This document shows, piece after piece, positions 1 through 64,000 of a stretch of DNA of 64,000 bases (its first letter is position 1; each line of letters opens with the position of its first letter). The notes under the pieces are model-generated. The model worked only from the letters and a program-made list of their open reading frames with translations. It was not told the origin of the DNA and ran no database searches. The DNA is taken from positions 58,809,919 to 58,873,918 of the forward strand of contig OZ038385.1 in assembly GCA_964036045.1 (NCBI GenBank), in the 5' to 3' direction. This stretch comes from Eutreptiella sp. 'Long Island Sound 2002'. Lineage: Eukaryota > Euglenozoa > Euglenophyceae > Eutreptiales > Eutreptiaceae. The position numbers and the translations under genes were made by a program.

Positions 1-1391
1 TGACTGTGCTGGGGTCACCTTAAGAAAGCGGAGGGAGCACACACTGTTTTTGCTTCTCCTATTGCTTATGCTCCGCACTTTTAAGGTGCTCCCTTTTCGC
101 CCCATCAGAGGAACCAACAAATCCCCCACAACCACTAAGGGATTTCTGTATGGTGCCTGCATAAAGACAAAGCGAAAAAGAGCAACGCACACAACTTGAC
201 AAAGCTTCTGTAAACAAGGAAAGAAGATGTGGCAGAAGCTCAACCGACAAAATCCTTGGAGCTATAAGCGCGCAAGGGGGGGGGGGGGGGGCTCCAGAGC
301 CTTAGACCCACCCACCCGGCTGAAGACCCGCGTATCCCCCCACCCCTTCCTACCCCCCCCCCCCACCCTGCCAAGGAAAAATCAGGTTCTCAGCCCCCAC
401 CAAAAATGATTTGAGGAAACTGTTATCAGACAAAATGACGATTGTACGATGGGTATCGGAAAGCTTCACCGATGGGCCCTAATCCAGGAATGGTAGTGGG
501 TCGGCCCAAGCTCAGGTTTTTGTGCGCAGGGGCGTCTCGTCAGTGGCAGGACGATTTTCTCCTGTCTCAAGACACCCCTGATTGGTCCCCCACTGAGACC
601 CTACTTGTGGAGGACTGATCCATTTTCAGGCCCAGGGGTTGGCTGAAAATTTTCAATTTCTGAGTGATCCGCTCATTGCCCAGTTTGTGTTATATTGATG
701 ACGGCTTTTTTCGATTTTGCTCTACCAAGTCAACATGCTGAAGGCAACAGAATCCGTGTTTCAGCCCGTCCTTTCTCTGGGTACCCCGATGGAACCCATT
801 GGGTTGGCCGACAAATCACGTTTTCTGGGCGACCCCTGGGCGACCTGGCCTGGGTTGGGTTGTCATTTGGGGGAGCACTTATGAAATCACAGGGGGCCAT
901 ATGGCACCAACTTGAATGCCCCCTTTTTCCGGCGACGTCAGCCCTTTCAACAGGCCCAATTTGTAGTGTCGAAGGCAAGAGCGGTTTTAAAGGAATGCAT
1001 TTCAGCAATGCTTCTTAAATCAAAACCAGGCGGGCCTGCATAAACCAGAAACACCACATACCCTCCTTTTGGGGCTTATTCGCGCACCATAACCCACCCG
1101 GCATGGATTGCCTGAAATATCGGGTTTTGGGGGGCCAACCCGGATGGAGGTCGGGTGTTGACTATAGAATGCGAGTCGGCCCAATCGGGGAGGAATGTGG
1201 CGTTTCACATCGGTTTTGATCTCAGAACCTCTGATTCGTGATTTCACCTCCAATATGGGGCACCTCCGTTGGGCACGCGAAAATCCAAAGAATGTTTGGG
1301 AGATATTTGTCTCACAAATTGATGAAGTTACAAACGAAAACATTAAAATTTCAATCCCTTGGGTCGCGGTGGTTAGCAAGTAATGCCATAC
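1..1391. other. No recognisable gene; probable 3' intron or flank of eEF1B-gamma
   Basis: Open frames here are short, overlap on both strands and show no domain. The stretch contains a run of 16 G (276-291) and a run of 12 C (353-364). The eEF1B-gamma reading frame stops being conserved near 1392. The missing C-terminal exons should lie to the left on the minus strand, but I could not find them, so this may be a long intron or the gene may be truncated. Confidence 0.4.
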
Positions 1392-3870
1392 TTGTACTCG
1401 GCCCACCAGATGGAGTAACCCTCGGGGTCGAAATTGTTGAACAACATCTCCATCGTGGGTCCAATCTTCTTGTTGTCGGAATACTCCCGCTTGAATGCAT
1501 CCAAAACGAATGTGCTCTTGGGCAACAAATCCATTTCACTCTTGGGCTTGGGTGCCTGCTTGGAGGTATCCTCGTCGTCGTTATCCTTGGGTTTCTCCTT
1601 CTTCTTCTTCTCCTCCTTTGGCTTCTCCTCCTTCTTGGACTTCTCCTCTTTCTTCTTCTCCTCCTTCTTAGGCTTCTCTTCCTTGGCGGGAGCAGCAGCA
1701 GCAGCAGCAGCCGCCGCCGCCGCCGCAGTAGGCTTGGCAGCTTTCTGTGCCACAGTGCACCAGTTGGGGTGCGCCAGCTTCTGAATCGCAGAAAACTTCT
1801 CCTGCATGCACACGGTCTCGAACCACCTGAAATGGCGCAATTGCATGCTTTTCCTTGACAACGCTGCAAGGAATCAGGGAAACCTGGGGCGCAGAGCATG
1901 GCCATTTTGCAAACATGCAACCACATGCAAAGCAACGCAACCCTCTCAAACCTGTTCACAGCCGCAAAAAGGTTCCGCATGCGGGGCTCCCAAACTCGTG
2001 AATACAAGGGCACCAAAGTGCTGGCGCAGACGACGTCCGCCAGGGACAGCCTCTCGCCCACCAACCAGGTGTTCATCTGCAAGTAGCGGTCAAGGGCCTC
2101 AAAAGCCTTCTTGATGTTGGCGACAGCCTGGATGACAAGCAACGAAATCAGGTTTCATTCATGGACGGGACGAATTGTAGGACCCGTGCTCCGCCACCAA
2201 CTGCACTGCGGTGGAGTGTATGTTGGCGTTGTGCAGATTGGCGTGTCGGTTCGCCTTCGTTCGCAGTTTCCTTACGTGCCCCGCAAGTTATCAAAATTTC
2301 CGAACGTGGGAACCCGAGAACTCACAAAATCCGTTGTCTGCTGGGGACAACACAAATGCACCTCGCCCCATCCATAGAGCAAAGTTTGACACCAAGCGTT
2401 GTGGAAGCAAGGCGTTTTATGCGCAAGCAACCTTGCAACCTTGCAAGCAACATGCGAGCAGAACCCAAAGCAACTCAACAAATACCTGCTGGTGAATGAT
2501 GTCATTGTATGGAATGTAACCCAAAATGGGGCCAATCCATGCCATCACGGAAGGCTCAATCTCGTTGGCGCAAAAATCCAGCCACTGGTCCACCTAGAGA
2601 GATGTGCCGTACAGGCGAGATGCATGACCCATCCAGTGGCACAACGAAGGGGCACGCAGTTGGCCAGAAAAAAAAAGAGGTTCGTTGCCTCATGCAATCG
2701 GGTGGGGAAAATGGCCTGTTGTGGTAATTATCAACAGAACACTTCGGAAGTCGTTTCCCAAAGGACAAATACCACACAGGAACGGGCTCATACAACCTTG
2801 AGAAAGCGTGCCTGACACCGTGAGGGGATGTCGTTTTTTGTGTATCGCCATACCTTGCAAGGCGCATGGCAACCTATAAACCCGTCGTCAGCAGCTGCAC
2901 CAATCTGCGGCTAGCCGGGATGGCCCCCCCATCCCCGGCTGGGCAGGTGGGTGGGTGGCGCACACCAAAAATATGCACAAACGGATGGCCATGTTGCGCC
3001 GTCCTGACCCTTCCCAGTGTTGTTCGGGGGGGGGGGGGGGGGTCGTAATAATTTATCGGAAGTCATCTTGCTCCAGTTGCATCCCACCCAGCTCATCCTA
3101 CCAAGCCCTTCCTAAGCGTTTTGAGACCCCTTGCTACCGACTTGTCGTGCCGGCCAGCTCATCGTGGCACGTGGCGCCCCCTTTCTCCCCCCACACTAAG
3201 GCGGACGGCCCCATGCACGCTGTTTGCAAACAACCTGCGCGGCCTCCAAAGGGGTTTTGCCCATCAAGGTCTTCTTGGCATCAGCGTTTGCCAGGTACTT
3301 GGCAATGGCATTGCTCTCGAACAAGAAGCCCTCAGGGGTCTCTAGAACTGGAACCTTGCCAAGCGGGTTCTTCTGCAGGAATGATGCCTACAACAATAGC
3401 AAACAACGGTGGGTTCCGCAACGAAAGATCGTCTCGTGGAGCTTACCGAGGCAAGGAGGTGACCCCATTCAATGCGAAAGCCGGCGATGCTGTCCATGCT
3501 CGGGTTGGCGGTTGGCATTGTCAAGCACCGCCAACGCCCACAAATATCTGTTGAACACCGCAATGCTCCTCGCCAAACGCGATCGAGCAAAAACAGTGGC
3601 CCAAGCGCCAACCTCTTTCTATTTACTTTCAGTGCAACATTCCTTTCCACAAGCGCTGTGAGGTAATTTTCGTTGTCAAGCACCAATGCCGACGACACTA
3701 CATTGCAGCCAACTAGCCGAGAAGAGCCAGTTTGAAAATCTTACCTTCTTGTTGTCTATTCCCATCTTGAAGTCAGCCACAAGCTCCACCTTTTGGTCCG
3801 CATAAGCAGCCGCGATCAAGATCTTCTTGATACGATGGTTGTCTTCGTTGGCATACAACTTCAACGCCAT
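1373..3870 (-). CDS. Elongation factor 1B gamma subunit (eEF1B-gamma), five exons, C-terminus missing
   Basis: Scaffold subunit of the guanine-nucleotide exchange complex that recycles eEF1A during cytosolic translation. Exons on the minus strand: 3745-3870, 3235-3372, 2486-2593, 1952-2127, and 1826 down to about 1392. Every junction is GT-AG and phases match. The first three exons encode exactly 42, 46 and 36 codons. The product starts [16 protein letters not shown] and has a glutathione-S-transferase-like N-domain (exons 1-2, with [14 protein letters not shown]), a GST C-domain (exons 3-4, with [12 protein letters not shown]), then an Ala-rich and Lys/Glu-rich linker. It enters the eEF1-gamma C-terminal domain ([22 protein letters not shown]). 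That domain breaks off at a likely donor at 1391, and the last ~100 residues are not in the window. The introns lack the palindromic motifs that fill nearby transposon introns. Identity is secure; the 3' end is not. Confidence 0.9.
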
Positions 3871-4017
3871 GGTGGCACTGCAAAATGGTACGGCCAGGCG
3901 TACACAATGCAAAAGCAAGCAAGCACACTCTCCACAATTCATTCATTCATTCATTCCATGGCGGCTTCTCCTCCGCCTGGGCAAGTCCGCATGTATTCAA
4001 ATTCGTAAAGACTGTAA

Positions 4018-4082
4018 ATTGTTCCGGAACAGCACCAGCTCATGTTCCGGACCGCTCTGGAACGGTCCAGAACGGTCTATAG
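4018..4082. repeat. Motif family I: GTTCCGGAAC / GGAACGGTCC inverted repeats
   Basis: Within about 65 bp, GTTCCGGAAC-type and CTGGAACGGTCCAGAACGG-type half-sites recur in both orientations. The style matches the palindromic motif clusters found in the transposon introns further right. It lies about 150 bp upstream of the eEF1B-gamma start codon. It could be a degraded element arm or a regulatory cluster. Confidence 0.45.
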
Positions 4083-4571
4083 CAATTGACCCCCCCCCCC
4101 CTTGTGGAACGGTTCTGGAATGGGTTTGAGCCAAACCCACCCACCCCCAGGTTCTGTGCGTAACCTCCTATGTGGGATCCGGGTTGCAACGACAAAAATT
4201 CGGTTACATGGGATGCAGTGACATGCAGTCTGGATCCATGCAAGGCTCGATGGATTTTGGGGGTTCTTGTAGGAGGATGCGCAAACAAGTAGCTTAGCCA
4301 ATCAGGCGTGCACAGCAGGCACCAAGGGCAGAGTCATCAGTTGTACAAGAGACTTTGCATGAAGGCACATGCGTCGTGTTCAAGCTGTTCATTTCACCCA
4401 TGGTACACCATGGTACTCATGGGGTCACATTCATGACACTTTCACCCATTGCATGCACACCTCGACTTTTTTCTGCCCTGGTCAGCAGATTGCTTTGCCT
4501 GACACGTTCTTCGTGTTTGACCTATACTTGGGTGTATTGGCTGTACCGCCTGTTTGTGGCTGTCTGGAAAC

Positions 4572-4680
4572 TATGTTATATCCGTGGCATAGGCCCGAGG
4601 ATATCCGCAGATATACGTGGTATATGACCCGGGATATCGCAGCGGTGATATCACGGGTCATATCCTTTGGCTACAGGTAC
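4572..4680. repeat. Motif family F: ATATCCGTGGTATATGCCACGGATAT cluster
   Basis: Degenerate copies of a palindrome built from GATATCCG and CGTGGTATATGACC halves occupy about 100 bp. They are bounded by a GT (after GGAAACTAT) and a TACAG, so the block has the form of a short intron. The flank TGTGGCTGTCTGGAAACTATG is shared with the related block at 28.4-28.65 kb, where the same motif recurs. I infer two remnants of one mobile family. Confidence 0.5.
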
Positions 4681-4756
4681 GCATTTCATAAAGTCCGGTC
4701 TTCCGGTCTGCCCGGTGTTCCCGTTTCGCGCAGTTTATTCTAGCAAAACTTCTACT

Positions 4757-5095
4757 TTACGCCGGTTTACGCACCCTCTCCTTGGGGGTCTTTGCCTTGG
4801 CACCCTTCTGAATCACCCAACTCCCCACAACCGTCTCGGCCTCAAACACCACATCCCCTTTGTTCTGTTGCCTCTTGACGTTTCCATTTTTGTCTTCCGT
4901 GTATTCTTTGGTGTTTGTGAGGGCCACCTTCCCTTTTTCCACCTTGGACACCAACCCACTGAAACGGGCTCCGTGTGAGCCTTTCTTCAAGAAAACTACC
5001 CATTGCCCTTTCTCAATGTTCTTGAAGGCCTGGGGGACCACCTTATCATCCTTGGCGGCATGGGAGAGGGCTTGACCGGGACCTTCCACAGGCAT
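4757..5095 (-). CDS. Small basic protein of unknown function (possible terminal exon)
   Basis: A 112-residue frame starts MPVEGPGQALSHAAKDDK and ends KTPKERVRKPA at TAA. Alternating hydrophobic and charged segments (GQWVVFLKKG, FSGLVSKVEKG, KGDVVFEAETVVGSWVIQ) suggest a small beta-barrel, SH3/KOW-like fold, but I do not recognise a family. The reading frame stays open upstream to a TTTAG acceptor near 5116. The DNA beyond that is full of GACCGGTC palindromes (family G), so this could be the last exon of a gene in a motif-G element rather than a host gene. Confidence 0.5.
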   Translation of the reverse strand: MPVEGPGQALSHAAKDDKVVPQAFKNIEKGQWVVFLKKGSHGARFSGLVSKVEKGKVALTNTKEYTEDKNGNVKRQQNKGDVVFEAETVVGSWVIQKGAKAKTPKERVRKPA

Positions 5096-5162
5096 GGCAA
5101 GGAAGAAACTAAAGCAACAAGGTGGAAAAACATGTTGAACATTAGAAAAAAGCACAAACTGC

Positions 5163-5485
5163 ACAAACTGCACGAACCGGTCGGACCGGGCCGTTCATTT
5201 CAGTTTAGATGAAGACCGGTCCAGACCGGTCTGGACCGGTCTGCGTACCAACTGCGTGAAATCTCCTAAACGGAATGTGCTACACGGCAAAGCCTATTAA
5301 ACTATCATGGTGGCCTAAAGTCCTTTGGGGAGCATGCATACACAAGCATGGCAAAGCAAGGAGAGTGCAAAACACCTGCACCACCATAAACTGCATTGTA
5401 ACGACCAAGTAGTTGGACCGCTCGGTTCATACTAGTTGATACGGAGACCGGTCTGGACCGGTGCAGACCGGTCTCTGGAAAAACT
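5163..5485. repeat. Motif family G: GACCGGTC palindromes
   Basis: Clusters at about 5175-5245 and 5438-5480 contain repeated CCAGACCGGTCTGGACCGGTC. The same motif returns at 13.90-13.96 kb and around 14.1 kb, on the other side of the retroelement and element H. The two parts may be one element split by those insertions. Confidence 0.55.
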
Positions 5486-5497
5486 GCATAAGGGGGG

Positions 5498-6578
5498 AGC
5501 AACTACTCCTGTCTTGTATGTTCGTAAACCCAGTGACCTCTTCAGTGGCAAGCAGAGCACAAAACGCCTTTGGCCATAGGATACATCACAACTGTAGCGG
5601 AAAGGAAGCAAACTGTGCGAGGTATCAACTTTCAGTACACTGGGGTCCATGCACATGATGCCATGCTCCACTTGGTAGTGGGCTGGGATGGTTGTACATG
5701 GTCAAACAACAAAATCAGACTACAGACTGTGACGTCACACATAGTGTTTCGTCCCATACCTGTCCTTGCATGCAAGCACACAATTCGGCAAAAGCCAGCT
5801 GGTCTATGTACACGGTGACAGTCCCCATTTCCTGAGGCACTTGTGTAAGAGGGGTGTCCACCATGTGTTGGGGTAACCTTTGGCAGCAAGGTCCCCAGTG
5901 ATTAGTTTGACATTTTTCTGTGCGTCCACTCTGGTATCACGATAGTAACCGGAATTTTTAGCCAACGTCGGGACGAGTGACTTCAGGGTATTTTTCGCTT
6001 TAGGGGCGTGGGCATCTGGATAACGCATCAGGAATTGGTGTGGGGCAGTGTGTTTCCGGCTTTTATCCGCGAGGCACAGGCGTATACTTGGAGGGTAGGC
6101 CGCAGGATCCTGTGGATTCACGGTCATGTCCCCCTGCAGTGTAATCCAGTGTTCGCCCCCCCCTCCCACTGGAGGTCGAGGTTGTACATTCCTTCAAAGG
6201 TAGCCTGGAGTAATTCCTTCGAGGTGTCTGCAAACATGACACCATTAATGTTGTCACGAAAGCGGCCAGGTGTGGCAGGCAGGTGACAGGGATGTGTACC
6301 ACCTGGTGCTGCAGGCGCAAATGGCAGGTACAGGGGGAAGTGGAGATGTTCACTGAGCATGCATTTGGCACTTGCCAGTTGGGACGAGCATGGCCCACCA
6401 ATCGCCAGCCCTCGTGTTTGCCTCAGTACCCAATTTGAAAATACAAATGCATCGTTGCAGAAAATATCGAAGTACACGTAGCGGAGCACCTGGTTGATAT
6501 CTATATTATGGTACAGCTCTGGGCTACCAGACCCTATTCTATCCAATTTTCTGTCAATGCGGTTTACTGCAAACCTGA
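5498..6578 (-). repeat. Direct repeat of the retroelement 3' end (left copy)
   Basis: Nearly identical to 11,601-12,680. The differences I see are few: single substitutions, and a T missing after the C8 run at about 6162 that shifts the RT frame in this copy but not in the other. It covers the end of the RT and the 3' untranslated region, so it is a repeated element end rather than an LTR. Confidence 0.85.
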
Positions 6579-9500
6579 GCAGACCCCTCCGTGGTCGTCC
6601 CCTGGGGCCAGGAGCCCGTGCAACCAGGTTAGAAATTTCAGAAATTGACTCCCATACATTCTGGCGATCCAGAGATGGAAACATCGCCTGGATATCCAGC
6701 TCGAAAAGCGCAATGGGCCTGGTCAGTGTTCTTGCATGCCAGCTGTCATGGAGCTGTCGGTTCCACTGTCGCACTGTGGCGAGCAGGTCTTTGCAGTGTG
6801 GCATTTCCAGCGTATTTAGCACCCGGGCGCCCTCAGTTATCAGCATTTGCAGGCACCTGCTGATGTGACGGCCCCGTGCGCGCAGCGGGTGGCGGTAGTG
6901 GGAAAAAACAAGTCGTGATTTCCACTCTATGGGGCGGATAGGCGACAGAAGTCGTGGGGCAGTACCCCAGTGGGCAGGGAGGCGGCGGGGGTTATGTATA
7001 ATGCGGTGAATAAGCCGCTGTAGGCGCCAGTGGATGCCATCCCGGGGTTCAAACCTGGTGGCACGTATGACATTGCGGGCAGTCCAGGTCAGCATGTATG
7101 TGTTGGCCACGCAGAGTGACCAAAATGCTCTTGTGTCTTGGAGAAATGGCCATATGGTCGCCTTCCATAAGTGACCCGGCAGCACATCTATGCAAAACTG
7201 TTGTGGTGGCACACGCCAGTTTTTCAGCTCGTCCAGTTTATTTTTGGGCACATCTCGTACGGTGGGTGGGCCCTTCTTTGCTCCCGTAGTCCAGAATTTT
7301 TCAACACCATGCAGGGCCGCTTGGTTGCGTATGTGGTTCATGGCCCAATCGCGCGCATCTCGCGTGGACGGTGCAATGTGCAGCACTTCGAATTGCTGTT
7401 GGTCGTGCAGGTCGGCCAGGTTGCGTTGTAGCATTCCCACACGGCACACCGCGGCTAGTTTTCCCATATTTTTATCGCAACCTTCGAACACCCATTGGGG
7501 CGCCCACTTCTCACGGGTTGCTCTGACACATTGTTCCCAGGCGTACCAGGGTGCCATGATATGCTGTGTCCGCCAACACTGGCGGGCACAGGATAGGAGG
7601 GAGGAGTAGAATTGTGATGCTTTCGCATCTGCAATACGCTCAGGGAGTAAGCGTGTGAGGACATCCCTGGCTGATTTCACAACTGATCTACGTACAGATT
7701 GCCAGGTTGGACACACGTCGTTGTTGCCATGTTGTAACAGTACTTTGGAATCTGTGCCAAACACCTGTCTGAGTAGTTTGGGGTGGCGCAGAAACAGGTG
7801 TCCCTGCACCAGCGGGACATTAAGCCTTTTTGCAAGCAGCGAGCATTGGCAAGGCGCTGCGGCAGCCTGTCGCATTGCGTCCACTGTATCATACTTGATG
7901 TCATCCTGTAGCAGTTGGCTGACTGTAGGGTTTCGTGTGGAAACAAGGCGTGTGCTTTGCACCAGGTAGTCTCTATAATGCAGGGGGATAGGCAGGGAGC
8001 GCAGGAAGTCTTTGAAAAGATGCAGGAAGGGGAAAGTGTGTGTATCGGACATTGCAGGCATACACAGTGGCACATGGTTCGGCAGTGAGAGGCCAGCGAT
8101 GAGTTTCACCCTGTGTGCTACTTTTTGGTAACAGCGGTTGCGTATCGGTGCCTGGAAGTGCTTTTTTGCCCATGTCAGGATCTTGAGCTGGACGTGGATG
8201 GGCACATTACATTTCAGTTTTTCAGTGATGTGGTGTGTCATCCTTGCAAGTTGTGCTTTGGTGTACTTGGGCATTACCATGCGCCCGTTGAGCAAGAGTT
8301 TCCATCGTCGGTCAGTCGGGTATACACCTCGTACGTTGAGCGTGTGTCCCATCTTGCGAATCCAGAATAACTCTCGGGCATCAGCTGTGTTTTTGGGGCA
8401 CACTTCTAATATGACAACACCGAAATTTTCTGGGCCTATTTTGAACATGGTGGGGTAGAGCAGTCCCATTCCTCTAACACCCCGTCGACCGTAAAGGGTG
8501 TGCCAGGATTTGGCTGCGCGTATGTGTTGCATAAAACGTACAATGGCACGCTTAAGTTGGCCGATGCCACCTGTTTGGCCAATATATACTCTTTGTGTTT
8601 TCACTGACCAAATTGCATAAATCCATGTGCCCTCCGTGTCAAGGGGTAGGAAGGGTTTTTTGCAGAAAGCATAAAGGCGGCGTAACCATCTACAAGGGGC
8701 AATTGCCAGGAGCTGGTTCATGGCATTCAAGTGTGTCACCCACCTGTGTTGTGGCCACCTGTGTGCGTTCCGTGCATCAGTGGTCAATGCCTGCCATCTA
8801 TCCCAGAAGTCACGTCCGAGCTGTGCTTTGTTGGAGGGGAGGCACATTTGCTGTGGGGGCGGCATGTACATACCCTGGATGCATCGTGCTTGCATGCCGA
8901 CGTGCGAGGTGATGTCATTCATAGTGACCATTGTGTCTGGTTGTCCAGTTACCCAGAACGCAGTCAATGGCATGGCCGCTGCCTGTGTGTGTTTGGTACC
9001 ATGGTCACGGAGGAAGGGGAGTGTGTTCACAGATCCTGTGAAGATTGCACAGCATTTTGTGGGGTATATGCCACACCAGGTGTCCAGTGTGATGTGGAAG
9101 TGGTGTGTTTGTGGGCACAGTACAATTACACTGGTGTGTGTCTGCGGTTTGCGCATGCGGGTGTGCAGTGCTTCATGTAACGGAGCTCCTGCGTCCGGCT
9201 GGATGAGCCACAGGCACCTGCAGGTCTCTGGTGACTGGAAAATCCATTTTGGGTCGTGGACACAACCCATCAGTTTTTCAGCCGGTACAGTGGAAGCCAC
9301 ACGTCGTGCTGCTGTGTGCCCAGGTGCAATGCCTATCACTGAGTCCAGGCAGAAGGTCGCGCGCCACAGGTGTTCCCAGGGCCTTGGGATGGTCCATTGG
9401 CTTCCCTGCATGTACGTGGTCGTGTCGTGATACTGGGTGTGTATCGTGTGCAGGATGGCCGTAAAGTCGTGTGCGTCGAGGGACGCCACTTGGCGCCAGT

Positions 9501-9993
9501 TCTCTATGGACTCCAGCTCCGTATAGCGCAGCCACATTTGTTGCAGAGTCGGGGACAGGCGCATATGTTGTTGCAGGAGCTGCAACATTTTTCTGCACGG
9601 GTGTAGCACGTGTAACGGGGCGCTGGTGTCGAAGGAGGAGATGTCTATGGGGGTGGAGCCATACATAGATCGGTTGAGGACAGCTCTGTGACGCCGGACC
9701 GTGTTTTGCACTCTCTGCAGCCATTGTCGTTCAGTGACGTCCCGTTCCGTCATGCATCGCCTCAGTCTGGCAAGCGCTTGTGCATCATTTGCAGGTTGCT
9801 GTGGTATCGGCAGCGCCGGGATGAGCGGGGGTTCCAGTGGCTGTGAGAACGCATAGTCAGTCCAATGTACGGAGGTTTTCGACCGGCATATGAAAGTATG
9901 ATAGGCCCGCAAGTAGAAGGGTGAAGGTCGCTCCGAGGCTGGAGCCATCAGGAAGCGTATGTATTGGGCTCGGCATGCGTCAATGTCCACCAT
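5804..9993 (-). CDS. ORF2: GIY-YIG endonuclease plus reverse transcriptase (one frameshift)
   Basis: About 1,400 residues if the frameshift is ignored. Residues ~1-450 are unassigned. A GIY-YIG domain lies at ~455-550 (WIYAIWSVKTQRVYIGQTGG, later RELFWIRKMGHTLNVRG). RT fingers follow at ~1010-1050 (IEWKSRLVFSHYRHPLRARG), motif A at ~1095 (FELDIQAMFPSLD), motif B at ~1200 (RQTRGLAIGGPCSSQLA), and motif C at 6250-6273 reading RFRDNING. Most RTs have two aspartates at motif C; here the second is Asn. The frame breaks at a C8 run (~6155-6162), where one T is absent compared with the copy at 12.26 kb. It then continues to a TAG at 5804. The GIY-YIG domain would nick target DNA and the RT would prime from the nick. 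The start at 9993 follows ORF1's stop by 23 bp. Confidence 0.8.
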
Positions 9994-10016
9994 TGGTACA
10001 GGATTTGGGTGGTCTT

Positions 10017-11459
10017 CTAGTTCCCGGTACGGGGTCGCTTGCCCGCCATTCTAGAGGCCAGCGCTGCCGTAGATGCTTCCTCATCCTCATACCAACAGGA
10101 TTTTTCTACAAGGATAGGTGGTGTTTTCGGGGAGAAATCGACCAGTTTGCCCCACCATTTGTGGGTGTCAATAGCAGACAGAAGGATGACTCGGTAGGCA
10201 GTCCACTCAGTACCTTCATTCACATTTGTGCGCGGCGGCACGTGAATGTATCCGCTTTTCATCGGGCGTGTCCCTGGTGAGGCCTGCATCCTTTTTCTGG
10301 AGTCCCGGGTCTCCATCGGTGTACTGGTCGCATCCGACATGGATAGTCGTCGTGACGGATCCGGTGACTGGGGGGTTTCAGGGACGAGGTCCGGTCCCTT
10401 CGCTTCATCTGTGTGCGCCTGCGGTCGTTGTGCCAGCGGTGTAGGCGTTGGATTGGGACAAGGGTTGTCCCCTTGCCCGAGCGCTGGTGCTGGCGTTTCA
10501 TCCACATCATCCCACGGTGTCAGTGAGTCGTCTTCATCTCCTTCGTCATCGCTGACAAACGTCTTGTCTTTGTCCATTTCGGAGGCAATGAATTTCAGGA
10601 TGTCTCGATCTTGTTTGCGGTTTTTGTGTAGCGTGGTCAGGGAGGCGTCCATTTTATCCATACGTTTCGTCATGAGGGTGTTCTGGTCTTTGAGTTCAGC
10701 AACGTCGGCTTTGACATTGTGCATGTCATTCTCCAGCTTGTCCATTTGGCCTTTTTCATTTTCGGTCATCCCCTGTCCGATGGTTTCTGCAGCAGGTGGT
10801 TCTTTATATTCAGGTAGCCGTCCGCAGCTCTGGATTTGTAGGTCAGGCAGTTTTCGCCGGATTCTGGTACTCAGCGCCTGCATTTCCGCTTCTGATTGGA
10901 GTCCCCCTACAGTGCACTCTCGGAGGTGGCTCTGTGGCCATTCCGGCATCCATTCATCGTCTTCAATGAGGTCCAGGAGCGTGTTGATTTCTTTCTCTCC
11001 AATGTCATTGCGCGTACCTGATTTTATGCGGATCATCCATCGTCCTGCTTTCTGTTTTGCATCCATTGCTTTGGCTTCAGCTGCCCGGTCTGACTTCGTT
11101 GGCTTCGGGTTTTCATTACGGTAGACATCCCATTTGTCCAGCACATCATTGATGTCAAAGTCGGGGTCGCCGCGGCGTGGACATTCTCATACAAAGTGAG
11201 GTCCTTCACAGAAAAAGCATTTGGCTGTTTTTCGCGTGCGTACGTACGTGGGGCACTCGTATACTCTGTGACCGAGTTCTCCGCATCCAAAGCATTTCAT
11301 ACCACGCTGCCGTTCACCTTTTCCCGATGTGCTCTGGGCGCTGCGTTGTTTGCCTTTGCATTGCTGGGTGCTGTGTCCGCACCATTCGTGTTCAGGATTT
11401 GAGCACCATTTTGCCCCTGGATAGGGTGCCTTACCACGGGGTTTTTCGTCGTCAGACAT
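10017..11459 (-). CDS. ORF1: gag-like protein with CCHC knuckle and coiled coil (frameshifted)
   Basis: The N-terminal part (11,459-11,187) starts MSDDEKPRGKAPYPGAKW and contains CFGCGELGHRVYEC, a CX2CX4HX4C zinc knuckle, followed by a second CxxC. The frame then shifts near 11,165-11,190 into a ~380-residue part ending at TAG 10,017. That part has a heptad-rich coiled coil (KLENDMHNVKADVAELKDQN) and an acidic stretch (DDEGDEDDSLTPWDD). An RNA-binding, multimerising role as a nucleocapsid-like partner of ORF2 is inferred from this domain pair. A gag-like ORF1 is not a universal feature of Penelope-like elements. The frameshift could be decay or programmed; I see no slippery signal. Confidence 0.65.
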
Positions 11460-11600
11460 AGTCGGATTTGTCGTCCGGGGAGATATTGATCAGCCGGTTT
11501 GATCGCTTCGCGACATACTGTTCTTGCTCTAGGAGATGTCGAGAGTACTCTTGTCGGCGTCAGTGTAAACCGAAGTCTACTGCACTAGCACTCCGATTTC

Positions 11601-12680
11601 AGCAACTACTCCTGTCTTGTATGTTCGTAAACCCAGTGACCTCTTCAGTGGCATGCAGAGCACAAAACGCCTGTGGCCATAGGACACATCACAACTGTAG
11701 CGGAAAGGAAGCAAACTGTGCGAGGTATCAACTTTCAGTACACTGGGGTCCATGCACATGATGCCATGCTCCACTTGGTAGTGGGCTGGGATGGCTGTAC
11801 ATGGTCAAACAACAAAATCAGACTACAGACTGTGACGTCACACATAGTGTTTCGTCCCATACCTGTCCTTGCATGCAAGCACACAATTCGGCAAAAGCCA
11901 GCTGGTCTATGTACACGGTGACAGTCCCCATTTCCTGAGGCACTTGTGTAAGAGGGGTGTCCACCATGTGTTGGGGTAACCTTTGGCAGCAAGGTCCCCA
12001 GTGATTAGTTTGACATTTTTCTGTGCGTCCACTCTGGTATCACGATAGTAACCGGAATTTTTAGCCAACGTCGGGACGAGTGACTTCAGGGTATTTTTCG
12101 CTTTAGGGGCGTGGGCATCTGGATAACGCATCAGGAATTGGTGTGGGGCAGTGTGTTTCCGGCTTTTATCCGCGAGGCACAGGCGTATACTTGGAGGGTA
12201 GGCCGCACGATCCTGTGGATTCACGGTCATGTCCCCCTGCAGTGTAATCCAGTGTTCGCCCCCCCCTTCCCACTGGAGGTCGAGGTTGTACATTCCTTCA
12301 AAGGTAGCCTGGAGTAATTCCTTCGAGGTGTCTGCAAACATGACACCATTAATGTTGTCACGAAAGCGGCCAGGTGTGGCAGGCAGGTGACAGGGATGTG
12401 TACCACCTGGTGCTGCAGGCGCAAATGGCAGGTACAGGGGGAAGTGGAGATGTTCACTGAGCATGCATTTGGCACTTGCCAGTTGGGACGAGCATGGCCC
12501 ACCAATCGCCAGCCCTCGTGTTTGCCTCAGTACCCAATTTGAAAATACAAATGCATCGTTGCAGAAAATATCGAAGTACACGTAGCGGAGCACCTGGTTG
12601 ATATCTATATTATGGTACAGCTCTGGGCTACCAGACCCTATTCTATCCAATTTTCTGTCAATGCGGTTTACTGCAAACCT
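11601..12680 (-). mobile_element. 5'-truncated partial copy of the retroelement (upstream tandem partner)
   Basis: Duplicates 5498-6578. It keeps the RT frame intact from motif B through motif C (RFRDN at 12,353-12,376) and the thumb region to the TAG at 11,907. It therefore supplies the unshifted version of the segment broken in the main copy. Its truncated end abuts element H at 12,680/12,681. Confidence 0.8.
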
Positions 12681-13720
12681 AGGGGTCGCAGGCTAGAGCT
12701 AGGGGTCTAGAGCTAGGGGTCGCAGACGGTCGCAGGCGGTCGCAGGCACTTGAGATGCCTTTTTTCTACCGAAAACCCCCTTTTGAGGGCTCTACATGAG
12801 CGGACTATGGGCTGTGACCTCTCTACGTACATATTTTCTTGTGCTCTTTGACATGATAGTACTTTTGGCACCATTTTATTTTTAACCGAAAAAACTGTTT
12901 TCTTACCTAAAAGTAACCGTTTCATAGGCAGATGACATCATGACTATGAAAAAGGTGATGATTAATTCCCCCAACTCACAAGAGCACTCTCAACACTAGC
13001 ACAACTCCTCAGCCAAAAAATCAATTGAACATGGGAAGCGAAAAAAAATCCCTTTGTTTCCTTAGGGTGTCGAAGAAGATCCAAATGTCATGTTTTTTGT
13101 GCATAAATTTTTTTTCTCCATTTATTTCTTTTTTTTTTGTTTCAATTTTTTTGTTTTAGGAATTTTCTGTCCCATGGCTCCCAAGGAAAGTATTGAACGC
13201 AAGAGACAAAAAGAGAAGGAGAAACGCAAAAGGGAGGAACAAGAGGCCCAAAACATCTTGAAATCTTCAACGCTAGCTCTAGTTCAAGCTCTAGCTCAAG
13301 TTCACCTCACAACAATGATGTGCAGGATTCAGAGATTGTTGTATCGGATGGTGGGGTAAGTGTTGATAGTGACTATACCTCAGATCCAGTGGAAGCTAAC
13401 AAGGTGCGCGTTAAGCGTGCCAAGCGGCGAAGGGCCAAGGCTCCTTGCCTCCCACCACTTGTGCTGACAAGGAGGCAACAAGCCATTGCCAATGCTACTG
13501 TTTAGTGTAAGAGACATTTGTGATATGTCTTTCCATCAATGGGTTCATGTGTTGCAGCCTTGTGGGTAAGGAGGGAGCAAGGGAAGAGGGAGGGAAGGCG
13601 GGCCCGAGGGAGTGAGGGAGGGAGTGTATGGGTTATACTAGCGCTAGACGTGTACGAAAATTTTCTCAAGGGTCGCAAGCGGTCGCAGGCGGTCGCAGGC
13701 GGTGGGCTCCCCCAAGGTGA
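12681..13720. mobile_element. Motif family H remnant (GGTCGCAGGC repeats)
   Basis: Starts abruptly where the retroelement copy ends, with AGGGGTCGCAGGCTAGAGC, and contains GGTCGCAGGCGGTCGCAGGC arrays at 12,715-12,750 and again at 13,670-13,705. The motif clusters bracket one small gene remnant. I could not define inverted termini or a target duplication, so the limits are approximate. Confidence 0.45.
13174..13505 (+). pseudogene. Short Lys/Glu- and Ser-rich gene remnant inside element H
   Basis: An ATG at 13,174, shortly after a TTTTAG acceptor, begins MAPKESIERKRQKEKEKRKR. After the codons for EEQEAQN the frame must shift by one base to enter a serine run (NASSSSSSSSSSPHNN) and an acidic-to-basic tail ending HRRQQAIANATV-like at TAG 13,505. 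Composition resembles the low-complexity accessory proteins of elements A-C. No domain is recognised. Confidence 0.35.
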
Positions 13721-14195
13721 TCTGTCACAATGGCTCTACATTTACATGCCCATAATGCAATGTTAAGGTGTTCTAATACCCTGAGAACCCTGGGGAAACA
13801 TCCATGCAACGTGTGGAGTATAGGTGGTATGTGTGTGCACGCTCTGTAGGTATGTCGTATGTGCATGTTGTGTGAAGTGTGGTGAGCTGCGAAAACTGAT
13901 CGGACCGCCTAGTTCGTTTGAGTTGGTACAAAGACCGGTCTAGACCGGTCTTGTGGTCTGCCAAACTGGTCTACATGGAAAACTCTAATCCTTCATTAAA
14001 TCATCAAAAAACACCAAAACCACAAGATCCGCCACATGCAAATACCCCTGACCCAACCTTTCACACAAAAGTCACACTTTGCACAAAAATCCAGACCGGA
14101 CAAGACCGTTGTGCTAGTAGCCAAAGGAATATACCACAGATATATGCGGATATTCCGGGTCAACTCCCCCAAAACTCAAAAGCGACCAAATTCAG
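13721..14195. other. Noncoding stretch with motif G, intron-like
   Basis: Contains GACCGGTCTAGACCGGTC (about 13,935-13,952) and a weaker CAGACCGGACAAGACCG near 14,095. It ends in a CAG acceptor context before the exon at about 14,196. The pattern fits an intron of a motif-G family gene. No coding frame is supported. Confidence 0.4.
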
Positions 14196-14331
14196 TCCAG
14201 TTAAAGCAGAGAAGAAACGAAAGGAACGGACACCCTCTCCATCCTCTGCAAGGATTACCATTGATCTCACTGCAGAGGAGGAGTATGCCTCCTTCCCATT
14301 GACATTGAGTGAGAGGGAACCATCTACATAT
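14196..14331 (+). CDS. Exon of unidentified gene, interrupted by element A
   Basis: Encodes a charged segment (KAEKKRKERTPSPSSARITI, then EEYASFPLTLSEREPSTY) preceded by a CAG acceptor. At ATAT (14,328-14,331) the exon is cut by transposon A. On the far side (27,845 on) the same frame continues as ELNEKESIVYGVRYTVFVYG once one ATAT is removed. It is therefore one exon split by a 13.5-kb insertion. No family is recognised; it may belong to an older motif-G element. Confidence 0.5.
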
Positions 14332-14404
14332 TCCTTTATCTACGGTTGCGTCATTCCGTGACCAGTCGGAATGCAAACCCTATTTTGGTTCTTTCAAAAT
14401 ACTA

Positions 14405-14572
14405 CTTTTCACGTGCAACCGCCTGTTCTTGGGCTTTAAAAATTGTGCAACCGCCTTATGCAACCGGTACCCTATTTTGCAACCGCTTCATGCAACCCCT
14501 TGTGCAACCCATGGGTATTTTTGTGCAACCACCTTATGCCACCTCCATGCAACCTGCAACCCCTAAGCGAAA
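14405..14572. repeat. Left arm of element A: GCAACCGCC motif array
   Basis: About nine copies of TGCAACC[GA]CC-type motif in 170 bp, some followed by TTATGCCACC. The same motif fills introns of this element's genes and its right arm. Confidence 0.7.
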
Positions 14573-14596
14573 ATCACTGAATCGGGCAATGTTCTC

Positions 14597-16033
14597 TTAG
14601 GCCAACCCATGGTGTGCCAAGAAACAATTCTTCACATGCAGATGTACACCACAACCCTTGCAGTCCCAGCAGGTTCGCTTCCCACACAGTTTGCAGGTGC
14701 CATGGGTAGGAGACTTCACTGGGCAATGGACCTCTTGAGGTGGGACATACATAGGGGGCATCACGGAATGCATGAATCCAAGCTGAAAATCCCACAAAGA
14801 TGTGTTTTCGGGGATCAAATCAATGCTTTTGCAAGCAACAAACGAATTAGAGATGGCGTATCTCACGACAAAAGCCCTGAGTGCCTTTGACCATGAGCGG
14901 AAACGACCTACTTCTCTATGCTGAAGCGCTAATTGATTAGCCGTATCGACGCCCCCGGCCAGTTGACGATACGCCCCTATTTCACACGGTATTTCGGCAC
15001 GCCCCGACCACCACCACCGATTCTGAAATGTACAGTTTGTCAGCAGTGGCACCACACGCGGTGGTTTTGACCCAACTTTTGGGTTTTTGTATACTGCCAT
15101 ACTATAGTGTCCATGCCTATGGGTGGCACTGAAACGTGACCGGGTCTTATCCCCTGTCCCATGGTTTGTACACCGAATTCATCGCGTTTCGTTAAAAACA
15201 GGAAAGGCGTGTCCTGCGAAGCACATGCTTTCGCGGTGGCATGGCTACCAAAGTATGAGTCCGCACAAAGTGCAACTCCGGGTGGAATTTTTGTGGTCCA
15301 GCGACCCACCACTTCGCTGGGTGTTAGTTGCTCTGTGACCCGGGGGTTAGCCCGCCTTACAACACCAGGCTTCGAGCAGTAGAGGAACATGTCAATCACG
15401 TAACTCCGGCAAGAGTCCGCTAAAACGTAAAGTTTTAGCCCGGTGGAGTGGGGCTTTCGCGGTACAAATTGGCGAAGCCGGCCACATCTTTTGCATTTAT
15501 GGGGGACGATTGTTTCGTCCCCCGCGTAGCAGGCGCCGGATCGCCAGGCGCGGTGCCACTGCCGATTGCACATGTGAAGCAGGTTGCAGATGTCTATGTT
15601 CAGCAAACTGCAAGGAAGACAAAAACTGTCAAAAAATTGTGCAACCGCCAGATGACACCGCTCTTTTTAGTCTGCAACCACTAACATACTTGTGCAAAGT
15701 GTAATACTCTGCTCGTGTGAGCAGTTTGGCCATGTATGCATTTGCACACAGGGCCCCATTTCGGTCCCAAATGTCGTCGACACGCCTAGGTCGAAGCATG
15801 CCTAACCCAAGGCGGAAACACAAATAATTGTCGAGCCGGGGTAGGAGGTCGGGTCGGCCAACACGTAGTAATTTCCGGCGTTGTAAAACTTGGATCGGCC
15901 GCACCATGTATCGTAGAACAGACCAACAGTCGCGTATGGGGACGTTCAGGTGTCCCGGGGCTGGATCGTCACGGATGTGGGCCTTTGCCTCGGACGGCCG
16001 CAGGCTACGGCGAACAATGCTCCGCCTCGGCAT
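14597..16033 (-). CDS. piggyBac-like transposase of element A (one intron, one frameshift)
   Basis: Exon 1 (15,690-16,033) begins MPRRSIVRRSLRPSEAKAH. An 82-bp intron (15,608-15,689) carries the GGTTGCA/GCGGTGTCA motif. Exon 2 starts at 15,607. Typical piggyBac blocks follow: AGDETIVPHK (first Asp), PRKPHSTGLKLYVLADS, CADSYFGS (second Asp), VYKNPKVGSKPPRVV and GGVDTANQLALQHRE (third Asp). A C-terminal cysteine-rich zinc domain completes it (CKLCGKRTCWDCKGCGVHLH). The usual GVDxxDQ block reads GVDTANQ, so the fourth conserved Asp is Asn. The frame slips by one base around 15,130, between RPG and VYKNPKV, so this copy is probably inactive. It would act in the nucleus as a cut-and-paste transposase. 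Confidence 0.8.
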
Positions 16034-16612
16034 TGTGATACACCTAAAAAACCATGAAAGGGGAAAATTGTGCAACCGCCTTATGACACCGCTTTTTTTC
16101 TTTTGCAACCGCCCCCTGCACTTATGCAACCGCCAAATGACACCGCTTTTTTTTATCTGCAACCCCCCCTTTTGTTCACTGTTCTGAAATTCGGAGGCAA
16201 TGGCAAAACACATTGAAACTGCAAACTGCAGCTGTGTGACTGTACATAAAAGACCGCAGTCAAAATCGAGTCAATGTCCTCGTAAAGGTGAATATACACC
16301 AAACCTCCATTGTCACCTGTCACCTGAAGTGAAATATATGGAAACGGTGATAACAGAAAGGCAGTGGTTAAACCACATCACCATTGTCAATGTTCTTCCC
16401 CGGGCAGAAACGCATCTGTGGTGGACGCTGGTTCCACTGCGCCTGCGCTCAGGGGGCGTCAAAAAACAGTGCGGGCTGGTGCGAAGCACACAACTGCACT
16501 CAAACCACAGACATTGACTGCAATAATCTTCAGCCTGGAAAGGCGACCCATTACCACTGCTGCGGCTCGCCACCGGTGAGGCAGCGGCTTGGATCTCACT
16601 GGCAGTGAACCG

Positions 16613-19600
16613 TCACATCGGTGTCTCGTCGTCCACCCCAGCCGGCACTGCTGGTTGGTCCCCTTCGGCCGGCGGCGTTCCTCCGGCTTGCTCCGGGTCT
16701 GCCGCTGGTGGCGTCCCGCCTGTACTGGCGTCCGCAGCGGCGCCACTTCCTCCAGTGCCCTCGGCGTTTGCCGCCTCGGCTTCCTCGGGCTCCACATCAG
16801 CCGTGTCCTGACAAAAACAATGAAAACAGCGTGCAACCGCCATGCAACCGGCAGATTCATGTGTGCAACCGCCCCATGACACAGGTTGAAAGCAACCGCT
16901 AATATATGCAACCGCCTCGTGACACCGCTTGAAATCAACCGCCAAAATATGCAACCGCCTCGTGACACCGCTTGAAAGCAACCGCCTAAATCGTGCAACC
17001 GCCTTGCAACCACCTTGCAACCACCTTGCAACCCCTTGCAACCCCTCTGCCACCTGCTGTCAAAAAGCATGTACCTGCGGTTCTGGGGCTGGGATGACGT
17101 CCTGCGACACTTGCGTTGGCTCCGGGGGCGGCGGGGCTTCCACTGCCGGCTCTGCCGGCTCCGCAGCCGGCTCCGCAGCCTCCTCGGCCTTCTTCTCCTC
17201 GGTCTCCTCCTTGACGTGGCGCTTGCGCTTGAGCTTCACCTTCTTCACGGGGGCGGGCGTCGGCTCGTAGTACTGCTGGGCTTCGGCCCATTGCTCCTTG
17301 CGCTGCTGCTCCTCCACCCATGCCCTGGACGCTAGCACGTACATGCCGCGCGTCTCGGGCAGCTGCAGGCTCCGGCCATGGACCAGCTCCATGGCCAGGA
17401 GCGAGCAGCGCTGCACTCCCTTCACGAGATACTGAATGATCTCCTCATCCGTCATGTCCGTTGGATCACCTCCGAACTTCGTACTTGCCACTGACGCGGC
17501 CCGGCGTGGGGGGTCAAAACCTTGCTTCTGCTGCATCTTCTGCAAATTCTCCACCGTCAGCCCTTGCGGCTTAACTCCAAGTGGTTTTGGTGCGTCCTCA
17601 GCCTCCAACGGTAGCGGCTCTGCGTTCTCGCATCCCAGGCACATCGCCACGTTGTTCGACAAGTGGTCCACTACGAAAAATAACAAAAATAAATCAGGGG
17701 TTGCAGATGAAAAAAAGCGGTGTCATCAAGCGGTTGCATAATCACATCCAGGGGTTGCAGATAAAAAAAAAGCGGTGTCATAAGGCGGTTGCACAGAAAC
17801 GCGTTACCACAGAGCGGAATTCACAAAAAACCACAAACGAAATGCACACCAGCCCATTCGACGTGGTCAAAGTCATCCTCCTCATCACTCTCCGAGTTTT
17901 CGTGAAAGTGGCCAGTCCGACTCTTGATGATGCGCGTGGCCTCCGGGACGGACTTGCAGTAGGGCCCACGAAACTTGAGGTGCCTGATCAGGGTCTCACC
18001 GGGCACATTCCCCACCACTCCCGCGGCGCAGCCCAACTCCAACCTGCGATCGGCCCATACAGATTGCTCCATGGCGTCAATGCACTGCTTGTAGTGATGT
18101 GCCAATCGCCCCAGACTGATGCCCGCCTTCTTCTTGAGCATTCGCCGCAAACTCGTCAAATGGGCATTGCCCTTCGGGGAGTCCTTGTACTTCTCCGCTC
18201 TTGTTGGTGCGGCTGAAATGCGGTGGGAACCCCCACGTGGGGCCTCGATCTTGAAACCCACACTTGCTGCCTCCTATGGTGAGCATAACCTGGCATACCA
18301 AGAATACCCCCCCAAAACAGCCATTTTGTCACACGCACCTAGTCGTTCCGTGTGCCCATGGGATATGAAAAAATGAGTTTAGCACCCTGAAAATAGGGGG
18401 GGGGGGGTCAAAAAACCATAAAGCCAATTCCATACACCCATACCTGTGTGTGGTAATCCACACATTTTGAGGTATTTGTCAGTATACTCGAAGTATTGGA
18501 GAAGTATTCTTGCCGTATACTCGGAAGTATACGGCCATATACTGTCCCCTGCACGAGTCTCGGCGGGCCAATCCTCATTAAAAATATTGAGCCCCGCATC
18601 TGACCTAAGTTCCCCATACTCATCCTGAAGCTTGTCCATCCAATTGACAGAAATGAAGCCGGATTGGAAAGCATGGCCCCATTGGGGCAATTCCTTGAGG
18701 TCGTCGACATGACGATGATCGACGACGTCAACGGGGATGGAGACACAATGGTGTTCAACACCAAAAAGGGGGGTGGTGGTGAGGGGGAAGAAAAGGGAGG
18801 GGTGCATCCAAGTACCCTTGTACCAGGTGGGGAGGGTGTGGCCCTCCAAATCGGCATGCCAGGACCATGGCGATTGGGAGTGGAGGGAGTAGAGGGGGGC
18901 GGTGTCCTCCCAATGCCCCCGCTGCACTTGCTGGGCCTTGCACTCCCATTTGCGCCAACCAGCAGCCACGTCCCCCGAGACATGAATCCCCGGAGAGCCA
19001 TCCTGCATCTCCCATTCCCTCAAATACAAACTCATCCCCCTATTGGGCCCCCCACAGCTTTTTTTAACATGCTCCACGACAGCGCGGGCATCCGAATCAT
19101 GGAGCTGCAACACAATAGCTTGCAGATTAGGGTTGTTGTCAAACAACGACAACAAAGGGTCAGTGAGGCTGTGGGGTTGGGCAACGCCGGGGTGCGTTAG
19201 CTTCACCAGGGCCACAGGGGTGTCCAAGGTGGACCAAGCACAATTCTCAAGAGAAGGCCAAGACACGGTGCGTGTGCTGTCGGGGCTGTAAACACCTCTG
19301 TGCACTGTGCGGAGAGCTACGGCATCGGCCCACTTCTTCAACAAGGCATGAGTGCCCGCATCAGTCATGGTGGCAGAAAAAGAGGGCCTGGGAGAGCAAG
19401 AAGCAACATAATATGAATTGGAATGGGCACATATGGAGACATACATTGCAATCTTGAGTGTAGTATGAGCCTAGATTGGTTTCAAGTGGTGTGCAATTGT
19501 TGGGCAAAGGCAAAGAATGCAACAAGATGGGCACAAAAGGCACAACAATGGAATTTTTCAACTTGAAACAACCACGTGGTGCAAACAAATACCCCCAGTA

Positions 19601-20950
19601 TACGGCCGTATACTCTAAGTATACGGCCGTATACTCCAGAGTATACGGCCGTATACTGAGGTATTGGAGCCTTGAGTATACGGCCGTATACCCCAAGAGC
19701 CCAAAATGGGGTATTTTCAAACACAACATTGATCATCATTGACAAAATTGACACAATTGGCAAACTAGAGGTATTCCCCAACCCACCTATGCATGCATTG
19801 TGCATTATACATTCGTACCCACCTGTACATGCCACATACCCCTTTCTCCCAAAACCCCCTTTTTTACCCGTATACTCCCAGGTATTCCTGGTATGCCAGG
19901 TTATGCTCACCATACCTTTCCGCCCCTCTCCTCGGTCTTCTCCTTCTTCGTTTTCTTTGCCGGTGGCTGCCGCGGCGTGTCACTGTCGTCCTCGCTTCCA
20001 TCGGAGTGTATACCACTGCAGCGTCCTTGGCCTTCCTTGGTTCGGGCGCCACATCCGCTGCATCTGAGTCACTGTCCACGGGGCAAGGCACACTTCTTGG
20101 GGGTGGATCACTCTTGGGCGATGGCTCCTTCCGGCGATCGGTTTGGGCCTGGGCCTGGGCAGCGGCGGCATGTGACTCAGCCTTCAACTTGACCTTGACC
20201 TTTGGCCGCTCCTTCTTGTAAAAAGCGCAAACGTTGATAATCTAATAAACAAAAAGGGAAATGTGGGAAATGTGCAACCGCTGGATGACACCGCCGGAAT
20301 GCAACCGCTTCGAGTGTGCAACCGCCTCGTGACACCGCTTGAAAGCAACCTGCAACCGCTAGCTTTTTTAGGCTGAAATGAAAACTGCATACGAAACAGT
20401 GCCAAGTGAACTAGAATGCAGCATACATCGGCAAAGGCATAGTCACAATTGTTGGGGAAGGCCTGGTTGGCCACTTTCCCATTCTTGATCTCGTAGTCCC
20501 GAGGCATGAACTCTTGGTCGTCGCAGAACTCCACTTGCTTCTTCTGTTTAACCCTAGTGCATGCACGAAACAATACTAAACACATGCTTGCCTCAGGCTC
20601 ACAGGGAACAAACTGACAAATGCCTAATGAAGAGGTAATTAAGTTAAACCAGTGTTTTGAGCAAGCTCAAAACACGAGTTTGTTGACTCGGTGGACCCAA
20701 CCAGCCACGTACAAACCCTTGGGCTGCGACAGCTGCACAAGAGAGACGAAGAGGAAAGACCTTGAATTTTCAGTGAATGTGAAAGTGACACTCAAACCAT
20801 GCGACAAAGCATGCGACAATAGGGGAGAACCTGTAAAACAAAAGGGGAGTCCTTTTTCAGTGTGTTCTTGGATACCACTGCCGTGTAGTGGTCCGGCATG
20901 CGGTATGCCTCCGGTACAGGCAGTCCCGGATCGTCATCGTCGGCGGACAT
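16613..20950 (-). CDS. Element A accessory gene, five exons, split by element E
   Basis: Exons: 20,831-20,950 (40 codons, start MSADDDDPGLPVPEAYRM), 20,427-20,543 (39 codons), 20,241 to 17,850 (interrupted by E at 18,275-19,914), 17,075-17,670 and 16,613-16,807, ending DDETPM at TGA. Phases agree at each GT-AG. Introns 2, 3 and 4 carry the element-A motif; intron 1 does not. Removing E plus one CC joins RGGK to EAASVGFKIEAPRGG in frame. A separate 1-base slip near 20,020 remains. The product is Lys/Glu-rich with a conserved core (ISAAPTRAEK, HHYKQCI) shared with element B's accessory protein (ISARPTRAEK, THYQLCL), which also ends DDETPM. Function unknown; co-occurrence suggests a transposition or targeting partner. 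Confidence 0.65.
18543..19368 (-). CDS. Element E: N-terminal exon of a D-type dioxygenase-family protein, truncated
   Basis: Starts MTDAGTHALLKKWADAVALR and encodes about 275 residues. NLQAIVLQLHDSDARAVVEHV matches the VAGFLIQLHPDDVDAVVESV region of the element-D protein. Later segments (GLNIFNEDWPAETRAGDS) match PIFNENPPIVGRPQDS there. A donor GTATATGG at 18,542 opens an intron whose first bases form the E palindrome. No downstream exon exists before the element end at 18,275. The catalytic dioxygenase domain is therefore missing and the protein cannot be an active oxygenase. Confidence 0.6.
19590..19695. repeat. Element E motif array: AGTATACGGCCGTATACT
   Basis: Four near-perfect 18-bp palindromes (AGTATACGGCCGTATACT and close variants) at about 22-45-bp spacing lie upstream of the E gene. 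More degenerate copies occur at the E-gene intron start (about 18,483-18,542). Confidence 0.8.
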
Positions 20951-21299
20951 GGGCGGAGGAGAAGAAAGCTAACATTGCAAAAGGGGGACAACAAGAGTGT
21001 GCAACCCTCATGTGCAACCGCCACAGAATTTGCAACCTGCAGGAACCGGAAATGATGGAATGCAACCGCTTTATGACACCGCTTTTTTTAGTCTGCAACC
21101 TGCAAATTTTGGTCTTTGGGGTCCCCATGGGTTGCAAGGGGGCGGAAAACACCTTCGGTAGGGGGTTGCAAAAATCAAAAAGTGGTTTTTTGATGGAATT
21201 AGACAAAACGGACGGTTCCTCGAGGTGGTTGAGGTCCAAAAACCTAGGATTCCCAACTTTTCAAAAGTTTTTATTTTTTGGCGAAGGGGTTGCACATAT
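20951..21299. repeat. Right arm of element A (motif array) up to the element B insertion
   Basis: Contains GCAACCGCC, GCAACCGCTTTATGACACCGC and related copies at about 21,000-21,100. The DNA then runs on without a gene to CACATAT, where element B starts. The last 18 bp of A (GGGGCTGTAGATAAAGGA) lie beyond B at 27,827-27,844. Confidence 0.6.
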
Positions 21300-21399
21300 T
21301 CCCTTATCTAGGGTTAGTACTCAGGGATCCATGTGGTCTGGGTAACCCATTTCTGCCCCAGAAAACAGGTGAAGATATTTGACCTTTTTTATTTTTCGA

Positions 21400-21665
21400 A
21401 CGGGGTAACATGCTTGTTACCTGGGTACCACATGTTACCGACGGTGTTACCAATGTGTTACCCGAGGGACTTCCTATGTTACCGGTAACATGTATGTGTT
21501 ACCCGAGCGCTCTGGTTGTTAATTGTTTTTGTTACCACCGCTGTAACCCTTGGGGTGTTACCCGGGTAACCATGCCCCCTTCCAATCCCACTTTGTCCCT
21601 ATTAGTTACCCCCTTTCATGTAACCCCTTCATCACACTTTGTTTTAGTTACCCCATGGTGGCTGG
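21400..21665. repeat. Left arm of element B: GTTACC motif array
   Basis: Roughly a dozen GTTACC[CG]/GGTAAC sites, including GTTACCCGGGTAAC and GTTACCGGTAAC palindromes. Similar arrays occupy 23,508-23,705 (5' of the transposase gene) and 27,205-27,820 (right arm). Confidence 0.75.
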
Positions 21666-21750
21666 GCACAACGTCATGCACACATAGTCCCTTCCCTCCC
21701 TGCCCTGCTAGAAGTATCACTGCGCCGTAGGACTGCTGTTTCTTCTGAGT

Positions 21751-23132
21751 TCAAACTTTCAGTTCTGAATGCCACTTCTGGAAACAACCACTGTAAGAGT
21801 GCAAATGCACATCGCAATGAGCACACTTGAACCAAGTGCGCCCCTTGCATACTTTGCAAGTGCCTCGGGTATCTACAAGCACCGGCGTGTGCACAGCGTG
21901 CCCAGGGGAGACAAACTTTTCCAAAATATCCCATTGGAAGTCCCAAAGGGATTTCTTTTTGGGTATCAAACCTTGGAGTCGGCAGACCGTAAAGGTATTT
22001 ACAATCGCGTACCTAAACAAGAAAGCCTTCAAGGCACGGGTCCAACTCTTGAATCTGCCTGTCTCACGGTGTTCTAGTGCCATTTGATTGGCACTGTCAA
22101 CACCGTTGGCTAGCTGCCTGTATGCAGCCACAACAGGTGGGAGCTCATAACCACCTCTGTGGCGCACCCACTCATTGTCGAACAGAAGTTTGACAGAAAT
22201 GGAACCACACGTGGTGGTTTGCTACCCACTTTTGGGTTTTTGTAGACATGGAGGGTATACTTGCCTCCTTTGACATACGTTTCTGCTGCAATGGAGGGTC
22301 GCATACTATCCCCAGCCAGGGAAACCCCTTCCTGATCCCTTTTGCATAGGAACAAGAAGGGTTGCTGACGCTGTGCCATTTGGTTTGCCACTAGGTGGCT
22401 TCCAAAGTATGAGTCGCACACAATTGCAGTGCGAGTAGGGAGTAGGTCAGCCCATCGGTGTACCATCTCCCGGGCAGTCCGAGGTCCAGCCACCTGGGGG
22501 TGATCCCGGAAGACCCTGACCCTTTTGCCTGCATACAAAAAAATATCAGTTATAAAAGGGTGCACTGAGTCACCCAGGACATACAATTTAATGCCTGTGC
22601 TATGCGGTTTTCTGGGGATGAACTGCCGCATGGGTCGAGCCCTTTTCCCCTTGTGGGGGACAATGGATTCATCCCCTGCGGCAGCCCACCCCCATACCCA
22701 CAGGCTGGACCAATGGGCATTAACAGCCTCAAGGAGCTCTGCAGTACCACAATTGGACAGGCGGTGTATTTTATAATACTCCTCCCTGGTTAATAGGGAG
22801 GCCAAGCCTTTGTGTGCACACAAAGCTGTGGGATGCCATACATCATCGACTCGTCTTGGTCGCCACATCCCCAGCATAACCCTGAATAGGATGTAGTTGG
22901 TGAGCTTGGGTATCAATTCGCTGGCTCCATTTTTTTCCAAAGCCTCACTCAAGCAGTGCAGGATTGGGTGGAACATGTCATCCATGGCCTCGGTAATGGT
23001 GGCATACTTCTTTTTAGGATGTCCCCCAAGGGTAGCTGCTGATAGGGCCTCTCTCACATGCTTGGGGGGTAGTCCCCTTCGTTCGAACACCATTGCTCTC
23101 CGCAATGGACGCCGGCTGGGTCGGATGGGCAT
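21751..23132 (-). CDS. piggyBac-like transposase of element B (single frameshift)
   Basis: Start MPIRPSRRPLRRAMVFERRG. Blocks: PRRVDDVWHPTALCAHKG; AAAGDESIVPHKGK (Asp ~156, GAT at 22,664-22,666); PRKPHSTGIKLYVLGDS; VCDSYFGS (Asp ~240, GAC at 22,413-22,415); VYKNPKVGSKPPRVVPFLSN. A one-base slip at about 22,170-22,195 leads into the second part with LFDNEWVRHRGGYELPPVV, then NGVDSANQMALEHRE (Asp codon 22,096-22,098; Asn codon 22,087-22,089 where piggyBac has Asp). It ends in a zinc-binding tail (CKVCKGRTWFKCAHCDVHLH). Unlike the A copy it has no intron. The protein is clearly homologous to the A transposase but diverged throughout. Confidence 0.8.
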
Positions 23133-23760
23133 GGTGGCTGTTAAAAGTGAAAATGGGTGGACGGGAAAACACCCCCCCCCCTTGCACACGTGCACATCGT
23201 TCACAAATTACCCCTGAACCCTGAGGCAAAGCTAGAAGGAAAGAATGAGGACGTCGGGGTAACACCCCTGGTAGCTGGGTAACTGGCAACTGGGATACAA
23301 GGGTGGTAAAATTCACCACTGACATTCCAACCATTGTACAAACATAGAGGCCACAACAGGCCTGATCAAAATAAAAAGACCCCATCCGACGTCGCCGATG
23401 CATCAGTCCGTGAAGTCCATGCCTTCCTCGCAATCACGTCCACGATCCAGAGTCTCCACCACTCACTTTTGGGCCTGAGAACAACAGAGGATCATTGCTG
23501 GACGATGTTACCACGCATGTAACCGTTGGGGTGTTACCCGGGTAACGTGTTGCCATACCCCCAGAGGTGAATACCTGTGTGTTACCGCCCATGTAACCCC
23601 TGGGGTGTTACCCGGGTAACGTGTTGCCATCCCCCCGGAGGTGAATACCTGTGTGTTACCGCCCATGTAACCCCTGGGGTGTTACCCCGGTAACGTGTCA
23701 CCACACTGCCCCATTCACAAAACCAAGGGTACAAATAAAGAAACACACCCTTGCACATCA

Positions 23761-26700
23761 TCACATCGGCGTCTCATCGTCGGCCCCTGGCTGCTCCTCA
23801 GCCGGTGTCTCCGAAGGTTCGCCAGCATCCTCATCCTGCGTGAGCAGCGGTGCCCCCAGGGCCGGTGGTGGCGAGTAGACCTGTGTCAAAAACGGTGAAA
23901 AACGCAACGGGGATGCAAAATGGCGCGTGGATGCAAAAGGCGGATGCACGTGTTGAAAACGTCGGGAACGTTCATTACGTGTTTCACGTCGCGGGGATGC
24001 AGAACGGCGTGTGGATGCAAAACGCGGATGCACGATTGCTACGTTTTCTACGCATTGTGCGCATGTCATGTCAATGGAAGGCACTGCGCACACCACCACT
24101 TTGCCGTCCACGGTTGCCGATGGGGTGGATCCTTCGTCCTCGGCCTCGGCGTCTTCCTTGGCCTTGCGTTCCTCCTCGGCCTTGCGTTCCTCCTCGGCCT
24201 TGCGTTCCGCATGGGCAGCCTTTGCTTCTGGGAGGCCTTCTGGGGTGCCCTCGGCCTGACGTTGGGCGTGCTCGCCGCTGCTCAACTCCCTCGCCGTCAG
24301 GGGTGAGTAGGCCTTTGCCAAGGAGACACCTGAAAACATAGAGAGACACACAGTGGTTCTGCAAAGTACGTGTTACCACCTGTGTAACCCTTGGGGCGTT
24401 ACCCAGAATGTTTGTTACCCGGGCTTTCGAAAGTGTTACCGCGTGTGTACCCGCTGGGGTGTTACCCAGAATTTTTGTTACCCAGGCTTTCGAAAGTGTT
24501 ACCGCGTGTGTAACCGTTGGAGTGTTACCCAGAATTTTTGTTACCCAGGCTTTCGAAAGTGTTACCGCGTGTGTAACCGTTGGGGTGTTACCCAGAATTG
24601 TTGTTACCCAGGCTTTGGAAAGTGTTACCGCGTGTGTAACCGTTGGGAATTTTTGTTACCCAGCAGCAACAGAGCAGAAAAAAAACATTCCAAGGCTTGG
24701 TGGTCTGGCCTCCACTTCCATTGCCTGCACCCTCGCCAGAAGCGCGTTCCGCTCTGCCTCCAGCCGCTGCCGCGCCTCCTCCTCACGGGCCCGCCTCCGC
24801 GCCCTCTTGTGCTTGTTCCGCTGCTTCCTCCGCATCTTGGCCCCCTCACTCTCCTGGCTGTCACTGCTGCTGGTTGCACTGCCAAACTCATCACCTGGGT
24901 GCATATTCCTGACCTTGTAGTACTTCCGCTTGTACCTCTGCAGCCTCTCCTGCTGTTCCTGGAGGATCCCAACCAGACATGGACGCCATTGGCCAGGCAG
25001 TTCCAGTGGGGGTGGGCTCTTGTGGGTGGACCTCAGATGCAGCATGACCCCAATGTGGCGCCAGGTTTGAACAATCCTGGCATCCAGGTCTTCCTGGCTG
25101 AGTTCCGCCAGGTCCTGGGTCCTCAGCTGCAGTGACCCGGGGATACTGGGACCACTCTGCAGGCCTGCACGGAGTTTCTCCAGGTGGGACGAACCTGCAG
25201 ACAGAGAATATCATTACAGACAATTACATTTGTATGTAAGTAGGTCAGTTAGTTCAACACCCCAAGATTGCAACACCATACCTGAGTATGCACTTTCAGT
25301 TTTGTGGGCTTTCTCGGGGCCTCCCTTGAGCTGCGCTGCTGTGGGGCCCTCCCCCAGCCTCTCCGGCTGCCTCTTCGGGGCTTCGGCATCATCATCCTCC
25401 ACGTCCTTGAGGGCAGAGCACCCGTCGCAGCTGAGCTCCACCAGCAGCAGATTCACTGTGACAAAGAGTGCAAAGCATGTTACCAGGGACATAAAATGGG
25501 TGTTACCCGGTGTTACCCGGGAGCAAAAACCTGACACACAGTGTTACCACCCATGTAACCCATGACCTGTTACCCGGGAAAAGTGTTACCCGGACACAAA
25601 AACCTGACACACAGTGTTACCACCCATGTAACCCATGACCTGTTACCCTGGAAAAGTGTTACCCGGAAACAAAAACCTGACACACAGTGTTACCACCCAT
25701 GTAACCCATGACCTGTTACCCGGGAAAAGTGTTACCCGGACACAAAGACCTGACACACAGTGTTACCACCCATGTGACCCTTGCCCTGTTACCCGCGATT
25801 TACGTTACCCAACAGGAAAAGACAACATACATGCTTCAGTTCGCGCTTCATCATCATTGAGCAACCCCTCGGTCCCCATCTCGTCCCGCCACTTGTGCTT
25901 CAGCCGATCCAGGCACGTCGGGGAAGCTCCGGTGTGTGCCCCTCGAGCCCCAATTCGGTTCACCATGACAGGGATGGCGATTCCCAACCTACATGGGAAC
26001 ACAGTGGGGAACAGTGAGATGGCAGTTAAACATACCAATGTGCTGTTACCACGTGTGTAACCGTTGACCCGTTACCAGGGTAACACGAACCACACACCTT
26101 CCAGTCAGTGCCCATCCAAAGCTTTCTCTTCTTCTTGCACTTGTGGCTCTGGGGTCTTCGTCCGCGTTGAGGGGGGTCCCATCTTCAGCCACAATGGCCA
26201 CACCTGTCACCCCCAGACACAGCTGGTAGTGGGTTGCAACCTGTTTGAGGCTAGACCCCAACTCTTCCCTGACATGGGACTTCGCCCGTTCAAGGTGTTG
26301 TAGGTAGGTTGTTGAAGTAAGAGTTTTTTCTGCCCTTGTGGGGCGGGCAGAGATGGACTTTGCCCCACCAGAAGCCGGCCCGGTAAACATAAAACTGGGG
26401 TGTGCCGTCTTCCCTTTCGCCTTTTTTGTTTTCCCCTTGGTTTGTGGTACTGGTTCGTCCTCCTCAGGGGTTCCTTCCTCCTGGACCACCACCTCCTCGT
26501 CAGGATTTTCACCTGGTCCCTGGTCATCATCATCATCATCACTGTCCACCTCCTTGTCAACATCCATTTGGGACCTCTGCCGGACTGCCTTGGCTGCAAC
26601 TGAAGCTGGGGTGAGTGTTCGGGTCTGTTTTGGGGGCTTCAAGGCTGATTTCGTGGGGGCTTTGCTGGCTGCTGCTGAATGACTGCCACTGCCTGTTGCC

Positions 26701-27162
26701 TGCACCTCCTTGCCCTTGCCCTTCTCTTGCCCCCCTTTGTAAAATCCCCAGGTGTTCCCACACTCCTTTGCCTGAAAAGTCACTGGCCCGTGGAGGGTCT
26801 GGATGTCCAGACATTCCCCCTCATCAACGTCGTAGGCCAACGCCGTCTTCATGGTCAGGGCCGAATGGCTGCCCTTGGAAACCCAGCCGCAAACAAAGTT
26901 GGGCTGGCCTTGTTTCTTGGCCTTCAACTGCAAGGAAAGTAAGTGCAGTAAAAATGGGGGGTGTTACCACGTGTGTAACCGGTAACAGGTACGTGTTACC
27001 CAACCCGTTGAAAACAGGGCACACCAAGCAATGGTGCAAAGGGGATACCTGAAGGACCACAGGAGCCCCGGCACGGGCAACATCACCCCAGCGGACACTG
27101 TACAACGTCGATCCGGCAGTCAGCTCCTTGTGAAACTTCTTGGGAACCGGTGGAAGGGGCAT
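23761..27162 (-). CDS. Element B accessory gene, about six exons
   Basis: Exons: 27,049-27,162 (start MPLPPVPKKFHKELTAGSTL), 26,098-26,927, 25,831-25,988, 25,282-25,455, about 24,660-25,194, and 23,761-24,331 ending DDETPM at TGA. The first four junctions match in phase; the fifth does not quite, so that boundary is uncertain. Introns 1-5 contain GTTACC motifs. The product has a core like element A's (SARPTRAEKTLTSTTYLQHL), poly-Asp/Glu and Lys-rich stretches, and a coiled-coil-like segment (KAEEERKAEEERKAKEDAEA). The segment 23,881-24,042 is an in-frame GT...AG block rich in TTTTGCATCC/GGATGCAAAA repeats, a different motif, and may be a further intron. Function unknown. Confidence 0.6.
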
Positions 27163-27204
27163 AATGAGGAAAAACAGGGCCCTAATGGGACATGATTGGC
27201 ATGT

Positions 27205-27820
27205 GTAGTGTTACCGCATGTGTAACCGCTGACCTGTTACCCAGGAAAAATGTTACCCAGAGTGAGAGATACCTCTGCAGATCTATTGGGCACATGTGTA
27301 GTGTTACCGCAGGTGTAACCGCTGACCTGTTACCCAGGAAAATTGTTACCCAGAGGGAGAGATGCCTCTGCAGCTCTATTGAGCACAATTTTAGGTTTGC
27401 AAGAAATAGGCACGTCAAATCAAGACAAAAAAAATTCATTGTGGAGTGCAAGGGTGTTAAGATCAAACTGACAGGGTCGTGAAGGTCGCGTTTTCTTGAG
27501 GGAATTTTATTTTCAATTATTATTGCACCTCTGCCCATTTGGTTGTTGTTACCGCTGATGTAACCGCTATGGTGTTACCCCGTATACCTGTTACCGCGAA
27601 ACTCAAGGCTTGCAGCAGAACACACGACAGGCAGGTAACACATTTGCGGTAACAACAAGCACAAAAAGGCAAACTTTGCAATTCTTCCTGTCACATGTGT
27701 TGAATGAGACGGTGACACTATGTTACCAAGGTCAGGCACCTCAAAAAACGCCCATATAACCCAACTTGAAAAAAATGACCTGTTACCCCAAATTTGACCC
27801 TGTTACCGCCCTAGATAAAG
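27205..27820. repeat. Right arm of element B: GTTACC/GTAACC array
   Basis: Two near-identical ~105-bp units (GTGTAGTGTTACCGCA...GTTACCCAGGAAAA) at about 27,200-27,300 and 27,295-27,385, followed by scattered GTTACC sites to 27,808. No gene is seen after the accessory gene start at 27,162. Confidence 0.65.
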
Positions 27821-27844
27821 GAATATGGGGCTGTAGATAAAGGA

Positions 27845-27969
27845 ATATGAGCTCAATGAGAAGGAGAGCATTGTATATGGTGTGAGATATACCGTTTTCG
27901 TGTATGGGCAGCCCCGGCAACACCTGCCAAGGCCCCAATCAGTCAGGATTTGTCAGCTATTCCATCACC

Positions 27970-28000
<31 letters not shown>

Positions 28001-28262
28001 CAAATATTTGCCCAGGCCATGTTTGAAGAGCAACCCAAAAAAAAGGTGAAAAAGGAAGTGCAGGTGTAAAAGGAAATGGAATGCTACCGTTGTGATTATC
28101 CCATCAAGAAGAATGCATGTGGTGGCCAACGACCTGTCACATGTGACATTTGCCATGCTATGTACGTATCATACATATCATATGTCTTGTGCCAAGCTTA
28201 GGTCTCATCCGAAGCATGGTTCCTGGGCCTGCGAATCTTGTGTCACCGAAATGATTGGCTCC
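27845..28262 (+). pseudogene. Continuation of the exon cut by A, then a PHD-finger-like zinc segment
   Basis: From 27,849 the frame reads ELNEKESIVYGVRYTVFVYG, continuing the exon at 14.2-14.33 kb. After a TA microsatellite, a frame with QAMFEEQPKKKVKKEVQ, an in-frame TAA and ECYRCDYPIKKNACGG leads to VTCDICHAMY and then, one frame over, SCAKLRSHPKHGSWACESC. The CxxC...CxxC...C...WxCxxC order is that of a PHD finger, a chromatin-reading zinc domain. A duplicated TATCATACATATCATATG stretch at the frame change looks like a small insertion. Decayed or mis-spliced; family assignment tentative. Confidence 0.4.
27969..27997. repeat. TA dinucleotide microsatellite
   Basis: About 14 TA units following CACCA. 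Confidence 0.95.
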
Positions 28263-28432
28263 CAGTAGACCATCTATATGTGCCTAAATGTTCCATGGTT
28301 GTAGGGAGCTTGCTTGAAGCTCTGCGAAAGAAAGTTCATTTCGGATTTGTTCTACTCCAAGTGGTGTTCACAAACGTGTTTTGCATGTGTCTCCTATGCA
28401 AGGGTGTTCATGGGGAGTGTGCAACGTTGCGC

Positions 28433-28650
28433 GCTAATATCCTCGGGTCATATACCACAGATATCTGCGGATATCCTCGGGCCTGAATGCCACGGATATA
28501 ATATTTGTGCCTAATACCACGGATATGTGCGTTGTATCGTGTGGCATATACCACGGATATCTCCCTCCGGTCGATATCCGTGGTATATGCCACGGGATAC
28601 AACGCAGATATCCGTGGCCGTCTGTCTGTGGCTGTTTGGAAACTATGTTG
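28433..28650. repeat. Motif family F, second cluster
   Basis: Repeats of ATATCCGTGGTATATGCCACGG-type palindromes in both orientations at about 28,440-28,615, followed by GTGGCTGTTTGGAAACTATG, which is shared with the flank of the cluster at 4.55-4.68 kb. Weak F-like half-sites also occur near 14,125-14,155. Confidence 0.6.
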
Positions 28651-29456
28651 TTTGCGTGGCTTCTGGTGTGCGCGTGCTGGTGGGGCACTCCAACAACTGT
28701 ATGAAACATGCCATAGGCATGGACCATAACCACGAACGGAAAATGAACCGACATGGCAATGGAGCCCGGTTGTACCGTGTTGTGTGCATGTGCGTGCGGG
28801 GTGCACATATGGGCCGCACCAAGACTATGCCCTGTGGTTCATGCATAGCACACACTCGCACACGCCATCTGTTAGCCTTTGGAAGACCCACGTCACCCCT
28901 CCTGCCGCCGACGGCATGGCCTAGTGCCCTGTGCCTCGCGTCGACTGGTACCCCCACCAGGCCTATCCGAGGGCCAAGCAGAACCCCACGTTGTTAGCGC
29001 ATTGGTAGCATGTGTATGTACAACCGTTGCCACCCCTCCGATTCCCGAGTGGAAGTATCGGCCAATTCCTAGGAAAACACCCGAGCTCTTGCCATACCGA
29101 GTTGAACGGCTTTCGGGGTGGCCATGGGGTCCGCCATCTATGCACATTCTGGGCCTTGCCAACTAGCAGGCAAAAACCATTCACTAATACGATTCAAACA
29201 AACACCAATACTATTCAAACAAGCCGCGCTATCAACGGGCTCGGGATGCAACATTGGTTGAGCACTTTTGTGAACTCAATGCGCAGCGACAGCAATAGTG
29301 ACTTGCTTGGCATTGGTACCCACCCGTATCACGATTCTATCCGGGATGTAAATTCTGGACTTTGCCATCAAATGACCTTGTATTTTCACGAATAGGGTGC
29401 GGAATGTCTTGGGGTGCAAAGGTCCTTTGCTCTCAAGCAAGACAGAGCTTACCCAT
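28651..29456. other. No recognised gene
   Basis: Frames are short and overlap on both strands without domain signals. The DNA is G/T-rich around 28,770-28,800 and otherwise unremarkable. It forms the left flank of the 29,457-49,600 retroelement. Confidence 0.4.
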
Positions 29457-29962
29457 GTCACGGGCACGCAAGCACACGAAAGACAAACTCGTCAGTGGCC
29501 GGCCATAGGCTGAAATGTAACAAACCATCGGGAAGGCAAAGTCTAATTTAACCTCTGGCACCATGGGCAAGGCCCCCATATCATGCACGCACACAAACAT
29601 GCCCATGCAGGCTCGCTGTGTCCCCCATTGTGTAAAAAACGTCGGCTGCCTTGGTCCCCGTGCCCTCTCGTGTTGGTTCTCCCCGTGGTCTGATATCTCG
29701 CCCATACACACACACTCTCATACCCCAACACGGGCCTTTCGTTTGTCTATGCTTATCGTCATCCAAACATATTCAGTCACACCTTGGGGATAGGTGAGCA
29801 CTTGTCACAAACATACAACAACAACACGCTGTCCATACTCACCACAACCAGAGAAATCGAATATGCAATCCTCGAATAAATATTCATCGAACTAAAAATT
29901 CGAACTAAAATTCGAATAAAATCCGAGATCCGTAAAAAAATCCGAGATCCGTAAAAAAGGAA
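29457..29962. repeat. Left 506-bp direct repeat (uninterrupted reference copy)
   Basis: Begins GTCACGGGCACGCAAGCACA and ends AAAAAAGGAA. It preserves the pre-insertion sequence for both C (AACACGCTGTCC, at 29,824-29,835) and D2 (CACAACCAGAGAAATC, around 29,850). It therefore serves as the empty-site control for both. Confidence 0.9.
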
Positions 29963-30033
29963 GACCCACCCCCTTACCCAGAGATAACCTGCCCCTGTAC
30001 ACCACAGATCATGGGCTGATCTCGTCTGGAACC

Positions 30034-30800
30034 CTAGCACTTCCTCGCTTGACGGATCCAATCATGCATACGGTTCAGGGGAAATACCCTGATCAGCCGG
30101 TATTTTTCCGAGCAACGGCGGAATGATGGTTTCCACCAGGACTGTGGATAACCCCCCAATACCAGGTTCCACACAAGGGACCGGAGGTTATCTATAACGT
30201 CTTGTGCGGACCAAGCGTACCACAACGACTTGGAAAAAAGGGCAGGCAACAAGGAGCGCCAGACGAGTTGTGCATTAGGGGAGAGCGGATGCACCCATCG
30301 CCTCCATTCCCCTTCGACCACCTGTTGCAGGCAAGAGCTGGTGCCTTTACGGAGGAGCAAAAAACCAATCCCCGGGAGTCCTGTGCGAATCATGCCCTCC
30401 CCCAAGACAACAGCTGCCCCGTGTTCTTCCCATTTCAGGGGTAGCTGGTAGATTGTGCACAGGAGGGCGGCGCACGCAAATTGGACGGCGGGTCGGATGG
30501 GTCGGGGAATATTGGCAAAAGCCATATAGATATTGTCTCTATACCTACTGAGCAGTACAAAGGGACGTGGCGGGAAGCCAGATAGCCGCTGAAACTGATC
30601 GGCGGTCTGCAAAGGGCACACAGGAGGGTTCAGTATCTCGCCTACCACACCTTGAAGTGGGTCAAAGCATTTAAAGAACTCCCCTACCTTGCCCTTTTGC
30701 CTATTCGGGGTGTGTCGAATAATAGTAGCCAGACGGCCTCGAGCAGAACCATCCCAGGGGGTGGAAGATGCGACTAAAACGTCAGTTCCGTCCACACAGA
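30034..30800 (-). pseudogene. C-terminal reverse-transcriptase fragment
   Basis: The frame ending at 30,034 contains LSRYRDNIYMAF (motif C, 30,529-30,548), then PLKWEEHGAAVVLGEG, and a tail GGYPQSWWKPSFRRCSEKY. The tail parallels AKGYPNTWWTPLLHKCLRKW in the 5.8-kb element. Motifs A and B are missing because the frame is joined by deletion to ORF1 near 30,800. It is a relic of a second, divergent family of the same RT type. Confidence 0.6.
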
Positions 30801-32235
30801 TGGAGGCGATGAGCCGATCCAAGGGTTCCCACCAGCCCCGAAAAACCCTGGTCTGACAAGGCAAGTTCAGAAACCAAATGGGACTGCGGAGAGGCCATAG
30901 CAAGTCCCTGAACACGCATGGTGGCCGCAGGTCGGGGGGCCATCGAAAAATCGGATGTGGGTTCGTCCTGGGCTGTGTCCTCCTCCATCTTGCAACTGCC
31001 TTCGCCTTCGTCTCCATTTTTGCCATTTGAGACGTTCTCCGTGGTCGCTGCTCCAGTGAGTGGCAGTCGCATACTCTGCAACCGCTGTGACTCAATCTGG
31101 GCCTGAGCTACCGAATTCGCTGCAGCGAGTCTTTGCGTGATGAGTTGCTCTGGGATGCCCGCATTCTCCAGTAGGATCCTCGATAGCGTCTCAGATCGCA
31201 CAATGTCCAGCCGCAGATTGGCAATTTGGGCGTGCACGTTCCACAGCGTATTGTGGATGTTGTGGATCTCCTGACCGTGCTTCTCGACGGTTTCCGCAAG
31301 AGCGTCTTTCTCGCGAAAAAGACAGCGGCTTGTGTCCTCGAGGGCATTGGTAGCATCTCGTGTGGCGGTCTCGTCCTTGCTCACCTCATTCGGTTTGCCT
31401 GGCGGGAGGGCTTTCGCCTCGCTCGGTACACTTCGGCTGATCTCAGGAGAGACCAGGAACTTGCGTTTCTGGCTCTTTTTCAGCTTGTCTTTTGGGTCGG
31501 TGATGAGGAGAATACCATAGTTCCGCTTGCTTGCACCGTCCCACCTTTGGTAGACGCTGGTCCAGAACTTCTGAGTACGGGTCGCATATAGTCTGGCCAC
31601 TTGTGATTTTTGGGAGCTGGTGGTTCCGTCGTGGGGGTGCCGTCCCACAAACGGGTTTCGTTTGCCATGGTCTCCGCCACGTCAATCAACAATTCAATAT
31701 TCGAAGTGGGTTTCCACTTAGAAATGTCAACGTTGAAGGTCGCTGCTATCTCTTCTGGTGTCTTGAAGGGTGCCAAGTTTCTCACTGCATTCCATGCCTC
31801 GCGGTTTTTGTGCCATCGTTCTCCGAGGGGTCCATCCCATTCCTTGTGCGATAACCTGTGGTCTCTCGCTGCGTGTCTGACATGCATATCCAAAAAACAT
31901 GGATTATTGCGTCTCCACTCGTCCATGGAATTGTCCTCGGTCCGTGCACCGGATGACAACTTCGGGATGTCAGGGATGTCCTTCGGTACAGCCGCAGATG
32001 GGTGTGAGCGAGTTGGTCCCTGATTTCCAAGTAGGTCGTTGACACACGTATGAGATTGACCCTTTGTATCGTGGCGCGTTTGCTTGCCTTTATTCTTTTG
32101 TGACTTTGAATCTCGGTGCTCCTCTTCCGAGTCTGAGTCAGCTAGGCTCGGTAGCACCTCCATCAACATCCGAATAGCATCCCTGCGCTTACTCTTTTTG
32201 CTCGCACCCGTTCGCTTTCCCTTGTTATTCGTCAT
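30782..32235 (-). pseudogene. Gag-like ORF1 of the deleted retroelement (frameshifted)
   Basis: Starts MTNNKGKRTGASKKSKRRDA at 32,235, 117 bp inside the right repeat, and runs basic then mixed to about 31,600. There it changes frame into a coiled-coil part (KHGQEIHNIHNTLWNVHAQI, ANLRLDIVRSETLS) that ends near 30,782. The coiled coil parallels ORF1 of the other retroelement; no zinc knuckle is evident. Role inferred only from position and composition. Confidence 0.45.
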
Positions 32236-32351
32236 AGTCTCGAATACGAAAGAATTGCTCACGAAGATCAATACGTAGAACTTGAAATCACGATAAAAAC
32301 AACGCAACGGAGAACCAGCACGCTTCAATTTCGCGTGCTGTGTAGACAATG

Positions 32352-32724
32352 GTCACGGGCACGCAAGCACACGAAAGACAAACTCGTCAGTGGCCGGCCA
32401 TAGGCTGAAATGTAACAAACCATCGGGAAGGCAAAGTCTAATTTAACCTCTGGCACCATGGGCAAGGCCCCCATATCATGCACGCACACAAACATGCCCA
32501 TGCAGGCTCGCTGTGTCCCCCATCGTGTAAAAAACGTCGGCTGCCTTGGTCCCCGTGCCCTCTCGTGTTGGTTCTCCCCGTGGTCTGATATCTCGCCCAT
32601 ACACACACACTCTCATACCCCAACACGGGCCTTTCGTTTGTCTATGCTTATCGTCATCCAAACATATTCAGTCACACCTTGGGGATAGGTGAGCACTTGT
32701 CACAAACATACAACAACAACACGC
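32352..32724. repeat. Right direct repeat, first part (cut by element C)
   Basis: Matches 29,457-29,829 nearly exactly. Its last two bases GC are the target duplication of element C, repeated at 42,392-42,393. Confidence 0.9.
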
Positions 32725-32912
32725 CCCTGTGTGCGCGCTACAGGGTATTGCCGCGCGATGGCTCAGTGCGCACTACAAAACTATAGCGCGCAGCATAGCG
32801 CGCGCTATGGCTCGGGGTCTTGGGTTTGTAAACCCATGTCCTAATAAGCAGGGCAAAAACGCCTATTTTTCTAAAGTTTCAGATTCTTCCGGCACCGCAT
32901 CTGACGCTGTTA

Positions 32913-34714
32913 ATGTCAGGGAAGATTGCAAACATTTTGGGCCCCGACTATGGGTGGTCCCTGTGGAAGAACGAGGACCTTTTGGTGGACCTAGTTGAGT
33001 TTTTTTGCTCAGGGTCTGCCGTCCAACGGTCTTTGTGGGCCAGGTTGGAAAAAAGGGTCCCCGTGTCTGAAGCGGAGAAGAAGCGTCGCAGGACCGAGGC
33101 TGCCAACGCCGTCACACCCCTGTCGGTGGTGGACTTGGTCCTGCTCCTGAAGATTCCAAGAAGAAGGTATTATTGCGCGCGCTTTGCATGTGACATTGCG
33201 CGCACTTCCGCTCATAGCACGCGCTTCGTTGACTTCTGCGCGCGCTACGTCCCCATGTTGCGCGCGCTATTTTCCTCAGGTACAAAGTTTTGATTACTTG
33301 GACGAGAAGTAAGGTCCCCACACACCTTTTTTCTCTCCCCTCCTATGCTAGTTTCGCCACAGAATGGAACCAGCTTGCAAGTAGGCAGCATTTAGAGGTT
33401 GCCGTGCACACAGATGGGGTCACAGTCTTTTCGCAGTGGCCCCTGCAGCATTTTTTTGACTATATATTTTCCTTTGATTCCATTGTTTCTAACCTCCAAT
33501 ACCCCAGGGAGTGCCAAGGAGAGCTGTGGATCATTGTGAGGGGGGATGGGTTGCCTTGTGGGGGGGAATCGTGGTGCCAGATGTCCATTTCCTTTGCCAA
33601 CCATGGTCACTTGGCAAGGACGTTGTCCTACCACTGGACTGTTAACATCGCCCTTTGTGGTGAGAAGTCCACCTCTGTGTTGTCCCAGGTCTGGGCTAAC
33701 AATCTTGCTTTTCTGCAGAGTGCCCTTGACAGTGGTGTGGTTCCCATCCGGGGTGCATCCAGACGCTGCAGGATTTTCTGCGGTGGGGATAGCCCTTGGC
33801 TGCGTCGGTTGTCGGGTGTCACTACACATTGGATGGCAGGTAGTCTGTTCACTTACATGACGTGGTGCAAGTCCGGTGCAACGTGGTTGCAACAGGATGT
33901 GGATAGAACCACCGAGCGAGATGAGCAGTTGCTAGGGCTTATTGCACCTGGGGCCAAGTGCAGGCCCATGGATATATTTGGTGTTGTCCAGAGCAGGTTG
34001 TTGAAGGTGCCTCTGAGGCGGCGTCACCTTATACCATGTGTTCTGCACCTTCTGATTTTTGTAGGGAGGCAGGTCACTGCCTTGATACGCAGATTGGCCA
34101 AGTCTGTGCGTCCCAGTACTAGGGTCTCTGTTCAGGCTATTCTTCACAGGTCTGGTTGTCACATAGCACTACAGGGGACGGCAGAGCCAGATGGGGAAGA
34201 GACTTGGTGCCTTCTAAAGGTTTGGGAGGACCTTGCCCCCCTCCTTGGGGGTGACATGAGAATGCACACAGCAGTGGTTGCCATGTACATGCTACTGGGG
34301 GACATGTATGGCACAATGTTTGAAGAGGGTGCATTGCAGGCTCCAGAGGTTGCCCAGGCTTTCCAGAGGTGGGTTTGTCCAGCAATAAGATCACCTTATA
34401 TAAACTTGATGTTGCACGATGCAACAGTTACTATTCAGGCCATAAGGCCCTATGGCCTAGGAATGTTTTCGGGTGATCTTTTGGAAGAGAGCAACAGGGT
34501 GCTGAAGGACATTTGGTCCTCCTTTTGTGATAGAGGTGGGGGGGCAGGAACCCTGGTGTCGCGCCGCATTAAGATGCTCAGGCAGGTTAATGAGCGTCTG
34601 TTCCTGTACTTTGAAGTACCAAGGTGGAATGGCAACTCCAGAAGCAACCTGTGCAATGCACAAAAATTGGCTGACGAGGTTCGGGCATATTTTGCGGATG
34701 AGGAACTGTGGTAG
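32913..34714 (+). CDS. Candidate DDE transposase of element C (two exons)
   Basis: Exon 1 is 32,913-33,166, then a 113-bp intron (33,167-33,279) with five GCGCGCGCT-type sites, then exon 2 from 33,280 (KIPRRR joins YKVLITW) to TAG. About 562 residues. Acidic residues in a DDE-like layout: IIVRGDGLP (Asp ~174), FCGGDSPWLRR (Asp ~255), SGDLLEESNRVLKDIW (Glu ~487). The spacing 81 and 232 is nearly identical to element D's transposase (83 and 235), although overall similarity is faint. I do not recognise the superfamily by name. The stop TAG is the first half of a TAGCGCGCGCTA palindrome. The start could lie further upstream. Confidence 0.65.
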
Positions 34715-34995
34715 CGCGCGCTATTTGTTTTTTAGCGCGCGCTACATGTTATCTAGTGCGCGCAATGATCACTATCGCGCGCGCTATGCTGTTTTCAAGC
34801 GCCGGAACCCTTGAAATCGCGATATATAGTCGGAAGTAGCGTGCTATGACTACGCACTTAAAGCGTTTGGAATGCATTGATTGGAATTTGGAATGCATTG
34901 GTTTGTTCCTTTTCGTCCGTTTGTTTTGGTGCTTTCGATTTTTTTGTTACTGCATTTTCCTTTTTGTATTAGTGCTGGAACAGGGGTACTTTAAT
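34715..34995. other. Element C intergenic spacer with TAGCGCGCGCTA sites
   Basis: Four GCGCGC-type sites between 34,712 and 34,795, then an AT-rich stretch with no clear gene up to the accessory gene. Confidence 0.5.
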
Positions 34996-35567
34996 GTAAC
35001 CCTCTTGCCCATGCACCCCGCGGGCTGGGGTATCCGCCTCCTGCAGCACCGCCAACAACTGCTGCAGGGGCCGCAGGAGCAGGTGCGACACCGCAACCAC
35101 CGCCACATGCAGCTGTACAACCGGGACTGCAGCAGCCGTCGACGACGCCGTGGAGCATGCAGCCACAGGTACTTGCCGTGCGCACTACTGTTTCCGTTGC
35201 GCGCACTACTGTTTCCGTTGCGCGTGCTACGCTCTTATTGTGCGTGCTAGCTGTCTCGTTGTGCGCACTACGCACGTCCTGGTTGCGCGTGCTTTGTCCT
35301 GTTTTCCGCAGACGCTGTCCCAGCAGCTGACCCAGTTCTCCCCAACTCAGCCTCTGTGGCCCGCGCCGCAGTCCCCGTTACGAGGTGCCTCACAGCAGCT
35401 GTCTCCCATGCTGTTCCCCGGTGGGTCGCCCACCTTGGGCTCCCCAGTGCGCGGCAGTCTTCCAGTGGGCCAAGTGCAACAAGTGCTCTTCCCACTGCCA
35501 GTGCAGCAGCAGCAGCAAATGCAGCAGCAGCAAGTGCAGGCTGCGGCCCAGCAAGTCGGCAGCCCAG

Positions 35568-35600
<33 letters not shown>

Positions 35601-38600
35601 TCCAACCAAGACAGCACCAACCCCAAGTGCAAGCATAGTTTCAGTCTCCCCCACCCGGGCCACGTTAGGGCTTCGCCTTCAGCAGCGACTTCAAGAACCG
35701 AATCTGGCCCAACCAAAACAGCACCATCTGCGCCCAAGGGCCGAGCTGGGCATGGCTGAAGGACGTGACACCGGCCTACCTCTTCGAGGTGGCCTTCTAC
35801 AAGTTCTGGCGCCAAAGGGCCACGGCCATTGCCAAGATCCCAGACGGAGCCGTGAAACCCTGCTGGTATGACGAGAGCATTACTGGCACCTGGTGCAGTC
35901 TCCACAACCTGTTGAACCCCTCCGTGCCAACCCAAGAAGGACAAGCTGCCGGTAGACACTGCAAGGTGGAGGAGTACGAGCTGCTGTTCTCGTGCTAGGC
36001 AAGTTATGGGTGGGGTCACGTTCGGACCCACACGCCTCCGGGTGCCACCGCAAAGACCGTCCACCACTTCTACTTCAACAAGGACCCACCGAGCTTCATC
36101 AACGCGACCGACGCGGGGGCAATGGCCTTCAAGAACGAGTGCGCCTCGGTGAGAAGTGCGGGTGCCAGTTTGATGCGGGGGTCAGCCAAAAGAGGAGCCA
36201 GTGCCGCAAGGGCAATTGCAACCGGCGCCAAAGTCAAAACCACGGCGGTCAAGGACGAGGAGCAGCCGCAGCAGCAGCAAGTGCAGCAGCAGCAGCTCCA
36301 ACAGCAGGCAGCCATGCAGCAGGCAACACTGCAGCTGCTCCAGCAGCAGCAGCGGGTGCAGATGGCCCAGCAACATCAGCAACGACAACAACAACTGGCA
36401 CAGCCACAGGTACGCGCTATGTTTGCCATTGCGCGCGCTTTCCACATTGTTGCGCGCGCTTCATTTGTTGTAGCACGCGCGATTTGATTGTTTGCGCGCG
36501 CTACGGCCCTACCTTCTGTCCCATTGTCACGTAGGTGGGCAGCTTCGAGCAGCTTCTGTGCCTGGGATCCCGCAGAGGGCCGTTGATGATCAGCGTGCCC
36601 GCGGACATTGCCGGGCAGTCCAAGCATGCGGCCGACTGGCTTGACGGACGGAAGGAGCAAGGCCCCTCCCCGGTGCTGGCCCGGGCTAAGCGGCAGCTGG
36701 AGGAGCTGGAGGTGGAATGGGCCGACGCCTTTGCCGTGCCGGAGACGGAATCCGTGACAGTCCCAAGGCCCAAGAAGAAGCGTACCGGGGAGCCAGCAGC
36801 CACCAGCCACCTACCACCAGCCATCTCCGCCTCCCACACCGCTAAGCCCCCCCACCCGCCTGGAAAGGTCCTTGCCCAGAAGACTGCCGACCAGCAGCTG
36901 ATGGCACAGGCGGCATACCGAGTCCAACGTCAGGCGGAACAGGCCAAGAAGAAAGAGGACGAAGCAAAGAAGAAGAAGAAGGAAGAGGACGATAAGAGGA
37001 AGAAGAAGGAGAAGGATGATGAGGAAAAGAGGAAGAAGAAGGAGAGGGAGAAGAAGGAGAAGGAAGAGGAGGAGAAGAGACGGAAGAAAGAGGAGGAGAA
37101 AGCAGAAAAGGTAATGCAGCGCGCGCTATTGTCGTCATTGCACGTGCTATGCATCTCGTCGCGCGTGCTATGTTCCGTATTGCGCGTGCTATGCCTGTGC
37201 TATGCCTCCGCGCTACTCTTTCCAGGCAAGCAAGACACCGCAGCAGGCACCCCAGCCGCAGCTCGCATCAAAGCCAGCACCGAAGCAGCCTGTCCCAGTC
37301 CCAGACCAGCCACAAGAACAAGGAGGTCCGTGCGGTTCCACCCCACCCAGTACGGCTCCCAAGGCCAAGCAGCAGAGCAGAGCCGACGCGGAAAGGGAGG
37401 CAAGAGATGAGCTCATGCAGCGCCGAGATTGGTCCTACAAAGACGGCTACAAGCCTCGGTGGATCATCTACTGCACCACTGCGATCGCGCCGATGATTGT
37501 GGAGGGAGCCGAAATCTGGGATGCAGCGTTCTAGGGCGTGGTGCGGAACCCCTAGTTAGAACGCAATTTCTGGAACACCCACCTACCCTTAATTTTGGGG
37601 CAAACCACCTAAAAAAATGGATTCAGCACCCTCAAAAACCCCCCATCCCCTTTCTTTCCCCACATAACCCTCATTGTAGGGGTGGTTTTGGGGGGGGGGG
37701 GTCAAAGAGTTAGAGCACAGTTAGAACAGAGTTAGAACGCAGTTAGAGCACCCTGCTGTAACTAGTTATCGCGCTAGTTATCGCGCGATAACTCAGTTAT
37801 CGCGTACTTATCGCGGGTAGTTATCGCGCACCCCTCCTCCATCCCTCACTAGGACAAACAACAGAAAACACTTGGCACAAAGCATGTATGGTCTTTTTTC
37901 ATACAAAGTCATCAATGTCTGAGGCCTTGGCTGCCTCCAGCCCCAAAAGCCCTTGCTCCAGGGCGTTCATGGACATGCAATGGTGCATGTGGCGGAGGGA
38001 CATACTTGGCCTCACCAAGGACCAACCCTTAAAACAATTTTTGAGCCTCCTCTTGTAAGCCCCATGCCGATACTCCGTTGGGATGGAGGAAAACTGAAAA
38101 ATGTTCCTCCATTTCTCGGCAAAAAAGGTGGAATGTGCCAAGCACCAATGGATCCACCTGGTGGGGGACCAACCTGAGTCTCTCCACGCTTTTGAAAATT
38201 TTGTGGTCAACGCACGGTGGCGTTCCACTTGGGTTAGAGTGTACAACTCCCTCACCCTCCAAAGCTCATACAAACCCTCAATGCATTTCACCATGACATG
38301 CACAACAACCCATAACATAGGTCCCCCAGGGGTCCTCACTGTGGGGACATGCTCTTTGAGGCATTCCACAAATTGCCTTTGGAAGGGGGGGGAGGTTAGG
38401 AAAACTTTGGTGCTGGTTAGATCGAAATCTTTTTCTGTGGCCCTCGAGGCCGAAGGGAGGCGTTCCCTAAGAGGGATGCCTGAGGTCTCATCCTTGAGGG
38501 CTTGTTTGAAGGCCTGCAAAGCTGCAAGAGCTTGGGCCTTACCAGGGGTACCAGGGGGGAGGGCCTGAAGGGTGGTCTCAATGCGCTTTGCAATGCCGTT

Positions 38601-41600
38601 TAGGATGCGGCATGCTGCATGTTGGTAGTCCCCCGGCCGCCTATCAGGGGTCACACTTCTCAAGAATGACCCCCATCTTGAGGTGGACTCCACCCCCCTT
38701 TGCTCAACAATCCCATTGGGGTCTTTGCACAACCAACACTTAGACCCAGCCCCCCCCATTGCTTGCATCCCCTTCCCATCCCCTGTCAAAATGACAGTGT
38801 AAGTCAAAAATTGGTTTTGAAAGAGGACAACGTCCTCTTCCACATCCCTCACCTCTTGGTTGAGGTTGGCGGAGATGTCCAGGCTTCTCAAAAAAGCCTG
38901 TTCATCCCCGCCATCCATGCAAAACCATGAGGCCCATAGCTTCACCTTCGAAGCATATTTTGCCCCCCCCCATACATTAACCCATACATCCGCACGGGTA
39001 GAGGATGCCTTCCACAAGGAAGTCGCATCAACTGAAATAACAATAATGGCAACGCCACTAGGGGGGGGTTTCCCAATAACTCGGGCCATAGATATTGCAT
39101 TTTGCACAATTGATTGCAAAGGCACATGGGCAGCTGCCCTATTGCGGCCTGTGGTAGACTTTACAATGGTGGTTTGGGGAAAGTAGGGCATGATCCGTTG
39201 CCGAACGGTCCTTAGGTCCCGTTGTGTGCAACAGCGGGGCATTCGCAAAAGGGCCCGTTGGGAGAGATGCATGCTGCATGCCATGCGTAGCATGCTCAGG
39301 GCCTCATGCTCCTGAGCTGTTAATGCAAGATGGCCGCCAAGTGGGCCAGACAGGGCAGTGCACGCCCCACCACTTAAACAAACTTCGCCTTTGGTGTTGG
39401 TGCCACACACGACGTCTGGGTCACCCAATAGAACTCGCACCAGCCGCTGAACCGCCTTCAAACGCCGCCGCCGGGCCTTGGGGCACTGCAGATCGGTGTA
39501 CCGCCGGAGGTTAGCTGTGTTGAGAGCCCGCAGGGCCTCATTGGCAGCACTGTCCATGAAGAATAAGAGGACCGGGACACGAAATGAGGGAGGGTTTTGA
39601 AGCAAGGGCCCAAAAAACACACGCGATAACCCACGCGATAACCCCCGCGATAACTAGGTTATCGCGCGATAACCCCCGCGATAACCCCCCGCGATAACTA
39701 GTTAGAGCGCGATAACCCCCCGCGATAACTAGTTAGAGCACCCAGTTAGAGCGCGATAACCCCCGCGATAACTAGTTAGAGCAGGGGTTAGTGCGCACTA
39801 ACTGGTGGTGTTAGAGCAAGCGTTGGGCACCCTAAAACCTTCACAAACGTTGATTTTGCACCCAGGAAACCTTGGAGATGTCAACAATGTGCAGGCACGG
39901 GGTACATGGCGCCACAATCACAAATTCAAATCAGTCAAATGGACATGTTCCGGGCTAGTTGCCCCTCCTCAGAGTCCACAGAGTACAGTAATAGAAATAG
40001 TGAACAATAATCGAATCACAAATAACACTAGCTGGAGGGGTTAGAGGAAGCATTGGGCACCCTAAAACCCATGGACAGCAGCTGCTGCCGCCACACAGGC
40101 GTGCAGTGCAGAACCCCCCCCGCACTATAAAAAATCACGCTCCATCGCTCGCCCTCCCATGGCAATGGAGCGTGTAGTGCCCTGGTGTTGAACAACACCG
40201 GGGCTTGGGGGGTGGCGGTGCATGCCCAACCCTCCACCGCCCTACCCTTGCACACACGGGTGTGCCGCTTTTTTTCCCTCAAGGAGGGATTCAGCAGGCC
40301 ACCACTCTCCACCCAAAACTCACCCCCCGTGAAAGACCCCACACACACAATAAGCGCCATGGGCGCCCCATCCCGCAAATGGGAGTGGAGGCCCATGGTG
40401 TCCGTCCCTTGGGGGCGAACAATTTGGATGCTACACCATGTGAACCATGGTGGAGCATTGGAGGTGCAATACCCATTGAGGTCTGCAACCAAGGGGGTGA
40501 GGGCAGGCCTGAGGGTAGCAGCGGCCATGTGGGTCGCCGTAAAATTAGAGGGGTTGGGGTTTCCACTTCCCACAAGGCCAAAGTGGCACATGTCCACTTG
40601 GGCCCCATATCGCTCCTCCCCACGAAAAATGCCCTTGGGCAACCCCTTGAGCAAATCCACTAGTCATTGGCTCCCACTCCTACTCCCGCTACCCTGACTC
40701 TGCAACCCTTGCGGCGCCAGCCCCTGCTGGGCCTGCTGCGCCCCGAAGGAGGCACAGAGGGTGGAGGTGAGACTGCGCACCTGCGCCTCAGCCACCCCCA
40801 AGCGCTGCCCAAGGTCATCCCCCCTCCTCCGCTGCCCCTCCACCTCCACCCTAAGCTGGGCCACCTCCACCTCCGCCTTCCGCCTCCCCTCCTGGGCCTC
40901 CCTCAGGGCCTCCCTCATCGCCTCCACCTCCTCCCCCCTCTTGGCGGCCAGGTTGAGGGCCTGGTCCAGGGCACGCTGGGTGTTGCCCTGGGCCTTTTCG
41001 GCCTTCGCCAAGGCCGACTTGTGGTCGGCCGACCGACCCTTGGCCAGTGCGGCCTCGACCCCCGTGGCGATAACTAGTGCTCTAACCCCGTTCTAACCCC
41101 GCGATAACTAGTTAGAGCACACAAAGATCAAATCGCAAAAAGTGCAAAACGGGCAATATCGAGCAAACGAAACATGCAAGGCACATTGTTGCATCATAGT
41201 GCACCCATGTAACATGTGAAATTCCGGGTTCCAACCATATTAACAACACCCAAAATTGGGGGGGTTCCGCACCACGCCCTAGAACGCTGCATCCCATCAA
41301 GCCAGCAGGCGCCAGGAGGGCCCCTCAGGACCACGTGGCCGTCATCATCCCCAACGATCAGTGGAGCCCCAGCCAACAAGGGGAGGAGGAGGAGGAAGAG
41401 GACGACTGGTCGGAGTTCATGCCCAGCTGCCAGGTGTTCTCCGCCAAAAGCAAAGCGTATGAGGAGTTGGGCAAGTGGCAGTCGTGGTGGGAGACGTACG
41501 AGGCCGATGACATTGAGGACCTCTGCCCCGACCCAAAGACCATGAGGATGTCCCCGTCCAAGCCACCAACCCCAAAGAAGAAGAAGCCCCAAGGAGACCC

Positions 41601-42018
41601 ACCAGCCCAGCCACCAGCCCCCCCACAAGGAGACAAGGGACCTGCCGAAGCTGCAGCACCAGCAGAAGCACCAGCAGCAGCTGCACAAGAAGAAGAGGCA
41701 CCAGCCCCAGCAGCAGCAGCAGCACAAGAAGACGACGCACCAGCCCCACCACAAGAAGAAGAGGCACCAGCGGCCACGCCACAAGAAGGAGAAGGAGCAG
41801 CCCCGAAAGAAGAAGAGGCACCAGAAGGAGCAACCCCAGAAGGCGACCCAAGCCCACAAGAAGAAGGGGATGCAGCCCCAGCTGCCACTGGGGCAGAAGA
41901 CCACAAAGAAGGGGATGCAGCCCCAGCTGCCACTGGGGCAGAAGACCACAGACCCGAATGGGAGAAGGAGTGGGAGGCCGAAGTGGTGGTCCAAACCATT
42001 AAGGATATCACTGAATGA
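34996..42018 (+). CDS. Element C accessory gene, at least four exons, split by element D1
   Basis: Exons: about 34,996-35,168, 35,312-36,409, 36,535-37,110, and 37,226-37,516 joined with 41,299-42,018 (TGA). Introns of 143, 125 and 115 bp each hold four to six GCGCGC[GA]CTA-type sites at about 20-25-bp spacing. The protein is Gln/Pro-rich, then has a folded-looking segment (NRIWPNQNSTICAQGPSWAW, YLFEVAFYKFWRQR, SYGWGHVRTHTPPG), a Lys/Glu coiled coil and an Ala/Pro/Glu tail. Exon 2 has three in-frame TAG codons (35,636, 35,666, 35,996). Removing D1 plus one TC joins VEGAEI to KPAGARRAPQ in frame. Function unknown; it parallels the accessory genes of A and B in position and composition. The first exon's start is not identified. 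Confidence 0.55.
37899..39557 (-). CDS. Candidate DDE transposase of element D (D1 copy, intact)
   Basis: 552 residues, start MDSAANEALRALNTANLRRY, stop TGA, no intron. A candidate catalytic triad is seen in AIIVISVDATSLW (Asp ~177), VILTGDGKGMQAMGG (Asp ~260), followed by a CxxC (SKCWLCKDPN), and SSIPTEYRHGAYKRRLKNCF (Glu ~495). The spacing matches the element-C transposase. Together with terminal inverted repeats and 2-bp duplications this supports a cut-and-paste enzyme of an RNase H fold, superfamily not recognised. This D1 copy has CAG where D2 has an in-frame TAG, so D1 could be the trans-acting source for both. Confidence 0.7.
   Translation of the reverse strand: MDSAANEALRALNTANLRRYTDLQCPKARRRRLKAVQRLVRVLLGDPDVVCGTNTKGEVCLSGGACTALSGPLGGHLALTAQEHEALSMLRMACSMHLSQRALLRMPRCCTQRDLRTVRQRIMPYFPQTTIVKSTTGRNRAAAHVPLQSIVQNAISMARVIGKPPPSGVAIIVISVDATSLWKASSTRADVWVNVWGGAKYASKVKLWASWFCMDGGDEQAFLRSLDISANLNQEVRDVEEDVVLFQNQFLTYTVILTGDGKGMQAMGGAGSKCWLCKDPNGIVEQRGVESTSRWGSFLRSVTPDRRPGDYQHAACRILNGIAKRIETTLQALPPGTPGKAQALAALQAFKQALKDETSGIPLRERLPSASRATEKDFDLTSTKVFLTSPPFQRQFVECLKEHVPTVRTPGGPMLWVVVHVMVKCIEGLYELWRVRELYTLTQVERHRALTTKFSKAWRDSGWSPTRWIHWCLAHSTFFAEKWRNIFQFSSIPTEYRHGAYKRRLKNCFKGWSLVRPSMSLRHMHHCMSMNALEQGLLGLEAAKASDIDDFV
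39558..40027. repeat. D1 inter-gene spacer with AGTTATCGCGCGATAACT motif array
   Basis: At 39,620-39,800, repeats of CCCGCGATAACTAGTTAGAGC and GTTATCGCGCGATAAC. The remainder has no gene. The equivalent D2 spacer (44,518-44,950) carries several small deletions and an inverted insertion. Confidence 0.75.
40028..40660 (-). CDS. TET/JBP-like 2-oxoglutarate/Fe(II) dioxygenase (D1 copy)
   Basis: About 210 residues. The double-stranded beta-helix signature is visible: TMGLHSHLRDGAPMALIVCV, GSFTGGEFWVESGG, then VLFNTRALHAPLPWEGERWS followed by VIFYSAG. The distal His and the 2-oxoglutarate-binding Arg (GERWS) are present. The usual HxD iron ligand is unclear: the region reads HSHLRD, so either the motif is displaced or the Asp is lost. 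Family members oxidise 5-methylcytosine or thymine, and TET/JBP genes are known passengers of some eukaryotic transposons. The frame follows the coiled-coil gene in the same phase after one TGA. A 33-bp GTAG...CTAG block would remove that stop if spliced. Confidence 0.55.
   Translation of the reverse strand: MDLLKGLPKGIFRGEERYGAQVDMCHFGLVGSGNPNPSNFTATHMAAATLRPALTPLVADLNGYCTSNAPPWFTWCSIQIVRPQGTDTMGLHSHLRDGAPMALIVCVGSFTGGEFWVESGGLLNPSLREKKRHTRVCKGRAVEGWACTATPQAPVLFNTRALHAPLPWEGERWSVIFYSAGGVLHCTPVWRQQLLSMGFRVPNASSNPSS
40664..41066 (-). pseudogene. Truncated coiled-coil end of the large D dioxygenase gene (D1)
   Basis: Only the last ~134 codons remain (RSADHKSALAKAEKAQGNTQ through EVEAMREALREAQEGRRKAE to SGSRSGSQ, TGA). 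The rest was lost by the internal deletion that defines D1. Confidence 0.8.
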
Positions 42019-42391
42019 CAGCGCGCGCTATACCTGGTATAGCGCGCGCCATAAGGCTGCTAGCGCGCGCTGTAAATATGTTGCGCGCGCTACACTGTTT
42101 TCGTCCGTGAGGACCTGTACTGTTGCACACTTTTCAGACCTTTCAGACAGTGTTTTTGCATGTGTCTTGGGTTGAATGAGCAACAGGGAATGTTTTTGAA
42201 AAGCAAGGGGTTTTTGGGAAACGCAGGACACTGGAAAAAGCATGGTTTTGAAACATTTTCCGGCTTTGAAAAATTTGAAAAACAAGACAATATAGCGCGG
42301 TAGAGCGCGCGCAATAGGCGCGCTATAAAGGTCGTATTTTTGAAAATTTGCGCGCACTATGGAAAAAATGCAACATTGCGCGCACGCAGGG
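42019..42391. repeat. Right arm of element C: GCGCGCGCTA array
   Basis: At least seven TAGCGCGCGC-type sites at 42,020-42,095 and 42,293-42,388. Between them lies a stretch with no gene. Confidence 0.75.
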
Positions 42392-42795
42392 GCTGTCCAT
42401 ACTCACCACAACCATGGGATGCAGCGTTCTAGGGCGTGGTGCGGAACCCCTAGTTAGAACGCAATTTCTGGAACACCCACCTACCCTCAATTTTGGGGCA
42501 AACCACCTAAAAAAATGGATTCAGCACCCTCAAAAACCCCCCATCCCCTTTCTTTCCCCACATAACCCGCATCATGGGGGTGGTTTTTGGGGGGGGGGTC
42601 AAAGAGTTAGAGCACAGTTAGAACAGAGTTAGAACGCAGTTAGAGCACCTTGCTCTAACTAGTTATCGCGCTAGTTATCGCGCGATAACTCAGTTATCGC
42701 GCAGTTATCGCGGGTAGTTATCGCGCACCCCTCCTCCCTCCCTCCCTAGGACAAACAACACAAAACACTTGGCACAAAGCATCTGTGGTCGTTTT

Positions 42796-44454
42796 TCATA
42801 CAAAGTCATCAATGTCTGAGGCCTTGGCTGCCTCCAGTCCCAAAAGCCCTTGCTCCAGGGCGTTCATGGACATGCAATGGTGCATGTGGCGGAGGGACAT
42901 ACTTGGCCTCACCAAAGACCAACCCTTAAAACAATTTTTGAGCCTCCTCTTGTAAGGCCCATGCCGATACTCCGTTGGGATGGAGGAAAACTGAAAAATG
43001 TTCCTCCATTTCTCGGCAAAAAAGGTGGAATGTGCCAAGCACCAATGGATCCACCTGGTGGGGGACCAACCTGAGTCTCCCCACGCTTTTGAAAATTTTG
43101 TGGTCAACGCACGGTGGCGTTCCACTTGGGTTAGAGTGTACAACTCCCTCACCCTCCAAAGCTCATACAAACCCTCAATGCATTTCACCATGACATGCAC
43201 AACAACCCATAACATAGGTCCCCCAGGGGTCCTCACTGTGGGGACATGCTCTTTGAGGCATTCCACAAATTGCCTTTGGAAGGGGGGGGAGGTTAGGAAA
43301 ACTTTGGTGCTGGTTAGATCGAAATCTTTTTCTGTGGCCCTCGAGGCCGAAGGGAGGCGTTCCCTAAGAGGGATGCCTGCGGTCTCATCCTTGAGGGCTT
43401 GTTTGAAGGCCTGCAAAGCTGCAAGAGCTTGGGCCTTACCAGGGGTACTAGGGGGGAGGGCCTGGAGGGTGGTCTCAATGCGCTTTGCAATGCCGTTTAG
43501 GATGCGGCATGCTGCATGTTGGTAGTCCCCCGGCCGCCTATCAGGGGTCACACTTCTCAAGAATGACCCCCATCTTGAGGTGGACTCCACCCCCATTTGC
43601 TCAACAATCCCATTGGGGTCTTTGCACAACCAACACTTAGACCCAGCCCCCCCCATTGCTTGCATCCCCTTCCCATCCCCTGTCAAAATGACAGTGCAAG
43701 TCAAAAATTGGTTTTGAAAGAGGACAACGTCCTCTTCCACATCCCTCACCTCTTGGTTGAGGTTGGCGGAGATGTCAAGGCTTCTCAAAAAAGCCTGTTC
43801 ATCCCCGCCATCCATGCAAAACCATGAGGCCCATAGCTTCACCTTCGAAGCATATTTTGCCCCCCCCCATACATTAACCCATACATCCGCACGGGTGGAG
43901 GATGCCTTCCACAAGGAAGTCGCATCAACTGAAATAACAATAATGGCAACGCCACTAGGGGGGGGTTTCCCAATAACTCGGGCCATAGATATTGCATTTT
44001 GCACAATTGATTGCAAAGGCACATGGGCAGCTGCCCTATTGCGGCCTGTGGTAGACTTTACAATGGTGGTTTGGGGAAAGTAGGGCATGATCCGTTGCCG
44101 AACGGTCCTTAGGTCCCGTTGTGTGCAACGGCGGGGCATTCGCAAAAGGGCCCGTTGGGAGAGATGCATGCTGCATGCCATGCGTAGCATGCTCAGGGCC
44201 TCATGCTCCTAAGCTGTTAATGCAAGATGGCCGCCAAGTGGGCCAGACAGGGCAGTGCACGCCCCACCACTTAAACAAACTTCGCCTTTGGTGTTGGTGC
44301 CACACACGACGTCTGGGTCACCCAATAGAACTCGCACCAGCCGCTGAACCGCCTTCAAACGCCGCCGCCGGGCCTTGGGGCACTGCAGATCGGTGTACCG
44401 CCGCAGGTTGGCTGTGTTGAGAGCCCGCAGGGCCTCATTGACAGCATTGTCCAT
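42796..44454 (-). CDS. Candidate DDE transposase of element D (D2 copy, one in-frame TAG)
   Basis: Almost identical to the D1 copy (37,899-39,557), with the same triad and CxxC. A C-to-T change turns the Gln codon before EHEALSMLRM into TAG at 44,209-44,211, so a conventional product would stop after about 80 residues. No other lesion is seen. Confidence 0.7.
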
Positions 44455-44517
44455 GAAGAATAAGAGGACCTGGGCGCGAAATGAGGGAGGGTTTTGAAGC
44501 AAGGGCCCAAAAAACAC

Positions 44518-44955
44518 ACGCGATAACCCACGCGATAACCCCCGCGATAACTAGGTTATCGCGCGATAACCCCCGCGATAACCCCCCGCGATAACTAGTT
44601 AGAGCGCGATAACCCCCCGCGATAACTAGTTAGAGCACCCAGTTAGAGCGCGATAACCCCCGCGATAACTAGTTAGAGCAGGGGTTAGTGCGCACTAACT
44701 GGTGGTGTTAGAGCAAGCGTTGGGCACCCTAAAACCTTCACAAACGTTGATTTTGCACCCAGGAAACCTTGGAGATGTCAACAATGTGCAGGCACGGGGT
44801 ACATGGCGCCACAATCACAAATTCAAATCAGTCACACAGTCTTTTGGATGATTTGGATAGGGTGCCTCTCAAATCAGTCAAATGGACATGTTCCGGGCTA
44901 GACAGTAATAGAAATAGTGAACAATAATCGAATCAGCTGGAGGGGTTAGAGGACC
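44518..44955. repeat. D2 spacer with motif array and rearranged patch
   Basis: 44,518-44,700 matches the D1 motif array. At 44,835-44,878 D2 has a 44-bp insertion relative to D1 whose core equals the reverse complement of 48,229-48,261 in the dioxygenase gene. Four short deletions follow within 200 bp. Confidence 0.7.
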
Positions 44956-45522
44956 CTAAAACCCATGGACAGCAGCTGCCCCCGCACTATAAAAAATCAC
45001 GCTCCATCGCTCGCCCTCCCATGGCAATGGAGCGTGTAGTGCCCTGGTGTTGAACAACACCGGGGCTTGGGGGGTGGCGGTGCATGCCCAACCCTCCACC
45101 GCCCTACCCTTGCACACACGGGTGTGCCGCTTTTTTTCCCTCAAGGAGGGATTCAGCAGGCCACCACTCTCCACCCAAAACTCACCCCCCGTGAAAGACC
45201 CCACACACACAATAAGCGCCATGGGCGCCCCATCCCGCAAATGGGAGTGGAGGCCCATGGTGTCCGTCCCTTGGGGGCGAACAATTTGGATGCTACACCA
45301 TGTGAACCATGGTGGAGCATTGGAGGTGCAATACCCATTGAGGTCTGCTACCAAGGGGGTGAGGGCAGGCCTGAGGGTAGCAGCGGCCATGTGGGTCGCC
45401 CTAAAATTAGAGGGGTTGGGGTTTCCACTTCCCACGAGGCCAAAGTGGCACATGTCCACTTGGGCCCCATATCGCTCCTCCCCACGAAAAATGCCCTTGG
45501 GCAACCCCCTGAGCAAATCCAC
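44956..45522 (-). CDS. TET/JBP-like dioxygenase (D2 copy, shortened C-terminus)
   Basis: As the D1 copy through VIFYSAG, then a deletion replaces the last residues with AAAVHGF. All dioxygenase core residues noted for D1 are unchanged, so the shorter tail may not matter. The two copies differ by a few substitutions only. Confidence 0.55.
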   Translation of the reverse strand: MDLLRGLPKGIFRGEERYGAQVDMCHFGLVGSGNPNPSNFRATHMAAATLRPALTPLVADLNGYCTSNAPPWFTWCSIQIVRPQGTDTMGLHSHLRDGAPMALIVCVGSFTGGEFWVESGGLLNPSLREKKRHTRVCKGRAVEGWACTATPQAPVLFNTRALHAPLPWEGERWSVIFYSAGAAAVHGF

Positions 45523-45525
45523 TAG

Positions 45526-48500
45526 TCATTGGCTCCCACTCCTACTCCCGCTACCCTGACTCTGCAACCCTTGCGGCGCCAGCCCCTGCTGGGCCTGCTG
45601 CGCCCCGAAGGAGGCACAGAGGGTGGAGGTGAGGCTGCGCACCTGCGCCTCAGCCACCCCCAAGCGCTGCCCAAGGTCATCCCCCCTCCTCCGCTGCCCC
45701 TCCACCTCCACCCTAAGCTGGGCCACCTCCACCTCCGCCTTCCGCCTCCCCTCCTGGGCCTCCCTCAGGGCCTCCCTCATCGCCTCCACCTCCTCCCCCC
45801 TCTTGGCGGCCAGGTTGAGGGCCTGGTCCAGGGCACGCTGGGTGTTGCCCTGGGCCTTTTCGGCCTTTGCCAAGGCCGACCTGTGGTCGGCCGACCGACC
45901 CTTGGCCAGTGCGGCCTCGACCCCCGTGGCGGCCGCCTGCTCCACCAAAACCTGGCAAGCGTCCGTCACGTGGGTGGCCACACTGGCCCCCAAGGCCTCC
46001 ACGTCCAGGGCCTCATGGGGGGGCTGGGCTGCCGCCACCTTTGCCACCTTCGATGGCTTGGGGGAGGGCTTGGGGGCGGGGGTTTGGCCCTTACCCCTAA
46101 GGGGGGGGGGGGCATCCGGCTCAACCACCACCACGTCTGGTCCCCGCTTCGTCTGGCCTTTTCCCGGCCTTCCCCCCTTGGGTGCATACTGCCGAACCCA
46201 ATCGGCAGTGGCGTCCACCACAGAAGGGGGGGGGTCATACCCACCAACCTGGTGGATGTCCCCCCCCCTGTGCAGCTTCTGCCACACTTCCCTCCCCGTA
46301 TACTCCCCCTCCCACAAAAAACACACCCTCAAAAGGAAATAAGATTTCCTTTGGGGGGGGTCGCTCATCCCAAACAAACACAAAAAAGCCGCAACCGTTT
46401 CCCCCTCTGCGGCTTGCGGCCACTTGGCCGTTTCCCCCCCAACCCACACATAGGAGGGGAGGGTGAGGTTGGTCTTCCTCTCCACCCCCCCCTCCTTCTC
46501 TGTGATGGTGACCTGCCGGTACCATCCCGTCCCCCCCATCCTGCAGGCCTCATCCCCAGGCTCCCCAAACCGCCACGACGCCCCCTCCGGCAGCCTCTTC
46601 TCCCCCTCCAGCTCCAACCGGGCCGCCACCGGCTTGGCGGGCCGTGCCCCCGCTGCTGCTGCCGCTCCGCCCGCTGCGTCGGCTGCCTGGGCGTCGTCCT
46701 TGACGAAGATGCGGGGCAGCTGCAAGATGGTGGCCTGAAAAAAACAAAAGAAACAAAAAAAAAACACGCGATAACCCGCGCGATAACCCCCGCGATAACT
46801 AGGTTATCGCGCGATAACCCCCGCGATAACCCCCCGCGATAACCCCGCGATAACTAGTTAGAACGCGATAACCTAGCGCGATAACTAGTTAGAGCACCTA
46901 GTTAGAACGCGATAACCTAGCGCGATAACTAGTTAGAGCAGGGGTTAGAGCAGGGTGTTGTGGGAGGTTTTCACACCTGGTGACATGGACACATGCCTTG
47001 GCCCTCCTTCTTGGCGTCGTCCAGCACCAGGCCCAGCCTCCGCAGCCACACGAAGTCCGTGACGGCCGCATACTCCCCCACCTGCCGCCACTCCACCACC
47101 TGGGCCACCCCCTCCGCCTCAGGGGCCACCCTTGCCACTCCCCCATACAACCCCCTCCTCACCACCAAAATGGTGCCCGCCGGCACCTTCATCCCAACAT
47201 GCCCTTGCAGGGTGGGCCAGGGCAGTGCCTCCCCATGGCACACCTTGGCCAAGGGGCACTGATCGGGGTGGCCTGCGACCGCCCCCGCCTCCTCATTAGT
47301 GAGGGGGGCAATCACCTCCCTCCCAACCCCCCACCCCGACAACAAAAAATGCCCTGTGGTTGTTCCCACCGGGAGCAAGCACTGAGCAGATTGCTCAATG
47401 CTGACCCCATTGGGGTCCACCACCACCTCCTCCTCCTCCCCCCCCTCCACCTCCTCCCCCTCCTGGCATGGCACACAAAGGCCATCTTTGTGGGCGGTGC
47501 ACAAAATCAGCCGATTGCATCCGTAGCAATTGGCTACCACCTTCCCCCTACACCTAACCGCCCCATCACACTGGACTGTCCTGGCCACCCGGCCACCAGG
47601 TGCCCCCAGCTGGGGCCTCTTAATGGACTGGGTCACGTGCAGGTTGGGGAATCGAAGATTCCCCCCCACGGTAAGCTCAATGGCAAAAAATGCCATGAGG
47701 CGGGGGTGGGACACCCCCGTGGGGGAGGCCTTGGGAATCCCCGACCCCCTGTGGACATCAAGGGCATTAAAAAAAAAGGCAGTGCCCCTCTTGAATGGCA
47801 CAGCCCTCTCCACCCAAGGGTCAGGGAACCCCGAACTGCTGGAGGGCACAAAAAGAAAATGTGACCCATCCTCCTCCTCATGATTATGGGTTAGCATAAT
47901 AAGGCAATTGACAATCAATGTGCCTTCAGGAATGGTGTAGGGGGGGGCGTCGCGATGGAGGTGCTGGGGGGTGTGGTCATAGCTCGAAATTTCGGCCATG
48001 TCAAGGATGGTGCAGCTCCATCCAACCCCCCCCACCACAGTCTTCTTCGCCGTCTCAAGCACACGATCTGCCACCCTTTTGAGGACTGGCAGATCATGGA
48101 GCTTGTGGGGGTTGTGCCTGTGGTGGTTGGCACCCCCATAGTTGCCGTACAATGTACGGCGGGTCCCAGAATCTTGGGGCCTGCCGACAATGGGGGGGTT
48201 CTCATTGAAAATGGGTGCCTTCTCTGAGAGAGGCACCCTATCCAAATCATCCAAAAGACTTTGGAGCTGCACAGCACTCAAAAAATCGTGCTCCAGGAGG
48301 TGGTTGACCACCAGCTTCCCCCCCACCGTGAGCACAAGGTCATTGGGGTCCCTATTAAAGGCCCCCAAGGGCTCGGCGGCAACCACCTCCTCCGCCTCCC
48401 CAATAAGGGGGGGTGTTGCCCCAAATGGAAAAAGAATCACCCCCTGCCCCGAAACAATGTTGGGAGTGGTGACCCCATACCACTCACGCTCCCACTCCCT

Positions 48501-49100
48501 TGTGGGGCAAAGGGAGTGCATGGGGAGCTTGTTTTCGGGGTCGTCAGTGCAGACCCGGCGGGTGTTGTGGGTGAGGGGTTGGGGGAACCAACCATCCGAC
48601 TGCCCCTTCCCCTTACCCGGTCGGATCCTTACCTTCTGGACACTAATCATGAGGGGGTTGTGGGGCTTCTCCTTCCTCCCCCCAGCCCCCACCCCCCCCG
48701 CATCCTCCTCCTCCTCCTCCACTTCCTCCACTTCCTCCTCCTCCTGACCCACATAGAGGGTCGTCTTCGTCCCCGCACCCTTCTCGGCATGGGCGGTGAC
48801 GGACTCCACCACCGCGTCCACATCGTCCGGATGAAGCTGGATCAAAAATCCAGCAACCCCTGGATTTACCTCTAGCAACTCGAAGATGTAGTTGCTGAGA
48901 ACCAGGGGGTCTCGGTCGTCCGCCATGAAGGGGGACTTATGGACAAGGAGTCCAAAGTCCACACCATGTTCAAAGCGGGTCGCCACAGGGCGCCTCACAT
49001 TGGCATCACCCATCGTAAACCCCTCAGGACCGCCAAGGCGACGGACCCCAAGGAGCTTTTGATGGTGCTCGCACCAAGCGTGGGCAGCAGCAAGGGCCAT
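45526..49100 (-). CDS. Large PhyH-like 2OG/Fe(II) dioxygenase with zinc cluster and coiled coil
   Basis: Exon 1 (46,977-49,100, 708 codons, start MALAAAHAWCEHHQKLLGVR) is joined over a 242-bp intron (46,735-46,976, donor CAG|GTGTGA, acceptor TTTCAG) to exon 2 (45,526-46,734, 402 residues). The intron is made of GCGATAAC/TAGTTAGAGC repeats. Domains: an N-region shared with element E (QLHPDDVDAVVESV), an acidic run, then a dioxygenase core ~375-475 with HLHRD (HxD), EGTLIVNCLIML, FFFNALDVHRGSG (distal His) and HPRLMAFFAIEL (Arg). A cysteine-rich stretch follows at ~510-550 (CDGAVRC, CYGCNRLILC, CVPC). Exon 2 has a long coiled coil. All iron and co-substrate ligands are present, so an active oxygenase is plausible. 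Substrate unknown; nucleic acid is an inference from context. Confidence 0.65.
46740..46970. repeat. Motif-D array filling the intron of the dioxygenase gene
   Basis: Consecutive CCCGCGATAACC, GGTTATCGCGCGATAACC and ACTAGTTAGAGC units, the same sequence as in the element's arms at 42,650-42,730, 44,520-44,700 and 49,160-49,310. Confidence 0.85.
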
Positions 49101-49486
49101 TATCAAAGAATACGAAGGCTTTGAGAGCTAAAGCGAAAAGGGGAAACATAAAATGAAGCGCGATAACCCACGCGATAACCCACGCGATAACTAGTTATCG
49201 CGCGATAACCCCCGCGATAACCCCCGCGATAACTAGGTTATCGCGCGATAACCCACGCGATAACTAGTGCTCTAACCCCGTTCTAACCCCGCGATAACTA
49301 GTTAGAGCACACAAAGATCAAATCGCAAAAAGTGCAAAACGGGCAATATCGAGCAAACAATACATGGAAGGCACATTGTTGCATCATAGTGCACCCTTGT
49401 AACATGTGAAATTCCGGGTTCCAACCATATTAACAACACCCAAAATTGGGGGGGTTCCGCACCACGCCCTAGAACGCTGCATCCCA
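49101..49486. repeat. Right arm of element D2
   Basis: Motif-D array at 49,157-49,310, then a unique 150 bp and the terminal inverted repeat. Its last ~230 bp equal the end of D1. Confidence 0.85.
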
Positions 49487-49600
49487 CAGAGAAATCGAAT
49501 ATGCAATCCTCGAATAAATAATCATCGAACTAAAAATTCGAACTAAAATTCGAAGAAAAGCCGAGATCCGTAAAAAAATCCGAGATCCGTAAAAAAGGAA

Positions 49601-50364
49601 CAACACGTGTCGCGGCACACTTTCCAATGACCCCCCCCTCTATGTCACGGTGGCACAACTGGCACAGGCGACACAGATGACACAAATGCCACTCATCCTA
49701 GGACACGAATGACGTGCAACACATCATGAGCTAGGCACGTGACACAACACAACAACTAGGTACGTGACACGACACAACAACAACCATCCCCCCCCCTCCA
49801 TGGCTAGGTACGCACCGACAATCAACAGTCAGGGAACAAAATATTTGTCAAACAAAATGCAAGCATGCACAGCAGAGGCTCAACAGCTTAAAAAAGCATT
49901 AATCTGCAAACACATAGTTTCGAGTTTCGACTCAACTAGTTCAAGGACCCGCAAACCGAAATCGAGGCGACAGCCTCTGTTTAAGCTGTCCTTCTTTGTA
50001 CCAAATACGTACAAGACGAAACGGTATGTCCGAAAGCACACAGCGATCGGAAATGGCGATTTAAGTCTATCGCCCCGCCTTCGCGATTTCGGCCCAGACG
50101 CCACTTTCGACCCCTCCAAAGTTGAAATTTGAGGGACATGGCTCCAGAATCAAGCGGTTTTGAAAAGAGAAGCACCGAATTGATACATTTGAGTATAGTA
50201 AATAGTAGGATCTAAAGGATTTGACGACATGGCTGGAAAATGGACATTGATGAAACATACTCCTGTGCCGGAGCCTTTGGTCGTAGTTGTTTGATATGGA
50301 TTCCCTAATTCAGCCGAATAGTCACCGGTCAAAAATCAATTGCATGTAGTGTGCACATTCCACA
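49601..50364. other. No recognised gene; right flank of the retroelement
   Basis: Begins CAACACGTGTCGCGGCACAC outside the direct repeat. Short tandem GTGACACGACACAACAAC-like units lie at 49,738-49,775. Frames are short and no motif family dominates. Confidence 0.4.
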
Positions 50365-52790
50365 ATGCAAGCCGAATGCACCACATTTCAGGCCGGGATG
50401 TCTTTTTTGGCTACTGTCGCGTTCACACAGGCCACCTTCCTGTCGGCAGCGTGTGCCGTTAATGGAGAGCTGGTCCAGCGGAATCAGGCTTTGGTGAGGC
50501 ACATTACAGACCAGCAGGCCCGGTTGGAGGAGGCAGTGACAGGAAGTTTGGAGCGGATCCTCACGGCCAAGCTGCCCACCTACCTTCGCAAGATCAGCGG
50601 TCGTCCTCCTGCCAGGTACGCCGCTACGAGGACCTTCTGTACCAGAGAGGAGTTCGACGTGTTGCAGACAGGTCTCTGTGTTCATAGCGCCACACACCAC
50701 TGAAAAACCAATGCTGTCCTGCATTTTTCTTGATGAGTGTTCATTCTGCGAGACCTTAACACCGCTGATGGGAGAATGCCGCTCGCTGCCTTCTTTCGCG
50801 TACGCCGGTCGTTTCTTAATCTACGCGCGTCGTCCTCGAACCTGTTACGCCCACGATCAGGCTTCCAGATCCACAGAGGCCCAGCGCCACACACCACTGA
50901 AAAACCAATGCTGTCTTGCATTTTTCTTGATGAGTGTTCATTCTGCGAGACCGTACCACCGCTGATGGGAGAATGCCGCTCGCTGCCTTCTTTCGCGTAC
51001 GCCGGTCATTTTTTAATCTACGTGCGTCGTCCTCGAACTTGTTACGCCCACGATCAGGCTTCCAGGTGACCCACAGAGTCTAAGGTCCGAATTGTAAATT
51101 CTTCGTGAGCCACAGCAGCCCTGGTCCAGTGAACCGGACAGCGACGCGACTCTTGCAGTGCTCCAAACGTAACAAGTGTGGTAAAGTCCGCACGGTCCGG
51201 CGCCTCCAATTCCTGTGGAACAGCCGGCGCAAGACCCTCACCATCCGCGTTTGGGGATTCTGGCGTAATCAGTACGGCCGCGACCTGAACCTCTTCGCTG
51301 TGGGCCGAAAGCCGTGCGCCAACCGCCGCCCTAGCTCTTGCACTTCGCACCCAAGAATGGTAAAACGCGAATCTGGTGACTGTTGCTTCTGTGGACGTGG
51401 TCCTCTCCAACTCGCCCGCCATGCCGATGCGCACCACAAGCTCCAGGACGCCATGAAGTTCTTCAAGATGGCCCTGCCTCCGCCGTATCTGCTCTGCCGA
51501 GCCTGTGGGGAAAACCTGGAGATGTTCCGCACCAGCTTCCAGCACGTGCTGCGAGCGCGCGGATGGACTGCGCCGGATCCGGGTAATGTGCAATTGAATT
51601 CTCTGTCACTTCATTTCAAAGGTCTTGACACAGAACAGCCAGTCATCACATGTACAGGCCATGCGAAATCACATGTCCCATCAATGTCACGCTATGAGTC
51701 ACAACCACCATGCTCCCAAACTGAAGGAGGTTCGCAGAGTCAAGGTTCACAGAGTCAAGGTGCACAGAGGCAACAGCTGCAACCTCTGCAAGACATCACC
51801 AATACGATACGATATACCAATCCTTCAACAAGGATTCTGTTGGCAATCTTCTCAAATTCTCTGATGGGTCCCGATTTCCACAGGTAGTCCACAGTTATGA
51901 GCGAGTGGACCAGGTCTGTCAAACCTTCAGTGCCTTCTGTACGTTTAAAGGTGACAAATTCCACAGGTACAGGCTGCTGCTGTCAGAGGTCCTCCCCCGG
52001 CTGTTGCGATGTTCGGAAATGAGGAAGGCGATGGGTGTGACTCTGGGGGACACAGTTGCCAGACTAGATGTTCTTTGTGGTATAGATGCACTCCCCATCC
52101 TTCACCAGCCCACAGTGATTCCTAAGAATGCCACTCATCTGAGCTTTACGCTGCTGCAGTACGGTGAAGTGTCGAGATCCCCCTGGATGAGGCATCTGTT
52201 AGCGCTGTATGCCGGTAAGTCTAAGGACAGCACCAGCGAGATGCTCCAGTACCTTGCCACTGTGATGGCCGATGTGTTCTCTTTTAAAGGGAACGGAAGG
52301 GAACTGGATTTGGGACATTGGAGGCCTGTTGTTGTGTGTGTCCCCCACATGAGTGCTGACCTGGCCTGTTTGTTCAGCCTGGGAGGCCTGCAGTCCTTCA
52401 CCACTCACACCCCTGCTGAGTAAATTCTTTCTGAAGGAATGGGAACTGGAGGAGCTGATAGCAGCAGGGAGAGAATTTGCACATAATTTTCGCAAACTGC
52501 ACCCCACGCCAGAGAAAATGTTTCCATACTGGCATCAAATCGACGCTAAGTTAGAACGATCTGCCAGGTATCTGTTCACATTCTGCGGTGGTGTAGGCCC
52601 AGGGGCAGTCGGATGCCAGGGCGTTGAATCACTGGGACACATCCTGAAAGTCTTAGCGCATCACTCTGGTTACGACCCTGAGAAGTTCCTGTTGAAACTG
52701 GCTGAACAGCACGAATTTGTTTGCAGAGCATCATGGCGTTCTGGAGCTCCTCGGCAGCTCCGATGCGTGTGAAGAAGATGTTGGTGGGGA
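50365..52790 (+). pseudogene. Multi-exon candidate transposase gene J (frameshifted, duplicated exon)
   Basis: Probable exons: 50,365-50,670 (ends EEFDVLQT at a donor), a ~197-bp block present twice (50,687-51,066), a zinc exon about 51,105-51,588 (CCFCGRGPLQLARHADAHH, then LLCRAC, donor GTAATG), and about 51,800-52,790. The last part reads FPQVVHSYERVDQVCQTFSA, GRELDLGHWRPVVVCVPHMS, then after a one-base slip near 52,395 FFLKEWELEELIAAGREFAH and VGCQGVESLGHILK. The GVESxxH block near the C-terminus resembles the catalytic Glu region of several DDE transposases. I infer a decayed DNA transposon gene; the family is not named and the two Asp residues are not assigned. Confidence 0.45.
50687..51066 (+). 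repeat. 197-bp tandem duplication covering an exon of gene J
   Basis: GCGCCACACACCACTGAAAA starts both units (50,687 and 50,884). About a dozen substitutions separate them. Both encode ADGRMPLAAFFRVRRS...LRPRSGFQ, but only the second is followed by a donor (CAG|GTGACC); the first continues CAG|ATCCAC. Confidence 0.8.
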
Positions 52791-55700
52791 GACTGAGGAG
52801 TCGCAATCCAAAAAGGGAACCAAGAAACGAGCCCATTCGTAGCACCAAATAGAGTTTGTGACCTGTGTACAGTGGCTGTGGCACTGCAATAGATATCTGA
52901 CCCAGTAGAAATCTGACCCTGTCTGTGCAAAATGATAGAGAGATGTGCCTGTTTGTACTTCCTTCGCTTCTGCAATAGAGTTTTGACCAATAGAGTTGTG
53001 ACCAATAGAGTCTGAAGTCTGACCCTCCCAGCTCAACAGTTGTGCCTGCCCACGTCATCCCAGCATGGTGTTTATGTGCCCAGCTCCCAAAAGCTGGCTA
53101 GCCATCTGCTGAGCATTGCCAGCAATTCTCAGCAACTGGGAATAGTTACAGCATGTGTGTTGCGTACACGTTGCTCCAATGTTGCGGTCTGTGGGTAGTG
53201 ATCAGCGAGGCAGGGAAGTATTAGTGCCACAAACCCCCCCCCCCAGGGCCTCTGTCCCAACCTCCTCACGTCCAAGAAAAGATCCAACCAGCGTCCTTTT
53301 TGTGGCATCCATCAGCGTGAGAGTAAAAAAACAAAAAGGGTCACGTATTCACGGTCAATTTGAGGATCAAAAATAGTAGGGACCCAGAGAAGACCACCAT
53401 TTGACAGTATGTACCTAGGGGCCACCAGAACGGAACAGCAACCACCCAGAATCCAACAGGACTGCATCCAAAGACCACCAGAACACAACGGCACATGCCC
53501 CAAGCCCACACCATCTGCAGCAAAATACACAGCGTCCAAAGTTTTGGCAATGCAAAAGGATTTGATGGAGCAGCCGTAAACGAGGAACCCCCCCCGCCTC
53601 TGAAACCCCCCGTGTACCCCCCCCCCCCCCCCCCGGGACATGTCCGAAACGTCCCAGGAGGTGCATACACCGGCCCGGTGGCCACCCGAACCCAAAATTC
53701 AACCTGCACACCGTCTATTCCTTTAATTGCAATGGATTTTGCAAACAAATAGCGCACTTGTGGACCAGGAAAATCATCCGGTGGGTAGTAGAAGACCCGT
53801 AGAACCGCGGTGAAAGGGGGCACAGGGGGGACTGGACCTGGGTGACCCGAAAGGGTGCCGGTCCGGGTAGTACAGGCCAGGTGGGTTGCCCGTAGGTGTG
53901 GACCCCATCTCCCAAAGGTGCAAGGTGACCCGCCAGCAAAAAATTTCGGCCCACGGTGCCGGTGGTGATTTTTGGCAATTTGTGTCCACTTTCGGCTAGT
54001 TAAAAAAAGGTTTCCAACCGTTGTGCAAGCCCAGGTAGCCCAGGATCGGAGTCGCCTGCACTATTTCAAATTTCAAAGTAAATTGTAGTCGCACGTGATA
54101 AGGAAATCCATAGGACGGGATTCCCGCCAGCAGGCGTATTTTTCCAAAATTTTGTAGCCCCCCTTATTTTTCACAAATTCATACATATTTTTAATAAAAA
54201 TTTTACCGAAATTTCAATTTTCAGACGATCTGGCAGATTCAAAATGTCGCCCAGACCGCGCCCCTCCCTACACGAAGTGCTTGGACACAGCTCTATTGTT
54301 GCCGGCTTGTTAAGTGAAATGTCCGAACCATCACAACGTGTATGTCCAACCGATTGGTGCTCCGCCGCTCCTTCTCCCCTTCCTCCCTCTGCATGGTTAT
54401 TAGAGGGAGTGTGAGCACCAAGACCCCCGAGCATATCTCCACTGCCTTCTTGCGGGGTGGACCGGAGGTCTCTCCCGTCTTTTGCACCCTTTTCTTGGAG
54501 ACATACACGTGGCGCTCACCCGAAGACACCTGCGAGGCAATGCGCTCGGAAGAGCGCCACCTGCAAGAAGAGGCGCACGCTTGGGTCGTTGGCGGGGCTT
54601 GGAAAACCCCGCCGCCTCATGGGTGGGAGGGTCCATGGTGTTGGTGCTCCGCTCCTTTGCCTCCCTCACTTCCCTCGGCATGCTTACTAGAGGGAATATG
54701 ACTTAGGCCTAACCCGGGTCCAACTCACGCGCCGAGCTCGGAAACGCAGATACGAAACGACTCCAGTTTTCATGAAATCCAAGGGGAAAAGGCTCGCTAG
54801 CTGCCACCACACCGGAAATATCACATTGATAAGCCATCTTTGAGACCCAAGTCTATCCGCCACCTGCCGGCAACAAAAAACGTGTGGTTTTGTGCTCCGT
54901 GCTCGTCCACTCTTCCTCCCTGGGCACATTCGCTAGAGGGAGTCATCAGCGCCTGGGTCCCCCGTAAGGCTACGACGTGAGACCCTTCTAAGATAGCGCC
55001 TTTTGATGTGCCATCGCCTTCCCTCCGTCCTCTGTCGGGGGACTACAATCGAACTCCCTCAAATGAGCAAGCCGATGTTGGTCTCCACCTTTTTTGAAGG
55101 AGAAGAACTGTCATGGTTACATATGTGTAGTTGTGCTGCAATTTGTTTGCGTGCTTTGTAGTGGCATGTTAACTTCATGTTAGTTTTGTCTTTAACAATC
55201 AAAAACTTTGGTGTGCATCAAGAACTTTGTTGTGGGTCATTGTGGATCATTGCTTCGTGTTGACTTGCATGTCACCACACATCACCACGTGCGATTTCAG
55301 CAATTGTTTTTTGTCGAAAGACGGTCACTGAGGATTTTGCATGTGGCTCGCCCGTAAAAAGGGGGCAATTCAAAGCCTTTGGGGGCGGGGGGGGGGCGGG
55401 GGGCGGTAGACCAATGGCTCCGAGGAAAGGACATTGCAAGTTGTCTTGTGACAAGGCACTGGGGCCGGCAGTCACGAAACACTCCTCAAGGTCCATCTTT
55501 GGTGTAGTGGCGGGAGGGGGGGTTGAGATTGGTCCGGAACTACACCGTGCAAACCCCGTTCCATGGGGGGGTAGGATCCGGGACTTCACGTGCAGCGGAA
55601 CGGAACGGCGTGCCTAACACCCATTACGCTATGTGTTACGCACATCCACTACCACTCTTAGGACTTTTCTTCAAGTTGCGGCATAATGAGCGTCCCCTTT

Positions 55701-57459
55701 GGTGAGGATGTTTGTGGACCCCAAGTTGACGAGCAACGGTCAGGTGTGTATACCAATCCAAGCAAGTCCTAACCCGCCAATCACCGGATGGCCTGAATCT
55801 TAACCATGATTGCGGAGTTCTAATCTCCCGCATCATTGCTCCCATCTTTGGTTGACTTGATGATATCGCTGCTAACCTATATCGTATGTGCAGTAGAAAA
55901 ACAGTGTCTAAAGCTGGTACTGTTGAATTTTTTGAACTACTTCACTTCACCAGCAATCAACTGCATCATCAAGCGAAGGGACCTGCAGTTGGTTAAGTCC
56001 CAAGGATGCAGATATGTGCCTTATGCTGCCTACGTCCTTTGTGCCATGGGGCATCAAAATTGTAGCCTCATTGCGGATGGCCCGGTCTCAAACTTCAAGT
56101 CCAATGTGAGGACTCAACATCTAATGGGTCTAAAAAACAAAGCTTTAGCAGGCCTTCTCACCCCCAACCCTACCATTTTGTGTTGCCTTGATCCTAGCAC
56201 TTGCATTGCACCACATTTGAGCAGTGGCAGTGGCAGCATCCATTAGCACGGATCCAAAGTCCCCATAATCCAAGTTTGGTCACATTGTGTGAGAGTTCAA
56301 TCATTGTGGTTACCCTGGGATGGTGGGTCTCCCCAATGTGCAAGGCACACCAATGGTTGCAAGCTTTGAGGCCACGGCGAGACTCGTTTGATTGTCCGCT
56401 CTAGAACCCACTTTCCCTTGCCAAATTGTGTTTGTTTTGTATGTTTCCCTCGTGCCCCTTCCACAAACCGTGGACATGAAAGCACACTTCACTGCGACAT
56501 TCCTCAATAGCACATGCTTTGGAAACCTCCACATGATCCTTTTGACCCATGGGGGGCCCTTAGAACAAGGTTCGTGAACCAGGAGCATGGTGCAACTAAA
56601 AGGGATACAAGTGACCGGCTTGCGTGACAGGTAATTCTATGCCCCAGTTTTTGCAATTTCAATATTGCTAGGTTGAATGGGGGGGGGGGGTCATGTCTGG
56701 GAGCTCCTCTTCAACTGCCAGGCCAGCCCCTTGTAGGTCGGAGGCTACAATTTCCCCATGGTTCACCCAATCCTCTCCACAAAGGTTGTCTGGGCCAAAA
56801 TAGAGCTTCTAGGCCCCTTCCCCGTTAAGGGGAACACCGAACTGTGGGGGGAGGGGTTGGGGGGTAGAGGGGTTCTAGGCGAGCATCCGCAGAATCCTCC
56901 GCTATGCTCAATTACCATCATCATTTCTACGACAATTACTACCTTGGGGTGTTTGGTCTCGAAATACATTGCCTTGTGTGCACGCGTCTGGACTGAAGTT
57001 GCGGCTCTTTATCGAGCTGGGTGAGGCACGAGCAAGTTGTGCTAATGTGCTTTTGTGGCTCTTCGTTGGTTGCTATCTTTGTTTCTCCGTACCAACTGCC
57101 CCACCACGTCTTCGTTCCCTCGCAAATGGAGCATGGTCCTCCCTAATGCATTTGTTGCTCCATGTGTGCAAGTATTGTAACCATACAAGTTATGGTTGTT
57201 TGTACACCATTGCTTTGATACCACACTGTGGTGTTACCTGTTTTAAAGCGACTGGACCCCCGGTGCTGTGAATTGCCCCTAATAGAATTGAGCGATGCCA
57301 GTGAGATGTCACACCAATGTCATGTCATGGTGACCGTAATGCCAAAGTCTCGGTAGACATACTACGGTGTTGTTCTCAATTACTACTGTCTTGTACTTCT
57401 AATGGTTCTGCATAGCTAGAGCATTGAAGAGCCACCACGTTTCTCCTATGTGGTGGGCT
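52791..57459. other. Noncoding stretch, no supported gene
   Basis: Frames are short, shared by both strands and without domain signals. It includes ATAGAGT(T)CTGACC-type tandem units (52,900-53,020), an 18-C run (53,617-53,634), a G/C-run patch (about 55,380-55,405) and a 12-G run (56,679-56,690). Two similar ~300-bp segments ending CTCACTTCCCTCGGCATGC- and CTTCCTCCCTGGGCAC-like around 54.35-54.95 kb suggest old duplications (TCCGCTCCTT...TAGAGGGA recurs three times). Confidence 0.4.
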
Positions 57460-58589
57460 TGGGTCTGAGAAGGGCGCTGGAGGAGGACTTGTTTTGGTGG
57501 TGCCTGCTCCTCTTTGTCCAAGGAGCTCTTTCGCTTTGATCCATGGTGCAAAATTAACATTGTTATGCATGCAAATGTTGGTCCATTGAGCTCGTTTGGT
57601 GGTGCTCACCAATGTCGCCTCGTATTTGAACGCAAACACCCACACATAGCGGAATACATCAACAAACATTTACAGGAACTCACGTTGAGTTTCAATGGGT
57701 ACGAGTTAATGGTGCTTTGCTGCATTGAGTGTGTATGTGTTGGTGGGTGCCATCAATGATGATAATTGTCATGGCTTTCACCGTGCCCAGATATCTTTGA
57801 TGCTCCTTATCAAGGGCGCCTGTCAAGAACGCGAGCGCGCAACATGATCGGCAAACTCACGTCGCATCACCATTTGTCCGAGAACGAGTGTCTCTTCATC
57901 TTATCCCGTTTATTGGGAATTCACGACCCTGGAGCCACTGTTGAGACATATTTGGATGTGTTGGACTCGCTCGGATGTCTATCCCAAGTGGTGTGGAAAT
58001 TCGTGCCCCTCTCTATCATTTGATCCAAGCAAGCCACCGGCAAGCGACATGGGAGGAGATGGGCCTCGCATCCTTAGAGCTACGAAAGCAATTTTTTGGC
58101 TGCATTCTTTTAGGATGAGGACCCGGACAGCATTTTCGGCATGAAATCGGTGGAGGAACCGTCGGACAACGACGACGACGACGACGACGACGAAGTCGAG
58201 GCGTTCCCGTTGTCGCCACGCGGCGTGGCCCTCCCCCTTTTGCAAGTTTGTCCCTAGGCCGCCACTACTACACCTCTTCCGTTTCTTACACTCGTCCCGG
58301 GTCGAGTAGTGAGGGGAATTCTTGGTGGGGGTTTCTTCAAATCGCTTCTTGCGGTTCAAGATGCATGTGACAGTGGACTGACTATCAATGCAGGAGTGAC
58401 ACGGTTGCGAGAAAGTGCAAGTTGTGCGGGAGGGACACAGTGGAGTCGGATTGCTGTCCGCATGTCCTACAGCCCACATTCGCTGTACCACTCTGCGTGC
58501 CCTGTGTCAGTGACACGACACGCTTGTGACCAATACTGAAGATAGTCCGCATCACTGTTGTGCCACATTTGGCCCCGTGTTCCATTGCT
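57460..58589 (+). other. Possible exon remnants, unidentified
   Basis: Two weak candidates on the plus strand: a frame at about 57,766-58,023 (GRLSRTRARNMIGKLTSHHH) and an acidic frame at 58,141-58,256 (MKSVEEPSDNDDDDDDDD, EVEAFPLSPRGVA) built on a GAC repeat (about 58,170-58,194). Neither has a recognised domain. Composition of the second resembles the accessory proteins of A-C. Confidence 0.25.
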
Positions 58590-59170
58590 GCCCTTGTAGG
58601 CTAATTGTCGCTCTGCGTGGCTGCCGGTGCCCTGTTCCACCTTCCCTGTCTGCAGTAGCAAGCCATTTCTATTTGCTTCATGTGACTACTGATGTTCTGC
58701 GTATCCTGTACCACAGTTGCCCGTGCCCTTGACCACTGCCACTAGCACCTGCCACACTCTACTACTGCTGCCAATGCAGGCCTGGTATGACTGCTGCCGC
58801 TGCATGGTCAGCAGTACTGCTGTCCCTGCCTGCACCACTGCACTGCATGGCATGTGTCACTGCCACCGCATGCCCTGCTCAGCTGATGTATGACCTGTAC
58901 CACTACGACCAGTTCATATTCTGCACCACTGCTGCCACTGCATGCCTTGTACCACTGCGGCCCCGGCTTGCACTGTGTCGCGGCAGGCACTGCGTATTTG
59001 CTCCCATATCATGCTTCCCCGCCACTGCTGCCACCACATGCCCTGTACCCAGTGCTGCATTACAACGCAAATTGTGTAAGGAGGAGGTAACCCCCCCCCC
59101 TCCCAGGTTCAACCCCCCCCCCTTTGCCCCTAGTTGAGTTGAGCTCGTGTTGCATTTTGCATTTCTGCAG
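58590..59170. repeat. Motif family K: CACTGCTGCCACTGCATGCCCTGTACC array, intron-like
   Basis: About ten degenerate copies of a ~30-bp unit (ACTGC[TC]GCCACTGCATGCC[CT]TG, TACCACTGC). The block ends with CATTTCTGCAG at 59,160-59,170, a good acceptor. The motif returns at 59,375-59,455. It matches the pattern of motif-filled introns seen in elements A-D. Confidence 0.55.
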
Positions 59171-61467
59171 TCATCCGGCAGTGACCAAATGTTTCAGGAT
59201 GTGACGTTTCTGTATAGTTTTGTGTTCCCTCTTGCGTACCACACTATCCACATGCCCCCTGTCCAAGAAATACAGCAAGCGCCCAGAAACCTCCAGGAAG
59301 TAATGAGAAGCATCCAGAGTCCCCCAAGAATCAAATCTCTCGTATTTTCCCAATGCAACCCTGCCTATACCACCGCCGCCATGCATGCGTGCCCTGCCAA
59401 TGCTGTCACTGCATGCCCAGCACCGTTGCTGCCACCTCATGGCACGATTCCTGCATATTGTCATTTCTACATTGCTACAGATGAATGTCGTGCCAATTTT
59501 TCCAAAAAGCGCAATATCAGTGTAAGAGGAATCCAACAGATAAATCCCGGTTAGGGTACACGGGGTCATGCTTTGCCCAATAGTGACAATCGGAGTGGTT
59601 CCATGGAATTGTATCAACTGTGTGGGTCCTACTGCACATTACACAACCCGGCCATGATGGCAGCCGCGGGGCCAATGGGTGCCACCAACCCCCCAACCTA
59701 CTCCTCCCACTGCAACTTTTTTAAAATTGGTGTCGCCACTGAGCCAATTTTTAGAGTGGGCCACCAAATAAACACTCCACATGCTACTTGGCTCATCGTT
59801 GTCAGTGTCACGAGGCAATCTATTTGAGTCATATATGGCGGGGTAGGGCCGCCTGTGTGTGCCCCCCAGCCCGCACCACCACCACCAGTAGCAGAGTTCT
59901 CCACATCTCATGGTTGTGTGTGCAAAGAAACCAAGCAAAATGGAGTACATTCATTAATAGGTTGTGGAGCAGCTCATTGGGGACTAGACAACGGGCTCGG
60001 GGGAGGGGGGGGGGGGGGCTCGGGGGTTGGGGGCTTGGCGTTCTGGACCTCCAATTCACAATCCGCGGTGTTCCTTGGCTTGGGGCTGGGGGGGGTTTCC
60101 GGGGGCTCCAATCCACGATCCATGGTACAATCTATGGGGCGATCCACTGCCATGGACAACGTAGAGTGAGGAGACAGGTTGTCAATTGGATTGTGATTGC
60201 AACATACATTATACATTGTACAAACATTTGAAAAACAATCTTTTTTCCTTTTGTGCTTGCATGCCACTCCCCAACACCGGATGCAATTTGCACAATTTTT
60301 CTCCAAGAAGCGATTGTGGATTGTTTTGTGCTTTAAGCTTGCATGCCACACCACAACACAGGAAGCATTTTGAACAACTTTTTTTTTTCAAGAAGCACCC
60401 TAACTAACAGCTTATGTGCTCAAAACTACGATGCATAGTGCATGCATGCACAGTGGGACCCCCTTTCCCCCCATGCCACTCACAGGGTTTTGTGAGGTTA
60501 GCCCAAATTTCTCAGTTTGTGGTGTTGTGTTTGCTTGATGTGCCTTCCGTGCCTTCGTCTTTTGCGTTTGGGGGGTTTTGTTGGGTTTTGAAATTTTCGG
60601 TCCGCACACCTAGGCAAGGTGGGGCTGGGGGGCGTTTTTTCAGACCTCCAATCCACGTTCCGCGCCAATCCTGGGGGGGGGGGGGGGGTTCCGGGACCTC
60701 CGATCTACCGCGGATCGGATTGCCTAGTCTCCATTGGATATGGGCATTGAGTTGAGCCTGAATTCAATTTTGTCCATGTGGTTTTGGGCCAGCTGTTTTC
60801 ATGCTATATTCTCACGTTTAGTTTCAGGGCAACTACGGCTGTCGGCAGTGGGCGGAAAGTGTTACTAGCTAGGAGATTCAAAGCCGATCCTAAGGATGCA
60901 ATAGTTGGATTGTCGAGATGTGACCCATCTAGAGGGCAAACGCACGATGCCATTACACATGTGATGAAGTATCACAGGGTAGGCTTTGCACCTAAATTTT
61001 TGGTGCAGTAATTGGCTGTGAACCACTTTGTGACCCCACATCGCTTCCTGTATTGATCTCATCCATTCAGGGTTTGCCCGGAGAAGCGCTCGAAAGTTTT
61101 CGTTTTTTCTTTTGACCCACCAACTCATCTCATCCCCACCATTTATCCTCCCTTGGTATGAATTGACCGGAAGCGAATAGCAGCGTCTTTCCCCACTGAT
61201 AAATCGGCCATCGAAAGGTAGGGAATGTGCACAACAAGCGACATTGCTCGCCTAGAAGTGGAGTTTCTTGGTATTTGTGTCCCCACTCCCCTCCTTCTTG
61301 GGGGTACAAACCTGACATCCGAAGGTCTCGGCCTCCACCCGGGATTGGCAGTTTCACCGTTGCAGAAAAATGACCACAAACCCCCAACAAATCTTTATAT
61401 TTCCGAACACACCAATTTTCAACCAACACTGTTTTGGGGATTCCTCTTGTGACACCCCAACCTGCCC
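59171..61467. other. Repeat-rich stretch without supported genes
   Basis: Contains two ~75-bp imperfect tandem units (GCTTGCATGCCAC...CAAGAAGC, 60,255-60,400) and related CCTCCAATCCACGNTCC blocks (60,045-60,130; 60,640-60,715), one with a 16-G run. A possible exon (RKVLLARRFKADPKDAIVGL, 60,857-61,009) shows no known domain. Confidence 0.35.
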
Positions 61468-61844
61468 AGGGTTTCACCGTCAACACTGAAACCCTGGGGT
61501 CAAGACTGTGTTGTACTACACTCTGGGCTGTATGCAACCCCTTACGCCTGTCTACATACCCCCCTTGGGATGGTGGTGGTGGTTCATTTTGGGTGGGATG
61601 GATTATATGAGCACCTGGGTGTGCTTACTAGTGCAGGGTAGTTTCATTGTCAACGGTGAAACTCTGCCTTACTCCGGAGGATATGACATAGTATCAACGA
61701 CTGGAGCACATAGCTGCAGGAACTCGATGACCGGAAATAGTCTCACTGTTAACAGTGAAACTAGTTGTGATGCCGTGGCGCATGTGTGTGTACTGAGAAA
61801 ACGGTAACAGGCATCAAGCGCTTTCAGTGTTGACAGTGAAACTG
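61468..61844. repeat. Motif family L: four AGTTTCACTGTTAACAGTGAAACT palindromes
   Basis: Copies at 61,468-61,495, 61,640-61,663, 61,738-61,763 and 61,821-61,844. Each is an imperfect palindrome of 22-28 bp centred on GTYAAC or GTTGAC, with different unique DNA between them. Confidence 0.75.
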
Positions 61845-62884
61845 TTTCCCACATTGTGGTGTCCAGGGTTAAACTGGAAAAGCGGGTAAAGTGAATTTCA
61901 TTTTTTGGAAGAGGCCTGTAAAAAACGGAACCGGAAATATCGCCGGACCGTCGTCTTGTCCAATGTATAACCCTCGTCCCGTACCACTAGGGGGTGCGTT
62001 CGATTCCCACTAGATCCCCCATCCTAGCCACCCTGTGGCATACCACACCAGTACATGGTCACCCACTAGGCATGGTAAGTGCCCCGTTGCAGAGGGGGTA
62101 CACTACTAGTACTACCAAACCGGTAGTTTTTAGGCATGTTTTGTAGTATATAGGTGACCATGTAGTGAGACACCAGATTTCTAGCCATGGGTGTAGGAAA
62201 AGTACCCCACCAGGACTTGGAGGCTTCCTTGTGGATGTGGTGCATGGGGGGACAGTGCGGTCGTTGGATATTCGCCGGGGCAACCCCAGGACTTCATCAT
62301 GGCCGCCATACGGGTTATGGGACATCAATGTCACCAAGACGGCGGGATTGGGGGACGTATTGGTCCGGTTATCTTAGGAGGCCTTAATTGCCTGCCCTGG
62401 TGACCCTCAAGAAGTCGAATTTGTTACCCTGAAATGGGGTGTTTTTTTAGGGTATGAAATGCAGGGGGGGGGGGGTCACTGTTTTAGTTTATGTTTTAAA
62501 AGCCCTTTTGTGCACCATACCAAGGTTCCAATTCTAAATAGTCAATTTCAACCCCCAAATCAGCCAAATTCCAAAAATGAAGCGAAATTTCGCCACTCCT
62601 TTGAAATTGGCCGATATCATACCCCTTTTTCATGCATTTTTTGACTCATGAGACGCGAAATTTCGCCACTCCTTCATTATTTGATGTTTTGATACCCTTA
62701 TTGTGTATTTGTATATTTGTGTGCTAATTTGATTTCATTTGTCCCGAAATTTGTGCCTTTGATGAATTTTATGAACATTCCGACAATCTTGACGTGCAGT
62801 ATGTTCCGTGTTCTGAGGCAAATATGTGAGTACTTGCTTTGAGGTGACCACAGGACATGGATCCGGCACTGCTAAGGGTGGTTT
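61845..62884. other. No recognised gene
   Basis: Includes a 14-G run (62,464-62,477) and two copies of GCGAAATTTCGCCACTCCTT (about 62,583 and 62,656). No frame is supported. Confidence 0.4.
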
Positions 62885-64000
62885 GTGGCAAGTCGTGAGT
62901 TTCAGAACGTTGATGACCTCATGACGGATGTTGCCAATGGGGGCTGTGCAAGGTTATTGGCTGTGTGGGCCCTGGCAATGCGGACAAATCAACGATTACG
63001 GAAGGACTTTACACGGTTGCTGTTTGCCCATGGAATATGGAAGAAGCCCCGTTGGTACACTGTTTTCTCAAATCAATTGCTATGCTTGTGGCGACTTCTG
63101 AGAAAGATGGCAGCCCCTCATGCACAGTCCCAGGATGTACCAATACCTATTTCATTGAGCCGGAGGACCCGCCGATTGTTGGCTCCCACATGACTTGTGC
63201 ATGCAGCTATGCCCTCACTTACTGCCAATGCGCGACAACAAGCAACTTGGCTTTGGCAAAGCATGCAGAACCACCAAATGGCGCTCTGGTATGACAATTG
63301 GGTGAAAAAGAATTATTGGCTGGACCCGCTGCATCCTGACCACTCCATAAATTGCACAGTTGTGGCCGTGTTACATTTGCCAGCCCTACCACCATTTCTC
63401 GGTCATGTCTCACTACTTGATGCCATTCAGACAATTGGGGCGCGTGTTGATGCTTTACAACTTTGTCATGCGGATTTGTTTCGGCGGGTTTATGCTCTTC
63501 CTGACATGATTTAGCGTACCTTTGTCAGAGTCCCCCTGGACATTGTGCAGCAAAATGTGCTATCTCTCCGTTGGCAACCAATGATGCTGTCTCAACTACG
63601 GTGTGGAACCAAAACTGGATCACTTGAAACTGCTAAATGCAATCCGGCATGTGCAGCAGGCAACTCGTCATGATTTACCACTGTGTGTGGATATGAAGAT
63701 TCACTATGAGCTCTTGAAATACCTGTATGGGCAGAGTTACACATCATGGAACTTCTAGCTGCACTGGTCAAGCCTGCCCCTCATCTACGGGGTTTGGCAC
63801 CCGTACACGCATATGATCACCATGCTTTACCGCAACTGTTTGCCCATTATCTGTCTGATCGAGAGAGTACACACCGATTTCAAGGAAGGGGATGCAGTAC
63901 CAACAAAGGTGAAGCTCCTTCATATGGAGAAGACAATACTGGCGCTTTGTGTGAATGCTGGCACTTACCTACCAAGAGTTCAGGCAAAACTTGATGCATT
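62885..64000 (+). pseudogene. Decayed transposase-like gene running off the window
   Basis: Coherent protein blocks occur in shifting frames: LYTVAVCPWNMEEAPLVHCF, SCTVPGCTNTYFIEPEDPPI, YDNWVKKNYWLDPLHPDHSI, NCTVVAVLHLPALPPF, VRVPLDIVQQNVLSLRW, VDMKIHYELLKYLYGQSY and IYGVWHPYTHMITMLYRNC. Stops are TAG at 63,512 and TAG at 63,756, and there is at least one frameshift near 63,600. The arrangement resembles a large family of uncharacterised transposase-like proteins in algae and other protists, by recollection only. The 3' end lies beyond 64,000. Confidence 0.4.

Follow-up and report, generated by a model that had tools for sequence, protein, structure and literature searches.

Private words in the arms, spacers and introns of unrelated mobile elements of Eutreptiella: a possible address system for self-targeted anti-silencing

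How do mobile elements of different kinds, nested at one locus, each come to carry a short sequence word of their own, and what might read it? The question is raised by a stretch of 64 000 nucleotides from Eutreptiella sp. 'Long Island Sound 2002' (contig OZ038385.1), referred to here as the window. A preliminary description had suggested that every family shares a private motif between its arms and its own introns, and that such motifs act as a self-recognition code, perhaps keeping relatives from cross-mobilising each other or marking transcripts.

The private-word pattern is real. Seven element families are present (Table 1), each with a short word that occurs almost only in its own non-coding DNA; the words of E, F and G are palindromic. 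Half-sites number 300 in own non-coding DNA, 13 in the non-coding DNA of other families and four in own coding DNA, a count that is partly circular, the words having been picked after inspection, and that includes A half-sites which are also common in the background (1.5 per kb). It was made within 14331-27849 for A, slightly wider than the limits in Table 1, and within 21297-27826 for B. Across 200 kb of DNA flanking the window, no more than 2-3 sites per 500 bp were counted for the words of B, D, E, F, G and H, and up to 8 for the A half-sites, in one minisatellite-like stretch. The exact motifs first reported lie where they had been placed: GCAACCGCC occurs 15 times, only in A and never in the nested B or E, GTTACCCGGGTAAC three times, only in B, and all seven occurrences of GTTATCGCGCGATAAC fall within the two copies of D. 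The motif of E, AGTATACGGCCGTATACT, is likewise confined to that element (three copies), but its position at a splice donor was mere inference, as E is a short copy.

Table 1. Elements, genes, introns and word arrays in the window.
Feature	Positions	Strand	Remarks
Element H, end	4572-4689	.	others at 14106-14330 and 27850-28620; word GATATCC
H inverted arms	4591-4631 and 28444-28484		
Element G	4690-5497	-	one flank of nested retroelement, other flank 13880-14105; limits by eye; word GACCGG(TC)
G ORF	4760-5095		homologous to B gene2
Element A	14332-27844	-	piggyBac-related transposase gene and gene2; nested E and B inside; TIRs TCCTTTATCTAC, ATAT flanks; word GCAACC / GACACC
A left arm word block	14395-14575	+	
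A transposase intron	15608-15689	-	3 own sites; GTATGT...TTGCAG
A intergenic word block	16034-16190	+	spacer between gene2 and transposase
A gene2 intron 5	16808-17074	-	14 own sites, 43-bp tandem array
A gene2 intron 4	17671-17849	-	6 own sites, orientation reversed relative to other A introns
A gene2 intron 3	20242-20426	-	7 own sites; no intron here in B in the A/B alignment
A right arm word block	20985-21180	+	
Element E	18275-19914	-	in A gene2; 34-bp TIRs, 2-bp TSD (CC); word GTATACGG(CCGTATAC)
E array	19589-19657		21-bp array
Element B	21300-27822	-	word GTTACC / GTAACC
B transposase	21769-23133		piggyBac-related
B gene2	23761-27162		
B left arm word block	21380-21680	+	
B intergenic array	23506-23727	+	74-bp array
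B gene2 intron 6	23881-24051	-	exception: no own word; six GGATGCA (foreign word)
B gene2 intron 5	24330-24686	-	18 own sites, 63-bp array; by eye no in-phase splice pair
B gene2 intron 3	25456-25830	-	18 own sites, 73-bp array
B gene2 intron 2	25989-26097	-	4 own sites
B gene2 intron 1	26928-27048	-	4 own sites
B right arm	27196-27810	+	93-bp array and further sites
Element F	32720-42413	+	large ORF and Q/K-rich second gene, split by deleted D copy; limits by eye; words GCGCGCTA and GCGCACTA, 21-bp arrays
F gene1 intron	33167-33279	+	4 own sites
F gene2 intron	35169-35311	+	6 own sites
F gene2 intron	36410-36534	+	4 own sites
F gene2 intron	37111-37225	+	3 own sites
D copy, internally deleted	37517-41296	-	inside F; TSD TC
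Element D, full-length	42415-49486	-	36-37 bp TIRs, TSD CA; word CGCGATAAC; dioxygenase-like gene also present
D transposase	42799-44453		D-D-C2C-H4H-E type
D intergenic word array	44509-44683	+	
D dioxygenase-like gene intron	46735-46976	-	array 46757-46950, 17 own sites; GTGTGA...TTTCAG; in phase by eye
D right arm word array	49149-49310	+	

In a held-out test, the top five 6-mers were taken from the arms only and counted in the introns of A, B, D and F, in that order. Those of A gave 31/3/0/2, those of B 1/35/0/0, those of D 0/1/16/1 and those of F 0/0/2/22; the table is diagonal, and words drawn from the arms alone thus predict the word-bearing introns of these four families. Among the 18 introns called by hand, with inferred splice sites, 13 contain the own word. 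The proposed sharing between arms and introns therefore stands for A, B, D and F, but not as an absolute rule: five introns lack the word (gene2 introns 1 and 2 of A, 4 and 6 of B and 2 of D), one of them holding a foreign array. A gene2 intron 4 contains one stray site of B type, and F gene2 intron 1 one of A type. Families F, G and H had been taken for remnants; G and H are represented by flanks only, but F is not just a remnant, since all four of its called introns carry the F word.

That homologous genes go with different words had been noted for A and B, and both the transposases and the gene2 products of this pair are indeed homologous while the words differ. The same rule extends to B and G, whose gene2 homology was equalled by none of 1000 shuffles, and to D and E, where the homology of the E ORF covers the N-terminal part of the dioxygenase-like protein of D (BLASTP E 5e-7). 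By eye the A and B units look alike, each with two TGnnACCG at a distance of about 12 bp, but shuffles gave 0.10, 0.35, 0.43 and 0.94, and relatedness of the A and B words, like that of the D and E words, was not significant by this means. The D/B comparison (0.005) is one low value of ten. Homology between gene2 intron 4 of A and gene2 intron 3 of B, likely as judged by eye, is not claimed, as the next exon aligns no better than shuffles (136/500).

Two types of transposase were identified. The B transposase matches DDE_Tnp_1_7 (PF13843) with 46.9 bits; the A exon at 15040-15666 scores 41.7 and that at 14597-15178 scores 18.2 (Pfam cutoff 22.4), so that B and one exon of A resemble the piggyBac superfamily above the cutoff. 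The target duplication of that superfamily is TTAA. Both A and B are flanked by ATAT instead, on one insertion each, and we therefore call them piggyBac-related only; the second gene with its word-filled introns is a further difference. No domain was recognised in gene2, none of the 7993 entries scored was a homologue of the spliced B gene2 protein at E 1e-3, and searches of solved structures gave nothing significant, the best match of the B transposase being a transposase, 6x67 (E 0.53). EnSpm-type elements have CACTA termini. The TIRs of D start with TGGGATGC, not CACTA, beside a 2-bp TSD, and D is for this reason assigned as CMC-type and not EnSpm. Its transposase has invariant D196, D281, C296/C299, H491/H496 and E516 in three sequences; the signature given for CMC (EnSpm/Mirage/Chapaev/Transib) transposases in an excerpt of PMC12730594 is D, D, C(2)C, H(3-4)H, E. 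No transposase was seen in E, F, G or H within the window, nor TIRs in F; Pfam scans of 20 other ORFs gave no further transposase, and the viral and prokaryote contigs searched contained no relatives.

What kind of molecule might read the words is suggested by the periods of the tandem arrays. Over 30 family non-coding loci the array periods have a mean cosine of 0.81 at 10.5 bp, where the period scan also peaks, and 12 distinct family-periods of at least 18 bp give 0.83 (P 5e-6). The controls are flat (0.19 for 20 other non-coding loci, 0.09 for 12 coding loci). These sets comprise all loci of a fresh run, in place of 16 hand-picked arrays (0.88); the 33-bp repeat of H was counted as 'other', and the family set includes some loci other than word arrays. 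Within the B units single words are spaced without phasing (GTTACC -0.17). Periods of whole DNA helix turns point to a protein on DNA rather than an RNA mark. In A and B the words run mostly one way, in the arms too, with + strand shares, summed, of 19/19 for GTAACC, 61/74 for GTTACC and 37/45 for GCAACC; the four GTAACC sites of the left B arm and the three of the right are all +. The D arms are mutually inverted (CGATAAC +1/-5 on the left, +9/-2 on the right).

Several explanations have to be weighed against these data. En/Spm (CACTA) elements carry short subterminal repeats near their ends that are bound by TnpA, which is also linked to methylation. With this precedent the words, likewise repeated near the ends and proposed here to be bound by an element protein, might be transposase or TnpA-like sites for excision, the arms serving synapsis and the intron copies being extra or decoy sites spread by duplication. 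The inverted arms of D fit, and the proposed barrier to cross-mobilisation between relatives would also predict transposase sites at the ends. But the A and B arms carry the word mainly in one orientation, and in both elements the sites in introns and spacer outnumber those in the arms, lying in B as far as about 3 kb from the ends, where end recognition needs none. We regard this explanation as unlikely. An enhancer-like role of the arrays, with an element or host factor binding them to promote transcription of the genes of the element itself, is quite unlikely: the arrays do lie upstream of the transposase start codons of A, B and D as well as in introns, and helical phasing would suit cooperative factors, but arms downstream of genes have arrays too, and host factors would hardly produce a private word per family or differing words in homologous families.

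A neutral origin, in which tandem duplications within each family build up its non-coding DNA as a mosaic and also give rise to introns or refill them, could account for intron and spacer arrays that are near copies (the array at 46757 is 98% like that at 39612 over 87 nt) and for A intron 3, which B lacks; transposon-born introns are known (Introners; PMC9860276, excerpt). This too we judge very unlikely, since unit phasing at 10.5 bp is found only in family arrays and these differ less between the D copies than the remaining non-coding DNA does. There the arrays differ at 4/449 sites, other non-coding DNA at 20/470 (47/673 before the gap-rich stretch 39861-40117 was left out) and coding DNA at 24/2604, a lower array divergence that comes from one pair of copies and could reflect gene conversion. 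Marking of transcripts, by an intronic hairpin or RNA motif read by an element protein, is scarcely credible. Several words are palindromic and could fold in RNA, but arrays are also intergenic, their periods follow the DNA helix, and in A three introns have the word antisense to the transcript and one has it sense.

Of the roles first proposed, a self-recognition code remains the best reading, its cross-mobilising and transcript-marking variants faring worse. We suggest that each family is a mobile element in which a protein encoded by the element would bind the many copies of its own word in arms, spacer and introns and keep only that family's chromatin open, as VANC does. Introns would be filled because arrays can expand in this non-coding part of the gene body and leave the protein unharmed, and word and protein would diverge in step. 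To such an address system, convergent and used for self-targeted anti-silencing, we give an even chance. The gene2 protein would be the likely effector in A, B and G, and the 2OG-dioxygenase-like protein in D and intact relatives of E. A fuller version is more tentative and falls somewhat short of even: that unrelated superfamilies (the piggyBac-related A and B, to which G is related through gene2; D of CMC type and its relative E; the unclassified F) each arrived at a helically phased word read by such a chromatin protein, each un-silencing only itself.

The closest known parallel is found in VANDAL elements, MuDR-type transposons of Arabidopsis with VANC anti-silencing proteins (PMC5735166 and PMC10398659, both in excerpt). 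VANC21 words form tandem repeats in introns, intergenic and terminal non-coding DNA, in the same orientation, and VANC6 has another word (PMC5735166, excerpt). The arrays of A, B, D and F have the same terminal, intergenic and intronic distribution, with nearly none in coding DNA, and related families again have different words (A/B, B/G, D/E). The transposases differ, being of PF13843 type in A and B and D-D-C2C-H4H-E type in D instead of MuDR/Mutator type. As to orientation, it is mostly the same in B and in A, the D arms are inverted, and the E, F and G words are palindromes. Palindromes are frequent among the words here, and the unit lengths keep in phase with the helix; the text of PMC5735166 mentions neither helical phasing, period nor palindromes. 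En/Spm differs in that the words described here also occupy introns and spacer, and mostly share one orientation in the A and B arms. In the cited literature, as excerpted, sequence-specific anti-silencing by transposons is described so far for one plant group. If the convergent reading is true, anti-silencing of this kind would be a strategy of general use that evolved more than once, rather than something special to those plants; the shared anatomy across other transposase types suggests a general principle. Several natural protein/word pairs would then be at hand to learn how a DNA-reading part shifts specificity, and the 10.5-bp phasing predicts cooperative binding on one DNA face.

CpG observed/expected in coding DNA is 0.45 in D and 0.50 in B versus 0.69 outside the families, as methylated DNA would show. 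Between the D copies CpG transitions are not enriched (3/24 coding, 3/47 other non-coding and 0/4 array differences), which gives no sign of recent methylation. Some fungal DNA transposons, certain of them with a C(2)C/H(3-4)H transposase, carry TET/JBP 2OG-dioxygenase genes (PMC12730594, whose text mentions neither subterminal repeats nor VANC). D is similar in combining a C2C-H4H transposase with a 2OG-dioxygenase-like gene, but its protein weakly matches PhyH (13.6-17.0, cutoff 22) and 2OG-FeII_Oxy_3 (14.3-21.8, cutoff 27), all below cutoff and none in P0027, and not Tet_JBP, for which Pfam gave no match. AlphaFold2 gave two models with pLDDT of 34 and 36 only. An HRD...H...R pattern was read by eye, and of this protein the E copy shows no more than what precedes the dioxygenase core. 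Homologues were found for both D products, 33 for the dioxygenase-like ORF (all from source 'ena') and 40 for the transposase (two 'lgn', the rest 'ena').

The words, short DNA motifs each private to one family of mobile elements, are concentrated in the non-coding DNA of their own family. Summed over the seven families A, B, D, E, F, G and H, the half-sites (the short forms that were counted) occur 300 times in own non-coding DNA, 13 times in the non-coding DNA of other families and four times in own coding DNA. The own non-coding share is 91 of 113 for B, 90 of 108 for D, 33 of 38 for F, 6 of 8 for H, 12 of 22 for E, 13 of 31 for G and 55 of 142 for A, the half-site of which is frequent elsewhere as background; for A, B and D the element limits were set a few bases wider for these counts. 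The half-sites were picked after looking at the sequence, and a test based on the arms (the non-coding element ends) alone was used to lessen the circularity. The five 6-mers most enriched in the arms were taken and then counted in the held-out introns of A, B, D and F, respectively, giving 31, 3, 0 and 2 for the A 6-mers, 1, 35, 0 and 0 for B, 0, 1, 16 and 1 for D and 0, 0, 2 and 22 for F. The words are no general property of the surrounding DNA: the 200 kb around the window contains no array of B, D, E, F, G or H words, and tblastn with eight proteins or exons of the elements gave no match there (E 1e-4).

The own word is present in 13 of 18 introns hand-called from reading frames and GT-AG sites (A 4/6, B 4/6, D 1/2, F 4/4). 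Three calls are soft: for intron 5 of B gene2 (the second gene, beside the transposase) and intron 2 of D gene2 an in-phase splice pair was not found by eye, and intron 2 of A gene2 fits if the donor is moved by 2 nt. Arrays and introns come and go, since the first gene2 intron, which A and B both have after VLQ, contains four words in B and none in A, and intron 3 of A gene2 has no counterpart in B. Such gain and loss is also described for VANC genes (in an excerpt of PMC5735166). The last intron of B gene2, intron 6 (23881-24051), carries a foreign array of six GGATGCA in two blocks, found nowhere else in B.

Array periods come from Tandem Repeats Finder, each locus being represented by its best row. 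The 30 loci that fall in the non-coding parts of A, B, D, E, F and G have periods of 9-93 bp and a mean cosine of 0.81 at 10.5 bp; the cosine is the same for the 26 left when the deleted D copy is dropped and 0.77 for 22 distinct family-periods. A free scan of the family non-coding loci between 8 and 14 bp has its maximum at 10.5. Controls gave 0.19 (other non-coding, 20 loci) and 0.09 (coding, 12 loci). The 12 distinct family-periods of at least 18 bp (21, 21, 22, 30, 42, 43, 43, 44, 63, 73, 74 and 93) have a mean cosine of 0.83 (P 5e-6), against 0.17 (n = 8) and -0.19 (n = 6) for control loci of that length. Because array periods follow 10.5 bp, the sequence favours the predicted binding of protein to this DNA. 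The spacing of single words within B units shows no such phasing.

Bound protein might be the transposase, with the words as its end-recognition sites, and inverted arms would then be expected. The D arms are indeed mutually inverted, with spacer (intergenic) and intron words mainly on the + strand. The words of A and B do not follow this prediction: all 19 GTAACC of B, in both arms, spacer and introns, lie on the + strand, as do 61 of its 74 GTTACC and 37 of the 45 GCAACC of A, in which intron 4 is reversed. An alignment of the two D copies shows 4 differences over 449 sites in the arrays and 20 over 470 in other non-coding DNA, from which one gap-rich stretch was dropped (Fisher P 0.0014); coding DNA has 24 over 2604. 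Gene conversion would produce the same low array divergence as constraint. CpG transitions are not enriched between these copies, although CpG itself is depleted in coding DNA of D and B, at 0.45 and 0.50 of the expected level, against 0.69 outside the families.

By analogy with the Arabidopsis VANDAL elements and their family-specific anti-silencing VANC proteins, we consider it an even chance that the words form a convergent address system with which each family would direct anti-silencing at itself; both the binding and the anti-silencing are inferred. The likeness lies in the placing of words in introns, intergenic and terminal non-coding DNA (for VANC, an excerpt of PMC5735166); the elements of the window, however, are not VANDALs. 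Fungal transposons with TET/JBP dioxygenases are thought to evade methylation by means of them (excerpt of PMC12730594). Among the open-access matches listed, no title or abstract start described arrays of this kind in elements that are piggyBac-related or carry a dioxygenase.

A and B have a piggyBac-related transposase in common (PF13843; block identity 39-57%), and their gene2 products are homologous at the N terminus (0/1000 shuffles) and in the middle part (0/500). The G ORF is homologous to B gene2 (0/1000); its comparison with A gene2 is not significant (104/1000). The D transposase carries D, D, C2C, H4H and E, and the second D gene includes a 2OG-dioxygenase-like part scoring below Pfam cutoffs; the E ORF is a homologue of this protein's N-terminal part (E 5e-7). 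The large F ORFs have no telling Pfam match. The D transposase has 40 relatives, two of them from a different source, 'lgn' (38% and 30% identity, on 2-3 kb contigs). The D-gene protein clusters P0001, P0002 and P0034 hold 220, 491 and 275 members, all from source 'ena', sizes which suggest that D exists in hundreds of copies. After the D dioxygenase-like exons an ORF at 44956-45525 has, by eye, a second dioxygenase-like pattern (GGEF...ALHAP...GERWSVIFY); a Pfam search of it gave no match.

The window belongs to an assembly of 2.28 Gb in 2205 contigs, and its spliced genes mark it as eukaryotic. Its left half is a nest of elements with H outermost.

Positions of the elements in the window
Element	Position	Remark
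H, ends	4572-4689, 14106-14330, 27850-28620	limits by eye from word and repeat positions
G, inside H	4690-5497 and 13880-14105	split by retroelement; limits by eye from word and repeat positions
Retroelement, nested in G	5498-12692	
A, inside H	14332-27844	contains E and B
E, inside A	18275-19914	
B, inside A	21300-27822	
F, middle of window	32720-42413	limits by eye from word and repeat positions
D, deleted copy	37517-41296	splits F
D, full, after F	42415-49486	

The retroelement has long repeats (300-nt pieces at 99-100% identity, 6103-6104 bp apart) and a 1308-aa ORF that matches GIY-YIG below the threshold; it looks like a Penelope-like element of the Chlamys type, in which GIY-YIG is N-terminal. 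A host gene piece at 1351-2154, perhaps of elongation factor 1 gamma, encodes a glutathione S-transferase C-terminal domain close to lysine-rich coding sequence. The F coding region contains a perfect 45-bp duplication (41861-41950), and unexplained DNA at 50686-51065 holds two 197-bp tandem copies with 96% matches.
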